This document shows, one piece after another, positions 1 through 64,000 of a DNA stretch of 64,000 nucleotides. The notes under the pieces are model-generated. The model saw nothing but the letters and a program-made list of their open reading frames with translations, had not been told where the DNA came from and did no database searches. The stretch comes from Gammaproteobacteria bacterium (lineage in GTDB: Bacteria; Pseudomonadota; Gammaproteobacteria; Xanthomonadales; SZUA-36). Both the position numbers and the translations under genes were made by a program. How positions within the stretch are numbered: position 1 is the stretch's first letter; every line of letters starts with the position of its first letter. The stretch spans positions 1 to 64,000 of the forward strand of contig JAJFLB010000055.1 of the NCBI GenBank assembly GCA_021772915.1. Direction: 5' to 3'.

Positions 1-1
1 A

Positions 2-1282
2 GCTACACCCGCAGCCGCACAGAGAAATAGCAAGGACAAGGAAGAACGCAAGACCAGACAAACGGTGGCCATGAGTCAGCAGGTGTATGAAAAGCTGATG
101 GAAATCCAGGAGCTGGTTGAAGCTGAGGACTTTGTAGCATCTCAGGAAAAAATCAACGCAATCCAGCGAGGCAAAAAGAAGCTGTCACCCTATGAAGCCG
201 CCCAGATCTGGAACCTGTCCGGCTATGCTTACTACGTGCAGGAACGTTATCCAGAGGCGATACGTTCCTACGAGCAGGTCTTGCAACAGCCCGAGCTACC
301 CGAAGCCTTGCAACAAACTGCGCTCAAAACTCTCGCGCAACTGCACTTCACCGTCGAGAACTACAAGCTGGCGCTGGACACCATCAAACGCTTAATCGCC
401 ATCGTCCCCGAACCTGCTGCGGATGTGTTCACCTTGTTGGGTTCGGCATATTACCAGATGCAGCAATATGAGAAGGCCATAACCCCACTCAAGACTGCAA
501 TTGATATGTTCCGTGAACAGGGAAAGGTACCCCGAGAGAATTGGCTATTGCTGTTGCGTGTGTGCTACTGGGAACTCAAAGACTTTCCCAGTATGCTGCT
601 CGTACTTGAAGAACTGATCCATGCCTACCCCAAGGATACTTATATCCTGACGCTTGCCGGTGTACACAGCGAGCTGGGCGATACCAAGAAACAACTTTCA
701 CTCACCGAGTCACTTTACGAAAAAGGTTATATCGACGGTAAATCACACGCCGTAAATCTGGCAAATCTGTATTTGCTACATGGTCTCCCTTACAAAGCAG
801 CACGAGTACTCGAAAAGGAAATCGCCTCCAAGGCTGTGGATTCCAATGTCAGAAATTTGCGTCTGTTGTCACAGGCCTGGTATTCAGCCAGGGAAGACCT
901 GAAAGCCATTCCGCCGCTTAGCCAGGCCGCCGAGGCAGGTGAAGAAGGTGAGTTGTATATCCGTTTGGCGCAGTCCTATATCAACCTTGAAAAATGGGCC
1001 GAAGCCGCTGTAGCAGCCAGGAGGGGTCTGGCTATGGGCGACCTCAAACGTGAGGACAATGCCAACATCATGTACGGCATGGCATTGTTCAACCAGAAAA
1101 AACTGGAACAGGCAAGACGTGTTTTTGTGGCGGCGCGTAAAGACAAGCGCAGCCAACGTGCCGCCGGGCAGTGGATCAAGTATGTCGACAGTGAAATTCG
1201 CCGTCGTGACACACTGGAACAGAAATTGCCAGACATGAAACCGCGGGAAATTGACAACATCCTGAAAGCCAATTCGGATTAG
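2..1282 (+). CDS. Tetratricopeptide-repeat protein, 5' end outside the window
   Basis: The product is a solenoid of tetratricopeptide helix pairs over nearly its whole length, with repeat-like segments such as IWNLSGYAYYVQERYPEAI and LLGSAYYQMQQYEKAI. It ends in a charged segment with the WIKYVDSE motif. It resembles the periplasmic TPR proteins encoded next to TonB/ExbB/ExbD energiser genes; this is family knowledge, and no such genes are visible because the window starts here. The frame has no stop back to base 2. A GTG at 65 and an ATG at 71 are possible starts but lack a convincing ribosome site, and the sequence before them (basic, Lys/Glu-rich) looks like coding sequence after a signal peptide. 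The true start is therefore probably upstream of the window. A palindromic repeat follows directly after the stop. Confidence 0.8.
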   Translation, partial: ATPAAAQRNSKDKEERKTRQTVAMSQQVYEKLMEIQELVEAEDFVASQEKINAIQRGKKKLSPYEAAQIWNLSGYAYYVQERYPEAIRSYEQVLQQPELPEALQQTALKTLAQLHFTVENYKLALDTIKRLIAIVPEPAADVFTLLGSAYYQMQQYEKAITPLKTAIDMFREQGKVPRENWLLLLRVCYWELKDFPSMLLVLEELIHAYPKDTYILTLAGVHSELGDTKKQLSLTESLYEKGYIDGKSHAVNLANLYLLHGLPYKAARVLEKEIASKAVDSNVRNLRLLSQAWYSAREDLKAIPPLSQAAEAGEEGELYIRLAQSYINLEKWAEAAVAARRGLAMGDLKREDNANIMYGMALFNQKKLEQARRVFVAARKDKRSQRAAGQWIKYVDSEIRRRDTLEQKLPDMKPREIDNILKANSD

Positions 1283-1312
1283 GTTCCCGACGAGCAAACT
1301 CGTCGGTCCTAC
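1283..1312. repeat. Palindromic REP-like repeat, copy A
   Basis: A perfect 8-bp inverted repeat (CCGACGAG, then CAAA, then CTCGTCGG) with TTCC before it and TCCTAC after it begins one base after the TPR gene stop. The same core recurs at 20707-20764 and 37447-37732. It could act as a terminator or mRNA-end stabiliser. Confidence 0.75.
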
Positions 1313-1471
1313 AAAGCATCATTACCCTCAGGTCAATTGTTTTTTTCCAGAGCCTGAAGCAGGTTGGCTTGTTAGGTGGGAGATTTAAGGACTTCTGACA
1401 CACTCAACTAATTAACCTAAATGATATGATTTCACTCAACATTCACCGTTAGTTTGATCGGAGAAATGAAA

Positions 1472-2359
1472 ATGAACCGATTCGTCCTGCTCTTACTTGT
1501 TGTGTCCACCACGAGTCTCGCAGACGACCCCTTTGCCTGTGTCGATCCGGAATTTACCGACGCGTTTTTGAGAGGCTGGTCTACCGGCCCGATTACGTAC
1601 TCAACGTCTATTCCTGATAATTTTCCGGACCTGAGTGTTCCAGATCGTTTTACGCTGGTAGGAAGCCGGGTCGCGGCTTCATCTTCATCCGTGGTCTACA
1701 AAACGGACGTTGGTGCGCAAGCTGCTCTAGCGAGCGCAATTAGCACAATGACTGATGCCGGTTGGACGAAAAAAGAGGAACATCGAATGTCGAGCGGAGG
1801 CTTTCAAACCACGGTGATGCCAAAGAGGGCACTTCTCTGCCGGGATCAAAATGATAACACTCGTGCTTTGATGGCTATGGCCCACAGTGGGCCTGGTCAA
1901 TCGTATGTGTCGTTTCAGTTGCATAGTCAAGCACAGTTGCAGAGTTGCAGCGAATCTGCCGCGCTGTCAAGTCTACGGATGCAATACGAATCGCTAAACG
2001 GGCACATTCCAACACTAATGCTTCCCGAAGATGCAAAGTCATCCAACAATCATGGTGGCAGCAGTGGCGATGAAGCCAATTCTCGTGTGGACGTTCTGAC
2101 GAGCATGAGTCGTGAAGGTCTGCTCAGCTTTCTGGGTGACCAAATCCAGGACCAGAATTGGGCGTTCGATACCAATTGGTCAGGAGAATTGTCGGCTGGT
2201 TCCTCGTGGACACTGGATACGCCTGACGATGGGAAGCTGATAGGGACACTTCAAATACTTGGACCCTCTGTCGGTGCGGTGCGTGTACGGTTTAGTGTTT
2301 TCCCGGCGGAGCCCAAGATTGGTGGTCCTCAAAGTAACATGACGATAATGCGGCCTTAG
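1472..2359 (+). CDS. Hypothetical secreted protein, 295 aa
   Basis: I do not recognise the family. The N-terminus is a signal peptide (MNRFVLLLLVVSTTSLA, cleavage before DDPF), so the protein is likely periplasmic or exported. The mature part contains a few cysteines (FACVD, LLCRD, LQSC) and a Ser/Gly-rich linker near the middle. I chose the ATG at 1472 because a GGAG lies 8 bases before it; the in-frame ATG at 1466 sits too close to that GGAG. The gene stands alone, followed by 83 bases before the next gene. The region is accessory in character, at the edge of an attC-bearing segment. Confidence 0.6.
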   Translation: MNRFVLLLLVVSTTSLADDPFACVDPEFTDAFLRGWSTGPITYSTSIPDNFPDLSVPDRFTLVGSRVAASSSSVVYKTDVGAQAALASAISTMTDAGWTKKEEHRMSSGGFQTTVMPKRALLCRDQNDNTRALMAMAHSGPGQSYVSFQLHSQAQLQSCSESAALSSLRMQYESLNGHIPTLMLPEDAKSSNNHGGSSGDEANSRVDVLTSMSREGLLSFLGDQIQDQNWAFDTNWSGELSAGSSWTLDTPDDGKLIGTLQILGPSVGAVRVRFSVFPAEPKIGGPQSNMTIMRP

Positions 2360-2442
2360 CCAGGAAGCTGCAATCGAGTTTAATGAAATCTGAAATTCAA
2401 GATTGCGTATGTTGCATCACCTTTTCCACATAATATGTAGCT

Positions 2443-2985
2443 ATGTACTGTAAGGTGAATTATGCAACGTGTTGCCTGATTCTGACTCTGTGCCTTTCCG
2501 GACCCCCAACTTCCGGGTATTTGTCTACCCATCCAGAATTTGAATCCCTGCATGAAGGCTCGCCGAATGCTATACAGCTAACGTGGTACGTCTCTTGGAA
2601 GCCAGTTGTTCACTTGCGGATTACTGAGAAATTCAATCATGCGTTGACTGAATATTCAGTCTCAAAGGAAACAGTCAAGCCACTACGCAGTAGGCGAATT
2701 AGTTTGAGTGACTGGAATAGGATTAAGGCACTGGTGGATGCGACGGATTTTTGGGACGGCTACGGTCACTGTGCCGAACTTGCCTTTAAGGAAAACCGAG
2801 ATTACGTAGAAAAAGACGATAAATGCATTGCAGTAAGAGTGGTGGATGGTGCATCAATTACATTCCAGGCAAAGAAAGGCAAAAGCATTCTAGGCACCAA
2901 ACAGCGATCAACTGCTATTGGGTACAAAGAACTGACGAGTATGGCAAAAGAAATATTGAAAATTGGCGAAATCAAGTATTGGTAG
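2443..2985 (+). CDS. Hypothetical protein with N-terminal hydrophobic segment, 180 aa (putative integron cassette gene)
   Basis: No family is recognised. A hydrophobic N-terminus (ATCCLILTLCLSG) suggests export or a membrane anchor. The rest is soluble, with a Trp-rich central part (LTWYVSWKP, LSDWNRI, FWDGYGHC). The gene is AT-richer than the housekeeping genes of the window. An attC-like site starts 18 bases after the stop codon, the usual arrangement of a gene cassette. Cassette genes are commonly orphans of this kind. Confidence 0.55.
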   Translation: MYCKVNYATCCLILTLCLSGPPTSGYLSTHPEFESLHEGSPNAIQLTWYVSWKPVVHLRITEKFNHALTEYSVSKETVKPLRSRRISLSDWNRIKALVDATDFWDGYGHCAELAFKENRDYVEKDDKCIAVRVVDGASITFQAKKGKSILGTKQRSTAIGYKELTSMAKEILKIGEIKYW

Positions 2986-3003
2986 AAGGAGTGCAAAGTC
3001 AGT

Positions 3004-3066
3004 GCATAACACTTCATTACACACGGACGCCAGCAAGACTGGTGCCGGTTAATTCAAACGTTATAT
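3004..3066 (+). other. attC-like integron recombination site (first)
   Basis: About 63 bases that match attC architecture. The site starts with GCATAAC and ends with AAACGTTATA. Between these it has pairing inner arms (around ATTACACACGG and CCGGTTAATTC) and a small central hairpin (GCCAG, CAAGA, CTGG). It follows directly after the 180-aa gene and precedes the next small gene. No structure calculation was possible. Confidence 0.6.
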
Positions 3067-3082
3067 TTAACGGGATACTGAT

Positions 3083-3331
3083 TTGAGCCCACCAGCATTT
3101 TTGCCACCTCAGGTTCGACCCAGTAAGCGCTGTGCTCGATGTGGGCTTTGGTACCCAAAAAAGGAACAACCGTGTACACATTGTGAAGGTTTGAGTGATG
3201 TCGAAGTTGCATTACTCAAAGAAAAGTATGAAAAGAGGCACGAGGGTAACTCAAACCTGGGGCGGTGGTTTTTACTATTTGCCGTTGTTTTTGCGATCCT
3301 GCTTCTGGTGGTATTCGCCCGTGGCATATAG
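3083..3331 (+). CDS. Small zinc-ribbon membrane protein, 82 aa (putative cassette gene)
   Basis: An N-terminal cysteine pair motif (CARCG at about 18-22, then CTHC at about 31-34) looks like a zinc ribbon. A single strongly hydrophobic helix (WFLLFAVVFAILLLVVFA) closes the protein. It probably sits in the inner membrane with the ribbon in the cytoplasm; the function is unknown. The start is a TTG at 3083, so the N-terminus is uncertain. It lies between two attC-like sites, 17 bases after one and 3 bases before the next, and so has the layout of a mobile gene cassette. Confidence 0.55.
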   Translation: MSPPAFLPPQVRPSKRCARCGLWYPKKEQPCTHCEGLSDVEVALLKEKYEKRHEGNSNLGRWFLLFAVVFAILLLVVFARGI

Positions 3332-3334
3332 ATA

Positions 3335-3437
3335 TATAACAAGGTGTTTAAGTGCGTTCCGCCAGCGATCTGCCTCCACCCGATGCAGCTTCGCTACTCC
3401 GCGGGTTCTGCCCCGTTCTCACGGACGTTCAGTTAAG
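3335..3437 (+). other. attC-like site truncated by an IS remnant (second)
   Basis: The left half is typical: TATAACAAGGTGTTTAAG followed by TGCGTTCCGCC. About 80 bases later ACGGACGTTCAGTTAA resembles the matching inner right arm. The expected terminal GTTATA-type core is missing; transposase sequence replaces it from about 3429-3440 on. The site therefore looks like an attC destroyed by insertion or deletion. Confidence 0.45.
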
Positions 3438-3725
3438 AGCAGTCTGATCGGACATCTTTAGCTTATGTCTTTTTCTCTGATTGTAAAACACTTCGATGTA
3501 ATCGCAGAAATCTGCCCTGGCTTCTGCCCGGGTAATGTATCGGCGGCGGTTAACTCGCTCGCGCTTCAACAAGCCAAAAAAGCTTTCCGTCGCAGCATTG
3601 TCATGGCAGCTTCCAACGGCACTCATGCTGCAAATGATGTTGTGATCACCTAAAAAATATTGGTATTCATGGCTCGTGTATTGGGAGCCACGATCAGAGT
3701 GCAGAAAGACAAGATGGCTGTTTAA
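3429..3725 (-). pseudogene. IS3-family transposase (OrfB), C-terminal remnant
   Basis: Reading leftward from 3725, one frame encodes the end of an IS3-family DDE transposase. It contains the HSDRGSQYTS motif around the second catalytic Asp, then the conserved MSAVGSCHDNAATESFF stretch with the catalytic Glu, and ends after YNQRKRH. Everything upstream (OrfA, the first Asp) is missing, and no complete inverted repeats are seen. The last residues differ from the usual family ending, which implies truncation at the left edge as well. At the right edge the frame joins directly to the stop codon of the RDD gene. It is a dead fragment that marks a past insertion into the cassette region. Confidence 0.85.
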
Positions 3726-4277
3726 TTAACCAGCGTCGTCATCGCCGGTGTCCGTGTTTAATGATTCGCTAGGTATCTTTATCACAACCGACCCAGCGAT
3801 GAAATCATGAATTGCCCTACGCTTGTTGTTAAACAACATGGTTACCAATTCCAGCACCATCCAGCCATATAGAATATCCGTTGTAGCAATGGCAACTGGG
3901 CTCTTGACCAATTCCTCGTTAGTTACTCCAGCAAAAGCCACTTGATACGCTACATAGAAACTAAAAGGCAAGGTTAGAATCAGAACGGTATCTCTTAACG
4001 CTGCCTGTTTGTAACTGAGTTCGGTTTCACTGACGTCCAATACAATTACCTCTGTGGCCATTTTGCCGAAGGTTTGTCCAAACGTGCCGTGCATTGCAAC
4101 GCTGTATGCAATTCCGATGGAAGACATAACAACCATCCACAAAAACAAAGGTAATTCCGAAACCCCGGAAGAAACGACCCATCTATCGACAAAAACAAGT
4201 GGCAAGAAAATTAGACCATCGACGAAAAGAGCAAAAAATCGACGCCAAAATGTTTGATATTTTTCCTGGATCATCAC
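3726..4277 (-). CDS. RDD-family integral membrane protein, 183 aa (putative cassette gene)
   Basis: The sequence starts with a short cytoplasmic segment rich in aromatic and basic residues (FWRRFFALFVDGLIF). The Arg-Arg and Asp pattern in the first helix is typical of the RDD family. Further hydrophobic segments follow, with a GTFGQTFGKMATEV motif near residue 65-80, also characteristic. RDD proteins are small inner-membrane proteins; some have been linked to ion tolerance, but a specific role cannot be given here. The stop codon (TAA, 3728-3726) is exactly at the join to the transposase remnant, so the native C-terminus may have been altered. An attC-like site lies just upstream on the same strand, which supports cassette origin. 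Confidence 0.75.
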   Translation of the reverse strand: MMIQEKYQTFWRRFFALFVDGLIFLPLVFVDRWVVSSGVSELPLFLWMVVMSSIGIAYSVAMHGTFGQTFGKMATEVIVLDVSETELSYKQAALRDTVLILTLPFSFYVAYQVAFAGVTNEELVKSPVAIATTDILYGWMVLELVTMLFNNKRRAIHDFIAGSVVIKIPSESLNTDTGDDDAG

Positions 4278-4284
4278 TCTGTAA

Positions 4285-4371
4285 ACCTAACGTTTTAGTT
4301 AAGCGGCGTTGCGGAGCAACGTCCGCTGGAGCCAGCTTGCTGGCGGAACGTACTTTAACGAATTGTTAGCT
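4285..4371 (-). other. attC integron recombination site (third, best preserved)
   Basis: Read on the minus strand, the site opens with GCTAACAATTCGTTAAAG and closes with GCTTAACTAAAACGTTAGG. These match, almost base for base, the ends of classical 60-base elements such as the aadA attC. The 87-base interior is an imperfect palindrome containing CGTTCCGCCAGC with its near complement and GTTGCTCCGCAAC. It lies directly downstream of the 74-aa gene and upstream of the RDD gene, exactly where an attC belongs. Confidence 0.8.
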
Positions 4372-4390
4372 TGACGTGACAACTGAGCTT

Positions 4391-4615
4391 TTACTCTAGG
4401 AATCTCTTAACAATTGGCAACGAAACAAGAACCAAAATACCGTAGATCGCATAGTAAGAATAAATTCCCAGACTAAAATTCACTGGTCCCAATTGAATCA
4501 GTAGATATATTCCCAACATACCAACAAAAATAAAAATAATGGCAGCTAACACTACAGATGCCACCATGATTTCAATCCAATTGCATATTTCTTTGATCAC
4601 TTTATGTGAGCCCAA
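4391..4615 (-). CDS. Small two-helix membrane protein, 74 aa (putative cassette gene)
   Basis: The product is almost entirely two or three hydrophobic segments (VASVVLAAIIFIFVGMLGIY, then IYSYYAIYGILVLVSL) with a short charged N-terminus. It therefore spans the inner membrane; the family is not recognised. The start may be the TTG at 4615 or the GTG at 4600. The stop codon is followed 20 bases later by a well-formed attC, so gene plus site form one cassette oriented leftward. Confidence 0.5.
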   Translation of the reverse strand: MGSHKVIKEICNWIEIMVASVVLAAIIFIFVGMLGIYLLIQLGPVNFSLGIYSYYAIYGILVLVSLPIVKRFLE

Positions 4616-4702
4616 CTACATTTATGTGGAAAACAGTGATGTAACACACCAAATTGCGGTTTTTGTGGCTTTCATATCCAAATTTCTCCCTTCTTACCTA
4701 CA

Positions 4703-4723
4703 GGCTAGCGTGAGGTTAACGCC
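4703..4723 (-). other. Possible degenerate half attC
   Basis: On the minus strand, GGCGTTAACCTCACGCTAGC closely resembles the right half of a 60-base element (CTTAACTCAAGCGTTAG). No matching left half is seen beyond it. It would be the remains of the preceding site of the leftward cassette row. The rest of 4616-4990 holds nothing else that I can name. Confidence 0.3.
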
Positions 4724-4989
4724 AGAACAAACGGGCACCTCTTCCGTGTAAACATCCTATTTGACCACAAAGGGGCAAGTTTTTCTCACACTATCTGCAA
4801 ATCAAACTGGCGGAACTTACTACCTTCAAACCCCTTGTTTTGTCCAACTACCATTGACGGTGAACAGTAGTGAAACTGAAGGGCTGGACCCAGTCGAAAA
4901 TGGTAACATTGATCTGCGCCATGGGAGGGGAGGTCACAATGCTTGAGTACATCAGAACCGTTAGAGGCGAGGAACCCAAGAAGCACGAA

Positions 4990-5126
4990 GTGTATCGACC
5001 GGGAAAATCCCGCAAAGCAAGTAACGAACGACATTGTTCACACAACAGATTTGTTTCCCACCATTGCCAAATGGGTAGGCGGCGATATCCCGAAAGATCG
5101 CACACCGGATGGTATTGACCAACAGG
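4990..5126 (+). pseudogene. Sulfatase gene relic
   Basis: A short stretch encodes VTNDIVHTTDLFPTIAKW, GGDIPKDRTPDGID and QQ, the segment of type I sulfatases (arylsulfatase family) that follows the conserved W-P-G-K element. Just upstream a different frame gives YRPGK, so a frameshift separates the two pieces. The N-terminal catalytic part with the C/S-x-P-x-R formylglycine motif is absent, and no full-length frame exists. This is a decayed fragment. Confidence 0.6.
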
Positions 5127-5144
5127 TAAGATGCCAGGCGTTGA

Positions 5145-5435
5145 TCAGGCCACGCGGTCAAAAAACTGCAGGTCCATTTCCCCGGCAACACAGTCCAGGA
5201 TAGGCGGCACCATGCGCTGATGGTAATCGGCTTGCTGGTGGAGCTCGAAGGCCTGCTGGTCGCTGAAACGGGCATAGACGACGTAGACACCGGGTTTGTC
5301 CATATGCCGGATGACGTCATACACGATCAGACCGGGTTCGTTGGCGTGGGAAATTTCCGACAGCTCGGTTTGCAAACGCTCGAATTCCGCCTCCTTGCCG
5401 GCGCAAACGTTGAGTGTCGCAATAAATACAACCAT
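5145..5435 (-). CDS. ABM-fold (antibiotic biosynthesis monooxygenase-like) protein, 96 aa
   Basis: This is a single ABM domain of the usual 90-100 residue length. It begins with the beta strand MVVFIATLNVCAGKEAEFE and continues with a central EPGLIVYDVIRHMDKPGVYVVYARF strand pair (described by its ends at about 34-58). An amphipathic helix with conserved His residues (ELHQQADYHQRM) follows. ABM proteins are small ferredoxin-like-fold dimers, usually heme-free oxygenases or isomerases acting on aromatic or polyketide compounds. A strong GGAGGAAT ribosome site precedes the ATG. A second, related protein is encoded at 7319-7609 beside the CoA ligase, so the pair probably serves the same pathway. 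Confidence 0.75.
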   Translation of the reverse strand: MVVFIATLNVCAGKEAEFERLQTELSEISHANEPGLIVYDVIRHMDKPGVYVVYARFSDQQAFELHQQADYHQRMVPPILDCVAGEMDLQFFDRVA

Positions 5436-5522
5436 TTATTCCTCCTTCATGGATCTCACACCGCAGACTAGCTGGGCATGGTAGATTGATCGTTACATAA
5501 CACCAGGCTTCGGGTGAGTGAA

Positions 5523-5623
5523 GGGTAACGGGTAGCTGCAGACGGGACCGTAATCCGTAGGGAACGGATTTCGAGCGCACATGGACGTCTTGAGCGTGTC
5601 CCGTCTGCAGCTACCCGTTACCC
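5523..5623. repeat. 26-bp perfect inverted repeat with internal hairpin
   Basis: Bases 5523-5548 and 5598-5623 are exact reverse complements and are separated by 49 bases. The spacer itself contains a 7-bp hairpin (AATCCGT ... ACGGATT). The element fills the gap between the two leftward genes and could be a terminator-like structure or a small non-autonomous mobile element. Confidence 0.8.
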
Positions 5624-5656
5624 CCACCCTCCCAAATCATACTGCTGGAATTCATC

Positions 5657-7315
5657 CTAGAATCCGAGTTCTTCGTTAAGCTGATCCTGCAGGCGGAATT
5701 TCTGGATCTTGGTCGACGAGATCGGCCATTCCTCCACGAAACGCACATAACGCGGTATCTTGAATCCCGCGATATTGCCCTTGCAAAACCCAATCAACTC
5801 TTCTTCACTGGTCTGCTGGCCCGGTTCGAGTTCAATAAAGGCTGCGGGTACTTCAATCAGCCGCGGATGAGGGATACCGACAACCTGCGCCAGCTTGACC
5901 GCATCGTGTTGCTGCAGATAGGTTTCGATCTCAACAGCCGCCACATTTTCGCCACCCACTTTAAGCATATCGCGGAGACGGCCATGAAACATCAACTGGC
6001 CATCGGGGTCGATCGAAATCAGGTCTCCGGAATGGAACCAGCCTTCGTTATCCAGTGCTTCGGCGGTTTTTTCCGGTGCTTTATAATACTCGGTGAAAGT
6101 ACTGTAACCACGTATCCACGCCTCACCCTTTTCCCCGGCGGCAACCTCCTCACCGGTCTCCGGATGCATGGCTTTAACTTCCATACCCGACAACGGCGTA
6201 CCCAACCGTGTAAAACGTTGTTTCTCGGTAGCGTCCAGACGGGAGGTGGATACCGTTCCGGCGGTCTCGGTCATACCGAAGGTGCCGACAAATACTGCGT
6301 TGGGTAAGGCCTTTTTCATCTTGTCACCGATTTCCGGTGGCTGCACGGCAAAGTTGGCGTTCATCATCTTGACGGCACTGAGATCCGTGGTTTCAAAATC
6401 CGGGTGATCGACAATGTCCGACATAATGGTCCAGAAACAGGGATAGGTCGCAGTAACCTTCTCTTCCTCCATCATTTTCAGGGCTTCACCCGCCTGGAAG
6501 TAATTGGTTGTGACGTAGGTGCCGCCCTGGGCGAATATGGCGGCCAGTGGCAGGATGGCAGCGATGTGGAACATTGGCAACGGTGACCAGAAACTGTCCT
6601 TTGCCGTCAATTCGTAACGCTCCGCCAAGGCCGCACCGTTGCGCACGATGGCCTCGTGCGAAATCATGCAGCCCTTCGGGTTGGCGGTGGTGCCCGAAGT
6701 GTAAAGAATCAGTGCGGTGCTGCCGAGACTGACCTGCAAACGCTTGAGGTGCAGCTTATCCAGATCACCGTCCTCACCCAAAGCGGTGAATTGCTCCTGA
6801 TCCAGTATGCCCGGTGCTGAGGACTCCCCGAATAACACGATATTCCTCAATAGAGGTGCTTGTTCCAATTGCAGTGCTTGAGCATTGCCCGTTGCGAGCC
6901 CCGGCAAGGCTTTGTTGAGTCGTTCAACGAAATTCACCGCATCTGCAATTTTATCGGTGGTCAGTAATACACACAGATCTGCATTCTCGATGATATAAGC
7001 CAATTCAGGCGGTTGGTAGCGGGCATTAACAGGTACGCTGACCGCACCCAGCAAGGCCGTGGCAAACATCGTGATGATAAAGTCCATACCCGTGGGTAAT
7101 AACAGGCCAACATGATCACCGCTGCCCACACCGAGAGCCTGCAAACTCAGGGCACGTTGGATGGCCTGATCACGCAATTGGGCAAAAGTCAGCCGTCGGT
7201 AGGGAAGTACCACTGCCATGGTGTCCGGCTGCGCATCGGCTGCGATCAATAACAAATCACCCAGCGAGGTTGCCTGGACCCTGATGGATCCCAGCTCAGA
7301 ATTCAGATCGTTCAT
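5657..7315 (-). CDS. AMP-forming acyl-CoA synthetase / ligase, 552 aa
   Basis: A member of the ANL superfamily that activates a carboxylic acid to its acyl-AMP and then the CoA thioester. All core motifs are present in order: the phosphate-binding loop YTSGTTANPKG at about 205-215, GTFGMTETAG in the middle, GWFHSGDL, the hinge GRLRDMLKVGGENV, and the C-terminal catalytic lysine region PISSTKIQKFRL (Lys536 or Lys539). The layout resembles carnitine/crotonobetaine- or cyclohexanecarboxylate-type CoA ligases, but the substrate cannot be named. It starts 3 bases after the stop of the upstream ABM protein gene (7319-7609), so the two are co-transcribed. A divergent Rieske/oxygenase set next door suggests degradation of an aromatic or alicyclic acid (inference). 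Confidence 0.9.
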   Translation of the reverse strand: MNDLNSELGSIRVQATSLGDLLLIAADAQPDTMAVVLPYRRLTFAQLRDQAIQRALSLQALGVGSGDHVGLLLPTGMDFIITMFATALLGAVSVPVNARYQPPELAYIIENADLCVLLTTDKIADAVNFVERLNKALPGLATGNAQALQLEQAPLLRNIVLFGESSAPGILDQEQFTALGEDGDLDKLHLKRLQVSLGSTALILYTSGTTANPKGCMISHEAIVRNGAALAERYELTAKDSFWSPLPMFHIAAILPLAAIFAQGGTYVTTNYFQAGEALKMMEEEKVTATYPCFWTIMSDIVDHPDFETTDLSAVKMMNANFAVQPPEIGDKMKKALPNAVFVGTFGMTETAGTVSTSRLDATEKQRFTRLGTPLSGMEVKAMHPETGEEVAAGEKGEAWIRGYSTFTEYYKAPEKTAEALDNEGWFHSGDLISIDPDGQLMFHGRLRDMLKVGGENVAAVEIETYLQQHDAVKLAQVVGIPHPRLIEVPAAFIELEPGQQTSEEELIGFCKGNIAGFKIPRYVRFVEEWPISSTKIQKFRLQDQLNEELGF

Positions 7316-7318
7316 GAT

Positions 7319-7609
7319 TCAGTCCAGTGGGTCCAGGAATTCCCGGACATAGGTGCCGTCAATACATTCGATCAAGCCGGGTGCCAGTTCATGGAAATGA
7401 GGTGTGTTTTGGTGTGCTTCTTCAGCTGCTTCGGAAGCGAATTGTTCATACACCGCGTAACCCATGGGTTCATCCCTGAGTTTAAAAAACTGGTAATTAA
7501 GGGTTTCAGGTTCAAGTGCTTTGACTTTCTCGGTCAGAACCTTGGCAATGCGGACGAATTCTTCTTCCTTGCCCTGTTTAATCTTCATACGTGCCAGAAA
7601 TGTCATCAT
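7319..7609 (-). CDS. ABM-fold protein, 96 aa, upstream of the CoA ligase
   Basis: A second small ABM domain protein. It begins MMTFLARMKIKQGKEEEFV, has a central strand NYQFFKLRDEPMGYAVYEQF and a helix with the pattern HQNTPHFHEL, where histidines are typical of the family. It shares fold and length with the protein encoded at 5145-5435 but is clearly diverged. It is the first gene of the leftward transcription unit that continues into the CoA ligase. The start may be either of two adjacent ATGs (7609, 7606). It is probably an accessory oxygenase or isomerase of the pathway. Confidence 0.75.
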   Translation of the reverse strand: MMTFLARMKIKQGKEEEFVRIAKVLTEKVKALEPETLNYQFFKLRDEPMGYAVYEQFASEAAEEAHQNTPHFHELAPGLIECIDGTYVREFLDPLD

Positions 7610-7720
7610 GTTCCGCTCTCCTGCTTGCCTGACTTGGCATGTTTTGAATTAGTTTCAATTATTTTATAGTATAAACCATCCGAAGAATATCCTGACAACT
7701 TTAGAGCGTAGAATACTGTA

Positions 7721-8065
7721 ATGACAGGTCTCTCTTTTATCGCCGTCGCCACAACGAACGAGATTGCTGAAAAAGCCCCCTCGTGTTTCATGGTGGAAGG
7801 CACGGCAGTGGTCGTGTGCCGACTCAAAGATGAGTACTTTGCCTTCGAAAACCGCTGCTCACACGCGCTATCGACCTTTGATAATGGCCGCTTGCGTGGT
7901 TACCGCCTGATTTGCCCACTGCATGGTGCGGCTTTTGATATCAGGGATGGTTCCGCCCTCGGCCCACCCGCGAAACGACCCCTACGTTCACTCCCGCTGC
8001 GTATCGCCGGCAACATGATCGAAATTGACATTTCCGCTAGTGAGCTTTCAGCCACAAAACCCTAA
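7721..8065 (+). CDS. Rieske [2Fe-2S] ferredoxin, 114 aa
   Basis: The protein carries the complete Rieske cluster motif: Cys46-x-His48 (CSH) and Cys65-x-x-His68 (CPLH), separated by 16 residues. Length and spacing fit a soluble dioxygenase-type ferredoxin. It would pass single electrons from a reductase to the terminal oxygenase. It is transcribed divergently from the CoA ligase unit and in the same direction as the Rieske oxygenase at 8773-10134, which is its likely partner. No reductase gene lies in the cluster. Confidence 0.88.
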   Translation: MTGLSFIAVATTNEIAEKAPSCFMVEGTAVVVCRLKDEYFAFENRCSHALSTFDNGRLRGYRLICPLHGAAFDIRDGSALGPPAKRPLRSLPLRIAGNMIEIDISASELSATKP

Positions 8066-8182
8066 TGACAGCGAATTCATGTACCCATGCATGTTAGGGG
8101 AACCCATCGATTTACCCGATGATACAATCGGACGCTTGCGCCTGTTCGTTTGTCACTGGATTGAATACTGGAGGAGACCGAA

Positions 8183-8752
8183 ATGACCGATACCATTTTA
8201 CCCAGGGTAGCCCGTAAAGATATGTCTGAAGATATTGGCATGGCCTGGGATGCCCTGCATGAGCTCTCAGGTGACGCCACATTTGTGGAAGTGTTTGCCA
8301 AGGCTCCGGAGGTGCTGAATTTCGCCATGGTGGATTTCTACCAGAAACTGTTTTTCGAAGGCCGTGTCCATGAACGCTACAAGCAACTGGCCAGGCTGCG
8401 ACTGAGTATGAATCACGGCTGCAGAACCTGTAACCTGCAGAACGTGAAAGGCGTGGCGGGAGTTGGTTATTCACAGCAACAGATAGATGATTTGTGGCAG
8501 GGTGATTATTCCTCGTTTGACGAAGACGAACAGGCCGTTGTAGAACTGGCGGACGAAATAGCCCTGAACAACCGGGAGGGAGAATACACCCAGCCATTGC
8601 ACGAGAAACTGAAGCGTCATTTCAGTGACGAGGACATCCTCGAACTCGCCATGTGCCTCGGTGTCATCGTCGGATTGGTCAAGTTGTCCTTTACGCTGGG
8701 ACTGGTGCAGAAGGAAAGCTATTGTGAGTTTGGAACCAAGGCAGCAGCCTGA
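8183..8752 (+). CDS. AhpD/carboxymuconolactone-decarboxylase-fold protein, 189 aa
   Basis: An all-helical CMD/AhpD-like protein. The signature segment LARLRLSMNHGCRTCNLQNV carries the Cys80-x-x-Cys83 pair of the redox-active AhpD type, followed by acidic helices. Related proteins act as alkylhydroperoxidases or, without the CxxC, as lactone decarboxylases. The presence of both cysteines favours a disulfide/peroxidase-type role. A strong GGAGGAGA ribosome site precedes the ATG at 8183. It lies between the Rieske ferredoxin and the oxygenase gene and ends 20 bases before the latter, so it belongs to the same unit. Confidence 0.8.
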   Translation: MTDTILPRVARKDMSEDIGMAWDALHELSGDATFVEVFAKAPEVLNFAMVDFYQKLFFEGRVHERYKQLARLRLSMNHGCRTCNLQNVKGVAGVGYSQQQIDDLWQGDYSSFDEDEQAVVELADEIALNNREGEYTQPLHEKLKRHFSDEDILELAMCLGVIVGLVKLSFTLGLVQKESYCEFGTKAAA

Positions 8753-8772
8753 CCGATGAGGAGATCCGTATT

Positions 8773-10134
8773 GTGTCAAAGAATGTAGTAGAGAGCTGGC
8801 AAATCGACCCGAACGCCGGACCGGACAACCTGGAAGCGAAGCAACCGTTTATCGACAACGGATTGGATATTTACGACCCAGGGCGCTACTACGACCCCGA
8901 ATTCATGGCCGCGGAATGGGACCGCGTGTGGACCCGCAGCTGGCTGATCGCCGCTATTGAGTCTGATCTGCCGGAACCGGGTGACTACTCCGTTTTCAGG
9001 ATTGGCCGTGAAAGCATCCTCGTTGTACGTCAGCAGAACGGCTCCGTAAAAGCCATGTACAACGTCTGCGCCCATCGCGGTAATCAGATGGTGCAGAATG
9101 ACCGGGGTAGCGTGATGCAATTCACCTGTGCCTTCCACTCGTGGCAATACGGGCTCGACGGTCGCTGCACCCGGATCAGCGATAAGGAAACCTTCAACCC
9201 CGAACTGGTACGGCAAGAACCGGTGCTCAAGCCGGTACACTGCGAAACCCTCGCCGGTCTGGTTTTTATCAACCTCGATGACAACCCACCACCGTTAATG
9301 GACCGCTTTGGTTTGCCCGAGGGCTATCTCGAAAATTATGAGCTGGACAAGATGCATTGCGTCCGGCACGTGATCAGCGAGTGGCACGCCAATTGGAAAA
9401 CCGGTGTTGACGCATTTTATGAGACCTATCATCTACATGCCGTGCACCCCGAAACACAGGATGTAATGGACGACATGGGTGTGCAACTTGACCTGTACCC
9501 GCATGGTGGCAGCCGCATGCTCGTTCCCATCGGTGTCAAGACCAAGCGCCAGGCTGAACAGGACGCTTTGAACCCGAGTCTGCAATACATGATGGCCGAG
9601 GCCGGCATGGATGTGGAGTCGTTCGAAGGCTCGGCCCGCGACGTCCGGCCGGCTATCGCACAGGCCAAGCGCGAGCGTGCCAAACGACTGGGCCTCGGCT
9701 ATGAACGCTTCACACAGGGACAACTGACCGACAGCTGGGCAACCGGCGTCTTCCCCAACACACAAATCGGTTTACACCCGGAAGGTGCATTCCTGATGCG
9801 CTTCATGCCGCATCCGATTGACCCGGAAAAATTCTATTACGACACCATGACCCTGGTCCGGCCGGTAGACGACCCGGATTACTCGGTACCCGGCTGGATG
9901 GGGTTGCCGGAGGGTACCGACACCTCCGGCGAAACCCGACCGGATACCGAGTATGTACCGAGTGGTGAAGCGCCCAACCTTGGACTGGTGCTGGACCAGG
10001 ATTCCGAGTTATTGCCGGTGGTGCAACGTGGCATTCGTTCAAAGGGCTTTGACGGCGCCATCTGGGGTGAGCAGGAACAAAGACTCAGGCACTTTCACAA
10101 GGAATTAAACCGTTACCTGGATGGTAAAAAATAG
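8773..10134 (+). CDS. Rieske non-heme iron oxygenase, catalytic (alpha) subunit, 453 aa
   Basis: An aromatic-ring-hydroxylating-type oxygenase. The N-terminal Rieske domain has Cys99-x-His101 (CAHRGN) and Cys119-x-x-His122 (CAFHSW). The catalytic domain has the mononuclear iron motif DAFYETYHLHAVHPE with Asp213, His220 and His225. The length is typical of an alpha subunit. No beta subunit follows, which suggests an alpha-only enzyme. The start is a GTG at 8773 with GAGGAG 10 bases upstream. It would hydroxylate or demethylate an unknown, probably cyclic, substrate using electrons from the ferredoxin encoded at 7721. A strong two-way terminator lies just downstream. Confidence 0.9.
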   Translation: MSKNVVESWQIDPNAGPDNLEAKQPFIDNGLDIYDPGRYYDPEFMAAEWDRVWTRSWLIAAIESDLPEPGDYSVFRIGRESILVVRQQNGSVKAMYNVCAHRGNQMVQNDRGSVMQFTCAFHSWQYGLDGRCTRISDKETFNPELVRQEPVLKPVHCETLAGLVFINLDDNPPPLMDRFGLPEGYLENYELDKMHCVRHVISEWHANWKTGVDAFYETYHLHAVHPETQDVMDDMGVQLDLYPHGGSRMLVPIGVKTKRQAEQDALNPSLQYMMAEAGMDVESFEGSARDVRPAIAQAKRERAKRLGLGYERFTQGQLTDSWATGVFPNTQIGLHPEGAFLMRFMPHPIDPEKFYYDTMTLVRPVDDPDYSVPGWMGLPEGTDTSGETRPDTEYVPSGEAPNLGLVLDQDSELLPVVQRGIRSKGFDGAIWGEQEQRLRHFHKELNRYLDGKK

Positions 10135-10144
10135 CCCGGAACGA

Positions 10145-10171
10145 AAAGGCCGGCGCTGAGCGCCGGCCTTT
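10145..10171. terminator. Bidirectional intrinsic terminator
   Basis: A 12-bp perfect stem (AAAGGCCGGCGC) with a 3-base loop and an A/T-rich tail on both sides. It separates the converging Rieske oxygenase and TonB receptor genes. Confidence 0.9.
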
Positions 10172-10182
10172 GTATTTGGAAC

Positions 10183-10200
10183 GGGCCGGAACGCCGGCCC
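10183..10200 (-). terminator. Second GC hairpin before the TonB receptor stop
   Basis: GGGCCGG, a 4-base loop and CCGGCCC lie 11 bases beyond the receptor stop codon, next to the stronger hairpin. It probably adds to termination of the leftward gene. Confidence 0.5.
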
Positions 10201-10210
10201 GAAACAACTC

Positions 10211-12598
10211 CTAGAAATCGAACCTGGTGCCAAACTCGACCCCATAATACCGGGGCTGGCCATAGGAGGACATCACCCAAACACCGGACACATCCAGTGA
10301 GCCGGTCCGGTAACGATCGTCGGTTAAATTGCTACCCAGCACCTTGAAATAATAATTATCCTCGGAGTCCCGATAGGTAATGCTGGCGTCGAGTAGTTCC
10401 CGGGACTGCAGTATGGTATTGAAACTGGAACCCAAATCGGAATAACTCGAAACCGATTCATCTTCATAGGAAAAACGCAGGCTCCATTCGAGGTTGCCGC
10501 CATTACCGAGAGACTGCAGATAGGTTCCGGTGACGCTGCCCATCCATTCCGGCGCCCGGGTGACCGGGTTTTCGCTGAGATCGACATCGATCGTACCGTC
10601 AAAATTGGTGTCTGCCTCAAAGCTATCGTACTTGGCGTCCATATAGGCCAGGTTGTAACGCAGTGTAAATGCATCACTCATCGCCCACACGCCCTCAATA
10701 TCCACACCCTTGACCGTCATTTCAGCCGCATTAAAAAACAGGGTTTCCTGCCCGCTCGGGAAGGAGGCGTTGAGGGTCCTTTGCGCATCAGAGTATTCGA
10801 CATAGTACGCATTCACAGAAATCGTCGCCGCCCCATCGGCAAAGGTTGACTTGATGCCGCCTTCGAAAGAGTCTGCGATTTCGGGAAACACGGGTTCAAG
10901 ACCCCCGGCCGGAATCGGGTTGAGGACGGTGCCCGTCTGGTCATTGTAGCCACCACTCTTAAAGCCTCTTGAATAGCCGAAAAAGCCGAACAGGTCGTCT
11001 GAAATATCGTAATCGAAGATCAGGCGGTAAGTCGGTTCGCTCCAGCTATCCGAGTGGCGCTGAACGCCTTGCGGGAAGCGCTCGAAATCTGCACCCTCGA
11101 TGACCTCGTCGATTACGTCGAGAACCAGGTTGGCCCCGATGGTCGGGCCACGTGCCCGTCCTGCCCAGAACTTTTTCTCGTCGGAAAAACGAATACCTGC
11201 GGTAACACGGAAGCGGTCACTGACCTCGAACGTCCCATCGGCATACAGGGCTCTGGCCTCGGCGTCCTGCCCGTTACACAGTAGCAAGGGAAGGTTGTTG
11301 AATGTTCCCGGTGGTGTGCCCAACCCAAACCCGTCAAGCATTCCGACGATTTGCATAACGCAGAAATCGGTCTTGTCTTTCTGATAATAGGCACCAGCCA
11401 CCCAGTTGAATGCGGAATCTGAGTTGGACGCCAGACGTATCTCGACCTGCGTGGTGTCACGGTCGTCGTCACGGGTCGCATCGAACAGTGAAATCGGCCC
11501 TGCGTTGCCGCCGTAGGAACTGGGCAGCCGGGAGATCTGCTTACGATTGCCGGCGTTGAAGTACAACGTGAGGTCATCATTGATCGCGTGGTCAGCATTG
11601 AGGTAGACGCCATCGACATCCACTATGTGGCCACCTGGGATATCGACCAGGAACTCATTACGCAGCGAGCTGCCGGCCTGGTCAAGTGGGTCCCCACTGG
11701 GGTCGTGACCGGGCAGGCCCCAAAAGGTGGCGAAGTAGACTCCTGCCACCGAGTCGGACACGATCGGCGGACTATCACCCCGGTCCCGAATTATTTCATA
11801 CTGAAAAGTCAGGTTGGTATCTTCGTTGGGACTCCAGAGTAACTTGGCTCGACCGCTGAAAACATCATTTCCACCCAGATCTCTGCCATCGCCTACTCCG
11901 GATTCACCGTCGTTGTCGAGACCACCAGTGATTGGGCCATAGGTAGCGCCATTCTTATAGTATCCATCGGATTTCAGGTACAGGGCGGCAAACCGAAAGG
12001 CCACGGTGTCACTACCGAAATTGAACGCCACATTGCCTTTGCGGGTGTCAAAATCGCCAAACGAGGCACGAAAGTCAACGCTGTTCTCCCCCAGCACCGG
12101 TTGCTTGGTGCGCACATTGATCACACCACCCGTCGTGTTCTTGCCGAATAGCGTGCCTTGCGGGCCACGCAAAACCTCGACCGATTCGATATCAAACATT
12201 TCAAGGTTGGCGGTCTGCAATACGGGCACCACGAATTCGTCCAGAGTCACACCCACCGGTGATTCCTTGTAGATGATGATGGATGTCTCCGTCGTACCGC
12301 GCATGGAGAACTGGGCCGAGTTGAACCCGGATACGGACCCATTAGAAAGACCCGGAATTGAAACCGCCACGTCATTCAGATCACGTATCGCGAATTTTTC
12401 TGTCTCTTCTCCGGATATCGCCGTAATGGCAAGCGGCGTTGTCATGATGTCGGACTCACCCCGGCGTGTTGCCGTAACCATGACTTCTTCAAGCGCATTG
12501 TTACCCGTAGCGTCTGACGTGTCCTGTGCGATTGCAACCGTGCTTAATAGCACCGCTGCAAGCAGAAAAATACCATTATAAATTCTGTAAACCTTCAT
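10211..12598 (-). CDS. TonB-dependent outer-membrane receptor, 795 aa
   Basis: A signal peptide (IFLLAAVLLSTVAIA, cleavage near AQDT) is followed by a TonB-box-like segment (LEEVMVTATRRGESD). A plug domain with GPQGTLFGKNTTGGVINV near residues 145-165 comes next. The long beta-barrel ends in a terminal aromatic (GTRFDF), as expected for outer-membrane assembly. It would import a large or scarce substrate using the proton motive force through TonB. The order of motifs matches the subfamily common in oligotrophic marine Gammaproteobacteria. The ligand cannot be inferred, but the catabolic cluster on one side and the secreted propeller gene on the other are possible partners. Confidence 0.92.
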   Translation of the reverse strand: MKVYRIYNGIFLLAAVLLSTVAIAQDTSDATGNNALEEVMVTATRRGESDIMTTPLAITAISGEETEKFAIRDLNDVAVSIPGLSNGSVSGFNSAQFSMRGTTETSIIIYKESPVGVTLDEFVVPVLQTANLEMFDIESVEVLRGPQGTLFGKNTTGGVINVRTKQPVLGENSVDFRASFGDFDTRKGNVAFNFGSDTVAFRFAALYLKSDGYYKNGATYGPITGGLDNDGESGVGDGRDLGGNDVFSGRAKLLWSPNEDTNLTFQYEIIRDRGDSPPIVSDSVAGVYFATFWGLPGHDPSGDPLDQAGSSLRNEFLVDIPGGHIVDVDGVYLNADHAINDDLTLYFNAGNRKQISRLPSSYGGNAGPISLFDATRDDDRDTTQVEIRLASNSDSAFNWVAGAYYQKDKTDFCVMQIVGMLDGFGLGTPPGTFNNLPLLLCNGQDAEARALYADGTFEVSDRFRVTAGIRFSDEKKFWAGRARGPTIGANLVLDVIDEVIEGADFERFPQGVQRHSDSWSEPTYRLIFDYDISDDLFGFFGYSRGFKSGGYNDQTGTVLNPIPAGGLEPVFPEIADSFEGGIKSTFADGAATISVNAYYVEYSDAQRTLNASFPSGQETLFFNAAEMTVKGVDIEGVWAMSDAFTLRYNLAYMDAKYDSFEADTNFDGTIDVDLSENPVTRAPEWMGSVTGTYLQSLGNGGNLEWSLRFSYEDESVSSYSDLGSSFNTILQSRELLDASITYRDSEDNYYFKVLGSNLTDDRYRTGSLDVSGVWVMSSYGQPRYYGVEFGTRFDF

Positions 12599-12753
12599 GA
12601 TTCCTCTCGCTTTTGACTGTGTTTGTACCTTATTAACTGCAGGTGAAAACCCAAACCTAATGCCTGGATTTCTGATGATGTACCCCGATCATCTATCTCG
12701 AATTTAAACTTGATTCAAAAAAAATGTCAAGCCGCCCCGTTCAATGTACCTGT

Positions 12754-12765
12754 CGGTGATCACCG
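12754..12765. promoter_or_regulatory. 12-bp palindrome in the divergent promoter region
   Basis: CGGTGATCACCG is a perfect palindrome in the 336-base gap between the leftward TonB receptor and the rightward propeller gene. It could be an operator. Nearby (about 12795-12832) the word CGACAGCG occurs twice around two GGAATGT copies. Nothing else stands out in this gap. Confidence 0.35.
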
Positions 12766-12934
12766 TTAACGATCTGCAACGGCACTTCAATCGACAGCGG
12801 AATGTATATGGAATGTTCCGACAGCGAGGTACAATATGGTGAGGTGTTCTCAGCCCTAAAATTGACCACGAAGGCCTGAATGCTGCTTTGCTGTTGGTGA
12901 AAAAATCGTACTACCCAATCAGGAGTCTCAAATC

Positions 12935-15900
12935 ATGTTCGACAAGTCTGTTCGTAACGTTTGCAACATTTTTCCGGTTATCTTGCTGGGCTTGTTGATT
13001 TGGCCCTTATTTGCCAATGCGCTGGACAGCGCGGACACCCAAGCACTCGAAGGTCTCAAGTGGCGACTGGTCGGTCCTTATCGTGGCGGCCGTGTGACCA
13101 CGGTGGCGGGTGTTCCTGACCAGCCTTTGCTGTATTACATGGGTGCCACCGGCGGCGGCGTGTGGAAGACTGAAAATGCGGGTACGACCTGGGAAAATCT
13201 TTCCGATGATTTCTTCAAGGTCGGGACCATCGGTGCGGTCGCAGTTGCCGAGTCAGACCCCAACGTACTGTACGTGGGTACGGGCGAAGCACCGATACGT
13301 GGTGTAACAACAAGCCAGGGCGACGGCATGTGGAAATCAACCGATGCGGGCAAAACATGGACACATGTCGGTCTGAAAAATGCCGGCCAGATCGCACAAA
13401 TAGAAATTCACCCCACCAACCCCGACATCGCCTGGGCCGCCGTGCAGGGACAAATTTGGGCACCGAATGAAGAACGTGGTGTGTTTCGCACCACCGATGG
13501 CGGCAAGAGCTGGCAACATGTCTTGAAAATCAGCCCCAACACCGGTGCGACGGACATCAGTCTGGACCCGACCAACCCACGTATCCTTTACGCGGCGCTT
13601 TGGAACCACGGTCGTAAGCCCTGGTTCATCCACTCCGGTGGTACCGACGGTGGTATCTATAAGTCCAGCGACGGTGGAGACAACTGGAATAAACTCACCG
13701 GTGGTCTGCCAGAGATGATTGGCAAAATCGGTGTGGACGTATCCGCCAGCAATCCAGACAGGATTTACGCCATTATTGAGGCCGAACCCGGGAAGGGTGG
13801 TTTGTGGCGCAGCGACGATGCTGGTGAAACCTGGTCGTTGATCAACGGTCACCGCGTGCTGCATTCACGCGCCTGGTATTACATCCATGTTACGGCCGAT
13901 CCGGTAGACCAGGACACTGTCTACGTGATGAATGTACCCATGATGAAGTCGGTCGACGCCGGCAAGACCTGGAAAAAGATGACGACACCCCATGGTGACC
14001 ATCACGATCATTGGATTAATCCCACCAACAACCTGAACATGATCAACGCCAATGACGGCGGCGCCACCGTGACCTTTGACGGCGGTGAAACCTGGTCGAG
14101 TATCATGAACCAGCCCACGGCACAGTTTTACCGGGTGACTACTGATAATCTCAATCCGTTTCGGATCTACGGCGGTCAGCAGGACAATTCAACCGTAGCG
14201 ATAGCGAGCCGAAGCCTTTACGGTGGTATCGGAGTTGAGGATTACTTTGATGCAGGTGGTGGCGAAAGCGCGCACATTGCCTTCGACCCGGATGATCCTA
14301 CGCTGATCTACGCCACCACGATTAACGGTACTCTGACAGAGTATGATCACTCGACCCGTCTGAAGCGCTACATCATTCCTTTCCCTGAACTCGTCTACGG
14401 CAAGGACTCCAAGGACCTGAAATACCGCACCAACTGGAACGCCCCCGTGGCGGTTTCACCGCATGACCCCGGTATCATCTATTACGGCACACAGTTGTTG
14501 CTGCGTAGCACCGACCGCGGTGTGAACTGGACCGAGATCAGCCCCGATCTAACCCGCAATGATGTGGAGAAACAGGGGCGTAACGGAGGACCATTGACAC
14601 CCGAGAACGTGGGGGCCGAGTTTTACAACACCATTTTCTACATCGTTGAATCGCCCCATGAAAAGGACGTCGTCTGGGTCGGCAGTGACGACGGCCTGGT
14701 GCATGTCACGAAAGACGGCGGTGACAACTGGAGCAACGTCTCGCCCAAACATCCGGGTGAGGCCATGATCAACGCCATTGAGATCAGCCCCCATGACAAA
14801 TCCACAGCCTACCTTGCAGTCACGGGCTACAAGCTCAATGACATGAAACCTTATATCTACCGGACCACGGACTATGGGAGACACTGGAAACGCATAGACA
14901 AGGGTCTGCCGCAAGACGCTTTCGTGCGCGTGGTCCGTGAAGACCCACAGCACAAGGGTCTGCTCTACGCAGGCACTGAGCTCGGTATGTTTGTATCCTT
15001 CAATGACGGCGGAGACTGGCAATCGCTGGATCTGAACCTGCCGCCGGTACCCATTACCGACCTCGCGCTGCGTCATGACAAATTGGTCGCATCGACCCAG
15101 GGTCGGGGTTTCTGGGTCCTGGATGATCTATTTGTCGTGCGCCAGTCGGCCAATGACTTCACCAGTAATTCCCTGCATGTATTTACACCGGGTACGGCCG
15201 AACTGGTCGCCAGCAGTGGCCGAGCAAAGCAATTCGAAGCCTCCAACCCAGAGCTTGGCGTACCGTTGTACTACTACCTGGATAGCAAACCCTCGGGACC
15301 GCTGAACATAGACATAGTTGATGAGGCCGGTGTCGTCGTGCGCAGTTACTCCAGTGAGGAAGGTGACTTTGAGCGCTGCAAGATCGGCAATATGGATCCC
15401 CGCCGGCCATTTGAACTTGAATACCCCGCCATCGGGAAGGGTCTGAACAAGTGGGTCTGGGACATGCAACAAAAAGGCATTGGCTGTATTGAAAATATCA
15501 CCCTGTTTGCAGGCTTCGATGGCCCAAGTGCGGCGCCCGGTAACTACAGGGCAAGGATTTCGGCCGGTGATGATGTACAAACGGTGTCTTTTTCCGTACG
15601 CATGGACGCGCGTGTCAAGGCCACCGACGAGGAAATTCAGTTCTGGTCAGCGCGACTGGCTGAGCTGAGTGGCATGCTCGATAGTGTCCTGGATAATCTG
15701 GATGACATCCGCCATTCAGAACGCCAAATCAACGGCCTGGTGGCAGCATTCCCCGACGAACAGGACCTGCAGCGCACCGCCGCCACGGCCCTGGAGCACA
15801 TCACCGCCTGGGATGAAACAATCATCCAGGTCCTGCACCAGACCTACGAGGACGAAGACGCGTGGGAGACCATGCTGGCCGGGCAGATTCGTTTTCTGCT

Positions 15901-16084
15901 GGATGTCATCAACGAAACCGGTGCACCGGTGACTGCGGGTGCACTATTGCGTCTGGAGGACCTGAAAACCGCGTGGTCGGATCGACACACCGAACTGCAG
16001 GCCATCAAGACCCGCTATATTGATGTCATCAATGAGTGGGCACGCCAGCGGGGTGTACCGCATGTGTCGTCACCGGGGTCTTGA
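12935..16084 (+). CDS. Secreted Asp-box (BNR/sortilin-like) beta-propeller protein, 1049 aa
   Basis: After a signal peptide (VILLGLLIWPLFANA) the first 800 residues carry about eleven Asp-box repeats of the form S/T-x-D-x-G-x-T-W. Examples are STDAGKTW, TTDGGKSW, SSDGGDNW, SDDAGETW, SVDAGKTW, TFDGGETW and TKDGGDNW. Such repeats build one or two large beta-propellers like those of sortilin/VPS10 and some glycosidases. The last 250 residues form a separate alpha-rich region. No catalytic residues can be assigned. Bacterial homologues are often annotated as glycosyl hydrolases without proof; peptide or glycan binding is equally possible. AGGAG before the ATG supports the start. The location between two TonB receptors suggests a role in processing or binding an imported substrate. 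Confidence 0.85.
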   Translation: MFDKSVRNVCNIFPVILLGLLIWPLFANALDSADTQALEGLKWRLVGPYRGGRVTTVAGVPDQPLLYYMGATGGGVWKTENAGTTWENLSDDFFKVGTIGAVAVAESDPNVLYVGTGEAPIRGVTTSQGDGMWKSTDAGKTWTHVGLKNAGQIAQIEIHPTNPDIAWAAVQGQIWAPNEERGVFRTTDGGKSWQHVLKISPNTGATDISLDPTNPRILYAALWNHGRKPWFIHSGGTDGGIYKSSDGGDNWNKLTGGLPEMIGKIGVDVSASNPDRIYAIIEAEPGKGGLWRSDDAGETWSLINGHRVLHSRAWYYIHVTADPVDQDTVYVMNVPMMKSVDAGKTWKKMTTPHGDHHDHWINPTNNLNMINANDGGATVTFDGGETWSSIMNQPTAQFYRVTTDNLNPFRIYGGQQDNSTVAIASRSLYGGIGVEDYFDAGGGESAHIAFDPDDPTLIYATTINGTLTEYDHSTRLKRYIIPFPELVYGKDSKDLKYRTNWNAPVAVSPHDPGIIYYGTQLLLRSTDRGVNWTEISPDLTRNDVEKQGRNGGPLTPENVGAEFYNTIFYIVESPHEKDVVWVGSDDGLVHVTKDGGDNWSNVSPKHPGEAMINAIEISPHDKSTAYLAVTGYKLNDMKPYIYRTTDYGRHWKRIDKGLPQDAFVRVVREDPQHKGLLYAGTELGMFVSFNDGGDWQSLDLNLPPVPITDLALRHDKLVASTQGRGFWVLDDLFVVRQSANDFTSNSLHVFTPGTAELVASSGRAKQFEASNPELGVPLYYYLDSKPSGPLNIDIVDEAGVVVRSYSSEEGDFERCKIGNMDPRRPFELEYPAIGKGLNKWVWDMQQKGIGCIENITLFAGFDGPSAAPGNYRARISAGDDVQTVSFSVRMDARVKATDEEIQFWSARLAELSGMLDSVLDNLDDIRHSERQINGLVAAFPDEQDLQRTAATALEHITAWDETIIQVLHQTYEDEDAWETMLAGQIRFLLDVINETGAPVTAGALLRLEDLKTAWSDRHTELQAIKTRYIDVINEWARQRGVPHVSSPGS

Positions 16085-16177
16085 GCGGGTTGCACGATCC
16101 ACGCTCGTGAACCTGTACAGCCGTTTGCCGGGTAGTGGCGAACGGTTTAACTTTTCAACAAAACAGGTGACTGAATT

Positions 16178-16447
16178 ATGAATGCTCCATCCATGAAATC
16201 ATTTTGGGTTGATTTTCCTCTTAATGATCATCAGTACGCCAAACTGGATTTGAAGTGGCGACGCAGACAGAACCGGTACGATGTACGTAACCCCCCTCCC
16301 CCTGATCTCAGGGTAAGGTCATTTTGCACTTTTGGCGGTGATGACTACCGGGTTGTCAGTCTTGAAATACGTGGTGATGTGGATGCTTACCACACCACGC
16401 TCGAAGTAATGGATCAATGGATTGTCGCAACACTCGGGGAGTACTGA
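16178..16447 (+). CDS. Hypothetical protein, 89 aa
   Basis: A small soluble protein without a recognised family. It has a basic middle (KWRRRQNRYD), a proline run and an acidic C-terminus ending in WIVATLGEY. It follows the propeller gene by 93 bases and is closed by a clear terminator, so it is probably a real gene, either in the same transcript or with its own promoter. No signal peptide or membrane segment is visible. Confidence 0.5.
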   Translation: MNAPSMKSFWVDFPLNDHQYAKLDLKWRRRQNRYDVRNPPPPDLRVRSFCTFGGDDYRVVSLEIRGDVDAYHTTLEVMDQWIVATLGEY

Positions 16448-16476
16448 TCCAAAAATGGTCTTAAGACCTCACAAAA

Positions 16477-16500
16477 AAATGGCCGGTTACCCGGCCATTT
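16477..16500. terminator. Bidirectional intrinsic terminator
   Basis: AAATGGCCGG, a TTAC loop and CCGGCCATTT, with an A-run before and a T-run after. It separates the 89-aa gene from the converging TonB receptor. Confidence 0.9.
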
Positions 16501-16519
16501 TTCTTGATGTCACTGTGGT

Positions 16520-18796
16520 TTAGTTGAAAACGTAACGGTATTGCAAACCCCACCTGGCCGGTTCATTGATGAAACCGGTCAAGTTGTTGAAATCAATACC
16601 GCCAACGATGACTTCCTCATCGGTAATGTTTCGACCAAACACGGAAACTTCGTGCCCTCCCCAAATGTAACCTGCCCGCAGACCAAGCTCAGTCAACGAC
16701 TTTCCGGTGAACTCGACCGCTTCATAGAGGAAGAAATTGACTTTATCACGGTAAGCAAGGTCACCGAAAATGTAGAACTCACCGTTTTCAGTCTGCTGGC
16801 TCCAGCGGCCCGTGAGGTTCACGATCCACTCGGGCGCCTGTGGCAGGGAATTGCCGTTGATCAATACCGAGCCCGCAACCGGTCCCGCAGGATTTAATAA
16901 AGTGCATGGCGTCAATGGCCCACCACAGGGTGTTACAGCGAGATTTGAATCATTGATCTGAGTGTCGTTATAACTAATGCCTGCAGTCAACAGGAAATTG
17001 TCACTCAACAGGGCTTCCAAATCCAGCTCAATACCCTTACCCTCAACTTCGTTTGCATTGATGACCTGATTAAAGTTGGCAGCCCCACCCACAGCAGTCA
17101 GTTGTGCATCATCCACGGTGTAAAAGAAAACATTGGCGTTGGCCCTTACCCTGCCGCCGGCGAGCGTGGCTTTGACACCCGCTTCCCAGGATATGGAAGT
17201 TTCCGAATCCGCCACTGAAACCGTATCACCAAACAACAAACGACCCTGGATACTGGGTGCTCTGAAGCCCTTGGCAACCCGGCCATAAACATTGACATCC
17301 TCATTGACCGCATGGGTCAGGCTGAGGTCCCAGCTGATTTCAGAATCATCGGCGGTCGTGGTGATCGGACCAATTGGAGGGACACCCAGGAATGCCAGCG
17401 GCGAAAGAAAACGCTCTGCGCTAAAGTCCTTACTGTCGTCTGAGTAACGGAGACCTACATTCAGTGTTGTACTGTCACTGATTTCATAATCAAGCGCCCC
17501 AAACACCGCCCAGGCCTCAGTTTGCTGTTGCTGCAGCACCTGGCCGTTGACACCGCCACCAAACAAGGAGGCGTAATTAAAGGTATCAATGGTGAGATCT
17601 TCATCAAAGTAGAAAAAACCGAACTGCCAGTCGAGCGCGCCCCAATCATTGGATGACAATCGCAATTCCTGGGTAAACTGATCGTGGTCGGGCACACCAT
17701 CGGCGGATTCTGCATCAAAAGGCACCAGCCCCGGACCGCCCGAACCGATCACAAAGATCCCACCAAATCCACCATCGATATCACCCCGACTGAAAGCATC
17801 GATGGTTTCATAACCGGTAACGGACGTTAGCGTGGTTGAACCCAGATCCCATTCCAGTCTGGCCAATCCACCATAGGTTTCAACTTCCTGCACATTGGCA
17901 CCGTCAATTGAGACTGCGTCCTGCTCAAAATGCGAGGCAAAATTATTACTACCCGATTCGATGATATTGGCACGGAAAAGCCGGGCCGTACCTTCAAGAT
18001 CGCGCACATGGGCACTGAACAAGGCAGTGAAGCTACCGCCATTGTCGTAGGCGAATTGCACACGTCCGGCCCACTCATCAAATCCACCCAGCGCCTCTTC
18101 CTCACCGGTAAAATCATTGTCTACCCAGTCATCCCGGGACATGAAGATAAGCGAAAGCCTGGCAGACCAACTGTCACTCAGGGCACCACCAAATGCGGCT
18201 TCAGAGGTTGTGTTGGCATCGGTACCGTAAGAAAACGCAACATAGCCAGTGGTTTCCTGTGAAGGCTTGACAGAGTCAACCTTGACCAGACCGGCTGGTG
18301 TATTACGGCCAAACAATGTGCCTTGAGGTCCGCGAGGAACCTCGATACGTTCAACGTCAAATATTGGGAAACCCTTCAGCATCGGGTTTTCCTGGACCAC
18401 TTCGTCGTATATCAATGACACCGGTTGCGATGCGTTGATATCAAAATCCGTGTTACCCCAGCCACGGATGTAAAAGCGCGGGAACGCGCGGCCGAATGAC
18501 GACTCTATATTCAGACTGGGAATCTTGCCACGCAGAAACCGGATGTCTGCACCGGTCCCGGAAGTCAGCATGTTGAGTTTCTCGTTGCTCAATGTGGAAA
18601 TGGACAGAGCCACGTCCTGTACACTTTCTTCACGCTTGGTGGCGGTCACGATAATCTCTTCGAGTATGCCGGCGGGTGCCGCCTGTTGGTCCTGGGCGTA
18701 AATGGCGGGAGAAAAAAGAGTGATGGTTGCTGTTATTGCAGCATAAAACAGTGAATATCCGGAATATATTTTGACTTTGCTAGGATTCATTTTCAT
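16520..18796 (-). CDS. TonB-dependent outer-membrane receptor, 758 aa
   Basis: The order is a signal peptide (SLFYAAITATITLFSPAIYA), a TonB box (LEEIIVTATKREESVQDV), a plug domain with VPRGPQGTLFGRNTPAGLVKV, and a barrel ending in QYRYVFN. The motif set is that of the large IroN/FecA-like marine subfamily. The open frame continues about 77 codons further upstream, but that part has no receptor features and overlaps the opposite methyltransferase gene. The ATG at 18796 with AAAGGCGA just before it is the better start. Together with the receptor at 10211 it brackets the secreted propeller gene. The substrate is unknown. Confidence 0.92.
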   Translation of the reverse strand: MKMNPSKVKIYSGYSLFYAAITATITLFSPAIYAQDQQAAPAGILEEIIVTATKREESVQDVALSISTLSNEKLNMLTSGTGADIRFLRGKIPSLNIESSFGRAFPRFYIRGWGNTDFDINASQPVSLIYDEVVQENPMLKGFPIFDVERIEVPRGPQGTLFGRNTPAGLVKVDSVKPSQETTGYVAFSYGTDANTTSEAAFGGALSDSWSARLSLIFMSRDDWVDNDFTGEEEALGGFDEWAGRVQFAYDNGGSFTALFSAHVRDLEGTARLFRANIIESGSNNFASHFEQDAVSIDGANVQEVETYGGLARLEWDLGSTTLTSVTGYETIDAFSRGDIDGGFGGIFVIGSGGPGLVPFDAESADGVPDHDQFTQELRLSSNDWGALDWQFGFFYFDEDLTIDTFNYASLFGGGVNGQVLQQQQTEAWAVFGALDYEISDSTTLNVGLRYSDDSKDFSAERFLSPLAFLGVPPIGPITTTADDSEISWDLSLTHAVNEDVNVYGRVAKGFRAPSIQGRLLFGDTVSVADSETSISWEAGVKATLAGGRVRANANVFFYTVDDAQLTAVGGAANFNQVINANEVEGKGIELDLEALLSDNFLLTAGISYNDTQINDSNLAVTPCGGPLTPCTLLNPAGPVAGSVLINGNSLPQAPEWIVNLTGRWSQQTENGEFYIFGDLAYRDKVNFFLYEAVEFTGKSLTELGLRAGYIWGGHEVSVFGRNITDEEVIVGGIDFNNLTGFINEPARWGLQYRYVFN

Positions 18797-18919
18797 TCGC
18801 CTTTGTTGCGGGTTGCGCCATGCGCAAGTATATACCAAATCCACATTTCTGGATTGAAAAACGGTAACATCTGGGGCAGCTAGAACCCTGTTCAGAACGC
18901 CGCGATCCAAGGAGACATT

Positions 18920-19615
18920 TTGAAGGTCGACCCCCTGTTTGATGAATGGCGCGCCTACCAGAAAATGCTGGAACATGACCATATGTACCACCGTGCACTC
19001 TTTGGGCGTCTGAAACTTGAAATTCAACAGCGTTTCTGTGACTCACTGGCCATTCTTGATCTCGGCTGTGGGGACGTGTCCCCGATACGACCCTTGCTTG
19101 AGACTCTCCCCGTCCACAGGTACTTTGGTATCGATCAGTCCGAGACGGCACTTTCCCATGCTGAAGCGAGGCTGTCGTCACTGGATATCCAATACCGACT
19201 GCATACAGGTGATTTGCACGAAACACTACAATCGGTTAATGAAGGATTTGATGTCGTCGTTGCCAGTTTTTCCCTCCACCACCTTGAAACCGCACGGGCC
19301 AAACAGCAGGTGCTGGCAGCCTGCCATCGTGTGCTGAAGCCCGCTGGAATGGTGGCAATCATCGATGTGTTCAAAACCGAGGGAGAAAGACGGGAATCCT
19401 ATCTGTCCCGCTGGGTGGATTTTGCCAAGAAAAGCTATCTGTCTCTGGATCCCGAAGAAGTGGCCAGCCTGGTGGAGCATGTGCACGCCAATGACTTTCC
19501 GGAGGCCCTGTCCACCTACCAATCCATCGGTCGTGCTGCGGGTTTCGATAACTTTGCAGTGCTAATGCAAGACAAGGAAAAATTCAATCACCTGGTGACA
19601 CTCACAACCGCTTAG
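18920..19615 (+). CDS. Class I SAM-dependent methyltransferase, 231 aa
   Basis: Contains the SAM-binding motif I ILDLGCGDVSPI near residue 40-52, an acidic residue after the second strand (FGIDQSETAL), and the motif DVVVASFSLHHLE. This makes it a UbiE/Methyltransf_11-like enzyme. The start is a TTG at 18920 with a good AAGGAG 5 bases before it. It is divergent from the TonB receptor and converges on apbE. The substrate is not evident; small metabolites are usual for this group. Confidence 0.82.
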   Translation: MKVDPLFDEWRAYQKMLEHDHMYHRALFGRLKLEIQQRFCDSLAILDLGCGDVSPIRPLLETLPVHRYFGIDQSETALSHAEARLSSLDIQYRLHTGDLHETLQSVNEGFDVVVASFSLHHLETARAKQQVLAACHRVLKPAGMVAIIDVFKTEGERRESYLSRWVDFAKKSYLSLDPEEVASLVEHVHANDFPEALSTYQSIGRAAGFDNFAVLMQDKEKFNHLVTLTTA

Positions 19616-19625
19616 TGGCTGGGGT

Positions 19626-20687
19626 TTACTCTTCCCCCGAATGTTCGTCTATTGGAACAATTACCCGTACAACATCCCCGGTGAAGTGTATTCTCTTCGC
19701 CATTTCCGGTGTCAGATGGACCGTTCCCGACTCATCCACAACCGCCACCTGGTCCAGACCCAGCGCGCGAGCCACCGCAGGCCACCCCTCCAGACCGGCC
19801 ACCACCAACGCCGTTGACGCCGCATCCGCCAGCAGGCCTTTATCGGTAATCACCGTGACCGAAGCTACGTCTTGTGCCGGCCAGCCGCTGTGTGGGTCCA
19901 GGATGTGCGGATAACGTTCCTGTTCATCCTGTCGAAAACGTGCGTAGTTTCCCGACGTAAATACAGCCTCATCACCACGCACCTCCACCGTACCGATGTT
20001 GCCACCAGCGGGTCTTTTAACCGCTACCCGCCACGACCGGTCCCCGTGATGCCCCATTGCACGTAAATCGCCACCGGCATTCACAATGGCGTTGGTGATG
20101 CCCCGTTGTTGCAGGTGCCCGATTGCCAGGTCCACGGCGTAGCCCTTGGCAATGCCGCCAAAGTCCAGTTGCACCACCGGGTTGTCAGACCGGAGTTGTA
20201 AACCGTCAATATGAATGTCACGGCTCGAAGGCCGCGACTCAAGCAAGGCACTGATTTGTTTTTGAGCAGGGGGCGGACCGATAATCGGGTAGTCAGAAGT
20301 GTGGAATCCCCATAACCTGATCAACGCACCGATAGCCGGATTAAAGCGGCCACCAGTACGCTCTTCAATCCATTGTGATTGACGTACGATTGCGACGATG
20401 TCTTCGTCTGCTGTTGCGGGCTGCCCCTGGGTAAAGGCGTTGTTGATCTCCGTCAGCCGACCCGGCTCCCAGGCATGCAAGTCCCGGTGCATGGCGTGGA
20501 ACAGTTGCTGGATTTCTGCAAAGACGCGATTACCCTGCTCTTCTGTGACCCCCCAGAGCTTGATCTCCACGATGGTACCGAAAACAAACAAGCTCGCGCT
20601 TTGTTCTTCATCTTGCTGACACCCGGTCAGCACCAACAAGCAGGCAACTGCAGTCAACAAAAGTTTGGACACGACCGACGACACCAC
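19626..20687 (-). CDS. apbE: FAD:protein FMN transferase, lipoprotein
   Basis: ApbE transfers FMN from FAD onto threonines of RnfD and RnfG in the periplasm. Typical motifs are LDFGGIAKGYAVD, NAGGDLRAMG and YPHILDPHSGWPA. An N-terminal lipobox (LVLTGC) marks it as membrane-anchored. The open frame runs further upstream, but that stretch crosses the palindromic repeat pair at 20707-20764 and lacks protein features. GTG codons at 20687, 20684 or 20672 are the plausible starts, none with a strong ribosome site. It is the last gene of the kor-rnf operon, and both predicted acceptors (T-G-A-T in RnfG, S-A-T in RnfD) are encoded in the same operon. Confidence 0.88.
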   Translation of the reverse strand: MVSSVVSKLLLTAVACLLVLTGCQQDEEQSASLFVFGTIVEIKLWGVTEEQGNRVFAEIQQLFHAMHRDLHAWEPGRLTEINNAFTQGQPATADEDIVAIVRQSQWIEERTGGRFNPAIGALIRLWGFHTSDYPIIGPPPAQKQISALLESRPSSRDIHIDGLQLRSDNPVVQLDFGGIAKGYAVDLAIGHLQQRGITNAIVNAGGDLRAMGHHGDRSWRVAVKRPAGGNIGTVEVRGDEAVFTSGNYARFRQDEQERYPHILDPHSGWPAQDVASVTVITDKGLLADAASTALVVAGLEGWPAVARALGLDQVAVVDESGTVHLTPEMAKRIHFTGDVVRVIVPIDEHSGEE

Positions 20688-20706
20688 GTTGGGATTTGTT
20701 CTGTGT

Positions 20707-20764
20707 GGGACCGACGAAGAATTCGTCGGGAACGGTTCCCGACGAGCGAGCTCGTCGGTCCTAC
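20707..20764. repeat. Pair of palindromic REP-like repeats, copies B1 and B2
   Basis: GGGACCGACGAAGAATTCGT followed by CGGGAAC, then directly GGTTCCCGACGAGCGAGCTC followed by GTCGGTCCTAC. These are two copies of the family, back to back in opposite orientation. They lie between the small Cys-rich gene and apbE and overlap the last codon of the former. Confidence 0.8.
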
Positions 20765-20931
20765 GGGTCCTGCGAGGATGAGGTGTTCTCATTTTCTTTC
20801 TTGCATTCAGATTTATCGACACATCCGGTACAACCAGAGCAAACGGCTGCACTTTGCCCACGGCGATGGGTGAGACCAAATCCCACGAACAGCACAATCA
20901 AAAGGATCAGGGGGACTATATAGTCTTGCAT
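20761..20931 (-). CDS. Small Cys-rich membrane protein between rnfA and apbE, 56 aa
   Basis: One N-terminal transmembrane helix (YIVPLILLIVLFVGFGL) is followed by a short tail with a cysteine cluster C-S-G-C-T-G-C then C (residues about 31-43). The tail ends in a Ser/Glu-rich segment. The ATG at 20931 has AAAGGAATTG before it. The gene sits 10 bases after rnfA. This is the position that nqrM, the iron-delivering maturation factor of the related Na+-NQR, holds near apbE in nqr operons. It is not an obvious NqrM by sequence and could equally be a FeoB-associated-type Cys-rich protein. A role in maturing the RnfA/RnfE iron centre is inference. Confidence 0.65.
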   Translation of the reverse strand: MQDYIVPLILLIVLFVGFGLTHRRGQSAAVCSGCTGCVDKSECKKENENTSSSQDP

Positions 20932-20941
20932 TTCAATTCCT

Positions 20942-21517
20942 TTACAAGAGCCCGGCAAAACCCATAAACGCCAGGGACAAACTGCCGGCGATAATCAGCA
21001 CCAGACCGGTGCCCTTGGCGATCCCGGGGACATCTGACAACTCAACGGTCTCACGAATCGAGGCCATGAGCACCAGCGCCAGAGTAAGACCAAGACCGGC
21101 GCCCACTGCAAAAACCAGCCCTTGCAAGAATCCGTAGCCCCGATTGGTCTGAAAGATTGCCAGGCCAAAAATGGCACAGTTGGTGGTCATCAACGGCAGG
21201 AATATTCCCAATGCGCGAAACAGGGTTGGCGAGAGTTTCTTGACCACCATCTCTACTATCTGCACCAGTGATGCGACCACGATAATAAAAGAAATAATAC
21301 GCAAGTAGGGTGCTGATTCGAGAATAAAGGCATTGAGCACCCAGGCGCTCAGGGAGGTCAGTACCAGCACGAAAATGTTGGCCAACCCCATCCGCAGTGC
21401 CGTCTCCACCCGTGCAGAAACCCCCATAAACGGGCACAACCCCAGGAACATGGCGAGGGTAAAGTTGTTCACAACCATGGCGGAGAAGAAAATCGAAAAA
21501 AGTGTTTGATCACTCAT
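20942..21517 (-). CDS. rnfA: Rnf complex membrane subunit RnfA
   Basis: A 191-residue protein with six hydrophobic helices. It carries the paired motifs FLGLCPFMGV (Cys28) and TTNCAIFG (Cys114), whose cysteines ligate the membrane [2Fe-2S] centre shared between RnfA and RnfE. Length and motifs match the RnfA/NqrE family closely. It overlaps rnfE by four bases (ATGA), which implies translational coupling. The product is part of the ferredoxin:NAD+ oxidoreductase that couples electron flow to Na+ or H+ translocation. Confidence 0.93.
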   Translation of the reverse strand: MSDQTLFSIFFSAMVVNNFTLAMFLGLCPFMGVSARVETALRMGLANIFVLVLTSLSAWVLNAFILESAPYLRIISFIIVVASLVQIVEMVVKKLSPTLFRALGIFLPLMTTNCAIFGLAIFQTNRGYGFLQGLVFAVGAGLGLTLALVLMASIRETVELSDVPGIAKGTGLVLIIAGSLSLAFMGFAGLL

Positions 21518-22155
21518 ACCGATTCCTCCGTTATCTCACTTTCTTTCAGCTTCGATTTCTGCCGCGCTTCAACATAACCCATGGCCAACAGGATAAACCC
21601 CAGGGTCAGAAAACCACCTGCCGGCAATACCATGATCACCCATGGTTCAAAGTTCGGACCAAATAGTGAGTATTCAAGAAAGCTGCCGGTGCCCAGGATT
21701 TCGCGGAAACCACCCATCATGACCAGAGCAATGGTAAAGCCAATACCCGTTCCCATGGCATCGAGCAAGGAACGGGAGACATTGTTCTTGGCGGAAAAAG
21801 CTTCCTGGCGTCCGAGAATCATGCAATTCACCACGATCAGGGCAATAAATGCCCCCAGCTCTTTGTGTTGTACCGGTGCATAGGCCTGTAAAAGCATGTC
21901 AGCCAGGGTCACGAAGGTCGCAATCACCAGGATATAAGACGAAATACGAACCTCCTTGGGGATAAACTGCTTGCAACTTGAAACCAGCACGCTCGAGCAA
22001 CAGATCACAAAGAAGGTCGCCGCACTCATGGCGAGGGCATTTTTCACACTGTTGGTCACAGCCAACGCCGGGCACAGACCCAACATCTGGATGAGTACCG
22101 GATTCTCATCCCAGATGCCGCGAATGAAATCTTGAGAGGGACTTGTGGTTCTCAC
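21514..22155 (-). CDS. rnfE: Rnf complex membrane subunit RnfE
   Basis: A 213-residue homologue and membrane partner of RnfA, with MLGLCPALAVT (Cys28) and VNCMILGRQEAF (Cys111) as the pseudo-symmetric cysteine motifs. Six transmembrane helices are followed by a charged C-terminus. It overlaps rnfG upstream and rnfA downstream by four bases each. RnfE rather than NqrD is called because of the surrounding Rnf-specific genes, notably rnfB and rnfC. Confidence 0.92.
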   Translation of the reverse strand: MRTTSPSQDFIRGIWDENPVLIQMLGLCPALAVTNSVKNALAMSAATFFVICCSSVLVSSCKQFIPKEVRISSYILVIATFVTLADMLLQAYAPVQHKELGAFIALIVVNCMILGRQEAFSAKNNVSRSLLDAMGTGIGFTIALVMMGGFREILGTGSFLEYSLFGPNFEPWVIMVLPAGGFLTLGFILLAMGYVEARQKSKLKESEITEESV

Positions 22156-22865
22156 TGCTGCGCCTCCTCATCTGCCGTGTCCGCGGGTGCCGGTGGAATC
22201 CCCTGAACGACTACAGGCATCCATTCTTCCATGCCGTGGTTAATGATATCGATAATTGCCTTGGAAGAGATTGTTGCCCCGGTAATGGTATCGATCTCAT
22301 TGGCAAGTCCTTTGCCCGCACCCGGCTTAACACCAACAAGTGGGGTTTGGGGGCCAGCAAAAAACTGCTCAACGAATGCCAAATCTTTATAAATCTTGTC
22401 TCCAAGACCCGGTGTTTCCTTGCTGTCCAGCACCTTCATACCGGTCAATTTTCGGCTTGTCGGATCAAAGCCGAAAATGACCTGGATAATATCCTGGAAT
22501 CCGGACTCTCCGCGCGAAATTGCCACACCCCGAATCCCGCTTTCGGCGTTGTAGCCAATGTACACACGCTTATACTCGCTTTCCTTTGCATCCTCCGGCA
22601 GGGTCAGGGACAGTGACTTGTTGACCAGATAATACGTGTTATAGCGCACCGACCCCGGCAACACCTCGTAAACGGCTATGCGAAGTTGTTCTGCTTTGTA
22701 TTTATCAATAATGGGCTTGGTGTGCTGGTTCACCAACACGATCAAAAGACCCGCCAGGGTGCCGGCTACTGCCAGGGTGGCAACCAGGCGGAAGGTCGAG
22801 ACCTCCTTTTCAACCGGAGTCTGCCCGGATACAGAAGTTTCTGGGGTTTGATCAGTGTCGGTCAC
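22152..22865 (-). CDS. rnfG: Rnf complex flavoprotein subunit RnfG
   Basis: One N-terminal transmembrane helix (about 27-46) anchors a periplasmic FMN-binding domain. The flavinylation motif is D-T-I-T-G-A-T-I-S-S, with Thr198 as the residue predicted to carry FMN. The C-terminus is Pro/Glu-rich. Length (237) is typical. It is co-translated with rnfD and rnfE through ATGA overlaps. It relays electrons from RnfD toward RnfA/RnfE in the complex. Confidence 0.92.
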   Translation of the reverse strand: MTDTDQTPETSVSGQTPVEKEVSTFRLVATLAVAGTLAGLLIVLVNQHTKPIIDKYKAEQLRIAVYEVLPGSVRYNTYYLVNKSLSLTLPEDAKESEYKRVYIGYNAESGIRGVAISRGESGFQDIIQVIFGFDPTSRKLTGMKVLDSKETPGLGDKIYKDLAFVEQFFAGPQTPLVGVKPGAGKGLANEIDTITGATISSKAIIDIINHGMEEWMPVVVQGIPPAPADTADEEAQQ

Positions 22866-23875
22866 GACCCGGTCTCCTTCTTCTTTCCGCTTGTTCCGAA
22901 TAAGCGTGGTTGTGTTGCACGATTAATAAAAGGAACCAAGGCGTTCATCAACAAGATGGCGTACATCATGCCTTCCGGGAGCCCACCCCAGATACGGATC
23001 ACGGTGACCAGAAAACCGATACCAAAGCCAAACAACCAACAACCCAAGTTGGTAACAGGAGAAGTCACCATATCGGTTGCCATATAGATCGCGCCGAGCA
23101 TTACACCACCGGCGAACAACATGAACAGGGGTGGAAATTGTGAGACGCCCAGAACATAGAAGAGACCTGAAACTACGAATATGGAAACAAAAATGCTGAT
23201 CGGGATATGCCAATTCAGATGTCCCCGCAGCGCCAGGTAAAGACCACCAAGCAAAAGCAGCAGGGCCGAGGTCTCACCCAGGGACCCACCGGTCGTGCCA
23301 AAGAACAAATCCAGCAATGGCGTCACCACCGGATCGTCCTCAAATTTCAGATTACCCAGCGGGGTCGCCGAGGTTGCCGCGTCCACGACCGGACTCATAA
23401 ACGGCAGCGCGAAATTGTCCCCCTGTAAGACCCACCAATTGTCCGTTTTTGCAGGCCAGGTCGTAATTGCCACTGGAAAAGCCGCCTGCAAGAAAGCGCG
23501 TCCAACCAGTGCCGGATTGAAAACGTTTTGCCCCAGACCGCCAAACACGAGCTTGCCGAAAGCCATCCCGAACGCACCACCCAAAAATGCCATCCATAAC
23601 GGAAAACCCGGTGGCAGGGTCAAACCCAACAACAGGCCGGTAATCATCGCTGACCCGTCTGCCAGAGATCCGGGACGGGAGCCAAATAACCGCTCCGTCA
23701 CCAGGCAACCCGCCGCGCTGGCAAGTAATACCAGGATCGCACTGGGGCCAAAGAAATAGACCGAAGCCGCCACCACCGGTACCAGACTCATGACCACCGA
23801 CCACATGATCCGGACGGTAGACTCAGCCGAGCGCACATGGGGTGAAGCGGTCAGTTTTACGATGGAGTCGGTCAT
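22862..23875 (-). CDS. rnfD: Rnf complex flavoprotein membrane subunit RnfD
   Basis: A polytopic NqrB/RnfD-family protein of 337 residues. The covalent FMN site is VDAATSATPLGN, with Thr171 as acceptor. Conserved family segments GGLGQNVFNPALVGRAFLQ and LADGSAMITGLLLGLTLPP are present. The start is the ATG at 23875, overlapping the rnfC stop (ATGA). A longer upstream frame exists but would run inside rnfC. It overlaps rnfG by four bases. Confidence 0.93.
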   Translation of the reverse strand: MTDSIVKLTASPHVRSAESTVRIMWSVVMSLVPVVAASVYFFGPSAILVLLASAAGCLVTERLFGSRPGSLADGSAMITGLLLGLTLPPGFPLWMAFLGGAFGMAFGKLVFGGLGQNVFNPALVGRAFLQAAFPVAITTWPAKTDNWWVLQGDNFALPFMSPVVDAATSATPLGNLKFEDDPVVTPLLDLFFGTTGGSLGETSALLLLLGGLYLALRGHLNWHIPISIFVSIFVVSGLFYVLGVSQFPPLFMLFAGGVMLGAIYMATDMVTSPVTNLGCWLFGFGIGFLVTVIRIWGGLPEGMMYAILLMNALVPFINRATQPRLFGTSGKKKETGS

Positions 23876-25200
23876 GCCAGCTTGGCCAGTCTGCCCAATT
23901 GGACCCGGGATGCGGCAAACAACTGGGATAGAGGAATATTGGACGGACAGACGTATGAGCAGCACCCGCACAACATGCAATCACCCAGGTTTGCATCGGC
24001 CGCCAGTTCCTCAAAACGCTCGGCCTTCGCCAGGGCCCCCATCAACTGTGGATTCAGAAAGACCGGGCAAACCTCCAGGCACTTTCCACAACGGATACAG
24101 GGCAAGATGTCCTGCCGCTTGCATTCATCCCTTGATAGAACAAGCACCCCACCCGTGGCCTTGAGAATTGGTACATCAAGATTGGCTTGGCCAAGACCCA
24201 TCATGGGACCGCCGAAAACTATTTCAGCGGCATCATCGGTCAAGCCGCCACACTGGTTGATTACATCACGCAACCTGGTCCCAAAAGGTATCACCCAGTT
24301 ACCCGGCTTGCGGATGCCACGACCCGTCACTGTTATGATTCTTTCGATAAGCGGTTGCCCCGTGGTAAATACTGCGGCCACATTTGCTGAAGTCGCGACA
24401 TTTTGCACCAGCGCACCAATTGAACTTGGCAGTGCCCCCGACGGCACCTCACGACCCATGACCGCCTTGATTAACATTTTCTCGGCACCCTGCGGGTACT
24501 TTACCTGCAAGGCCTGCACGGTGACATCAAGATCGTGGGGTGCGGTGTTGCGCATCACCTCGATTGCATCGGGCTTATTGGCCTCAACACCAATCACCGC
24601 GCGGCTAATACCAAGTGCCTTGAGCGCAATCCGGATACCCAGGTATACCTTTTCAGGATGTTCCAGCATGGTGCGATGATCCGAGGTCAGATAGGGCTCG
24701 CACTCACAACCGTTGACCAACAACAGATCAATCGGCTGGTCTTTTGGTGGGGTCAGCTTGACGTGAGATGGGAAGGCGGCACCGCCAAGCCCCACAATAC
24801 CGGCCTTGCCAATCTCCCCGGAAAGGTCTTCATCCTCCACTTCTTCCCAGCGTGGAACAATACGTGGTCGCTGCATTTGGGTGGAGTTTGGGTCAACATC
24901 GATACGAATGGACGGCACCATCGTCCCGTTGGGGTGTGGCCATAGTTCGATCGATTTGACCACACCGGAAGCGGTGGCGTGGACCGACGAGGAGATAAAA
25001 CCGGCTGCCTGCGCTATGACATCGCCACGCTCAACACGGTCACCCGCTTGTACCAGGGACTCAGCCGGTGTTCCGATGTGCTGTGACAGGGGAAGGATGA
25101 TCTCATCGGGAAATGGAAACCTCCGGGAGGCGATCCCGGCAGTGATGTCCTTGTGCTCCGGTGGGTGGACCCCGTGTTTGAAACTGAGCAAGCTCTGCAT
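23872..25200 (-). CDS. rnfC: Rnf complex NADH/FMN-binding subunit RnfC
   Basis: A 442-residue peripheral subunit. The nucleotide/FMN site lies in GIVGLGGAAFPSHVK (about 134-148) and NGCECEPYL. Two C-terminal [4Fe-4S] motifs are CIRCGKCLEVCP (368-379) and CMLCGCCSYVCP (408-419). RnfC is the NAD-reducing end of the complex. It starts 22 bases after the nifJ stop and overlaps rnfD. It is shorter than the E. coli RsxC, which has a long repetitive tail, and so is closer to the compact clostridial form. Confidence 0.94.
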   Translation of the reverse strand: MQSLLSFKHGVHPPEHKDITAGIASRRFPFPDEIILPLSQHIGTPAESLVQAGDRVERGDVIAQAAGFISSSVHATASGVVKSIELWPHPNGTMVPSIRIDVDPNSTQMQRPRIVPRWEEVEDEDLSGEIGKAGIVGLGGAAFPSHVKLTPPKDQPIDLLLVNGCECEPYLTSDHRTMLEHPEKVYLGIRIALKALGISRAVIGVEANKPDAIEVMRNTAPHDLDVTVQALQVKYPQGAEKMLIKAVMGREVPSGALPSSIGALVQNVATSANVAAVFTTGQPLIERIITVTGRGIRKPGNWVIPFGTRLRDVINQCGGLTDDAAEIVFGGPMMGLGQANLDVPILKATGGVLVLSRDECKRQDILPCIRCGKCLEVCPVFLNPQLMGALAKAERFEELAADANLGDCMLCGCCSYVCPSNIPLSQLFAASRVQLGRLAKLA

Positions 25201-25222
25201 TTTAACTCTCAGTCCCTGGTGG

Positions 25223-28200
25223 TCAGTTAAAAGGCGCTGCCCGCGCGATCAACTTGTCCAGACCCTTCTCCTTGGGATTCAACGGGTCACCCGGGTGGAT
25301 ACATTCTGCCGGACAGGCCTCGGCGCCCATCACCAACTGTTTGAATGTCCCTGCCCTGACATCACCGATATAGGCCTGTTGGTCATCGTTGTAGATAAAC
25401 AGCTTCTCGTTGATCTTCAGGCAATCGTCACAGGAAGTGCAACGAATGCTGTCGATATAGGGTTCGTTGCCAAAATCATCCTCTTCTTCCTCGACGGATT
25501 CCGGCGTGGCCATGCTTTCGGCAACCACCTCGTCTGCGGCCGGTGCACCCGCAGGGGGTTCGGCTCCGTTTGTGAGGGCCATGGTGGCGGGAGCTGTGAA
25601 GGCAGGCCCGTCCCAGTTCTCCGCTTTTTCCAGTAACTGCGCCACGGTATCAGAGGCATTTGCACTCAACAGGCCTTTTGCAATCTGTCTTGCAATCAGC
25701 TGTGGATACTGAGTAGTCAGCTGGGTGATTTTTCCTTCGTACTCCGCCTTCAGGGCTTCAAGTTTTGCTTCCAATTGCTCACTGAGACCTTCACCGACTG
25801 CATCGCGCAGAAAGTCTGAAACATCGACACCCGCCAGCTCTTTCAACTGTGCCCAGTTGTGCAGACGCTCCTCGGCGAGGGCTGCAATTTCGTCCGAAAC
25901 GGACACCCTGCCAAGCTGTTTGTCCGCACCAACGGTGTAAATGAAGGCGGTTTGACCTTCACGCTCATCCTCTTCCAGCTCCAGGTATTCATGGAAAAGC
26001 AGTAAGTCACCGTCATCAACTACCGGCTTGAAATGACCCCGGAAACGCGCCTCTCCCAGAGCCCAGTCGGCTGTCGTGAGAGGCAGGGTCATTCTCTGTT
26101 CATCACCCTTGTCGTCCAGGTAGAGTAATTCATGGCTCGTCCACATCTCCAGTGGTGCAGGATTCCCCTCCAGGTCAAGACATTCAGAAAAAGTTGTACC
26201 CTGATCAGGGTCGAAGACGATATTGGGTACGGCGCGACTCTCCAGTGCGAGTCTTGCGGCGTCAGGGGCAGCAGCATCCGCAATCCCCCATTCTGGTGGG
26301 CAGGGCGTATTGAGAATAAATATGGAGGGCCGTCTGGCCTGCAAGCCCCGCAAAACATTCTTGATCAGGTGTGACGGTGTCGCCTGCGAGGATTGCACCA
26401 CAAAGGCACCCCGATGCGCCATTGCCAGCAAGGCGAGTTCCTTTCTGGTCTCCTCCTTTCCACGCTGGTCCGGACCAAACTCAGCCATGTCGGAAACCTG
26501 GCCCGTAAAGCCCGATGTACAGGCCTGCCCCCCGGTATTTGAATAAACCTGGGTATCCGCCACCACCACACGAACCGGTTTTCCGGAAGCCAGTACCCGG
26601 GACAGATTCTGGAATCCAATATCCATCATGGCGCCGTCACCACCCACCGCAAACAGGGGGGGACACAGGGTGAATTCATCATCCGTGAACTGCTGCCAGT
26701 CAAAATCCGAGAAAAACGTTTCATCGGTGGACGCATCATAAGACTCCGACAGGAGTTTCTCTGCCCGGCGTACCGTGATAAAGCCATCCGCCATTTTGCG
26801 CATGTGGCCTTCAAAAATACCCACGGCAACGGAAGGTGCATCCTGGAAAAGATGGTTTACCCAGGGAAATGGATAAGGATTATAGGGATAAGACGAACCC
26901 CACACTGAACTACAGCCCGTGGCATTGGTAAAACCAACATTTGCACGACCCCGACCACTCGGGCCGGATTCGTAGCGCCACTTGAGATCTTTCAGTGCCT
27001 GAATGGTTTCGTGGATCAGATGCACCGTCTCCTTGTCTGCTTCGGCGACCGGCATGGAAAGGTCTCCCGGACCGGTTGAGACCGTCGCCAAATCGGTCTC
27101 CGATATCAACAAGGCGCGTGCCTTTGCGTCCAACTCGTCGATCAGACGTGCCAGGTCTTTTATATGGTGCTCCACCCGCGGAGCCATAAATGCGTTCACA
27201 GCGGACAGAATGAGGTGAATTGTCGTTTTCTCACCACAGCCCATACACGCACCGTCACCACCAACCATCGACAGGTAGTTGCTCTGCTTGAGTAACAGTG
27301 ACGACAGGACACCGATGCCTTCATCCAGGCTTGAAATCTTGATGTACTGGTCATCGGTTTCTGGCAGGTTTTTCCAGAGTTTCCAGTTGGCTTCAAGTGT
27401 CTCCTGAAGTTCGTCCGTCTGACGCACACTCAGCAAGGCACCATCGGTACAAACCGCCACGCAAATATCACAGCCCTTACAGGTTTCCGGGTTGATCGTG
27501 ATCGAAAGCAATCCGCCAGTGCCCTTCTTTTTGCTCTCGGGCAAGTCGAAGAAAGGTTGTGTTTTGGCCAATGGAAAGTCAGCCAGGGCCGCGTAGACCA
27601 GGTTGTACTGTGCATCGACTTCGGCACGTCGCTCGGCATCCCAGTTGGATTTACCGGCAACTATCTCATAGGACTGAGCCAGCACGGCTCCGTAAGTCTT
27701 GAAAGTTCCGCTGGCAATGATCTTGCGTGACTCTTTGCCGAGGTGCCTGATGATTTGAAAAAACCGGGTGAGTGGCTTTTGAGGTGAAGAAACGGTTGCA
27801 ATGGCCGCTTCCAGTACTTCTTCAACCGTATTGACGACACCCGGGATGGCGGAGTCCGGGCATTGTGTCCAGCACTTACTGCAACCCGTGCACTTATCGG
27901 CTATAAACTCGGGCACATTGAAACGCACAGCCGACATATCCCGCATACTTGATGTTGCCGCTGGCATGGCACTAATCGCCGTGAAGGGATCAGCAATCAC
28001 ATCCCTGCCGGTCTTGTATTGCGCGCACACCTGGTTCCAGAAGTCACCCTGATTGCCAACCCCGGTGGCTGCGTTGACACCTGCCATCGCGTGAGGAATC
28101 AACGGCAGCAACTCTTCCTGCCCGTCATCTTCCAGATCGGTAAGATCGAGTGCCTGGACTTCGTCAAAACCCCGTGTAATGACCCGAATATTGTCCCCTA

Positions 28201-30241
28201 CGACCCCTTCACCCAGATGACCAAACTTTTTGGTCAACTGCTTGAGAATCCCTTCGAATAAGCGTTCGCGTGAAAGTCCATGGGTTTTCATTAGCGGAGC
28301 CGCATTGAAAAAAGCACCCATGAAGGCCACACCCTGCATCCGAAAACGCAGTTCGGCCTTTGAAGCTTCCGACAGCGCAATGCTAAACCCGTCTACGGAA
28401 AAGACCTTGATTTTCTTTTTGCGGATCGTGCGTTGCGCCGTTTGCGGGAAACTGTTCCACAATTCATTACCTGTTAGTTCGCTCTGAATAATGAACACAC
28501 CCTCATCACACAACCCTGCCAGCGGGTCTGAATGTAAAAACACGTTGGGGTCGGGAGAGAGCACAACACTGACATGCTTGAGTTCGCAATTCAGACGCAA
28601 GGGCTCCTGCGACAACATCGCATAGAAGGTTGTGGGTTGACCCTTCTTTTCTGAGCCGTATTTGGGGTTCGCCTTGATATGCAGACCCAGCAACTCAGCA
28701 GCCGTCATCGCCAGGTTCTTACCCATGGTGATTGCACCCCAGCCGCCGACCGAGTGAATTCTAAGTTCTACCGTGTCCTCCGGAAAAAGATTCAGATCGC
28801 CGGCTGAGGGAAGCGCCAGCTCGGCCACCTGCGGATAATCGGCAAGGATTTTCTCCTGCCAGATCTGCATTTTTGGAAGCGGTGTATCCTGCTGAATAAA
28901 GTCTATACCGAGGTAGAACTGACGTTGTTTGCGACCATCTGCGAGCATATTGTCTACGGCTGCGACAACATTTCCGGGCTGCAGGTCCCGGCTTCCCAGA
29001 CCAAAACAGCCGGAGTAAAAATCAGGTACCTGGTCACCACTGAGCGCCGCCAGGCCGGCGTATGGAAGACTGTCGGTAGCACCCCCATTGGTAGCACGCC
29101 CATTTTCGACTGCCTGCGCCATCGCTGAGCGAATCTCACGAATCATGGGTAATTCAACCGCCATGGGCTGGTCGGTGCGTTCAAGCACGACCACACCCTG
29201 CTTGCCTGCCAGCATTCTTGAGACCAGGTCCGCCGGGAACGGACGAAACATGACCAGGTCAAGCACGCCCACCTTCAGGCCACGTTTTTCACGCAGGTAA
29301 TCCGCCACCACCTCGGCATTGCATATCACCGAGCCCTGCCCAACGATGACATACTCCGCATCGTCCAGACGATATCCCAAAGCACGGTCGTATTTGCGTC
29401 CGGAGAGTTCTTCAAACTCTGCGCAGGCCTGATTGGTCAATGCGGCAATATGGTCAAAGTAGAAAGGTCTCTGCGCGGCCACGCCCTGTGCATAACTTTC
29501 CTGATTTTGCACGACACCCAACATCGCCGGATAATCAAAGTTGTACAGCTCAGGGATACGCCGCCGGCGCTCGCCAAAAACAGCACGTTGTGCCCCGGTG
29601 GGTGAGTCAATCATGTCCGCCGGATCACCCAGGTACTCGCAAATCAATGCTCGCTCAGGTTCATAGAATGATTCAATCACGTGGGAGGTCAGGAAACCGT
29701 CCTGTGCACATATCCCGGGGTTGAGGGAAAGCTCTGCTACACGATGCGCAATCAGATTCAGGTCGGCAACGCTTTGCACATCCTTCGCAAAAAGCTGAAA
29801 AAAGCCGGTATCGTCAATAGCATGGTAATCGTCGTGTCCTGCGTGCACATTGAGTGAGTGTTTGGTCATGGCACGGCAAGCGACGTTGAGAACATAGGTC
29901 AATCGCTTGCCCACGGCCGCGTATAACGATTCGTGCATGTACGCGATACCCTGGCCACTGGAGAAATTGGTCGAGCGTAGTCCAACCATGCTCATCCCCG
30001 CGGTTACACCAGCAGCGGCATGTTCTCCTTCGGGTTCAAAAAATATCAGGTTACGTCCGTTTACATTCTTCTCACCCCGGGCAACCGCCATTGCCCAACC
30101 TTCCCCCATTTGCGTGGAAGGCGTAATCGGATAGGCACCGGCCGCTTCACTCGCAGCGGTCTCCATTGAGACAACCGCCGCGCTCCCATCCTCTGTTTTT
30201 AGCAGCCCGGGGTACTTGGCCTGGCTTTTTCCCTGTTTCAT
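25223..30241 (-). CDS. nifJ: Pyruvate:ferredoxin oxidoreductase (NifJ-type) with C-terminal ferredoxin-like extension, 1672 aa
   Basis: A single-chain 2-oxoacid:ferredoxin oxidoreductase. It converts pyruvate and CoA to acetyl-CoA, CO2 and reduced ferredoxin. Alpha domain: residues 1-470, with AYPITPSTQMGE at 36-47. Gamma domain: 490-700 (HSVGGWGAITMGKNLA). Two [4Fe-4S] motifs: C784/787/790/794 and C921/924/927/931. Proximal cluster motif: CMGCGE at 999-1004. TPP domain: GGDGAMMDIG at 1200-1209 and VYSNTGGQ at 1232-1239. Usual family length is about 1170-1230. Here some 450 more residues follow: an alpha/coiled region (1440-1545), an acidic Pro/Ala linker, and a ferredoxin-like end with Cys1601/1604/1607 and Cys1643. 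It overlaps rnfB (ATGA). The substrate (pyruvate) is inferred from family resemblance only. Confidence 0.9.
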   Translation of the reverse strand: MKQGKSQAKYPGLLKTEDGSAAVVSMETAASEAAGAYPITPSTQMGEGWAMAVARGEKNVNGRNLIFFEPEGEHAAAGVTAGMSMVGLRSTNFSSGQGIAYMHESLYAAVGKRLTYVLNVACRAMTKHSLNVHAGHDDYHAIDDTGFFQLFAKDVQSVADLNLIAHRVAELSLNPGICAQDGFLTSHVIESFYEPERALICEYLGDPADMIDSPTGAQRAVFGERRRRIPELYNFDYPAMLGVVQNQESYAQGVAAQRPFYFDHIAALTNQACAEFEELSGRKYDRALGYRLDDAEYVIVGQGSVICNAEVVADYLREKRGLKVGVLDLVMFRPFPADLVSRMLAGKQGVVVLERTDQPMAVELPMIREIRSAMAQAVENGRATNGGATDSLPYAGLAALSGDQVPDFYSGCFGLGSRDLQPGNVVAAVDNMLADGRKQRQFYLGIDFIQQDTPLPKMQIWQEKILADYPQVAELALPSAGDLNLFPEDTVELRIHSVGGWGAITMGKNLAMTAAELLGLHIKANPKYGSEKKGQPTTFYAMLSQEPLRLNCELKHVSVVLSPDPNVFLHSDPLAGLCDEGVFIIQSELTGNELWNSFPQTAQRTIRKKKIKVFSVDGFSIALSEASKAELRFRMQGVAFMGAFFNAAPLMKTHGLSRERLFEGILKQLTKKFGHLGEGVVGDNIRVITRGFDEVQALDLTDLEDDGQEELLPLIPHAMAGVNAATGVGNQGDFWNQVCAQYKTGRDVIADPFTAISAMPAATSSMRDMSAVRFNVPEFIADKCTGCSKCWTQCPDSAIPGVVNTVEEVLEAAIATVSSPQKPLTRFFQIIRHLGKESRKIIASGTFKTYGAVLAQSYEIVAGKSNWDAERRAEVDAQYNLVYAALADFPLAKTQPFFDLPESKKKGTGGLLSITINPETCKGCDICVAVCTDGALLSVRQTDELQETLEANWKLWKNLPETDDQYIKISSLDEGIGVLSSLLLKQSNYLSMVGGDGACMGCGEKTTIHLILSAVNAFMAPRVEHHIKDLARLIDELDAKARALLISETDLATVSTGPGDLSMPVAEADKETVHLIHETIQALKDLKWRYESGPSGRGRANVGFTNATGCSSVWGSSYPYNPYPFPWVNHLFQDAPSVAVGIFEGHMRKMADGFITVRRAEKLLSESYDASTDETFFSDFDWQQFTDDEFTLCPPLFAVGGDGAMMDIGFQNLSRVLASGKPVRVVVADTQVYSNTGGQACTSGFTGQVSDMAEFGPDQRGKEETRKELALLAMAHRGAFVVQSSQATPSHLIKNVLRGLQARRPSIFILNTPCPPEWGIADAAAPDAARLALESRAVPNIVFDPDQGTTFSECLDLEGNPAPLEMWTSHELLYLDDKGDEQRMTLPLTTADWALGEARFRGHFKPVVDDGDLLLFHEYLELEEDEREGQTAFIYTVGADKQLGRVSVSDEIAALAEERLHNWAQLKELAGVDVSDFLRDAVGEGLSEQLEAKLEALKAEYEGKITQLTTQYPQLIARQIAKGLLSANASDTVAQLLEKAENWDGPAFTAPATMALTNGAEPPAGAPAADEVVAESMATPESVEEEEDDFGNEPYIDSIRCTSCDDCLKINEKLFIYNDDQQAYIGDVRAGTFKQLVMGAEACPAECIHPGDPLNPKEKGLDKLIARAAPFN

Positions 30242-31116
30242 GCTACTTGCTTCTCCTGCTCCAGGACCCTGCCGGTCTTGACCGATCCTGGTGAGCTTTC
30301 CTTAAACTGCTGTCCTTCAACCCACACAATCGCATTGGTCGGACAACGTGTTAGCGCTTGCGGACTGGTCAGGGAGTTTTTTTCATAATCGATAACCGCC
30401 AGGTCATTTTGAATTTCTATGACACCTGGCTCTGAATCTGCAACACACTTGTTGCAGGCATTACACGCCACTTTGCACAGGTCTTCTGCGGCATTCCCAT
30501 TGAGCAGGTTCCTGCACTGTACGATCAACTTCTGGTCCATGGGCATCAACACAAACAGATCATTGGGGCAAGTCTCAACACAGTCGCTACAGGCTGTACA
30601 GCGCTCGGGCACAACCACGGGCAAACCGTTTTCATTCATATAAATTGCATCGAGAAGACAGGACGACTCACAATCAGCAAGGCTCAGGCACCCCCAGGTA
30701 CACCCTTTGCCGCCGCCTGCAACCGCTGCCGCTGCCTTGCAGGTTGCATACCCCGCGTAATCCGAATGTTGCACGGCCTCCTCATATCCACCTGCGCACA
30801 GTAAACGGGCCACGCGTTTGTTGGCTGCACCGGCATTAACACCCAGGTAGCTTGCGACATCGTCAATATCATCAACACCCATCACGGTACAGCCTGAAGG
30901 TTCCTGCTTTCCTGAAACCACAGCTTCAGCAAATGCCCGGCAGCCCGGGACACCGCAAGCGCCACAGTTCGTTCCCGGCAACAACTCGTCCACCGCATCT
31001 ATACGGGGGTCTTCCCACACCTTGAATTTTTTGTTCACCAACGCGATCAGGAAGCCAAAGAAAAGCCCCACGCTTCCGAGGATCAGGGCTGAATCTATAA
31101 TGGGACTACCGCTCAT
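30238..31116 (-). CDS. rnfB: Rnf complex iron-sulfur subunit RnfB
   Basis: An N-terminal membrane helix (about 9-27) is followed by the RnfB-specific cluster LPGTNCGACGVPGC (Cys51, 54, 59) with Cys76. Further cysteine groups follow at 139/143/149/153, 173/176/179/183 and 214/218/221/224 with Cys258, enough for several [4Fe-4S] centres. RnfB is the entry point for electrons from reduced ferredoxin. Its gene is placed upstream of nifJ, away from rnfCDGEA, and overlaps nifJ by four bases. This close pairing suggests stoichiometric expression with the pyruvate enzyme. Confidence 0.92.
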   Translation of the reverse strand: MSGSPIIDSALILGSVGLFFGFLIALVNKKFKVWEDPRIDAVDELLPGTNCGACGVPGCRAFAEAVVSGKQEPSGCTVMGVDDIDDVASYLGVNAGAANKRVARLLCAGGYEEAVQHSDYAGYATCKAAAAVAGGGKGCTWGCLSLADCESSCLLDAIYMNENGLPVVVPERCTACSDCVETCPNDLFVLMPMDQKLIVQCRNLLNGNAAEDLCKVACNACNKCVADSEPGVIEIQNDLAVIDYEKNSLTSPQALTRCPTNAIVWVEGQQFKESSPGSVKTGRVLEQEKQVA

Positions 31117-31153
31117 GCATATTCCCTAAGTTCAATACAACCTTATTGGACCA

Positions 31154-32116
31154 CTATGCTGACAGATTGGTTTGACTTAACAACCAGGCCGACAACTTGC
31201 CCGCCGGATCCGAGGCTGTTTCATCCGAACCCGCAGGGTTTCTGGCCAGACTTTCCAGCAGGGCGCAATCTTCCGCCTGTTGCGCCGCGCTAATTCCACC
31301 AATGGCCCGGTTGTTGGTCTCCTTCGGAAACTCCAGGACCACGAAACGTTCATGCGTGCTGGCGCCTGCGGCTGGATCATGCACAAAACTCACCGCGGTC
31401 TGCGGTAGTAATGCCGCCACGGCCATACCATCAAATCCCGCAAAGGCCTCCAACGCAGCCTCGCCGGTTTCCTGCTGCACAAACACACCCGGAGAAACCA
31501 CCCGCGCAAGCCCGGCGGCCGGTGCGTCGCCTGTCACGTTAAAGACAAACTTGGTCTTGGCGTCAAGAAAGCTCACGATCGGCGCGGGTTTAAAGTCCGC
31601 CCCCGCCAGTTCGATCACCAGGGCGGGTGCCAGTGCGCGCTCTGAGCTACTCCATTTGGTGAAAGGAAACTTCTCCAGCATGTCTGCGTGCAGGTCTTCC
31701 CGATACTCGCCGCGCCGCGCCAGCTCAATGACCCTGGCGGCTGCAAAAGCCCGGCCAATTACTGCAAGCCGGTTGGCAACTTTGTATGCCAGGCCCTTGC
31801 CCTTTTTGATCCGTACAACAAACAGGTCATCCCCAGCTTCGAGCAATGAAACCAGCACTTGATGTGCAGCCCTAATCGGAGCTTCGACGGCACCATCAAC
31901 GGCCGCTGCCTTGGGCGCAAAGGCGGCGAATCTCTCAATGTCCACCTTGCCCTGGGCAAAAAGCCCCAGCGCGACGGACTGATCGTCCTCGGCATTCCCC
32001 GAACCTGCCAACAAACCGCGCACCTGGTTTGCGGTAACGGCCAATGCAGAATGAAACAGTTCTATACGCGGTCGAACTGCATCCAGGGCACAAGCCTTGC
32101 GTTGTTCAGACGCCAT
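31154..32116 (-). CDS. Unknown soluble protein inside the kor-rnf operon, 320 aa
   Basis: I do not recognise the family. The sequence is Ala-rich and soluble, with no signal peptide, no membrane helix and no cysteine cluster; only about two cysteines are visible. The central part (KIKKGKGLAYKVANRLAVIG, about residues 100-120, and FLDAKTKFVFNVTGDAPA) looks globular. The start is the ATG at 32116, with AAGGAG 10 bases before it, overlapping the korB stop by 11 bases. It ends 37 bases before rnfB. Lying between a 2-oxoacid oxidoreductase and RnfB, it may be a docking, assembly or regulatory protein for ferredoxin-linked enzymes (inference from position only). Confidence 0.75.
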   Translation of the reverse strand: MASEQRKACALDAVRPRIELFHSALAVTANQVRGLLAGSGNAEDDQSVALGLFAQGKVDIERFAAFAPKAAAVDGAVEAPIRAAHQVLVSLLEAGDDLFVVRIKKGKGLAYKVANRLAVIGRAFAAARVIELARRGEYREDLHADMLEKFPFTKWSSSERALAPALVIELAGADFKPAPIVSFLDAKTKFVFNVTGDAPAAGLARVVSPGVFVQQETGEAALEAFAGFDGMAVAALLPQTAVSFVHDPAAGASTHERFVVLEFPKETNNRAIGGISAAQQAEDCALLESLARNPAGSDETASDPAGKLSAWLLSQTNLSA

Positions 32117-33059
32117 AGCGGTCAAACTCCTTTTCCAACTTGTTAATTTTCTCTTCTGCCGAAACAGGACTCACTGCCCGAATCTCGTCGTACACGGGAA
32201 AACTGTCATCCTTAAAGAAGATACCCAGACGCAACAGGTCAGATCGCTGTGCCAACGCACGTGCCTCATCAAGGTCTTTTGGATTATGCTCGCGGCGTGC
32301 CTTGAAGAGCTTTTCTAACCCGGGCGCATCCACACCATCTGCATGAACCAGCAACTCGACATGGTCCGGATTCTTTATCGCGTCATCAAACACATCCGGG
32401 GTGAACTTGGGGCAACGTTGCAGGATGCGGATAAAGGAAAAACCATTATGGTCATAGGCTGCCTGTAGGGTGGCATAAAGATGTGCTGGTACCCAGTCAG
32501 CGGTTTGTGCAACAAACGAGGCATTTGAAACACCCAGTGTTGCCTGTAAAGGATCCAGCGCCGGCAATACCGAACCCCGCGGGGAGGTATTGGAAGCATA
32601 ACCCTCCGGGGTGGTCGGAGAGGTTTGATTCTTGGTTAGTCCATAGATGTTGTTATCCAGCAACAAAACGGTCATGTTCGGGTTGTAACGCGTGGCGTGA
32701 ATCCAATGACCGGCACCGATGGAAGTACAGTCGCCGTCACCCATCACCACAAAAACATCCAGTTCGGGCCGTGCGAGTTTCAGCCCCGTTGCAATCGGCA
32801 ACGCCCGACCGTGAATCCCGTGAAAACCATAAGCATTGACATAATGTGGGAAACGACTTGAGCAGCCGATACCCGACACAAATGCCATTTTTTCAGGTTG
32901 AAGTTGTTCCTTGGCCAATAGTCGTTTGACCGCGTTGAGGGCACCAAAGTCACCACAACCGGCACACCACTTGCCGACACGGGTCTGATAATCATCCGCC
33001 TCAAGACACTTGGACTCGTCGAATTCACAATCCAGGAGGGAAACCGCAATGCTGCTCAT
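32106..33059 (-). CDS. korB: 2-Oxoacid (2-oxoglutarate-type):ferredoxin oxidoreductase, beta subunit
   Basis: The 317-residue TPP-binding subunit. It has the cluster motif GKWCAGCGDFG near the N-terminus, with a further Cys in GIGCSSRFPHY. The TPP/Mg motif runs from GDGDC to NNIYGLTKNQ. Length and motifs fit KorB/OorB. It overlaps korA by four bases (ATGA). Together the two subunits oxidatively decarboxylate a 2-oxoacid, most likely 2-oxoglutarate to succinyl-CoA, and reduce ferredoxin; the reverse direction is also possible with strongly reduced ferredoxin. Confidence 0.88.
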   Translation of the reverse strand: MSSIAVSLLDCEFDESKCLEADDYQTRVGKWCAGCGDFGALNAVKRLLAKEQLQPEKMAFVSGIGCSSRFPHYVNAYGFHGIHGRALPIATGLKLARPELDVFVVMGDGDCTSIGAGHWIHATRYNPNMTVLLLDNNIYGLTKNQTSPTTPEGYASNTSPRGSVLPALDPLQATLGVSNASFVAQTADWVPAHLYATLQAAYDHNGFSFIRILQRCPKFTPDVFDDAIKNPDHVELLVHADGVDAPGLEKLFKARREHNPKDLDEARALAQRSDLLRLGIFFKDDSFPVYDEIRAVSPVSAEEKINKLEKEFDRYGV

Positions 33060-34933
33060 TTGGAAACTCCTATCTCAATGTTCTTGACAATTGAGTTGTA
33101 AATGTCCTTTGGTCGTAGCGGCTGTCCGGGACAACTCGTCCAACAGTCAATATCAATCAGGGTATGCGCACGCAACAGCCAGGCAAGCTGGCCATAACGA
33201 CGTGTTTCTTCGGTAATGTACGGATCGCCGACGGTATCGGAATAGTTGATTTCCACTGTCATCACCTTTTTGAACCGGCCAAAAATCTTTTTTAAATCCG
33301 GCTCAAGTGGTGAGAGGAAAGTCAGCTGACAGGAAGAGACCTTGCATTCTTCTGCGCGGACACGATCCACGGCCTCTTCAATGGCACCCTGAGTTGAACC
33401 CCAGCCCACCACCAGAAGATCACCTTTTTCATCACCATAAACCGGCGGGGGCATGAGCGTGGACTGGAAAACAGCCAATTTCCGGCTCCGCATCTTGCAA
33501 CCACGCTCATTGCTCTCGGGGTCATAGGAAACCCGGCTTTCTTCATCATGTGCCAGTCCCGTCACCGTGTGCTGACCGCTGGGGGTACCGGGGATGACCC
33601 GTCTGGACATACCGGTTTCAGGGTCCCAGTCATACGGCCGCAGACCTTCAGGTAATGGCGACACATCAACTGGATTCTGTTGCCAGCGGGCATCGAAATC
33701 GGGGCGTGTAAACTGTTGCACCCCCGAGGCCAGATTGGCATCAGTCAGAACAATCACCAGGCATCGGAATGTCTCGGCAATACGGCGTGCCGTAATCATG
33801 GAGTGAAAACAGTCTTCAATGGACCGTGGCGCAAGCACTACACGTGGTGCATCACCTGGTTGCGCATATAGCGCTGCCAGCAGATCAGATTGCTCTACCT
33901 TCGTTGGTAAACCGGTCGAAGGCCCGCCACGCTGAACATCAAGCACAACCAGCGGTATTTCGACCATGACCGCGAGGGCCAAAAACTCTGTCTTGAGCGC
34001 CATGCCGGGTCCCGAGGTCACCGTCAGAGCCACCTTGCCACCGTAAGACGCACCCAGTGCGACACCCGCAGCCGCGATCTCATCTTCCGCCTGGTGCACC
34101 ATGCCACCATAATTTTCAAAAATGTCAGACAGCTCGTGTGAGACAGAGGTCGCCGGTGTGATCGGATACATGGCACATATTTCCATGCCGGCTGCAATTG
34201 CACCGAGCGCCGCCGCCTGGTTGCCGTTCATCACGACCCGCGCTTCCTGCGCTACAACTGATTCAATCTCAAACTGAAAACCCAGGTTCTTACGGGCCCA
34301 GGCGATACCGTGTTTAACCAACTCCACGTTGATCTCGGTCACACTGGCTGCTTTGTGCCGAAAAATATGCCCAATCTGTTTCTCGACAACAGCCAAATCA
34401 CGCTGGTATATTTCTGTCAGCAACCCCAGTGCAAACATGTTCTTCCCAAGCTGCGGGTTATCAACGAGCTTGAGTGTCTCTTCCTCAATGGGTACCTGGA
34501 TGAAGCGGTAATTCTTGGAAGACATTTCTTCCATCGCTTTTGCATAGTTGTCACGGACCGCTTCGTCTTCATGATTCTCCCAGGCGCTTTCCTGAAGAAT
34601 GATGCAATTGTCATCAAAAGACCCCAGACGATGGCGTGAAAGACATACCTGCTCATTAAAGGCGACCGCCAGCTTCGACTGGTCCCCCCAGTTGCTCACA
34701 CGTTCCGTTCCAAAGCGAATGATGTTCCCTGAGGTGCTGGTTACGGTGTGATGTGGGGGCTCGATCTCGGCTGGAATGATCTCAACGGTCCAGACGCCAT
34801 TGCCCATCTTGGCACAGGTTTGCCCAAAGATTTGCGCACACTTTTGCGCACCTTCACCCGAGTTGGTGATGATCTCAACAGTGTGCTCAGGAACTCTGGT
34901 AATGTTCGTCTTGCTACTGGCCTTCTTGCTCAC
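33056..34933 (-). CDS. korA: 2-Oxoacid (2-oxoglutarate-type):ferredoxin oxidoreductase, fused gamma-alpha subunit
   Basis: The N-terminal third is the gamma domain (GEGAQKCAQIFGQTCAKMG). The rest is the alpha domain, with ICAMYPITPATSVSHEL near the middle and VGWGSTQGAIEEA toward the end. A fused gamma-alpha chain of about 620 residues is the form found in many bacteria. I prefer the GTG at 34933, which has GGGAG 9 bases before it and is followed by SKKASSK; the frame stays open 12 codons further. This is the first gene of the long leftward operon that ends with apbE. The FNR-like site at 35171-35184 lies upstream. Confidence 0.87.
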   Translation of the reverse strand: MSKKASSKTNITRVPEHTVEIITNSGEGAQKCAQIFGQTCAKMGNGVWTVEIIPAEIEPPHHTVTSTSGNIIRFGTERVSNWGDQSKLAVAFNEQVCLSRHRLGSFDDNCIILQESAWENHEDEAVRDNYAKAMEEMSSKNYRFIQVPIEEETLKLVDNPQLGKNMFALGLLTEIYQRDLAVVEKQIGHIFRHKAASVTEINVELVKHGIAWARKNLGFQFEIESVVAQEARVVMNGNQAAALGAIAAGMEICAMYPITPATSVSHELSDIFENYGGMVHQAEDEIAAAGVALGASYGGKVALTVTSGPGMALKTEFLALAVMVEIPLVVLDVQRGGPSTGLPTKVEQSDLLAALYAQPGDAPRVVLAPRSIEDCFHSMITARRIAETFRCLVIVLTDANLASGVQQFTRPDFDARWQQNPVDVSPLPEGLRPYDWDPETGMSRRVIPGTPSGQHTVTGLAHDEESRVSYDPESNERGCKMRSRKLAVFQSTLMPPPVYGDEKGDLLVVGWGSTQGAIEEAVDRVRAEECKVSSCQLTFLSPLEPDLKKIFGRFKKVMTVEINYSDTVGDPYITEETRRYGQLAWLLRAHTLIDIDCWTSCPGQPLRPKDIYNSIVKNIEIGVSK

Positions 34934-35170
34934 GACTACAAACTCCCACAAGCTGGGGGTAGCTGACAACGTTCACGCGATCGTCTCATTGACATGGTGA
35001 ACTTTGCCAGCAATATTCCCCGTCATATTTTGCGCTATCCACAATAGCATCAATTAAGTAACCCCGGACCCTACAATCCTTTCCGATTCAACTAGATATA
35101 TTGAACCAAGTAAAGGCCTAATATGTACTTATTATGACTCGCACGTTAACACCCGGCAATGCGCGGGCCA

Positions 35171-35184
35171 TTGACACAAGTCAA
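35171..35184. promoter_or_regulatory. FNR/Dnr-type palindrome upstream of the kor-rnf operon
   Basis: TTGACACAAGTCAA is a perfect TTGAC-N4-GTCAA palindrome, the shape of CRP/FNR-superfamily sites (FNR itself uses TTGAT-N4-ATCAA). It lies about 240 bases upstream of the korA GTG, in a 321-base gap that otherwise shows only the weak hairpin at 35257-35279. Two nearly identical sites precede the decaheme cytochrome gene. Confidence 0.55.
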
Positions 35185-35256
35185 GTACTACTGAGGAACT
35201 TAAGATTTAATCCTGGTGCTGGCGCAAGTATGGCCACCATGTGTAGCTACAATCCA

Positions 35257-35279
35257 CCCCACGCCAAGTCTTGGCGGGG
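35257..35279 (-). terminator. Possible weak terminator hairpin
   Basis: CCCC and GCCA arms pair with TGGC and GGGG with a small bulge, 12 bases beyond the stop of the leftward membrane-protein gene. There is no clear U-tract, so the call is tentative. Confidence 0.3.
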
Positions 35280-35290
35280 CAACACCAGCG

Positions 35291-36130
35291 TTATTCCTCT
35301 TGCGAAGAAAAATTGAAGACCAACTGCCGTCCGGAAAACCTGATCAAATTGCACAGGAACAACATCAGTAACAATGATATTGCCAACATCTCAAGGAACT
35401 CTTCCAGTGACTTTGCAAAATGTCGGATAAAGGAACCCCTCAGATCGAAGACATTATGGACCCATACATACGCATTCCAGGCATGCTCATCCTCCAGTCC
35501 TTCGATAAAATCCAACCCCACAGCCAGTGCCATGCAAGCCGCTGCTGCAAACAAGGTCAGACGCTCTCCCCTTGTATGAAATTCTCGCCACAGAAAGAAC
35601 AACATAAAAAGACCTGCACCCACCAGTAAAGGCAAGGCTGCCAGGTGCCACTCATAACTGGGAAACAATTGCTGCAATTGATCCAGCAAGCCACTTGAAT
35701 CGGCATACTTGCCTGAACCGTAAGACTGTTTGAACATGGTGCCAAAGCGTTCGTGGATTTTTGCACCGTCATCAGCAGACATGTAGGTGAAGAAAACAGC
35801 CAGGAACCCCCAGCCCGTAATCCGCCACCGGCCCACTGACCGGCCACGCTGCACAAAGAATATCAACCATAAAACCAATCCTGCGATTAAGGTCTGGGCA
35901 ACCATAAACCAGGTCGCAAGACCGTCCTCCCGGGTAATATTGAACAAACGTCGAATTGTCCCATAGCTGCTGTATTCGGCGTAGTTCACCACCGCGTCGA
36001 GCAATACCAGTAACAGTTCTGCTAGCAAGCAGAAGATGAATACCCTCAGTGGTAAACGCCGCGCGTTAACATTGATCCTGGCATCGGGCTGATTGTCCCA
36101 TGACTCGATATTTGTGTTGTCAGTGTTCAT
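35291..36130 (-). CDS. Unknown polytopic membrane protein, 279 aa
   Basis: Five to six hydrophobic segments: FIFCLLAELLLVLLDAVV, FMVAQTLIAGLVLWLIFFV, TGWGFLAVFFTYMS, LAALPLLVGAGLFMLFFLW, LFAAAACMALAVGLDFI and LEMLAISLLLMLFLC. Acidic loops lie between them (SADDGAKIHERFG, IEGLEDEHAWN). I know no family for it. I chose the ATG at 36130 because GGGGA lies 6 bases before it. It stands alone; the next gene upstream is divergent and the downstream gene, korA, begins its own promoter region. Confidence 0.65.
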   Translation of the reverse strand: MNTDNTNIESWDNQPDARINVNARRLPLRVFIFCLLAELLLVLLDAVVNYAEYSSYGTIRRLFNITREDGLATWFMVAQTLIAGLVLWLIFFVQRGRSVGRWRITGWGFLAVFFTYMSADDGAKIHERFGTMFKQSYGSGKYADSSGLLDQLQQLFPSYEWHLAALPLLVGAGLFMLFFLWREFHTRGERLTLFAAAACMALAVGLDFIEGLEDEHAWNAYVWVHNVFDLRGSFIRHFAKSLEEFLEMLAISLLLMLFLCNLIRFSGRQLVFNFSSQEE

Positions 36131-36305
36131 ACACATTCCCCGTAAAGGGCAAATATAGCACAACGTCAGCAGTACACGGTGTTACTCAACCTCAGTTTTC
36201 AGGATTGGATCGCTTAGCGGTTTCCGAATGCTTGCGTTGCCGGACGGGAGCAGAACCAAATCCGGGTTATGGTAGTCTACAATCCTATGCGCAAGTACCC
36301 ATTCA

Positions 36306-37448
36306 ATGGATTTACTCATCAATCTTGACGTCAATCGTTTTCTGCAGGGCAAGACGAAAAACCTCTTAGCCAGTGCATTGTTACTTGGCGCTTGTGCTGC
36401 ACACCAGCCGAGCCACACGACACCGCCTTTATTGCAACATGCCGGACCCGCCGTGCAGATCGCTGACGTCGATATGCTGGCCCTGTCACCCGCCATGGAA
36501 GCATTCCTGGATCGTTACATTTTGCCTTATTCAAATCCCGGAACGAGACTCCACCTGCTAACGTTGGCTGTCACATCAGGTGGCGTATTGGGGTTTGACT
36601 ACGATGAAAGCAAAACATTGACCGCCAGTGAGGCTTTCGCCTCACGTTCGGGTAACTGCATCGGCTTTGCCAACATGATGGTTGCACTGGCCCGTCGGGC
36701 CGGACTCAAGGCCCACTACCAGGAAGTTCTGCTACAACCGGAGTGGGCCAACCTTGAGGATACTGTCCTGGTCATCAAGCACATCAATGTTGTGCTCAAA
36801 GGTGGGCGTTACAGTTACATCGTTGACGTCAGCGGGGTTGAGACCAAAGCGACTGACGGTCGGCGTATCATTCTGGACCATGATGCCAGTGCCCTTTACT
36901 ACAACAATATTGGCGTTGAGGCACTGCTCGAAAACGAGTTGCCCACGGCCTATGCCTACCTGGTCAAAGCCATTGATGCCGCCCCTGATGTGACAGACCC
37001 ATGGATTAACCTGGGTGTGACGTTTGGACGTAATGAGCAGTTGGAGGAAGCAGCGCTGGCGCAATTGGCAGCCCTGCAAATCGACTCCAATGCGTATTCG
37101 GCCATGAGTAACCTGTATGAGGTCTACCTGGCACAGGAAGACCTTGAGGCAGCAGAGCAGTTACAGGCCAAGGTCGACAGGCATCGCCAAAAGAACCCTT
37201 ACTACCTGATGAAACTCGGTGAAGAGGCTCGTGAGCAAGCCAGGTTCGTCGAATCAACCCGTCTGTTGCAACGTGCGCTCAAGAAAAAGGAAGACGACCA
37301 TCAATTACATTTTGCCCTGGCCAAGACCCAGTACCTGGCCGGCGAGACCGAGGCGGCCCAAAGCAGTCTGCAACGTGCGTGGGAACTTGCGCCACAGGAT
37401 ATGCAAGAACTTTACAGTCGACCGCTGCAGGAGTTGATTGCGAAGTAG
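36306..37448 (+). CDS. Lipoprotein with transglutaminase-like domain and TPR repeats, 380 aa
   Basis: The lipobox LLLGAC at about 25-30 indicates an anchored lipoprotein. Residues about 100-150 resemble a transglutaminase-like cysteine protease core: ASRSGNCIGFANMMVALARR carries the candidate catalytic Cys, and IKHINVVL with the following VDVSG region carries the candidate His and Asp. From about 205 on there are TPR units (ALYYNNIGVEALLENELPTA, AMSNLYEVYLAQEDLEAAEQ, LHFALAKTQYLAGETEAAQ). Proteins with this arrangement occur widely in Gammaproteobacteria without a settled function; cell-envelope peptide processing is plausible. An 18-bp tandem array begins at its stop codon. Confidence 0.75.
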   Translation: MDLLINLDVNRFLQGKTKNLLASALLLGACAAHQPSHTTPPLLQHAGPAVQIADVDMLALSPAMEAFLDRYILPYSNPGTRLHLLTLAVTSGGVLGFDYDESKTLTASEAFASRSGNCIGFANMMVALARRAGLKAHYQEVLLQPEWANLEDTVLVIKHINVVLKGGRYSYIVDVSGVETKATDGRRIILDHDASALYYNNIGVEALLENELPTAYAYLVKAIDAAPDVTDPWINLGVTFGRNEQLEEAALAQLAALQIDSNAYSAMSNLYEVYLAQEDLEAAEQLQAKVDRHRQKNPYYLMKLGEEAREQARFVESTRLLQRALKKKEDDHQLHFALAKTQYLAGETEAAQSSLQRAWELAPQDMQELYSRPLQELIAK

Positions 37449-37690
37449 GACCGACGAGCTTGTGGGACTGACGAGCTTGTGGGACCGATGAGCTTGTAGG
37501 ACCGACGAGCTTGTGGGACTGACGAGCTTGTGAGACCGACGAGCTTGTGGGACCGACGAGCTTGTGGGACCGACGAGCTTGTAGGACCGACGAGCTTGTG
37601 AGACTGACAAGCTTGTGGGACTGACGAGCTTGTAGGACCGACGAGCTTGTGAGACTGACGAGCTTGTGGGACTGACGAGCTTGCTCGTCG
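37447..37690. repeat. 18-bp tandem array derived from the palindromic repeat
   Basis: About fourteen consecutive copies of an 18-base unit close to GACCGACGAGCTTGTGGG, with single-base variants (C/T at the fourth position, GTGGG/GTAGG/GTGAG ends). Only the last unit carries the complementary arm (GAGCTTGCTCGTCGGG), restoring the full palindrome seen at 1283 and 20707. There are no spacers, so it is not a CRISPR. Confidence 0.9.
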
Positions 37691-37701
37691 GGAAAAACCA
37701 T

Positions 37702-37732
37702 GGTTCCCGATGAATGAATTCATCGGTCCTAC
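37702..37732. repeat. Palindromic REP-like repeat, copy C
   Basis: GGTTCCCGATGAATGAATTC followed by ATCGGTCCTAC is the same family in the opposite orientation, 11 bases after the tandem array. The arms CCGATGA and TCATCGG pair, with compensated changes relative to other copies. Confidence 0.75.
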
Positions 37733-37792
37733 AGACCATGGTCCCGCTAGCGAGTTCTATGAGTGTATTGAACTTGATACCAGAAAAGAAAA

Positions 37793-37822
37793 GGGTGCAG
37801 GATGGTTTAACATCCTGCACCC
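37793..37822 (-). terminator. Intrinsic terminator of the decaheme cytochrome gene
   Basis: A perfect 12-bp stem (GGGTGCAGGATG and its complement) with a 6-base loop. On the minus strand it is followed by TTTTCTTTTC. It begins 24 bases beyond the cytochrome stop codon. Confidence 0.9.
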
Positions 37823-37846
37823 TGAAGGGTCTATTAGACTAGCTGC

Positions 37847-40141
37847 TTAACGAGCGTGTACCTTCTCTACTGCATGGTCCTTACCTGGACCATGGCATTG
37901 AACACAAGATTCACCCAACGGCGTGCTGATGTTGATCTCAGCATGCGCGGCAGTGCTTAACTTGTCGTGGCAACCCAGGCAGGCCGCCGTTGCCGGTGGC
38001 ATCAGAACCAACGGATCCAGCGGTGCTACCGTGGCCAAATTGGTCAATGGTAGCGGCAACATGTAGGAATCACCCTTATGGCATTTTCCGCAATTACGCC
38101 GGTCACCAGGATACTCAAGCGCGCTGTAATCATGCGTGCTCTTCATGTAGCCTTTCACCACGAAACCTTTTGCCAGATTAACGCCACTATGTAGCCTGTG
38201 AACCAGGAACGGGAAGTTGATCCCCTGCGGCGTGTCACCTTCGTCCCTTTGTGCCACATCGGTTGCATCGGGACGATGGCAAGATACACAGTAATCGGTT
38301 TGGTGCCGATTAGAGCCATGCAGACTCAGATTCGAGTGACAATCCTCACATTGGTTGTCATCGACGATCGTCCGTCTTGGCACCGCCACATCACCCGCCG
38401 TCACCGCAAAGGCAAAAGTCGGGTTCTGCATCTGATTATTATGCGCCATCTCTTTGTCAGTTCCCGCATTCAGCACCTCAGCTTTGCGTCCCTCAAACAT
38501 TACTGTGTAGGAGGAACCCGCGGCATCGGCTGGCATCGCCTGTGTAGAGGTCCAGCTCCAGTACTTACCTGGCGCCAAACCTTCAGTGGCATCCGCCCCA
38601 ATAAAGGCATCCTTGGCATTCACCACGGCACCCACGGCATTATCCTGCCAGTAGTTTACGAAGTCCGTATTTGGACCGACGAAGGAAATTCTCAGACGTG
38701 TTAGATCGTTCGGGTCAATCGGTCCATTCTTATCCGACATGCCAAACGTAACCATGGGGAATTCGCCCGGACCAGTGAATTCAACCTTTGCCACCTTCAC
38801 GAAAATACCCGGCAGTTGATTGGATTTGTAAGTAACCGTATGGGCACCATCAACTGACCTGTCATACTCTGCGCCAGAGCTTGGCACGTGGCATACATTA
38901 CAAATGGTGTCATCGGGTTGTGGGAAATTAAATTCAGAGTGACCCAGTCCTGTTTCAAAATCTACATCATCGTGACAAGATCCACAGACCCTGCGTGATG
39001 GATTGGTCATCCAGTTGGTGTGTTGTACACCCGCTGTACCTCTGAAGGTACCTGGCGCATTGCCAACGCAACCAAAAACGGTTGTATTGACCTTTAGGGT
39101 TTGCAAAGTATCTCTGCTTACCCTATCGATCGCCAGGAAGTCCAGGCCATCGCCGACCCATTTTCCGGTAGTCGCTGATCCAGAGTCCTTGACACTGGCA
39201 AACAGAGGTCCATCAGCGGTTCGTAAGCGTATTTCGGTCAGATCGGTGACAGCCCAGTTAATATCAGTCGCTCCACGGCCGGACTGGTCACAGACGGGTA
39301 TCGGTGCAGGGTTGGCAACCAATGGAAAATCTGCCGTCGGCGTTCCGCCAGTATGACAGACTTCACAGTCGTTCAATGGTACCGGATAGTGCACCTCATC
39401 TCTGCCATGGACATCGTGGATGAGTACATCAAAACTACGGCTCACAGTAGGGTCAGAACGTGAGAAAAGTGCGGGGTTATGACACTGAGTGCAAATCTCC
39501 ACTTCCCGGTAACGTCCTCCATGAATGGCAAGCGGGTCGTGACAACGCCCGTTGCAAGTCTCGGTTGTAACGATATCCCGTGGTGCCGGGGCAGAATTAC
39601 CGGATGGCACAAAATTGTGTACCACGTTACTTACGTAGCGTTCCAGGTCAAACTCCCGCAAATCACGCCGCCCAACCAAACCGAGTGTATGCGTGGCATC
39701 CACCGGGTAGTCCTCGGGTAATACCGTGGCAAACTTGTAGGTGTACACACCGTTTCCAAGTGCGGTGAGTGTGCCACCACTGTCCCTGGAGCCTGCAGTG
39801 TATTTGAGTTTTTGTGTTTCACCCGTTGGTATGCGGGTCAGCATGTAGCGCATATCCACCGGACCGGGTGTAAAAACGCCGTCTATGTCCAGCGGTAATC
39901 CGCCCGGGTCAGCCAGTGTATAGGTGACCAAAGGCTGACGGTCGTCAGGAATGCTGATGCTGACGTCTTTTATCTCCAGACCCGGTCTGATAAATGCGAC
40001 GAATGTTGCGTCCAGATAAAATTCTTTATCCTTCGCGGTGTAGCCACCATCATTGGTCAGGCTTTTTGCACTCACATAGGAACTTGTGCTGAGCAAAATG
40101 GCCAGTAGGACAAGCAGTGGTTTAAAGTATCGACGGTTCAT
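37847..40141 (-). CDS. OmcA/MtrC-family decaheme c-type cytochrome, 764 aa
   Basis: A signal peptide (LLVLLAILLSTSSYVSA) is followed by beta-rich domains and ten heme motifs. These are CNGRCH (196), CTQCH (217), CEVCH (259), CGSCH (386), CNVCH (414), CEDCH (598), CVSCH (618), CGKCH (684), CLGCH (721) and CVQCH (746). Their grouping, five before and five after a split beta domain, matches OmcA/MtrC proteins, which pass electrons to extracellular acceptors. The first motif has three residues between the cysteines instead of two. No lipobox is present, unlike Shewanella MtrC/OmcA. No porin or MtrA-like gene is adjacent. It is a single-gene unit with its own terminator and two FNR-type sites upstream. 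Confidence 0.88.
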   Translation of the reverse strand: MNRRYFKPLLVLLAILLSTSSYVSAKSLTNDGGYTAKDKEFYLDATFVAFIRPGLEIKDVSISIPDDRQPLVTYTLADPGGLPLDIDGVFTPGPVDMRYMLTRIPTGETQKLKYTAGSRDSGGTLTALGNGVYTYKFATVLPEDYPVDATHTLGLVGRRDLREFDLERYVSNVVHNFVPSGNSAPAPRDIVTTETCNGRCHDPLAIHGGRYREVEICTQCHNPALFSRSDPTVSRSFDVLIHDVHGRDEVHYPVPLNDCEVCHTGGTPTADFPLVANPAPIPVCDQSGRGATDINWAVTDLTEIRLRTADGPLFASVKDSGSATTGKWVGDGLDFLAIDRVSRDTLQTLKVNTTVFGCVGNAPGTFRGTAGVQHTNWMTNPSRRVCGSCHDDVDFETGLGHSEFNFPQPDDTICNVCHVPSSGAEYDRSVDGAHTVTYKSNQLPGIFVKVAKVEFTGPGEFPMVTFGMSDKNGPIDPNDLTRLRISFVGPNTDFVNYWQDNAVGAVVNAKDAFIGADATEGLAPGKYWSWTSTQAMPADAAGSSYTVMFEGRKAEVLNAGTDKEMAHNNQMQNPTFAFAVTAGDVAVPRRTIVDDNQCEDCHSNLSLHGSNRHQTDYCVSCHRPDATDVAQRDEGDTPQGINFPFLVHRLHSGVNLAKGFVVKGYMKSTHDYSALEYPGDRRNCGKCHKGDSYMLPLPLTNLATVAPLDPLVLMPPATAACLGCHDKLSTAAHAEINISTPLGESCVQCHGPGKDHAVEKVHAR

Positions 40142-40240
40142 TACTACCTCCTCATTTAGGAAAATCCCAACTCCTCATATTGGTTCGGAAAACACCTTTG
40201 TATCTAATGTGCATATGACACCCATATTAAGGGGCAGTAA

Positions 40241-40254
40241 ATGACCTAGGTCAA
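40241..40254. promoter_or_regulatory. FNR/Dnr-type palindrome, cytochrome-proximal
   Basis: ATGACCTAGGTCAA has a perfect TGAC-CTAG-GTCA core. It is centred about 106 bases upstream of the cytochrome ATG and 31 bases (about three helical turns) from the neighbouring site. Confidence 0.5.
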
Positions 40255-40271
40255 GTAAACTGCCGATAAAA

Positions 40272-40285
40272 TTGACCTATGTCAA
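40272..40285. promoter_or_regulatory. FNR/Dnr-type palindrome, cytochrome-distal
   Basis: TTGACCTATGTCAA matches TTGAC-N4-GTCAA exactly, the same form as the site upstream of the kor-rnf operon. It probably binds a CRP/FNR-superfamily regulator that responds to oxygen or nitric oxide. Confidence 0.55.
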
Positions 40286-40385
40286 TTCGCTTGACTATTG
40301 GCAAGAAAGGGTGGTAATTCTGCTTAAAATCGACGCCTGATTGCTGCTTTACGACATACCCAAAGCGTTGTTGCCACAGGGCTGT

Positions 40386-42410
40386 CTATCGTCTTCGGGG
40401 TGACCGACGACGCTTCGCGCGGCCGGCTGGGCCGGCGGTCAATGAGCCTTTTTTCGGTATTGGTTTGCTCAACACCGAGAATAAATTGGGAAAAGCATCC
40501 TTTTTGTTGGGAAATGCCATGGCATCCACAAAGTATTCCTGAAATCCGGGTTCAACCGCGGTCTCAATCTTTTCAATACGACGCACGATTGTCTCGATTT
40601 CGCGTCGGGCAGCCACATTCAACAGGGCAATCCTGGCACCCGTTCCCGCTGCATTTCCTGCCGAACCTACATTCTCCAGTTCACAATCAGGAATTAATCC
40701 CAGGACCATCGCGTACCTGGTGTCTATATGGTTGCCAAAGGCACCCGCCAGACGAATCCGGTCAACACTCAATACACCTGCGTTTTCCATCAACAATTTG
40801 ACGCCCGCATACAAGGCTGCCTTGGCCAACTGGATTTGTCGGACATCGAGTTGGGTCACTACTATTGGTCGCTCCCCAGGATGTAACACAAATGACCAGC
40901 TGCGACCTGCCTTGACCAGACCCTTGGATTGGCTTGCCAGTGACTCGTCGATGACACCGTCTTCGGTGATTACACCACACAGGTACATCTCGGCCACCGC
41001 CTCAATAATGCCGGAACCGCAGATACCGGTAACCCCAAATGCCTCGACCTCGCCGTCAAATCCGGGTTCATTTGACCAGAGTGCGGAACCGATAACGCTA
41101 AAACGCACTTCAAGTGTTTCCGGGTCGATACGTACCCGCTCGATCGCCCCCGGGGCAGCACGCTGGCCACAACTGATCTGCGCACCTTCAAATGCCGGGC
41201 CGGTCGGGCTTGAGCAGGCCCATAGCCGGTCACGGTTTCCGAGTACGATCTCGGCGTTGGTGCCTATGTCGATGAGCAGTGAGGTCGACTCGAACAAATG
41301 GGGTTCTTCAGCCAATATCATGGCTGCGGCATCAGCCCCTACGTGACCTGCAATGCAAGGCAATACATATACGGCGGCGCCGGGGTTGATATTCAGGTCA
41401 AGCGACCTGGCATCCAGGTTCAAAGCCGCGTCGGTCGTCAGCGCAAAGGGCGCAGTCCCGAGCTCGACGGGACTTAAACCAAGAAACAGATGGTGCATGA
41501 TCGGGTTACCCGCAATGCTCACTTGCAGCACATCCGCTGGTTCTATGCCGTTGTTACCTGTGACCTCAGCAATAAGATCGTTAATGCCGTGGCGAACGGC
41601 AATGGTCAATTCTTCCGCCCCCCCCGGGTGCATCATGACGTAGGACACGCGACTCATCAGATCTTCGCCAAAGCGTATCTGTGGATTCATCCCGCCACTG
41701 GTCGCCAGTACCTCGCCGGATGTGAGCTTACACAGATGAACAGCGATGGTCGTTGACCCTATGTCGATTGCCAGACCGTAGACGTCGGCTTTGAACCCCG
41801 GCCAGATAGCGATAATCCGTGCTTGATCAAGTACGGCGACCGTGACCCGCCACTGGCCCTGGCGCAAAGCAGCTTGTAGCCCTGGCAACACCACCGGGGC
41901 ACAAGTAAGACTGTCCAATGACCAGGCGCTGTTCAAAGCCTCAAGCATCCGTTGCAGGTCACCGCTCGGTGCCGCCAAATCGGCTTCCTGAACCTCCACA
42001 TAATAAAGATGTACGGCCGTGTCGAGGACGATATCCCGGTGCTCGGCCTGTTTGCGTACCAGTTGGCGGTGCATCTGGCTTTCAGGTGGCACATCAATTA
42101 CCAGATCACCCTGAATCAATGCCTGGCAACTTAGCCGGTAGTTATTTCCCAATGGTTCGTGTTGCGCTTCATACTGCTTTTCAACATCAGTCACCGGGGA
42201 AAGATGCTCTACTCTTGAAGTAATCGCGTGTTTGGCGAAGGTGCCCTCGGTACAAATGACCTGGCAACGACCACACAGGCCACGGCCACCACAAACCGAA
42301 TCGATATCGACCCCCAGGCCACGCGCCGCATCCAGCACGCTTGTGCCATGGGTAAAGGATCCCCTCAAACCGGAAGGTGTAAATACAATTTTTGCAGTAT
42401 TTGCGCTCAA
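40386..42410 (-). CDS. RACo-like corrinoid activation protein (2Fe-2S ferredoxin plus ASKHA/DUF4445 domain), 674 aa
   Basis: The N-terminal plant-type [2Fe-2S] ferredoxin motif is SVCGGRGLCGRCQV, with a later Cys in LSCQALI. The large C-terminal ASKHA ATPase-type domain (DUF4445) shows LAIDIGSTTIAVHL, LLIDIGTNAEIVLGNRD, ACSSPTGPAFEGAQ and LAGAFGNHID. Such proteins use ATP to reduce inactive Co(II) corrinoid proteins during methyl transfer. The C-terminus ends in an Arg-rich tail (AKRRRSPRRR). The start appears to be a TTG at 42410. It follows, 26 bases downstream, a damaged methyltetrahydrofolate:corrinoid methyltransferase gene. No corrinoid protein or primary methyltransferase lies in the window. 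Confidence 0.85.
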   Translation of the reverse strand: MSANTAKIVFTPSGLRGSFTHGTSVLDAARGLGVDIDSVCGGRGLCGRCQVICTEGTFAKHAITSRVEHLSPVTDVEKQYEAQHEPLGNNYRLSCQALIQGDLVIDVPPESQMHRQLVRKQAEHRDIVLDTAVHLYYVEVQEADLAAPSGDLQRMLEALNSAWSLDSLTCAPVVLPGLQAALRQGQWRVTVAVLDQARIIAIWPGFKADVYGLAIDIGSTTIAVHLCKLTSGEVLATSGGMNPQIRFGEDLMSRVSYVMMHPGGAEELTIAVRHGINDLIAEVTGNNGIEPADVLQVSIAGNPIMHHLFLGLSPVELGTAPFALTTDAALNLDARSLDLNINPGAAVYVLPCIAGHVGADAAAMILAEEPHLFESTSLLIDIGTNAEIVLGNRDRLWACSSPTGPAFEGAQISCGQRAAPGAIERVRIDPETLEVRFSVIGSALWSNEPGFDGEVEAFGVTGICGSGIIEAVAEMYLCGVITEDGVIDESLASQSKGLVKAGRSWSFVLHPGERPIVVTQLDVRQIQLAKAALYAGVKLLMENAGVLSVDRIRLAGAFGNHIDTRYAMVLGLIPDCELENVGSAGNAAGTGARIALLNVAARREIETIVRRIEKIETAVEPGFQEYFVDAMAFPNKKDAFPNLFSVLSKPIPKKGSLTAGPAGRAKRRRSPRRR

Positions 42411-42436
42411 TCGTTGTCGCTTCTTGTACCGGCTGT

Positions 42437-42916
42437 TCAGACCGAGCGGCGGCGGCGTTTGCGGTCACCGCGTCCTGCGACTGCACTCGTTGACTGGCGA
42501 TACTTGCTAATCCAGTTGGAACAGTTCGCGTCATGCCCAAGCATAACGTCCGCACCTTGAACCGAATTAACCAGTGCTTTGCCCTGGTAAACCGCCAAAC
42601 CCGCCTCCAGGGCTTCCACCACGGATGAATCGATGGACAAGGGAACGTCCGTCACGGACTGCACCAGCTTGACCGCGCTGGCCAGGATTGCCGACTCGTC
42701 AGCAAGCGGAATTCCGGCATTGACATCCAGCATATGCGCACCCGCAGCCACCTGGGCAAGCGCATCGGCCTCCACGCGGCTGAAGTCACCTTGCGCCATC
42801 TCAGCCGCAAGCACTTTTCTACCCGTCGGGTTAATGCGCTCCCCGATGACGATAAATGGGCGCGCGAAACCGATGCGTACTTCGCTGTTGGTTGAACTGA
42901 CGATGGTTTCTGTCAT
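42437..42916 (-). pseudogene. Methyltetrahydrofolate:corrinoid methyltransferase with internal deletion, 159 aa
   Basis: The first 120 residues are the start of a pterin-binding TIM barrel: FIVIGERINPTGRK, GAHMLDVNAGIPLADE and PLSIDSSVVEALEAGL, then ALVNSV. At that point a normal enzyme continues for about 180 more residues. Here the frame goes straight to ADVMLGHDANCSNWISKYR and an Arg-rich end (GRGDRKRRRRSV), which looks like the native C-terminus of proteobacterial members. The gene therefore seems to have lost its middle in frame, including much of the barrel, and is unlikely to be catalytic as it stands. The family is about 280-350 residues. A complete RACo-like activase gene follows directly. 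Confidence 0.65.
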
Positions 42917-43057
42917 GGTTTTTCCAGCTTGGTGACGACCTCCTGAACCTTCAGAAAACCGTGTACAGACCGTGCCAGCAATTATATGGCGGCGCTGTTA
43001 AGACACAAGCCATCTTTTTCCGCATATTGCAGCAGCTTGCTTTAAAATCTGTTCATT

Positions 43058-44083
43058 ATGATCGTACTTGGAATTGAGACATCCTGTGACGAAACCGGTG
43101 TTGCGCTGTATGACAGCGATACCGGATTACGCGCGCACAAGTTGTTTAGCCAGGTTGAACTGCACGCGGAATATGGCGGTGTTGTACCCGAAATAGCGTC
43201 CCGCGATCACGTCCGCAAGTTATTGCCGCTGATCAATCAATGTCTCTCCTCAGCCGGTCTGGAACGCACTGATATTGAAGCAGTGGCCTACACCGCAGGC
43301 CCCGGCTTGATTGGCGCCTTACTGGTCGGTACCGCTACCGGTCGCAGTATCGCCATGGCGCTGGGGCGTCCTGCGATCGCCGTCCACCACATGGAAGGTC
43401 ATTTGCTGGCACCCATGCTCGAGGCCGACCCACCAATAGTTCCGTTCGTGGCCTTGCTGGTTTCCGGCGGCCACACGATGTTGGTCGAAGTTCGCAAAAT
43501 TGGCAGCTACCGGATCCTGGGAGAGACCCTGGACGATGCCGCCGGTGAGGCGTTTGATAAAACCGCCAAATTGCTGGGCCTGGGTTACCCCGGTGGCCCG
43601 GCACTGGCGAAACTGGCAGAGCACGGCAATGCAGAACGATTTCCATTTCCCCGCCCGATGACCGACCGGCCTGGACTGGAGTTCAGTTTCAGTGGTCTGA
43701 AAACCCATACCCGTAATCTCTGGCTCAACAGTGATAAGGATCCTACGACGCAGGCGGATATTGCGGCCGGCTTCCAGCTGGCCGTGGTGGCGACATTGAC
43801 CATCAAGTGCCGGCGTGCGATGCAACAAACCCGGGCGCAACAATTGGTGGTGGCCGGGGGAGTCGGAGCTAACCGGTCCTTGCGCCAGGGATTACTGTCC
43901 GAAGGCAAAAAGCGTAGCTGGAAAGTTTCCTTTCCCCGCGAGGAGTTTTGCACCGACAATGGGGCCATGATCGCCCTGGCGGGTTGCCAGCGGTTATTGG
44001 CCGGCCAGTGCACCGACACACGTCTGCAAGCTTACGCTCGCTGGCCGCTGGATCAGTTACCACCACTGGAAACCGTTAATTAG
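43058..44083 (+). CDS. tsaD: tRNA N6-threonylcarbamoyladenosine transferase TsaD
   Basis: Catalyses the last step of t6A37 formation in ANN-decoding tRNAs, together with TsaB, TsaE and TsaC. The 341-residue length is standard. Motifs: [14 protein letters not shown] at the start, the metal-binding [10 protein letters not shown] (two His), LLVSGGHT, and [11 protein letters not shown]. It heads a rightward unit with folB and folK, divergent from the damaged methyltransferase gene. The gap upstream (42917-43057) must hold its promoter. tsaC is encoded at the right end of the window. Confidence 0.97.
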
Positions 44084-44116
44084 AGCTTATAAACAAGCCC
44101 CGACAAAGGAAGACAA

Positions 44117-44476
44117 ATGGACCAGGTATTTATTGAAGACTTGCGCATTCAGACGATCATCGGTGTGTTTGATTGGGAACGCGAAATTACCCAAACCATC
44201 AGCATTGATTTACGCATGGCTTTTTCAATAAGCAAAGCGGCCGCCAGCGATGCCATAGCGGATACACTGGATTACAAGTCGGTTTCAAAACGCCTGATAC
44301 AGTTCGTGGAATCCAGTGAGTATCAACTCGTGGAAGCACTCGCCGAACACTGCGCCCGTATCGTGCTGGATGAATTCCCGGTTAACTGGCTGCGCTTGAA
44401 ACTGAGCAAACCGGGTGCGGTGCGCGGGTCCAGCGCCGTCGGCGTCATCATCGAACGTGGGAATGCCCACTCATGA
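44117..44476 (+). CDS. folB: Dihydroneopterin aldolase FolB
   Basis: A 119-residue member of the FolB family, acting in folate synthesis by cleaving or epimerising dihydroneopterin. The typical start DQVFIEDLRIQTIIGVFDWERE has the conserved Glu in the active site, and LVEALAEHCARIVL carries the conserved glutamate and helix. An AAAGGAAGA ribosome site precedes the ATG. It overlaps folK by four bases, so the two pterin enzymes are made together. Confidence 0.95.
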   Translation: MDQVFIEDLRIQTIIGVFDWEREITQTISIDLRMAFSISKAAASDAIADTLDYKSVSKRLIQFVESSEYQLVEALAEHCARIVLDEFPVNWLRLKLSKPGAVRGSSAVGVIIERGNAHS

Positions 44477-44952
44477 GTACGGCCTGGCTTGGACTGGGCT
44501 CTAATATCAACGCCGAAAACAATATCGGGGCGGCCTGCAGGGAACTGCAGGAAAAGTTTGGAGATGTTTGTTTCTCGCCCTCCTATAGCAGCAAATCCGT
44601 CGGCTTTGACGGTGATGATTTTATTAATCTTGTTGCCCGTATTGACACCACACACGGTCCACTTGAACTGCGTCAATACCTGCGTGATCTTGAAGATCGT
44701 TACGGCCGTAACCGTGACACACCAAAATTTTCCGACCGTTCACTGGATATAGATATCCTGCTGTATGACGACCTGATCCTGAGCTCTCCGTTATTGGAAA
44801 TTCCCCGCGCCGAAGTGCTTAAATTTGCTCATGTGCTCAAGCCACTGGCAGATCTGGAACCCGATCTTATCCACCCCACGCAACGACGGCGTATGGCCGA
44901 TATCTGGGCGTCCTCCGAACTGGATGGCAGCAGTTTGCGATTGCTTGGGTAG
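44473..44952 (+). CDS. folK: 2-Amino-4-hydroxy-6-hydroxymethyldihydropteridine pyrophosphokinase FolK
   Basis: A 159-residue HPPK that transfers pyrophosphate from ATP to hydroxymethyldihydropterin. It shows the start AWLGLGSNINAENNI, the signature around RYGRNRDTPKFSDRSLDIDI and LLYDDLIL, and LEIPRAEVLK. It is coupled to folB by an ATGA overlap and converges on the pteridine reductase gene, only 4 bases away. Confidence 0.95.
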   Translation: MSTAWLGLGSNINAENNIGAACRELQEKFGDVCFSPSYSSKSVGFDGDDFINLVARIDTTHGPLELRQYLRDLEDRYGRNRDTPKFSDRSLDIDILLYDDLILSSPLLEIPRAEVLKFAHVLKPLADLEPDLIHPTQRRRMADIWASSELDGSSLRLLG

Positions 44953-44956
44953 CCCC

Positions 44957-45691
44957 TCACATATTCAGACTGCGGCCACCGTCAACCGCCAAAATCTGGC
45001 CAGTGATATAAGGCGAATCAAGACCCAGGAATGCAACCGCCGAGGCAATATCCCGTGGCTCGCCGGTTCTGCCCAACACGATTTTCTTGAGAATATTTTC
45101 CTGCTCCCCGGCAGAATTGTGGTCCTCAGGCCATAAGATGGCGCCGGGGGCGACTCCGTTAACACGGACTTGCGGCCCGAGATCCCTGGCCAGCGCCAGT
45201 GTCATTGTGTGCAGACCGGCTTTGGCCATGCAATACACCGCGTGATCCCGCATTGGCCTCAGCGCATGCACGTCCAGCAGGTTGACCACACTGCCCCCGG
45301 CGGCTATTAGTTCAGGTAACAGAGACTGGGTCAGAAAATAGGGACCGCGAAGATTGCTGCCCATTAACTCATCCCATTGTTGCTGCGTTGTGGTACCAAC
45401 AGCGGTGGGAAAAAAACGCGCGGCATTGTTAACCAATAGACTCAACCTGGGGGTGATGGCCCTGACTGTCCCGGCCAAACGCTCTATCGCGTCGACATCA
45501 CCCAGGTCCGCCGCCACGGTGAACGCACTGCCTGAGCGTTGCGCATTAAGAGATACTTCAAGTTCATTAGCAGCATCGCTGCTGTGATGGTGGTGCAGGA
45601 TTACACTGCAACCTCGTTGGTGCAATGCCTTGGCAATACTTGCGCCAATACGACGTGCCGCCCCGGTAACAAGTACGTAATCAGCGGCCAT
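44957..45691 (-). CDS. Pteridine reductase-type short-chain dehydrogenase
   Basis: An SDR with the NADP-binding glycine motif VTGAARRIGASIA, the NNAA motif, and a YCMAKAG sequence at the Tyr-x-x-x-Lys catalytic position. The segment APGAILWPEDH is characteristic of bacterial pteridine reductases (FolM/PTR1-like), which reduce dihydropterins or dihydrofolate. Its location beside folB and folK supports this. The ATG at 45691 begins the SDR fold; an in-frame GTG at 45742 would add 17 residues without fold features. Confidence 0.85.
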   Translation of the reverse strand: MAADYVLVTGAARRIGASIAKALHQRGCSVILHHHHSSDAANELEVSLNAQRSGSAFTVAADLGDVDAIERLAGTVRAITPRLSLLVNNAARFFPTAVGTTTQQQWDELMGSNLRGPYFLTQSLLPELIAAGGSVVNLLDVHALRPMRDHAVYCMAKAGLHTMTLALARDLGPQVRVNGVAPGAILWPEDHNSAGEQENILKKIVLGRTGEPRDIASAVAFLGLDSPYITGQILAVDGGRSLNM

Positions 45692-45761
45692 AGCGCACCA
45701 GCACTCCCGTAACCGGGCTTCTTCTGGACTTTGCTGTTTCACTCACTGAAACTACCTGCCT

Positions 45762-46958
45762 ATGTGCTCTTCAACGACCCACACCATCCTGCCCGAACCA
45801 CCTGCAGAGCTCAAGCAATCGAGCGACGAACTGACACGGGTGATCAGCAAGAAGATCGCCCGCGATGGTCCAATTCCTTTTTCAGAATATATCGAAATGG
45901 CCCTGTATGAACCCGGCTTGGGTTACTACAGCGCTGGCTTGAGAAAATTTGGCGGGGATGGGGATTTCGTAACCGCGCCGCAGTTGGGAGACGTTTTTGC
46001 ACGTTGTTTGGCCAAGCAGGTGACCCAGATAGGAGAACATTTGGGTGATTACGAAATCCTTGAAATCGGTGCCGGTACCGGCGTACTGGCTGCAGACTTG
46101 CTCAGAGCATTGCAAACGGACCAACCACCGACACGCTACCGCATACTTGAACGCAGCGCCTATTTGCGGCAGATACAAAAAGAAACGCTGACAGAAATGG
46201 TGCCCCAGTGGATGGATAAAATCAGCTGGCTGGACACACCACCCCAGGCGGCTTGGCAAGGTGTTTTGTTGGCCAATGAGGTTGCGGATGCACTGGTCGT
46301 TGAAAGATTTTGTGTCACAGCAGACGGCATCAGCCGTTTGTGTGTTGGCCATGATGAAACGGGCTTCAGTTGGCACAAAGGCGTTTGTGACGCCGCCATG
46401 ACGGAGCGTATACAGAGCGTCATTGCGAATTCCGAACAGACGCTGCCAACAGGGTACTGCTCTGAGATAAACATACTGCTACCTGCCTGGCTGCAGGCCG
46501 TTACTGCCAGTCTGAAAACAGGCCTGGCCCTGTTTATCGACTACGGCTATCCACGCCATGAGTACTACCTGCCCCAACGCCACGACGGCACCATGATCTG
46601 TCATTACCGCCATCGCGCCCATGACGACCCGTTCCTGTGGCCGGGTTTGACAGACATCAGCGCATCGGTGGATTTCACCGCACTGGCTGAAGCGGCTGGT
46701 CAATGTGGTCTTGAGGTCAGCGGTTATACCAGCCAGGCCATGTTTTTGCTGGCCAATGGTCTGGAAGATATTATTGCGGGTTTCCAGTCACTGGAAGAAA
46801 AAGAGCGGGTCCTGATGAATAGCCAGGTGCGCAGACTGACCCTGCCGGGCGAAATGGGTGAACGCTTCCAGGTGATGGCCCTTAGCCGGGGTCTTAGCGA
46901 AGATTTTTGTGAGGGTTTGGACGGGTTTTCCTTGGCTGACCTGCGCTACCGGTTGTAA
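45762..46958 (+). CDS. MidA/NDUFAF7-family SAM-dependent methyltransferase, 398 aa
   Basis: The protein shows the family hallmarks: PIPFSEYIEMALYEPGLGYYS near the N-terminus (described by its ends at about 37-57), GDFVTAPQLGDVFARCLA, the SAM motif ILEIGAGTGVLAADLL, LLANEVADALVVERF, and LFIDYGYPRHEYY. In mitochondria the homologue methylates an arginine of a complex I subunit. Bacterial members are widespread with an unproven substrate. It is divergent from the pteridine reductase gene. The 229 bases after it hold nothing I can name. Confidence 0.88.
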   Translation: MCSSTTHTILPEPPAELKQSSDELTRVISKKIARDGPIPFSEYIEMALYEPGLGYYSAGLRKFGGDGDFVTAPQLGDVFARCLAKQVTQIGEHLGDYEILEIGAGTGVLAADLLRALQTDQPPTRYRILERSAYLRQIQKETLTEMVPQWMDKISWLDTPPQAAWQGVLLANEVADALVVERFCVTADGISRLCVGHDETGFSWHKGVCDAAMTERIQSVIANSEQTLPTGYCSEINILLPAWLQAVTASLKTGLALFIDYGYPRHEYYLPQRHDGTMICHYRHRAHDDPFLWPGLTDISASVDFTALAEAAGQCGLEVSGYTSQAMFLLANGLEDIIAGFQSLEEKERVLMNSQVRRLTLPGEMGERFQVMALSRGLSEDFCEGLDGFSLADLRYRL

Positions 46959-47187
46959 TCGTTCCCCAGGCCAGTGCGGCGTATCATAATCACAATGCAC
47001 CTATCCTGCGACGTTCAATACTTTTGGAGTTGCGGCAATATAGTGTTTATAGGTCCTCGCATAGACTCCCCCTATGTCAACCTGAGTATTACTGTCTGAT
47101 CACAGAGCGGGTTTGACCGTGGACTAACATCCTCGTATTCACGTGCTGGTTAACGCGGTTCAGTTAAGGACGGGGGCGCGTCTATGT

Positions 47188-48426
47188 CTATACTCCAGCG
47201 AGCGCAGAAATTGCCCGGATGCGTTCCTGCCGTAGACGTTCACCCACTTGTGGTCCACCAAGGCCTTCCAGATCGAGATCCCTGGCCTTTATCTTGACCG
47301 CGACCTCGTAGGCTCGCTGCAAATGCTCGCCTTGTTGATAATCGCAATTCTCCTGGCCTTGCCGACCACGGTAATCGGCCGCACATGCGGCAATAAAATC
47401 TGGCAATATTTTCGGTTGTCGAAAAACATCCAGGTTTTCCAGCAAGCGGAGTATCGTTGCGGGTCTGGCAGAAAGAACACGGTGGCAGACAAGATGTTGT
47501 GCACAGACTTTGCGTGCCAGGTCGTGGATGGACTTTGGCACGCGAAAACGATGACATAAAGCATCCACCAACGGAACGCCGGCGGCCTCATGGCCTTTAT
47601 GCGAGGGCCACTGTGATTGAGGTGTAATGCCCTTGCCCAGGTCATGAAGCAGTACGGCAAAGACCACTGCGACGGAGCCATTACCTGCGGCAGCCTCATC
47701 CAGCGCCATCAGCAGGTGTATACCCGTATCGACTTCGGGATGGTATTTCTTTGGCTGCGGCACACCAAACAATGCATCAACTTCCGGCATCAGGGCTTCC
47801 AGTGCCCCACTCAAACGCAACACGCTGACAAATTCAGAGGGCGTGTCGGTCGCCATGGCGGCCTCGATTTCACGCCAGACCCGTTCGGCCACCAGGTGTT
47901 GAAGTTCGCCGGATTGAGTAATTTCCTGCATCAACAGCATGGTGGACTCATGCACCTGGAAACCCAGCCCGGCAAAACGAGCGGCAAACCGGGCGACCCG
48001 CAAAACTCTTAGCGGATCCTCCACGAAAGCGCTTGAGACGTGCCGCAGGATTTTGTTGCCAATGTCCCGTTGCCCCCCAAACGGGTCAATCAGATCCCCG
48101 TTCTCATCCCGGGCAATGGCATTGACGGTCAGGTCCCGGCGTTGCAGGTCTTCCTCCAGTGTGACACCAGGATGAAAGTCGACATTAAAACCGTGGTATC
48201 CATGACCCTGCTTTTTCTCGGTGCGGGCCAGTGCATATTCTTCGCCGGTTTTGGGGTGCAGAAAAACCGGGAAAGATGCGCCCACCTGATTGTAACCATT
48301 GGCCAGCATTTCATCGGCGGTGCCACCAACCACGACCCAGTCGCGTGCGTTGGGCTGCAGACCCAGCAGGGAATCTCTGACTGCACCGCCAACCAGGTAG
48401 GTTTTAGCCTGCATATTGCTCGGCAT
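47188..48426 (-). CDS. cca: CCA-adding tRNA nucleotidyltransferase with HD domain
   Basis: Adds or repairs the 3' CCA of tRNAs. The N-terminal nucleotidyltransferase signature is YLVGGAVRDSLLG with ARDWVVVG after it. RRDLTVNAIARDENGDLIDP and GGQRDI follow. A C-terminal HD phosphohydrolase domain with LLHDLGKG gives the E. coli-type bifunctional length (412). The ATG at 48426 overlaps the stop of the upstream gene (TGATG), so translation is coupled. Confidence 0.95.
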   Translation of the reverse strand: MPSNMQAKTYLVGGAVRDSLLGLQPNARDWVVVGGTADEMLANGYNQVGASFPVFLHPKTGEEYALARTEKKQGHGYHGFNVDFHPGVTLEEDLQRRDLTVNAIARDENGDLIDPFGGQRDIGNKILRHVSSAFVEDPLRVLRVARFAARFAGLGFQVHESTMLLMQEITQSGELQHLVAERVWREIEAAMATDTPSEFVSVLRLSGALEALMPEVDALFGVPQPKKYHPEVDTGIHLLMALDEAAAGNGSVAVVFAVLLHDLGKGITPQSQWPSHKGHEAAGVPLVDALCHRFRVPKSIHDLARKVCAQHLVCHRVLSARPATILRLLENLDVFRQPKILPDFIAACAADYRGRQGQENCDYQQGEHLQRAYEVAVKIKARDLDLEGLGGPQVGERLRQERIRAISALAGV

Positions 48427-49364
48427 CAACGACGAGAACGCCGCCGGAAGGACTGCAGGCGGTGTTGATGGAGCGACCCGGTCAGGTAATCGGGTACCAC
48501 ACTGTCAATCGGCCGTGGATCGATACCAAAATAGTCAAACCCGTTGTTGTCAGTGGTGTTGTCGGTTTGCAGGGACTGATAGTTATCCCAGGAAAAGGGC
48601 TTTCCGGGAACCAGGCCCATCACCACAGCCATGGTTGCTGACAACGGTGCGGGCAAACCGACAATCTTACGCCGCTGACCCATGTTTTTTGCCGTCCATT
48701 CCACCAGCGCTTTGAGTGTGAAGCTTTGCGGGCCGGCCAGTGTGAAACTTTTTCCCCAGGTCAAAGGGTCATCCAATGCAGCGGCCATCGCCATTGCCAC
48801 ATCGACCGCAAAAACCGGTTGTAAACGGGCCTTGGGGCAGGCAAGTGGTAATACCGGTGTGAGACGCAACATCAACGCAAAGCGATTAAAGAACGCGTCA
48901 CCCTGACCAAAGATGACCGACGGCTGGAATAGGGTGACATTCAGGTCATCTGCCGCCTTCAACAGCGCCTCGGCCTCACCCTTGCTCCGCAGATAGTGGC
49001 TGCTGCCCTCACCGGCATTCAATGCACTGACATGGAGAATGCGTGTCACCCCGGTCTGCTGACTGGCCCGGATGATGGCATCTACCAACTCAACGTGAAC
49101 CTTGTGAAAACCCCTCCCTCCACGACCACTTTCGTTCAAAATTCCGGCCATACTAATAACCGCATCAGCGCCTGCAAACTGTGTCGCCAATTCATCAACG
49201 TCATAGACGTCTGCCTGCGCCAGCTGCACACCTGGCAGCAAATTCACGTTACCGTGCCGCACTGCGGCCCGGGTTAAAACCAGGCAAGAGTGTTTCTCGG
49301 CCACCAGGGTTTGCAACAGGTGACGGCCGAAAAAACCACTCGCACCTACCAATACAATTTTCAT
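48426..49364 (-). CDS. NDUFA9-type atypical SDR / NAD(P)-binding protein, 312 aa
   Basis: A Rossmann-fold protein with KIVLVGASGFFGRHLLQTL at the start and DADAVISMAGI-like and HVSALNA segments. This is the pattern of the complex I NDUFA9/YwnB-like extended atypical SDR group. The true start is the ATG at 49364 with AAGGAG before it; further upstream the frame runs into slt. It lies between slt and cca with short gaps. The function is probably quinone- or NAD-linked but is not established for bacterial members. Confidence 0.8.
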   Translation of the reverse strand: MKIVLVGASGFFGRHLLQTLVAEKHSCLVLTRAAVRHGNVNLLPGVQLAQADVYDVDELATQFAGADAVISMAGILNESGRGGRGFHKVHVELVDAIIRASQQTGVTRILHVSALNAGEGSSHYLRSKGEAEALLKAADDLNVTLFQPSVIFGQGDAFFNRFALMLRLTPVLPLACPKARLQPVFAVDVAMAMAAALDDPLTWGKSFTLAGPQSFTLKALVEWTAKNMGQRRKIVGLPAPLSATMAVVMGLVPGKPFSWDNYQSLQTDNTTDNNGFDYFGIDPRPIDSVVPDYLTGSLHQHRLQSFRRRSRR

Positions 49365-49374
49365 TAGTGCTCCT

Positions 49375-51372
49375 TCAATTCCCCGCATCATCAGGGTCGC
49401 GGCAAACCACTTCGGTAGTGCCCATGACACTTATTTTACCGGATTCGATGTGCGGCATTCTGGTGGATATGCGTTGCACCTCTCCGCCCATGCGCCAGTC
49501 GTAAAGGGTTGTAAATGCCAGCACACGGGGAATGTAATCCCTGGTCTCAAAATAAGGCAGTGTCTCAATCCAGATCGCCGCCTCACCGATGGAACGATCT
49601 GCCAACCACCGTTTTACGACTTCTGGACCGGCATTATAGGCAGCGGATACCAGCACCGGATTGTGCTGGTGCTTTTGTAAGAGATCCCGCATGTAGGCCG
49701 AACCAATCGGGAGGTTACCAGCAACGGTTTTCAGGCCTGTGCTACCGGTCCAGCCAAGACCATGTTTTCTTGCGACCTGTCTGCCGGTGGCCGGCGTGAC
49801 CTGCATCAACCCCAGTGCATTCACAGTTGATCTGGCGGTCTCCTGCATTGCGCTTTCTGAGCGTATGGTTCCGTAAACCCATGCCAGGTCCAACTGATTG
49901 TCAGCGGCTGCACGTTCCACTTCCACCCTCCATGCCAATGGAAATCGCCATGCATAAAATTGCAGGTCACCGCTATTACCCAGCGCAAAGATTACCCGGT
50001 CATGCCAGCGCTCACGCTGTGCCAGTGCCGCTGCTATTTTTATATCTGCAACCCGCAAACGAGCCATCGCCAATGTCCATTCACCGACCGCCCAGCCTTC
50101 AAGCCCCGCCTTTCTGAGTTCCAACGCGCGTCCAAAGCCATCCGTACCCGCAATGCGCTCAATTGCACCATCTTCAATGTCAGGTTGCAGGGGGCAGATA
50201 TTGTATGACTGAGCGAGTTCATCAGCCGCAAGAAAGCCATAGTAATTGGCTTCCAGCGCCAGGGACTCAAGCCGTGCGGTGGCTGTCGACCGACCTGATC
50301 TTGACTCAGCCTGTGCCAGCCAGTAGCGCCAACGTACGTCATTGCGGGTTTCATCGGACATTTTTCCAATGACGGCTACCACCTGTTCCCAGTTCTGTCT
50401 GCTGAGCAAAAATCGGACCCACCACTCCAGTAATTGCGAATCTCGGTAAGCCGTTGGAACACGTGCCATGTGCACACCGGTGTCTGCCTGCAGCGCCACT
50501 GCGGAACTCAGGGCAATCGCGTGTAGCAACTCACCGCGGCGAGACTCTCCCCAATTATAATGACCATCCAACGCACCGAATTTTTCAGCCGCTCTTTCCG
50601 CATCTTGATTTGCCAGCCGGAGGAGGGACACCGCCGTGATCATCCGGTTGATATCGTTATCCGGCCAGTCACGCGCCTGCTCCAGCCTGGTGTAACCCGT
50701 ACGACTCAACCATTGCCAGTATTCCAGCCAACGGCGTTGTCCCTCGGGAATAAAGCGCGCCAGATAATAGGTCAGACGCCGGTTGCCCGCCTCCATGGCC
50801 AGTCGAATTCGTTCCCAGGCGAGATCGGTTGAGATACCATTATTCTTGATCAGCCAGGAAAAAACCGGATCACATTCATCAGGCTGGGACTTGCCCACTA
50901 CCCACAGGTTTTGTGCCTCGGTCAGTAGTCCGGCGGTTTGTCCCAGTATGATTTGACCTTGCGCTCGCTGGCATTTCAAAACGGTGTTATCGACCTCCTT
51001 CGCGTGCGTTACGAAATCCGTCCAGCGTCCCGCACGCGCCAGTGATGCCAGCCAGGCGCCACGCAAACCGTTGGTAAATGCAAAGTTCTGATGGTCATCC
51101 AGAAAAGTTGCCATTTCCTCCGTCGGCACTTTGGCACGACGGTTGCGATAATCTTCATATTGCAAATAGGGGAACAACAGGTAACCACCAAGCTTGTTCT
51201 TAAACCGTTCGAAGGTGGCCCGGTCTCCCCGCCCGGCAGCGTCCCACGCTTGTTTGAACTGATCAATATCAGAAACCGACCCCATGTCTGCCGCATAGAC
51301 CGGGGTACAAATTGAGCAGCAAAACGCGAGCAAAATGACAGACTGCCTGATACTGTGAGACATATTGTTCAT
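49375..51372 (-). CDS. slt: Soluble lytic murein transglycosylase
   Basis: A periplasmic enzyme that cleaves the MurNAc-GlcNAc bond to give 1,6-anhydro ends. A signal peptide (VILLAFCCSICTPVYA) is followed by a long alpha-superhelical U-domain (about 40-490) and a C-terminal lysozyme-like SLT domain. That domain has GTIRSESAMQ (the Glu is catalytic), ALGLMQVTPATG, and SAAYNAGPEVVKRW. The length of about 665 matches Slt70. The start may be the ATG at 51372 or 51363. It heads a leftward unit with the SDR and cca genes. Confidence 0.93.
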   Translation of the reverse strand: MNNMSHSIRQSVILLAFCCSICTPVYAADMGSVSDIDQFKQAWDAAGRGDRATFERFKNKLGGYLLFPYLQYEDYRNRRAKVPTEEMATFLDDHQNFAFTNGLRGAWLASLARAGRWTDFVTHAKEVDNTVLKCQRAQGQIILGQTAGLLTEAQNLWVVGKSQPDECDPVFSWLIKNNGISTDLAWERIRLAMEAGNRRLTYYLARFIPEGQRRWLEYWQWLSRTGYTRLEQARDWPDNDINRMITAVSLLRLANQDAERAAEKFGALDGHYNWGESRRGELLHAIALSSAVALQADTGVHMARVPTAYRDSQLLEWWVRFLLSRQNWEQVVAVIGKMSDETRNDVRWRYWLAQAESRSGRSTATARLESLALEANYYGFLAADELAQSYNICPLQPDIEDGAIERIAGTDGFGRALELRKAGLEGWAVGEWTLAMARLRVADIKIAAALAQRERWHDRVIFALGNSGDLQFYAWRFPLAWRVEVERAAADNQLDLAWVYGTIRSESAMQETARSTVNALGLMQVTPATGRQVARKHGLGWTGSTGLKTVAGNLPIGSAYMRDLLQKHQHNPVLVSAAYNAGPEVVKRWLADRSIGEAAIWIETLPYFETRDYIPRVLAFTTLYDWRMGGEVQRISTRMPHIESGKISVMGTTEVVCRDPDDAGN

Positions 51373-51442
51373 TGATAGGTCTAATTTATGAGAACGGCGG
51401 CTGCGCGGCAAGTCGATTCTGCAAAACCAAGGGTTAATTTAA

Positions 51443-52222
51443 GTGCCCTGGCTTGAGTATGCCCTCACAGGTCTGGTTGGCGGCTTTCTTGCGGGTTACC
51501 TGGGTATTGGTGGTGGGCTGATTCTGGTACCTGCTTTGAGCTGGCTTTTCAGCCGCGACCCGGCCACCGCCGGTACTGCGGTGCAAATGGCTGTTGCCAC
51601 TTCTCTCGCGAGCATGCTGTTTTCATCCATGAGTTCTTTACTCGCACACCACCGCCGCGGGGCCATATTATGGCCCTTGGTCAATCTGCTGTTGCCAGGC
51701 TTACTGCTTGGTGCCTTGCTCGGTAGCCTGATCGCCGACCGAATCGGCAGTGCTGTGCTGGGTGGTGTGTTCGGTGTCTTTGCTTTAATTGTTGGTTTGC
51801 AATTGCTGCTGGGAACAGCCCGGGCAGGGAATAAGCCCATGCCAGGACGGGGACCAGCCGCAAGCATCGGTTTGGTCATTGGTTCAATATCCGGCATGTT
51901 GGGTATTGGCGGGGGAAGTATGACAGTCCCGTGGTTTCTGTGGCACCGTCACACGGTCCAAAATGCGATTGCCACCGCTGCGGCCTGTGGTTACCCCATT
52001 GCAGTGGCTGGCACCCTGGGGTTTATTTTTCTGGGCGATAACAACACCGTTGTTACGAATCTGGGTTACGTTCATTTACCGGCGCTGGCCGGGGTGGCTT
52101 TGTTCAGTGTTGTGGGCGCTCCTTTGGGCGTCATTGCCATCCACGGAAGTTCACCGTTGATGGCAAGACGTTTTTTCGCCATCTTCCTGCTTGCCGTTGC
52201 CACGAAAATGCTTGCAGCTTAA
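51443..52222 (+). CDS. TSUP (TauE/SafE) family membrane transporter, 259 aa
   Basis: About eight hydrophobic helices in two halves. Each half has a glycine-rich motif: GGFLAGYLGIGGGLILVPAL at the start and GSISGMLGIGGGSMTVPWFL after the middle. This is the duplicated signature of sulfite/organosulfonate exporters. Members export sulfur compounds or small anions; the substrate is unknown here. It is divergent from slt and its stop overlaps the stop of the ntrY-like gene on the other strand by four bases. Confidence 0.9.
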   Translation: MPWLEYALTGLVGGFLAGYLGIGGGLILVPALSWLFSRDPATAGTAVQMAVATSLASMLFSSMSSLLAHHRRGAILWPLVNLLLPGLLLGALLGSLIADRIGSAVLGGVFGVFALIVGLQLLLGTARAGNKPMPGRGPAASIGLVIGSISGMLGIGGGSMTVPWFLWHRHTVQNAIATAAACGYPIAVAGTLGFIFLGDNNTVVTNLGYVHLPALAGVALFSVVGAPLGVIAIHGSSPLMARRFFAIFLLAVATKMLAA

Positions 52223-54399
52223 TCCAACCTCAGGGTAATCAGGGTGCATGCACCACCTCCAGGCGGGTTGGAGATCAAAATGTTACCACTGTGGTCCTTG
52301 ACGATCTTGTGACATATTGCCAGACCCAGTCCGCTACCCTTGGCCTTGAAAGTAACATAAGGCTCAAAGGGACTCTCCAGAACAGCATCAGGATAACCGG
52401 GGCCATGGTCATGGATTTTCATTTCCACCCATTGCTGGTTAGGTTTTGCAATGACCTTTGTGCGGATATGGACTTCCGCCGGAGCCCCCTCCACTACCGC
52501 CTCGCTGGAATTGCAAATCACGTTGTGCAGCAACTGTCTGATCTGCCCGCCATCAGCAACCAGTCCACCCGGACCATCGACTAAATCAAGATGGAATTGC
52601 ACTCGCTGATCACCGTGTTGGTACAAGGAAACGACGTCGCGAACCAACTCATCCAGTGCCAGGGGGGTTGTTTCCAATTGCGTGTCCAACGCATAATCAC
52701 CGAAACCATCGACCAGTGCGCGCAGCGCCTCGACCTGTGACACGATGGTGTCTGTGGCCTTATCCAGCAAATCGCCATCACTGACGTCCAACTTGTCCAA
52801 CAACTTCATCCGCAAGCGCTCAGCGGCCAACCGAATGGGCGTCAACGGATTCTTTACTTCGTGCGCCAGTCTGCGGGCAACTTCTGCCCAGGCTGCCTCC
52901 CGTTGTGCCCGGTTGAGCATCGTGACGTCGTCAAATACAATGACCGTGCCACTTGTTTTTCTGGCATAGCCACCAAGCCGGGAACCACGCACCAGCAACA
53001 CCATTGCCCGCCCATCTGCCGACAGTTGTATCTCCCTCTGCCACTGCGCGGGCCCACGTCCCATTTGGCTGCTTATCAGTTCTGCCAGCGGTGCCAGAAA
53101 CTGGGCTTTTTCAGCCCGCCCAGATAATTTGTGCCCTGAGAAGAAGCCTTCTGGCATGCCCAGTATGTCCTCGGCAGCTGAGTTGGCCGTCACCACACAG
53201 AGATCGCTGTCCAAGGTCATCACACCAGCACTCAAACTACCCAGTACAGTTTCCAGGTGTTCACTTTGCGACTGCAGCTGAAGACGGCTCCGCTCAGCCT
53301 CTTTACTTGCCATGGTCAGGGCTTCGGTCATCTTGTTGAAAGACTGCACCAAAAACCCCAACTCGTCGCCAGCTCCGGCATGAATTTCATGTTCCAGGTC
53401 TCCTTCGGCAACTTTCCGGGTGGCCAACGCCAGTTTTGAAATCGGCGTGACCATACCGCGGGCTACGTTAAGGGCCGCCAGTATGGCCAGCAGCACCGTT
53501 AGCAATAAAACCAGTGACAGAATCAGAATAAAACTCTGTTTCAAGGCATTACGCAAAAAGCTGACATTTTGATAGCGGTGATATTCTTCCTCAATTTTGT
53601 TGGCCCGGGCAGTGACAGACTGAGGCAATGGATAAATCGCCTGCAACAACGTCCCCTGTACACCCGGTAGAGTAGAGGGCAGACGTTGAATAACACGGAT
53701 ACGTAGAACACCGTCGGTCACTGGTTCTGCGGCCGCGTATTCACCCAGATCCAGAGCCTGGGATAACGCGTAATCACCCGGCCGCTGGGGCAGGTCTGCC
53801 GACATGTTGATATTGGCGCTGGCAATCAGGTTTCCGTCAGTTGTCAGGATTGACAGTTCCAGGGGTCCCCCGTTACTGACATGTTGCAGCAAGGTGCGGC
53901 GGACCTGGTCGGCATCATCAGCAGGATTGTCAATTTCCCGACCCAGACGACGGACCTGATTGCGTACCTCCAGGGTCCGGTTATCGAGAAGCTGCTGGCC
54001 CAACAGTAAGGAATCAGCCAGGGCGGCTTCCACACCGACATCGAACCACCCGTCTATCGCACGAGTCAGAAAAAAAGCTGAAAAAAAGTAAACAATCAAT
54101 GCGGGCGGCAGTGACAGGACCAGGAAGTATCTTACCCAGCGTGCCGACAACAAGGCCCCTGGGGCCTGGTCCCGGACCTTTCTGCCCAGCGTCACTACCC
54201 TGTGCACAATTGCAGCGAGCACAAACAACAATGCCAATATGGTCAACACCAGCACCCACACGTAAGGCTGGTTAAGACCACTGGCGTCTTGCTGGACAGT
54301 ACTTACCAGGATCAGGGAAGCAAGCAGGGCAAAGGTTGCCACCGCAACCGGTAGCAGCACCAGGGAGATTTGCCTCAGACGCTTATATTTAGAGGCCAT
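52219..54399 (-). CDS. ntrY: NtrY-like membrane sensor histidine kinase, about 726 aa
   Basis: Two to three N-terminal membrane helices and an extracytoplasmic segment (about 125-285) are followed by another helix. Then come a HAMP domain (about 310-365), a PAS domain (about 385-490), the HisKA domain with ARRLAHEVKNPLTPIRLAAE (phosphorylated His about 513-516), and a C-terminal ATPase domain (DHGPGYP, KGSGLGLAICHKI). The architecture is that of NtrY, often linked to nitrogen or redox sensing. The usual response regulator NtrX is not adjacent; the next gene converges from the other side. It overlaps the DUF4390 gene upstream. Confidence 0.87.
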   Translation of the reverse strand: MASKYKRLRQISLVLLPVAVATFALLASLILVSTVQQDASGLNQPYVWVLVLTILALLFVLAAIVHRVVTLGRKVRDQAPGALLSARWVRYFLVLSLPPALIVYFFSAFFLTRAIDGWFDVGVEAALADSLLLGQQLLDNRTLEVRNQVRRLGREIDNPADDADQVRRTLLQHVSNGGPLELSILTTDGNLIASANINMSADLPQRPGDYALSQALDLGEYAAAEPVTDGVLRIRVIQRLPSTLPGVQGTLLQAIYPLPQSVTARANKIEEEYHRYQNVSFLRNALKQSFILILSLVLLLTVLLAILAALNVARGMVTPISKLALATRKVAEGDLEHEIHAGAGDELGFLVQSFNKMTEALTMASKEAERSRLQLQSQSEHLETVLGSLSAGVMTLDSDLCVVTANSAAEDILGMPEGFFSGHKLSGRAEKAQFLAPLAELISSQMGRGPAQWQREIQLSADGRAMVLLVRGSRLGGYARKTSGTVIVFDDVTMLNRAQREAAWAEVARRLAHEVKNPLTPIRLAAERLRMKLLDKLDVSDGDLLDKATDTIVSQVEALRALVDGFGDYALDTQLETTPLALDELVRDVVSLYQHGDQRVQFHLDLVDGPGGLVADGGQIRQLLHNVICNSSEAVVEGAPAEVHIRTKVIAKPNQQWVEMKIHDHGPGYPDAVLESPFEPYVTFKAKGSGLGLAICHKIVKDHSGNILISNPPGGGACTLITLRLD

Positions 54400-54962
54400 G
54401 AGGACCACTCCGAATCATGCTGCCACTCGGATGAAAACCAGGCCGGCAGCTGCATGGGTGCAGGTAAGCGGCTTTCATCCAGACGGATGCGGGTGCGTAT
54501 CTCGTAATCCCCACCCAACAGTGGGCCGGTACCCATCTTGATCGCCATTGTGCCAATGGAAGCCAGCGCGTGCCGCAAACGCGGGAATGTTTGCAAGTTG
54601 TCGGTGGCTTCATCCGAAAGTTGAAAACGCTCACTTAACGGAAGATAACGAATTTGGAAGCGCCTGGTGGTGGGATTTATGACCATCATATTACTCTCAT
54701 GCCGAACTTCCACATCCAGCCTGATGGTCAGCGTAACGCCATGGAGCAAAGCCGCTTGTGCCTGCTGACTCAGACTTAAATCCTGGTGGAACCTGAGATT
54801 GAGAGACTGGTAACCGCTGCTCACTGAAACCTTGTTGATGGTGAACCCGTAGTCAAGTGACTGCTGATTACAGCCAATCAGCAACAACAGTACGCACGCA
54901 ATCCCGCTGCTCCGGGATATCACTGTTCTGAAGAGCTTATGAGGACTTGCGTAGAACCGCAT
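54375..54962 (-). CDS. DUF4390 family protein (probable lipoprotein)
   Basis: A small exported protein with a hydrophobic N-terminus and lipobox-like end (IACVLLLLIGC). A beta-rich domain with LSLSQQAQAALLHGVTLTI and FQIRYLPLSERFQL follows, matching the DUF4390 proteins commonly encoded between rsmB and ntrY in Gammaproteobacteria. The function is unknown. The ATG at 54962 is chosen; it overlaps the rsmB end by 26 bases. The gene in turn overlaps the ntrY start, so all are one transcript. Confidence 0.82.
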   Translation of the reverse strand: MRFYASPHKLFRTVISRSSGIACVLLLLIGCNQQSLDYGFTINKVSVSSGYQSLNLRFHQDLSLSQQAQAALLHGVTLTIRLDVEVRHESNMMVINPTTRRFQIRYLPLSERFQLSDEATDNLQTFPRLRHALASIGTMAIKMGTGPLLGGDYEIRTRIRLDESRLPAPMQLPAWFSSEWQHDSEWSSWPLNISV

Positions 54963-56250
54963 AAAAGAATCCGTCCATATTCGTTTCCCCGGGCAGAATC
55001 TGTCGGCCACAGGTTTGGGCTATGCCCCAGTCCTGGGCGATCACCTCTACCTCTGCATCTATACACCGTTTTAGAAACAGCTGTACTTGCCGGTTGTTCT
55101 CACGTTCCAATATAGAACAGGTCACATAAACAAGGATACCGCCGGTTTTTAGCAACGGCCACAAACCATCCAGTAGTTGCGCCTGGGTTTCTACTACCGC
55201 GTCCACCTGGCGAGAGGTTCGCAGCCACTTGATTTCCGGATGCCTGCGGATGACACCGGTTGCACTGCAGGGCGCGTCCAACAGGATTTTGTCGAATTTT
55301 TTTCCATTCCACCATTCGTCAGTTAGCAGCGCATCTGCAGCAGTCGTTGCAGCCGCCAGGCCGAGACGATCCAAATTCTGCTGAATCTGTTCGATTCGTT
55401 CTGCCTGCTTGTCCAAGACTGTCAGATCAAGCTCCGGACAACTCTCCAGCAGATGAGCCGTTTTTCCTCCCGGCGCAGCACATGCGTCAAGAATGCGCTC
55501 AAAGGGTTGCGGGTTCAACAAATCCCGGGCCAGTTGCGCGGCCGGATCCTGTACCGAAAGTCTGCCTTCTTCAAAACCCGGGATTTTGCCTACGGCTGCC
55601 GCCGGACTGACTCGGATGGCGTCACGGGCAAACTCATGATCGCTGAGTTCAAATCCTGCGGATTGTAATTCTTCACGGAGCAGCGCTTCATCAGCAGATT
55701 GACGATTAATACGTAACCATAACGGTGCCTGGAGGTTGTTGGCTATGACCACTTCCATCCAGTTTTGCGGCCAATCCTTTTGTATTTCGGCCAACAACCA
55801 CGGTGGATGCGCGTGCCAGGCAGGGTCCTGCTCCAGTTCGCTTAGCAATGAATCCTGTTCACGCTGGAAACGCCTCAGTAGGGCGTTAACCAGACCCACT
55901 GCCCAGGCTTTGCCCAGCAAACGGGCACATTCGGCGGTCTCATAAACAGCGGCATGGCTCGCGGTTTGGTCATGCCAGATTTGTTGCAGCCCCAGCAGAA
56001 CCAATCTTTTCACATCACGATCACGTTTTCTTAAAGGTCTTGTCAGGAGTTGTTTGGCCAGCCATTCAAGCGCAGACAACCACCGCAACACGCCATAGGT
56101 CAGGTTTTTGGCGAATGCCTTGTCGCGGCTGTCACGCAACCGTGACAGCGCCTCGCTATCGGCCAGGCTCTTGTTGGTATCAAGAACTTCGGACAAGGCA
56201 CCGATCGCGGCGATGCGAGGGTTTTGCAAGACTTTTTTTTGTCTACGCAA
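54937..56250 (-). CDS. rsmB: 16S rRNA (cytosine-967-C5)-methyltransferase RsmB
   Basis: The N-terminal NusB-like RNA-binding domain (1-140) is followed by a class I methyltransferase domain. The SAM motif is LDACAAPGGKTAHL at about 254-267. The two catalytic cysteine motifs of m5C enzymes are LLDAPCSATGVIRRHPE (Cys328) and YVTCSILEREN (Cys378). The length of 437 is typical. It starts 2 bases after fmt in the conserved def-fmt-rsmB order. Confidence 0.96.
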   Translation of the reverse strand: MRRQKKVLQNPRIAAIGALSEVLDTNKSLADSEALSRLRDSRDKAFAKNLTYGVLRWLSALEWLAKQLLTRPLRKRDRDVKRLVLLGLQQIWHDQTASHAAVYETAECARLLGKAWAVGLVNALLRRFQREQDSLLSELEQDPAWHAHPPWLLAEIQKDWPQNWMEVVIANNLQAPLWLRINRQSADEALLREELQSAGFELSDHEFARDAIRVSPAAAVGKIPGFEEGRLSVQDPAAQLARDLLNPQPFERILDACAAPGGKTAHLLESCPELDLTVLDKQAERIEQIQQNLDRLGLAAATTAADALLTDEWWNGKKFDKILLDAPCSATGVIRRHPEIKWLRTSRQVDAVVETQAQLLDGLWPLLKTGGILVYVTCSILERENNRQVQLFLKRCIDAEVEVIAQDWGIAQTCGRQILPGETNMDGFFYAVLRKSS

Positions 56251-56252
56251 TC

Positions 56253-57215
56253 TTAAAACCCTTTTCCACCTTGTGCCTGCAGGAACGCCGCAGCCGATAA
56301 GCGTTTGCCACCGGCACGTTGTATTTCCAGAATTTTCAGTGCTTTGTCTGCCGTGCCAATGATAAGCGATGAGTTCTCCAGGACGACAACGCTACCCGGT
56401 TCGCAGTCGGGCGTACCCTCCACTACTTCAGCCCGCCAAATGCGTACCCGCTGGCCGGCCAACTCACACCAGGCGATCGGCCACGGATTAAACGCCCGAA
56501 TCTGGCGCTGTAGAATCTCGGCCGGCTGATTCCAATTTAGTTCAGCCTCGGCCTTGCTAAGCTTTTGCGCGTATACCGCCTTGCTGTGGTCCTGAGCCAG
56601 GGGCTGCGAAAGTCCACCGGTCAGTGCCAACTCGAGGCAATGGGTCAAGGCCTGGGCCCCCATTTCGGCTAAACGGTCATGTAGCGTTCCAGCGGTATCC
56701 TGCTGCTCAATCGGGGTCGTCAGGCAATGATAAACTGGACCCGTATCGAGTGTGGCTTCCATCTTCATGATACACACACCGGTTTGCCGGTCCCCGGCTT
56801 CAACAGCACGCTGAATGGGTGCAGCACCGCGCCAGCGGGGAAGCAATGATGCGTGAATATTCCAGCCGCCCAGTAGGGGCAGCGCCAGTAACTTTGCCGG
56901 AATCATCAGACCGTAGGCAACCACCAGCAACAAATCTGGCCTCAGGTTTTCAAGTCGCTGCAGCCATTGTGATTCATTGAGACTGGCCGGCTGCAACACT
57001 TCAACGTTATTCTTCAATGCCAATTGCTTAACCGGGCTGGCACTTAAGTGTTTACCCCGGCCAGCCGGTCGGTCGGGCTGGGTCAGTACAGCAACGATTT
57101 CGCAATCGCCAGCAAGTAGCACCCGCAGTGGCGGCAGAGAAAATTCAGGAGTTCCCGCAAACAAAACGCGCAATGGAGAGCTGGGTATGATACTCGAGCT
57201 GGCTGTCTTTACCAT
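56253..57215 (-). CDS. fmt: Methionyl-tRNA formyltransferase
   Basis: Formylates initiator Met-tRNA using 10-formyltetrahydrofolate. Motifs: LRVLFAGTPEFSLPPLRVLL at the start (about 15-34), YGLMIPAKLL, the catalytic NIHASLLPRWRGAAPIQRA (Asn119, His121), and a C-terminal OB-like domain. The length of 320 is normal. Its ATG shares a base with the def stop (TGATG), so the two are translationally coupled. Confidence 0.96.
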   Translation of the reverse strand: MVKTASSSIIPSSPLRVLFAGTPEFSLPPLRVLLAGDCEIVAVLTQPDRPAGRGKHLSASPVKQLALKNNVEVLQPASLNESQWLQRLENLRPDLLLVVAYGLMIPAKLLALPLLGGWNIHASLLPRWRGAAPIQRAVEAGDRQTGVCIMKMEATLDTGPVYHCLTTPIEQQDTAGTLHDRLAEMGAQALTHCLELALTGGLSQPLAQDHSKAVYAQKLSKAEAELNWNQPAEILQRQIRAFNPWPIAWCELAGQRVRIWRAEVVEGTPDCEPGSVVVLENSSLIIGTADKALKILEIQRAGGKRLSAAAFLQAQGGKGF

Positions 57216-57745
57216 CAGATTAGGCGATGCTCTTCAGCGTCCTGTGCGGCTACCTTACGCTGTTTTTCGAGCTTCCTGCGCACCATGTTTCGCTTAAGCG
57301 GTGACAGATAATCCACGAAAAGCCGGCCGTTGAGGTGGTCTATTTCGTGTTGTATACACACGGCATGCAAATTTTCGAGCTGTTCTTCGAAGAATATTCC
57401 TGTTGGGTCCTGTGCCTTAACAATAACGCTTTCCGCCCGTTTTACACGAGCATATATACCGGGGACTGACAAACAACCCTCTTCGCAGTCTTGCTCACCG
57501 GACTCGCTCAGTACTTCCGGGTTAACGTATACCCGCGGACAGCTCTGATCCTCGCTAATATCCAGTACCAGCAAGCGTTCGTGTACATTCACCTGAGTAG
57601 CGGCAAGACCGATACCAGGGGCTGAATACATGGTTTCCAGCATGTCTTCAATCAGGGTCTTGAGGTGTATATCGAAGCTTTTTACTTCACTTGCCACGGT
57701 TTTCAAGCGGGGGTCGGGAAACTCCAGAATATCCAGTTTTGCCAT
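57215..57745 (-). CDS. def: Peptide deformylase
   Basis: Removes the N-formyl group from nascent proteins. The three signature motifs are intact: GIGLAATQV (44-52), EEGCLSVPG with the metal ligand Cys91, and QHEIDHLNG with the two metal-binding His (133 and 137) and the catalytic Glu. The length of 176 is typical. It is the first gene of the leftward def-fmt-rsmB-DUF4390-ntrY unit and is divergent from the LysM gene. Confidence 0.97.
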
Positions 57746-57872
57746 GTGCCTTTCTACTTGATGACTAATTTAGGTGAACTTTTCCACCACAGGAATTATG
57801 ATAGCTAATGACGAACTCTGTTCGCCAGTGAAGAATAATGATCGTATTGGTCCAGAGGGCAGGAAGCCTATT

Positions 57873-59054
57873 ATGAACGTGAACAAGAACATTTTTCACT
57901 TTATCCTGGCATTATTACTGGCAGGAAGCGCACTGGCACAGGACGTGTCAGTCCGTGCTGATCACCCAGATGAGTATGTGGTTGTGAAGGGTGATACGCT
58001 GTGGGACATCTCCGGCAGGTTTCTCGAAAAGCCCTGGCAATGGCCAGCTATCTGGCAGGCCAACCCACAAATTGAGAACCCACACCTGATTTATCCGGGT
58101 GACCGCATTACGCTGGTCTACATCGACGGCAGCCCCCGGCTCGTCATCAATGGCAACAAACCCACCTTGAAACTGTCACCGGAAACACGCCGGACACAAC
58201 GTCAACCCATACCGCCCGTAGAGTGGGACGCTATTAAGGGCTTCGTAAGCAATTCGCGGGTGTTGGGACCGTCGGAGTTTTCCGATTTGCCTTATGTTGT
58301 GGACAATGAAAGCAGCCGCAATCTGGCCGTTAAGAATGATCTCACGTATGTACGGGGTATCGACGGACGAGTGGGCAAGAAATTTGCCGTCGTGCGACTG
58401 CGCCACATCTTTTACGATGATAATGGTGTTTTGAAGAGAGCAGACCACCACAAGTACGGAGAACACCTGGCCGGTGATCTCGAGTACCCCAGCAATATTT
58501 GGTCCGCGACTTTGTCATGGCGAAAGAAAAATCCCGAGATACTGGGTTATGAATACTGGGATATCGCAACGGCACGGCTGGTCAAACAGGGAGATCCCGC
58601 CATCCTGCAAATCCAGAGAGGAAGGACAGAGGTCAAGAAAGGCGACTTCATCTTGCCTGTTGATCCCTATGTACATAGGCCGCAGTTTCAGCCACACGCG
58701 ATGAGTGCAGTACCCGATGGTATAGAAGTTATCGCTTTGACCCAAACCACTTATGGTGCGGGCCACTATCAGATCATTGCCATTAGTGCAGGAGAGTATC
58801 AGGGTGTTGAAGTCGGTCACGTGTTCTCAGCATTCAGACCAGGAAAGACCGTACGTGACAAGGTCAAGTACCCGAAGGGAAGCTGGGCTGATTCTCAGAC
58901 CTTGGATGGTGACAAGGTCACTTTGCCAGACCAGTTCAGTGCACATGTCCTGGTTTTTCGGGTTTTCGATGAAGTCAGTTATGCCATGATAATGGATGGA
59001 GATCGCCCGGTTCGCGAACATGACGTTCTGAAGCACCCGGACGAAACTTTGTAA
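57873..59054 (+). CDS. LysM-domain cell-envelope protein, 393 aa
   Basis: A signal peptide (FHFILALLLAGSALA) is followed by one LysM peptidoglycan-binding domain: YVVVKGDTLWDISGRFL to the segment PHLIYPGDRITLVYI (about 35-85). A conserved 300-residue C-terminal region follows. Proteins of this kind are encoded between def and dprA in many Gammaproteobacteria and probably act in the periplasm at the cell wall. I chose the ATG at 57873 because AGGAAG precedes it and the signal peptide begins there; the 33 codons before it show no protein features. Confidence 0.88.
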   Translation: MNVNKNIFHFILALLLAGSALAQDVSVRADHPDEYVVVKGDTLWDISGRFLEKPWQWPAIWQANPQIENPHLIYPGDRITLVYIDGSPRLVINGNKPTLKLSPETRRTQRQPIPPVEWDAIKGFVSNSRVLGPSEFSDLPYVVDNESSRNLAVKNDLTYVRGIDGRVGKKFAVVRLRHIFYDDNGVLKRADHHKYGEHLAGDLEYPSNIWSATLSWRKKNPEILGYEYWDIATARLVKQGDPAILQIQRGRTEVKKGDFILPVDPYVHRPQFQPHAMSAVPDGIEVIALTQTTYGAGHYQIIAISAGEYQGVEVGHVFSAFRPGKTVRDKVKYPKGSWADSQTLDGDKVTLPDQFSAHVLVFRVFDEVSYAMIMDGDRPVREHDVLKHPDETL

Positions 59055-59084
59055 AACCCAGCGATAGTGGGCAAAGGAGGTTGA

Positions 59085-59343
59085 TACTCCTTCAAGGGGA
59101 TATTGCCATGTTCAGAGCTAAGCAGATAAACCAAGACAAGGCACAGTCCGCAGACAATAGCTGGTCCTTGTTGAGGGCTGTAACGCCGTATTGGTTTATC
59201 TGCTTAGCTCTCTGCGGGCGAGCCGGGAAGTAGTCGTCCGTCGTGCACCTCTTGGCAAGAACCGGGCCATTACCCGCCAGGCGCGCCTCACGGTCAACCA
59301 CTTCCCAATTCGCCGAACAAGGCAATATCCCCTTGAAGGAGTA
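59085..59343. repeat. Structured 259-bp element with nested long inverted repeats
   Basis: Terminal arms 59085-59107 and 59321-59343 are exact 23-base reverse complements, and the pairing continues inward after one mismatch (TGTTC/GAACA). Inside, 59114-59134 and 59191-59211 are a second perfect 21-base inverted repeat, with a smaller ACAAGG/CCTTGT pair in its loop. A third region pairs GGGAAGT (near 59224) with ACTTCCC (near 59300). The layout suggests a three-way RNA fold or a MITE-like insertion. No flanking target duplication is obvious. Confidence 0.85.
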
Positions 59344-59414
59344 CGAGTACGAATCAGCGTGATTGGTTAGTTATTCTGAACGCCCCTTCATGCGGGGGTG
59401 CCGCGCTGATCAGA

Positions 59415-60473
59415 GTGATCGAAAAACTTGGCGGGGCAGCGGCTGTCGTTGCAGCAAAAGGCGCGGAATTAACTCGCCTGGGCATGTCAGAGACCACCGT
59501 CGCGGCTATTTCCCAGCCAGACGAAGCACGCGTAGAATCAGGTCTGCAATGGCTCTCGCAGCCAAGTCACCATCTTGTGTGCTGGCATGATGATGCCTAT
59601 CCCGCTTTATTAAGACGCATTGATAGCCCCCCGGCCGCCTTGTATGTTGACGGTGACCCCGGTTGTCTGTGGCAACCTCAAATCGCCATTGTAGGTAGCC
59701 GCAACCCAACCACGGGTGGCCTCGACCACGCCCAGGACTTTGCCGCCACACTGGCTCGCCAGGGCATGACTGTCACCTCCGGTCTGGCCAGCGGGATTGA
59801 CTCAGCCGCACATGAGGCGGCAATGGACTCCGGCGCCCAGACCATCGCGGTTAATGGAACGGGTCTGGACATGGTCTACCCCGCAAGTAGTAAGGGGATT
59901 GCGGCACGCATTCGCAACCATGGGGCCTTGATTAGCGAGCTGCCATTAGGTTCACCGCCCAGACGCAAACATTTTCCGTCACGCAATCGGATTATTTCTG
60001 GCCTGAGTCTCGGTGTGCTGGTGGTGGAAGCCGGTCTGAATAGCGGCACCCTGATTACTGCTCGTAAAGCTGGCGAGCAGGGACGCGAGGTGTTTGCGTT
60101 GCCCGGCTCACTTCACAACCCTTTGGCCAAGGGCTGCCACCGCCTGATCCGGGAAGGTGCAACACTGGTAGAAACTACCGGGGACATCATGCAGGACCTC
60201 GGCCCGGTCGCAGCAGAATTACAGATGGAAATTCGTCAACAACTCCACCCACCGGACAATAACGCACAAAATCCCGTCACCCACAATGGAGATTTGCTGG
60301 ATGATTCTGATTACAGCAACGTATGGGGAGTGCTCGGTTATGACCCCAAGCCGGTTGATGCCATTATCGAACAGACAGGTCTGAGTGCTCGTGAAGTCTC
60401 TTCCATGCTCTTGATGATGGAACTCAAGGGTATGGTCAAAAAACAAAACAACGGTCGGTTCTCTCGTGCTTGA
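59415..60473 (+). CDS. dprA: DNA processing protein DprA/Smf, N-terminus uncertain
   Basis: Loads RecA on incoming single-stranded DNA during natural transformation. The Rossmann-like core is clear: QIAIVGSRNPTTGGL, SGLASGIDSAAHEAAM, GTGLDMVYPASSKG, FPSRNRIISGLSLGVLVVEA (described by residues about 190-210) and SGTLITARKAGEQGREVFALPG. A C-terminal winged helix follows. Homology continues upstream of the first usable start: in frame, 59358-59414 encodes DWLVILNAPSCGGAALIR, normal for the DprA N-terminal domain. No ATG, GTG or TTG exists between the in-frame TGA at 59334 and the GTG at 59415. The structured repeat ends exactly there. Confidence 0.9.
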   Translation: MIEKLGGAAAVVAAKGAELTRLGMSETTVAAISQPDEARVESGLQWLSQPSHHLVCWHDDAYPALLRRIDSPPAALYVDGDPGCLWQPQIAIVGSRNPTTGGLDHAQDFAATLARQGMTVTSGLASGIDSAAHEAAMDSGAQTIAVNGTGLDMVYPASSKGIAARIRNHGALISELPLGSPPRRKHFPSRNRIISGLSLGVLVVEAGLNSGTLITARKAGEQGREVFALPGSLHNPLAKGCHRLIREGATLVETTGDIMQDLGPVAAELQMEIRQQLHPPDNNAQNPVTHNGDLLDDSDYSNVWGVLGYDPKPVDAIIEQTGLSAREVSSMLLMMELKGMVKKQNNGRFSRA

Positions 60474-60788
60474 TTCAATGACTACACCGGTCGGATACCC
60501 CGATTGGCGATCTCATCAAATCCACGGTCGAGACCTTGAACATCAGCACGTTAATCCCAACCTGCTTCAGTGTTCCGGGTGGCCAAGCCCATTCATGCGA
60601 CTCTTGTTTTTTTACCTGTGTCTGATTGTGTTTGGTCGGGAAAAAAAGTACGTTGACGCTGGGCCCGTGCTCAGCCATGCTGTACGCACGAGAACGAAAA
60701 GAGTCAGATTGGTGTTCCGCCAAGCTTGTGGGGCACCCACGTGGTTAGTTGCAGTAAACCACCGCTCAAAAGTCATAGAGGCTGAAAA
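60474..60788. other. Intergenic region dprA-smg
   Basis: 315 bases without a gene I can support. Short frames exist on both strands but lack ribosome sites or recognisable features. No strong hairpin or repeat is seen. The promoter of smg-topA may lie here. Confidence 0.5.
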
Positions 60789-61265
60789 ATGAAAGAAAAC
60801 GTGCTCGATGTATTGATGTTTCTGTTTGAGAACTACCTGTACGATGAGCCGGAGACCGCGCCGGACAGAGATTGTCTGGAAGAGAACCTTCACCAGGCAG
60901 GATTCACCAACAGTGAAATAGACAAGGCGTTTGGTTGGCTGGACGCACTTGCCGAGCAGCGTCACCAACCCGATTTATTCCAGAATGCCCATCGACCTAT
61001 ACGTGTTTACGTTGATTCTGAGTTGGCGCGATTGGATACAGATTGCAGGGATTTTCTGATGTACCTGGAAAATATCGGTATCGTGGACGCCCAACGCAGA
61101 GAGTTGGTGGTGGACCGTATCCTTGCTCTGGAAACGGATGAAATCACGCTTGAGGATATGAAGTGGGTGGTGTTAATGGTGTTATTCAACCAACCGGGTC
61201 AGGAAGCCAATTTTGCCTGGATGGAAGACTTGATGTTTGACACCGAGCAGGAGTATCGGCACTAA
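60789..61265 (+). CDS. smg: Smg family protein (DUF494)
   Basis: A 158-residue acidic, all-helical protein. It begins KENVLDVLMFLFENYLYDE and ends with ANFAWMEDLMFDTEQEYRH (about 140-158), both typical of the Smg/DUF494 family. It is almost always encoded next to dprA and topA, as here. The molecular function is not established. It is soluble, with no signal or membrane segment. Confidence 0.94.
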   Translation: MKENVLDVLMFLFENYLYDEPETAPDRDCLEENLHQAGFTNSEIDKAFGWLDALAEQRHQPDLFQNAHRPIRVYVDSELARLDTDCRDFLMYLENIGIVDAQRRELVVDRILALETDEITLEDMKWVVLMVLFNQPGQEANFAWMEDLMFDTEQEYRH

Positions 61266-61386
61266 TTAGTAGGGAGAAGGCCGGCACGTATAACCGGCTT
61301 CGACTAGATTCTGTTAAAAACTGGAGAAATAGACCAACTCATCACCGACTTGCCCTCGGGTTGGCGGTGCTTGCTAAATCAATAAT

Positions 61387-63774
61387 ATGACAAAAAACTT
61401 GCTCATCGTAGAATCGCCGGCCAAGGCGAAAACCATCAACCGCTATCTCGGCGAAGATTTCGAGGTATTGGCATCTTATGGCCACGTACGGGATCTCCCG
61501 TCCCGTGATGGTGCAGTAGATACCGAAAACGACTTTTCCATGCACTATGAGCTCAGCGACGGCAGCAAGAAACACGTTGATAAAATTGTCAAGGCAACCC
61601 GTAATGCGCAGGCAGTTTATCTGGCTACTGACCTTGATCGCGAAGGAGAAGCAATATCCTGGCATATCTTTGAAATACTTAAGGGTAAGAAACTTACCGA
61701 TAAAATTCCATTTTACCGGGTTGAATTTTCAGAGATTACACAAAACGCAATCCAACACGCAGTAGCTAATCCGCGCGAATTGTCCATGGATCTGGTCAAC
61801 GCCCAACAGGCAAGACGTGCACTTGATCACCTGGTGGGGTTTAACCTGTCTCCATTGTTGTGGAAAAAGATCAGACCGGGTCTGTCAGCCGGTCGTGTAC
61901 AAAGTCCCGCTTTGCGTATGATTGTTGAACGCGAACGTGAGATTGAGGCCTTCAAACCCCGGGAGTACTGGACCATCGAGGCCGACTTGAAGAAGGACGA
62001 GCACGCCTTTTCAGCCAACCTGGTGCGACTTGGGGGTGCAAAACATCAGCAGTTTGACATCCAGGATCAACAACGTGCACACCAGGTGCGTGACCAGTTG
62101 CTGGCATCTGCCAGTGGACAACTTACAGCCGACAGAATAACCCGCAAAGAAAGAAAACGACGGGCTGCTCCACCATTTATTACCTCGACTTTACAGCAGG
62201 ATGCCTCCCGTAAACTCAGGTTTTCCGCACAAAAAACAATGCGTACCGCACAAACACTGTACGAAGGCATTTCGATCGACGGCAGCATTCAGGGCTTGAT
62301 CACCTACATGCGTACCGACTCGGTGACCTTATCGAGTAGTGCCCTGAACGATATTCGCCAGCAGATTACCAAGCAGTTCGGGCAGGATTACCTGCCGGAG
62401 AAACCGAATTTTTATAAGACCAAGTCAAAAAATGCCCAGGAAGCACATGAGGCCATTCGCCCCACTTCGGCAAGCCTGGTGCCGGGCCAGATCAAGTCAA
62501 GTCTTAACGAGGACCAGTTCCGGCTTTACGAATTAATCTGGAAGCGCACGCTGGCCAGCCAGATGACACCGGCAAGACTGGATACAGTTGCAGTCGAATT
62601 TGATTGCGGGGCAGATGCCAGCTTCCGCGCCAACGGTTCGGTAATCACCTTTCCCGGCTTTCTCGCCGCCTACGAAATATCGCAACCCGAAAATGAGAAG
62701 AAGCAGGACAACCGCCTGCCCGAAATGCAGGAAGGTGACGTACTCAAACTGGATGAAATACGTTCAGACCAACACTTTACTGAGCCACCACCACGATACT
62801 CCGAAGCCAGCCTGGTGAAAATCATGGAGGAGTATGGCATCGGCCGGCCTTCCACTTATGCCAGCATCATGTCCACATTGGTCAGACGACAATATGTGGA
62901 ACTCGACAAGCGACGTTTTATTCCCACCGATACCGGCCGTGTGGTACAGCGCTTTCTTGAAAATCATTTCAATGAGTACGTGGATTACGAGTTTACTGCG
63001 CGGCTGGAGGACGAGCTGGATGAAGTTTCGCGTGGAGAGAAAGACTGGGTGCCATTACTCGACGCATTCTGGAAGCCATTTAGTGAACGGGTAGACGAAA
63101 AGCAGGAAACCGTCAGTCGTGATGAGGCCAAGGCTGTTCGTGTGCTGGGAGTAGATCCCAAATCCGGTAAACCCTTGTCGGTGCGTCTGGGCCGATTTGG
63201 ACCCCACGCCCAGATTGGCACCAGGGATGATGAGGACAAACCCACCTTTGCAGGTCTCAGACCCGGCCAGAGTCTGGAAACGATTACCCTGGAAGAGGCG
63301 CTGGAACTATTCAAACTGCCACGCGAACTGGGTGATACACCCGAGGGCGAGGAAGTCGTGGCGGCCATTGGCCGTTTTGGACCTTATATCCGCTTTGGCG
63401 GCAAGTTCGTATCTCTAAAAGATGCGGACCCCCACACCGTGACCCTGGAGCACGCGTTAAAACTGATCGCTGAGAAAAAGGAATTTGATGCCAACCGCAT
63501 TATCAAGTCCTTCGATGGTAGCGAGATACAGGTGTTGCGTGGACGGTACGGACCCTACATTACCGATGGCAACAAGAATGCCCGGATGCCAAAAGACCGT
63601 GAACCGGAATCACTAACGCTGGCCGAGTGTGAAGAACTGATTGCGGCGGCACCCGAGCGCAAACGCGGCAGGAAATCTGCCAAGAAAAAGACCGCCAAAA
63701 AGAAAACTTCCAAAAAGAAAATGTCAAAAAAGAAAGTGTCAAAAAAAACCGGGGGACGAAAGGCCGTCTCCTAG
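61387..63774 (+). CDS. topA: DNA topoisomerase I (type IA)
   Basis: Relaxes negative supercoils by single-strand passage. The TOPRIM domain starts NLLIVESPAKAKTINRYLG and contains YLATDLDREGEAISWHI (Mg-binding acidic residues). The active-site tyrosine is Tyr307 in LITYMRTDSVTLS. Three Topo_C-type repeats follow (VRLGRFGPHAQIGT, IGRFGPYIRFGGKF, LRGRYGPYITDGNK). The protein then ends in a Lys-rich tail of alternating KKK/T/S. It has no Cys4 zinc fingers, unlike the 865-residue E. coli enzyme, and so belongs to the repeat-plus-basic-tail class. Confidence 0.96.
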   Translation: MTKNLLIVESPAKAKTINRYLGEDFEVLASYGHVRDLPSRDGAVDTENDFSMHYELSDGSKKHVDKIVKATRNAQAVYLATDLDREGEAISWHIFEILKGKKLTDKIPFYRVEFSEITQNAIQHAVANPRELSMDLVNAQQARRALDHLVGFNLSPLLWKKIRPGLSAGRVQSPALRMIVEREREIEAFKPREYWTIEADLKKDEHAFSANLVRLGGAKHQQFDIQDQQRAHQVRDQLLASASGQLTADRITRKERKRRAAPPFITSTLQQDASRKLRFSAQKTMRTAQTLYEGISIDGSIQGLITYMRTDSVTLSSSALNDIRQQITKQFGQDYLPEKPNFYKTKSKNAQEAHEAIRPTSASLVPGQIKSSLNEDQFRLYELIWKRTLASQMTPARLDTVAVEFDCGADASFRANGSVITFPGFLAAYEISQPENEKKQDNRLPEMQEGDVLKLDEIRSDQHFTEPPPRYSEASLVKIMEEYGIGRPSTYASIMSTLVRRQYVELDKRRFIPTDTGRVVQRFLENHFNEYVDYEFTARLEDELDEVSRGEKDWVPLLDAFWKPFSERVDEKQETVSRDEAKAVRVLGVDPKSGKPLSVRLGRFGPHAQIGTRDDEDKPTFAGLRPGQSLETITLEEALELFKLPRELGDTPEGEEVVAAIGRFGPYIRFGGKFVSLKDADPHTVTLEHALKLIAEKKEFDANRIIKSFDGSEIQVLRGRYGPYITDGNKNARMPKDREPESLTLAECEELIAAAPERKRGRKSAKKKTAKKKTSKKKMSKKKVSKKTGGRKAVS

Positions 63775-63810
63775 CCACTGTCCTACCCGATGTGATAATC
63801 AAGCGAGACC

Positions 63811-64000
63811 ATGACAACCCATACCCTGCTGGATACCGCCGACGCTGTTGAGCAACTACAAACAGGCCACGTGATCGCGTATCCAACGGAAGCCGTCTTT
63901 GGTCTTGGTTGCGATCCCCGCAATGAGTCCGCTGTACGCAAGTTAATCTCGCTTAAAGGTCGCTCCGAGGCAGCCGGTTTTGTGCTGGTTGCCAGCGAAT
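63811..64000 (+). CDS. tsaC: Threonylcarbamoyl-AMP synthase TsaC (YrdC), cut by the window end
   Basis: The first 63 residues are visible. The characteristic motif [19 protein letters not shown], the strand and loop of the YrdC fold, is followed by LISLKGR and the start of the next conserved segment (GFVLVAS). It makes threonylcarbamoyl-AMP for the t6A tRNA modification completed by TsaD (gene at 43058). It follows topA by 36 bases and is probably co-transcribed with it. Confidence 0.92.

What the first reader, a model, noticed from the sequence alone, without database searches (positions are those of the whole stretch)
19626..34933. One operon joins two ferredoxin-reducing 2-oxoacid oxidoreductases to a complete Rnf pump
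korA, korB, an unknown gene, rnfB, nifJ, rnfC, D, G, E, A, a small Cys-rich gene and apbE run leftward. Most junctions are four-base ATGA overlaps. This implies coordinated output of KGOR, PFOR and Rnf so that ferredoxin reduced by 2-oxoacid oxidation feeds NAD+ reduction with ion pumping. Run in reverse, Rnf would supply ferredoxin for carboxylation. Such a combined unit is unusual in a gammaproteobacterium with an otherwise respiratory-looking gene set.
Basis: partly seen in the sequence, partly recalled or inferred. Interest (0 to 1): 0.85.

Follow-up and report, generated by a model that had tools for sequence, protein, structure and literature searches.

The report
Pyruvate-oxidising enzyme wired to Rnf pump
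A bacterium keeps the genes for two enzymes that strip electrons from food acids in one row with the genes for an electron-driven ion pump, and the larger enzyme carries its own electron carrier on a floppy arm, which suggests that enzyme and pump work together as one machine.

Summary
The operon is real: korA-korB-unknown-rnfB-nifJ-rnfCDGEA-small Cys-rich-apbE, minus strand, 34933-19626. It is not an oddity: it recurs in the window's uncultured Lysobacterales family and in Gemmatimonadota, and its core, nifJ inside an rnf operon, recurs in many phyla. One paper already noted PFOR genes between rnfB and rnfC in a gammaproteobacterial symbiont.

Not found in ten literature searches: (1) The 1672-residue NifJ is a divergent PFOR subfamily (392 bits, cut-off 911), rnf-linked in 62 of 62 testable loci among the closest 80; ordinary PFORs show none in 11 loci. 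(2) It carries a fourth [4Fe-4S] site in a C-terminal ferredoxin domain behind a disordered linker; two homologues without neighbouring rnf end before this arm. (3) The 'unknown gene' is most likely a dead copy of NifJ's thiamine domain.

I read this as an Rnf-dedicated 2-oxoacid oxidation module with a tethered ferredoxin. Direct electron hand-over, direction and substrates are inferred. The genome also has aceE pyruvate dehydrogenase; no 2-oxoglutarate dehydrogenase E1 was detected.

The parts
33056..34933 (-). korA: fused gamma-alpha subunit of a 2-oxoacid:acceptor oxidoreductase
   Evidence: TIGR03710 518 bits, over cut-off 482.75; POR and POR_N domains; best solved match Magnetococcus OFOR 6n2n (name); GTG start
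32106..33059 (-). korB: beta (thiamine) subunit; Cys 32, 35, 66 and 216 conserved, consistent with one [4Fe-4S] cluster
   Evidence: TPP_enzyme_C; TIGR02177 220 bits, below its 261.9 cut-off; those Cys in 27-28 of 28
31154..32116 (-). Unknown gene: probable catalytically dead paralogue of NifJ domain VI (thiamine domain), no conserved Cys
   Evidence: No family; model pLDDT 81.7; the nine best VIA-align rows are all PFOR domain VI or oxalate oxidoreductase beta chains, Z 6.2-8.0; profile matches to the 752-aa paralogue and to NifJ, with controls
30238..31116 (-). rnfB, long form with 20 Cys conserved in 77-78 of 78 sequences
25223..30241 (-). nifJ: 1672-aa divergent PFOR-like 2-oxoacid oxidoreductase, Cys for three internal [4Fe-4S] sites plus a fourth in a C-terminal ferredoxin domain
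25472..25618 (-). NifJ residues 1542-1590: predicted disordered linker
   Evidence: pLDDT under 50; variable length, rich in Ala/Pro/Glu
25226..25462 (-). NifJ residues 1594-1672: tethered single-cluster ferredoxin domain
   Evidence: Fer4_13; phmmer match to ferredoxin I 1dax E 7.7e-5; four Cys in 72-73 of 74, gaps otherwise
23872..25200 (-). rnfC
   Evidence: TIGR01945 507 bits
22862..23875 (-). rnfD
   Evidence: TIGR01946 319 bits
22152..22865 (-). rnfG, FMN-binding domain
   Evidence: PF04205
21514..22155 (-). rnfE
   Evidence: PF02508
20942..21517 (-). rnfA
   Evidence: PF02508
20761..20931 (-). Small membrane-anchored Cys-rich protein, 56 aa
   Evidence: An ORF of this kind after rnfA in 33 of 51 loci against 38 of 3000 random windows (the pattern misses L103 and L109, where tblastn does find it); weak PF12669 match E 0.005, below cut-off
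19626..20687 (-). apbE, FAD:protein FMN transferase, predicted lipoprotein
   Evidence: PF02424; probable GTG start and LTGC lipobox

Best explanation
The operon encodes a dedicated 2-oxoacid-to-NAD+ ion-pumping module. A long PFOR-like enzyme (NifJ) oxidises pyruvate or a similar 2-oxoacid with thiamine and three [4Fe-4S] clusters. Its electrons pass to a fourth cluster, in a ferredoxin domain tethered at its C-terminus by a flexible arm, which swings to RnfB; Rnf then reduces NAD+ and pumps Na+ or H+. KorAB feeds a second 2-oxoacid (perhaps 2-oxoglutarate) into the same sink. The unknown gene is a catalytically dead copy of NifJ's thiamine domain that probably docks KorAB to NifJ or to the pump. 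ApbE attaches FMN to Rnf subunits, and the small Cys-rich membrane protein probably helps assembly. Shown here: gene content, conserved linkage, cluster cysteines, predicted linker disorder, arm absent in two homologues without neighbouring rnf, homology of the unknown gene to the thiamine domain. Inferred: substrates, direction, arm-to-RnfB transfer, docking, roles of the small proteins.
For: nifJ is rnf-linked in 62 of 62 loci with at least 1.3 kb downstream: 59 with rnfC within 500 nt, L122 and L146 with rnfC at 837 and 647 nt, L119 with rnfB 30 nt upstream. Controls: ordinary PFOR loci, none of 11 with any rnf match. NifJ distances track RnfB (r 0.86, n 78), RnfC (0.88, n 71) and KorA (0.86, n 26), 0 of 999 permutations each. 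The 12 internal cluster Cys and the thiamine and substrate positions T40, E73, R123, D1202, D1229 and T1230 are invariant in 74 of 74; the ferredoxin Cys are in 72-73 of 74 with gaps otherwise. Linker pLDDT under 50, ferredoxin domain 82-91. Homologues L160 and L169, without rnf in the 20 kb fetched, end near NifJ residue 1470. Unknown gene: hhalign scores 60.7 and 54.1 against at most 22.2 in 50 controls. Kor genes sit with nifJ-rnf in several forms.
Against: No RNA, protein or activity data; no complex could be modelled. The same kind of ferredoxin arm sits on the 731-752-aa dead paralogue beside korAB in L172 and L173, where no rnf lies within the stretch, although both genomes hold Rnf/Nqr genes elsewhere; so the arm is not strictly an rnf-neighbour feature. 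The genomes of L160 and L169 hold Rnf-Nqr family genes elsewhere too. In the window the unknown gene has no arm, so its docking role rests on resemblance alone. The distance correlations also contain shared descent and one probable duplicate. The 80 loci are the closest of at least 573, so linkage in more distant members is untested.
Confidence: 0.6

Rival explanations
1. Loose coupling: the enzymes and Rnf are merely co-regulated and share a soluble ferredoxin pool; the C-terminal domain is one more internal relay or a lid, and the unknown gene is a stability factor.
For: PFOR and Rnf are described as joined through ferredoxin in Bacteroides (passages of PMC12718326). D. africanus PFOR also has a C-terminal extension (recalled).
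Against: rnf linkage of this one PFOR subfamily in every testable locus while ordinary PFORs of the same family are unlinked; arm missing in two unlinked homologues.
Confidence: 0.28
2. Reverse use: Rnf runs backwards, using the ion gradient to reduce ferredoxin so that NifJ and KorAB carboxylate acetyl-CoA and succinyl-CoA (assimilation).
For: Both enzyme classes are reversible (established knowledge). A pyruvate dehydrogenase E1 and E2 are present, so an oxidative PFOR would be partly redundant.
Against: No RuBisCO match (0 of 1; 5 of 14 controls ring). No citrate-binding ATP-citrate-lyase domain was found, but that search rang in no control and shows little. Autotrophy was looked for only in these two ways.
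Confidence: 0.15
3. NifJ is not a pyruvate enzyme but acts on another 2-oxoacid, for instance an amino-acid-derived one.
For: Far below the PFOR equivalog cut-off (392 against 911 bits); the genome has aceE and eight further POR-domain matches outside the window.
Against: Residues aligned to PFOR substrate and thiamine residues (T40, E73, R123) are invariant in 74 of 74 (their roles in PFOR are recalled).
Confidence: 0.25
4. The unknown gene is unrelated to OFORs and the matches are spurious.
For: Foldseek alone found nothing at E<=0.001; a VIA-align Z of 6-8 is by the tool's own note not decisive.
Against: Three agreeing lines: fold rows, two profile matches against 50 controls, and the same slot after korB held by a NifJ-like dead paralogue in three other genomes.
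Confidence: 0.12

Closest known systems
rnf2 operon of the Solemya velum gill symbiont (PMC4287430)
   Same: Gammaproteobacterium (recalled); PFOR genes between rnfB2 and rnfC2 of an rnfBCDGEA operon; the authors suggest pyruvate as a donor for at least one Rnf (passages read)
   Different: One sentence in the passages read, with no mention there of korAB, a tethered ferredoxin, a dead thiamine-domain gene or a wider distribution; whether its PFOR belongs to this subfamily was not tested
Pyruvate:ferredoxin oxidoreductase (TIGR02176; PDB 1b0p, 6cin, 7plm)
   Same: Same domain order, cluster Cys and thiamine motifs
   Different: About 450 residues longer, below the equivalog cut-off, insertion between the two ferredoxin-domain cluster motifs, extra helix-linker-ferredoxin arm, rnf-linked
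Rnf complex, order rnfBCDGEA
   Same: All six subunits present, B-C-D-G-E-A order apart from the inserted nifJ
   Different: nifJ inserted between rnfB and rnfC; korAB and a dead thiamine-domain gene in front
2-oxoacid:acceptor oxidoreductase of KorAB type (TIGR03710; PDB 6n2n)
   Same: Fused gamma-alpha subunit plus beta subunit
   Different: Encoded with an Rnf and a dead thiamine-domain protein

Membership tests
Rnf complex | rnfA, B, C, D, G, E all present in one cluster | tested here: met
   TIGR01944, TIGR01945 and TIGR01946 over cut-off
Rnf complex | Ferredoxin:NAD+ oxidoreduction with ion transport | not testable with these tools
   needs membranes or purified complex
PFOR (TIGR02176 equivalog) | Score over the curated equivalog cut-off of 911.35 bits | tested here: not met
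   392 bits
PFOR superfamily (OFOR fold) | POR_N, PFOR_II, POR, Fer4 and thiamine domains in PFOR order; Cys of clusters A, B and C | tested here: met
   Cys invariant in 74 of 74; Foldseek 6cin E 3.7e-16 for residues 700-1672, TM-score 0.32 over several domains
PFOR superfamily (OFOR fold) | Pyruvate as substrate | not testable with these tools
   only residue conservation
2-oxoglutarate:ferredoxin oxidoreductase (KorAB) | KorA over a general 2-oxoacid oxidoreductase alpha model | tested here: met
   TIGR03710 518 bits against 482.75
2-oxoglutarate:ferredoxin oxidoreductase (KorAB) | Curated equivalog for 2-oxoglutarate synthase alpha | tested here: not met
   NF007206 199 against 579 bits
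Dead OFOR domain VI paralogue (unknown gene) | Homology to NifJ domain VI | tested here: met
   hhalign probability 92.9 and 84.9, scores 60.7 and 54.1; 50 controls reach at most 22.2
Dead OFOR domain VI paralogue (unknown gene) | Loss of cluster Cys | tested here: met
   no column with Cys in 70% or more of 20 sequences
Dead OFOR domain VI paralogue (unknown gene) | Thiamine-domain fold | tested here: inconclusive
   nine best VIA-align rows are PFOR domain VI or oxalate oxidoreductase beta chains, Z 6.2-8.0; Foldseek none at E<=0.001
NqrM maturation factor (PF04400) | PF04400 match of the small Cys-rich protein | tested here: inconclusive
   no match at the gene in a search of the whole genome, but no control genome passed the cut-off

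The most novel reading that the evidence does not exclude
This is a membrane-docked, ion-pumping 2-oxoacid:NAD+ oxidoreductase: NifJ, KorAB and Rnf form one supercomplex in which a ferredoxin on a swinging arm replaces soluble ferredoxin, in the way the lipoyl arm works in pyruvate dehydrogenase, and a dead copy of the enzyme's own thiamine domain acts as the adaptor that brings in the second enzyme. The unit has been passed as a block between phyla, for example between Gemmatimonadota and this Lysobacterales family.
Probability: 0.35. Interest if true: 0.85.

Novelty: new variant of a known kind. Interest (0 to 1): 0.62.

Why it matters
PFOR and Rnf are treated as separate machines joined by soluble ferredoxin (recalled). 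A PFOR subfamily that sits in rnf operons in every testable locus among its closest 80 relatives, across many phyla, and that brings its own tethered ferredoxin, would make a direct low-potential electron conduit from central carbon metabolism to an ion pump testable. Several carriers belong to genera that I recall as aerobic or facultative, so it could show how organisms with ordinary pyruvate dehydrogenase gain extra energy at low oxygen. The dead thiamine-domain protein is a concrete case of an enzyme domain recruited as a likely assembly factor.

Tried and rejected
Plain-PFOR reading of NifJ: rejected because of score, length and extra domain. NifJ as replacement for a missing pyruvate dehydrogenase: rejected, aceE and E2 are present. 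Unknown gene as a new fold: first suggested by the Foldseek result with nothing at E<=0.001, dropped after the second look and profile comparisons. NqrM identity of the small Cys-rich protein: no match at the gene, but no control passed the cut-off; PF12669 is only a weak match. ATP-citrate-lyase search: uninformative, no control rang. Rfam: no match in the window. Promoter-like sites were below expectation (7 found, 10.2 expected) and terminator-like sites somewhat above (27 found, 18.7 expected, sd 3.8); neither settles the transcript. G007 shows the operon twice at opposite ends of one contig (L046, L047), probably an assembly duplicate. Nine named loci have the contig lengths of stretches fetched, and L130 that of L167, so these sets overlap. 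Among the 11 ordinary-PFOR controls L184, L182, L174 and L177 have little sequence on at least one side. In one search the rnfB count is 57 of 70 upstream; of the 13 others 9 have rnfB downstream and 4 (L114, L141, L149, L155) show none in the stretch held. In the tree one outgroup (L178) is only 405 residues because of an in-frame stop, the node joining the window's branch to one Gemmatimonadota subgroup has support 0.23, and the clade of all other loci 0.28. Literature: all 10 searches used; of what I opened, only PMC4287430 reports a PFOR inside an rnf operon. The library lacks most subscription papers and the main Rnf review is not held, so 'not found in print' means these searches only. 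Of the papers opened I saw passages only: PMC4287430, PMC5317091, PMC3534657, PMC12718326, PMC2626281.
Full report
Observation. Translation, Pfam and NCBIfam scans confirm the operon on the minus strand: korA 34933-33056, korB 33059-32106, an unknown gene 32116-31154, rnfB 31116-30238, nifJ 30241-25223, rnfC, rnfD, rnfG, rnfE, rnfA, a 56-residue Cys-rich membrane protein 20931-20761, and apbE about 20687-19626. Six of 11 junctions are four-base overlaps, four ATGA and two GTGA. It holds the only two Rnf-Nqr family matches in this 98% complete genome.

Organism. The genome has ten POR-domain matches, a homodimeric pyruvate dehydrogenase E1 with its E2, and no match to the 2-oxoglutarate dehydrogenase E1 C-terminal domain (0 of 1; 6 of 14 controls ring). 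Two further E2 genes resemble sucB below its cut-off, and several other 2-oxoacid oxidoreductases could serve the citric acid cycle, so the role of this korAB is open.

Conservation among relatives. In 61 genomes a match of best E-value 0 occurs in 20 of 37 members of the same family, the window's genome included, and in 1 of 24 from the rest of the order. Of 20 stretches fetched, 16 have the window's type: 13 show korA and korB ahead of the unknown gene, rnfB and nifJ, and 3 are cut by contig ends before that point; two of the 13 are the doubled copy in G007. Four (G017, G028, G022, G040) have the rnfB-nifJ-rnfCDGEA core at about 50% identity; in G017 and G022 a different kor set lies upstream.

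Wider spread. The named collection gave at least 573 relatives, of which the best 80 were kept. They are labelled Gemmatimonadota, Lysobacterales, Woeseiaceae, Ectothiorhodospira, Sedimenticola, Bacteroidota, Calditrichota, Myxococcota, Acidobacteria, Verrucomicrobia and others; labels are as deposited and some MAG labels may be wrong. Nine of the 80 have the contig lengths of stretches fetched. Of 62 loci with at least 1.3 kb downstream of nifJ, 59 have rnfC within 500 nt, two at 647 and 837 nt, and one (rnfC 7.7 kb away) has rnfB 30 nt upstream. rnfB lies within 500 nt upstream in 57 of 70; of the other 13, nine have rnfB downstream and four show none in the stretch held. Ordinary PFOR genes, 24-26% identical over their first half, from this family and one other gammaproteobacterium, show no rnf match in any of 11 loci, some with short flanks. 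In a class-wide sample 18 of 232 genomes match at E<=1e-100, the window's own included. I fetched 12 of the other 17. The 7 full-length ones all sit in rnf operons, one of them (L167) probably being the record of L130. Of the 5 divergent or partial ones, L162 is rnf-linked, and L160, L161, L168 and L169 show no rnf, L161 and L168 being cut short by contig ends.

Two types. A tree of NifJ places the window, its family and Gemmatimonadota in one clade (support 1.0). The Lysobacterales branch lies inside this mostly Gemmatimonadota clade, which suggests transfer between phyla, though some inner supports are low (0.23 at one node). Taking 55% identity as the limit of this type, korA, korB and the unknown gene are present in 22 of 22 loci with 4.8 kb upstream; the unknown gene is found in 0 of the 45 other loci. 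Pairwise distances of NifJ correlate with those of the Rnf, Kor and unknown proteins (r 0.67-0.88, 0 of 999 permutations each). Shared species descent contributes to this.

NifJ. It scores 392 bits against a cut-off of 911 for the PFOR equivalog and is about 450 residues longer than the nearest solved PFORs (1171-1232 residues). The 12 Cys of three internal clusters and residues aligned to thiamine and substrate positions are invariant in 74 of 74 sequences. A fourth, C-terminal cluster has its four Cys in 72-73 of 74, the rest being gaps. That domain matches ferredoxin I, 1dax (E 7.7e-5), which I recall as a Desulfovibrio africanus protein and partner of that organism's PFOR. The model of residues 700-1672 shows a long helix, a stretch under pLDDT 50 at residues 1542-1590, and a well-folded ferredoxin domain. 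The linker is variable (23-93 residues among 72 sequences) and rich in Ala, Pro and Glu. The split homologues L160 and L169, with no rnf in the 20 kb fetched, end near NifJ residue 1470, without helix, linker or ferredoxin; their genomes hold Rnf-Nqr family genes elsewhere.

The unknown gene. No Pfam or NCBIfam match. Foldseek finds nothing at E<=0.001, but the second aligner's nine best rows are all PFOR domain VI or oxalate oxidoreductase beta chains, Z 6.2-8.0, a level that the tool itself calls indecisive. In L172, L173 and L162 the slot after korB holds a protein of 731-752 residues that aligns with NifJ 700-1672 over 733 columns (E 3.6e-98) yet keeps no full set of internal cluster Cys. 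L172 and L173 keep the ferredoxin arm, with no rnf in the stretch; in L162 the arm lies just outside the reading frame. The unknown gene's profile matches this paralogue (score 60.7, probability 92.9) and NifJ (54.1, 84.9), while 40 column shuffles, two reversals and eight other families give at most 22.2. It has no conserved Cys. I therefore read it as a shrunken dead copy of NifJ's thiamine domain.

Mechanism. NifJ oxidises pyruvate or a similar acid, its tethered ferredoxin reduces RnfB, and Rnf reduces NAD+ while pumping ions; KorAB shares this outlet, perhaps docked by the dead domain. ApbE attaches FMN (established role of the family). The small Cys-rich membrane protein, with a like ORF after rnfA in 33 of 51 loci against 38 of 3000 random windows, may serve assembly. 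Direction in vivo is not settled. kor genes stand near nifJ-rnf in several forms: the window's type; L162 with a dead paralogue; L152 (Algoriphagus) behind rnfB; divergent in L112 and L116 (Woeseiaceae); a three-subunit type with an FAD protein in L062. This favours a functional link between the two oxidoreductases and Rnf.

Known or new. Dmytrenko and colleagues (PMC4287430; passages read; author name recalled) reported pyruvate:ferredoxin oxidoreductase genes between rnfB2 and rnfC2 in the Solemya velum symbiont and proposed pyruvate as donor. The bare arrangement is therefore known. In Caldithrix abyssi the PFOR and rnf locus tags lie far apart. I found no account of the subfamily, its arm, its spread, the kor-fused form or the dead thiamine domain in ten searches of a library that lacks most subscription papers.

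Noticed in passing
window 37448-37683: Tandem array of about 14 copies of a 17-bp unit (GGACCGACGAGCTTGTG) at the end of a transglutaminase-TPR gene; a palindromic element sharing the GACCGACGA core also sits between the small Cys-rich gene and apbE (about 20700-20760).
   Followed up: partly
window 37847-40141 (-): MtrC/MtrF-like multihaem outer-membrane cytochrome with 9 CXXCH motifs, about 2.9 kb upstream of korA with other genes between; possible extracellular electron transfer.
   Followed up: no
window 40386-42410 (-): RACo-type reductive activator of a corrinoid protein (ASKHA domain, 2Fe-2S); suggests corrinoid-dependent methyl transfer.
   Followed up: no
L172 10576-12834, L173 1731-3926: 731-752-residue dead PFOR-half paralogue with an intact ferredoxin arm directly after korB, with no rnf in the stretch; may be a KorAB-specific electron arm.
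   Followed up: partly
L162 1886-19015: In a single-contig genome (G090) korA-korB-dead paralogue-rnfB-divergent nifJ (29%)-rnfCDGEA in one cluster: a second version of the combined unit. korA and the dead paralogue appear split between frames.
   Followed up: partly
L156 19455-21231, L137 19424-21198: Bacteroidota versions show two ORFs of 285 and 288 aa after rnfA; at least one is rnfB by tblastn, and the 288-aa ORF of L156 has RnfB-type Fe-S domains.
   Followed up: partly
L046 and L047 (G007 contig C13, both ends): The whole operon appears twice in opposite orientation with the same identities, probably an assembly duplicate.
   Followed up: no
own genome G000, C25 about 57400-61000 (L067): A kor-type oxidoreductase directly behind a GltD-like NAD(P)-binding protein (the latter below its cut-off), suggesting an NAD(P)-linked 2-oxoacid oxidoreductase.
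   Followed up: no
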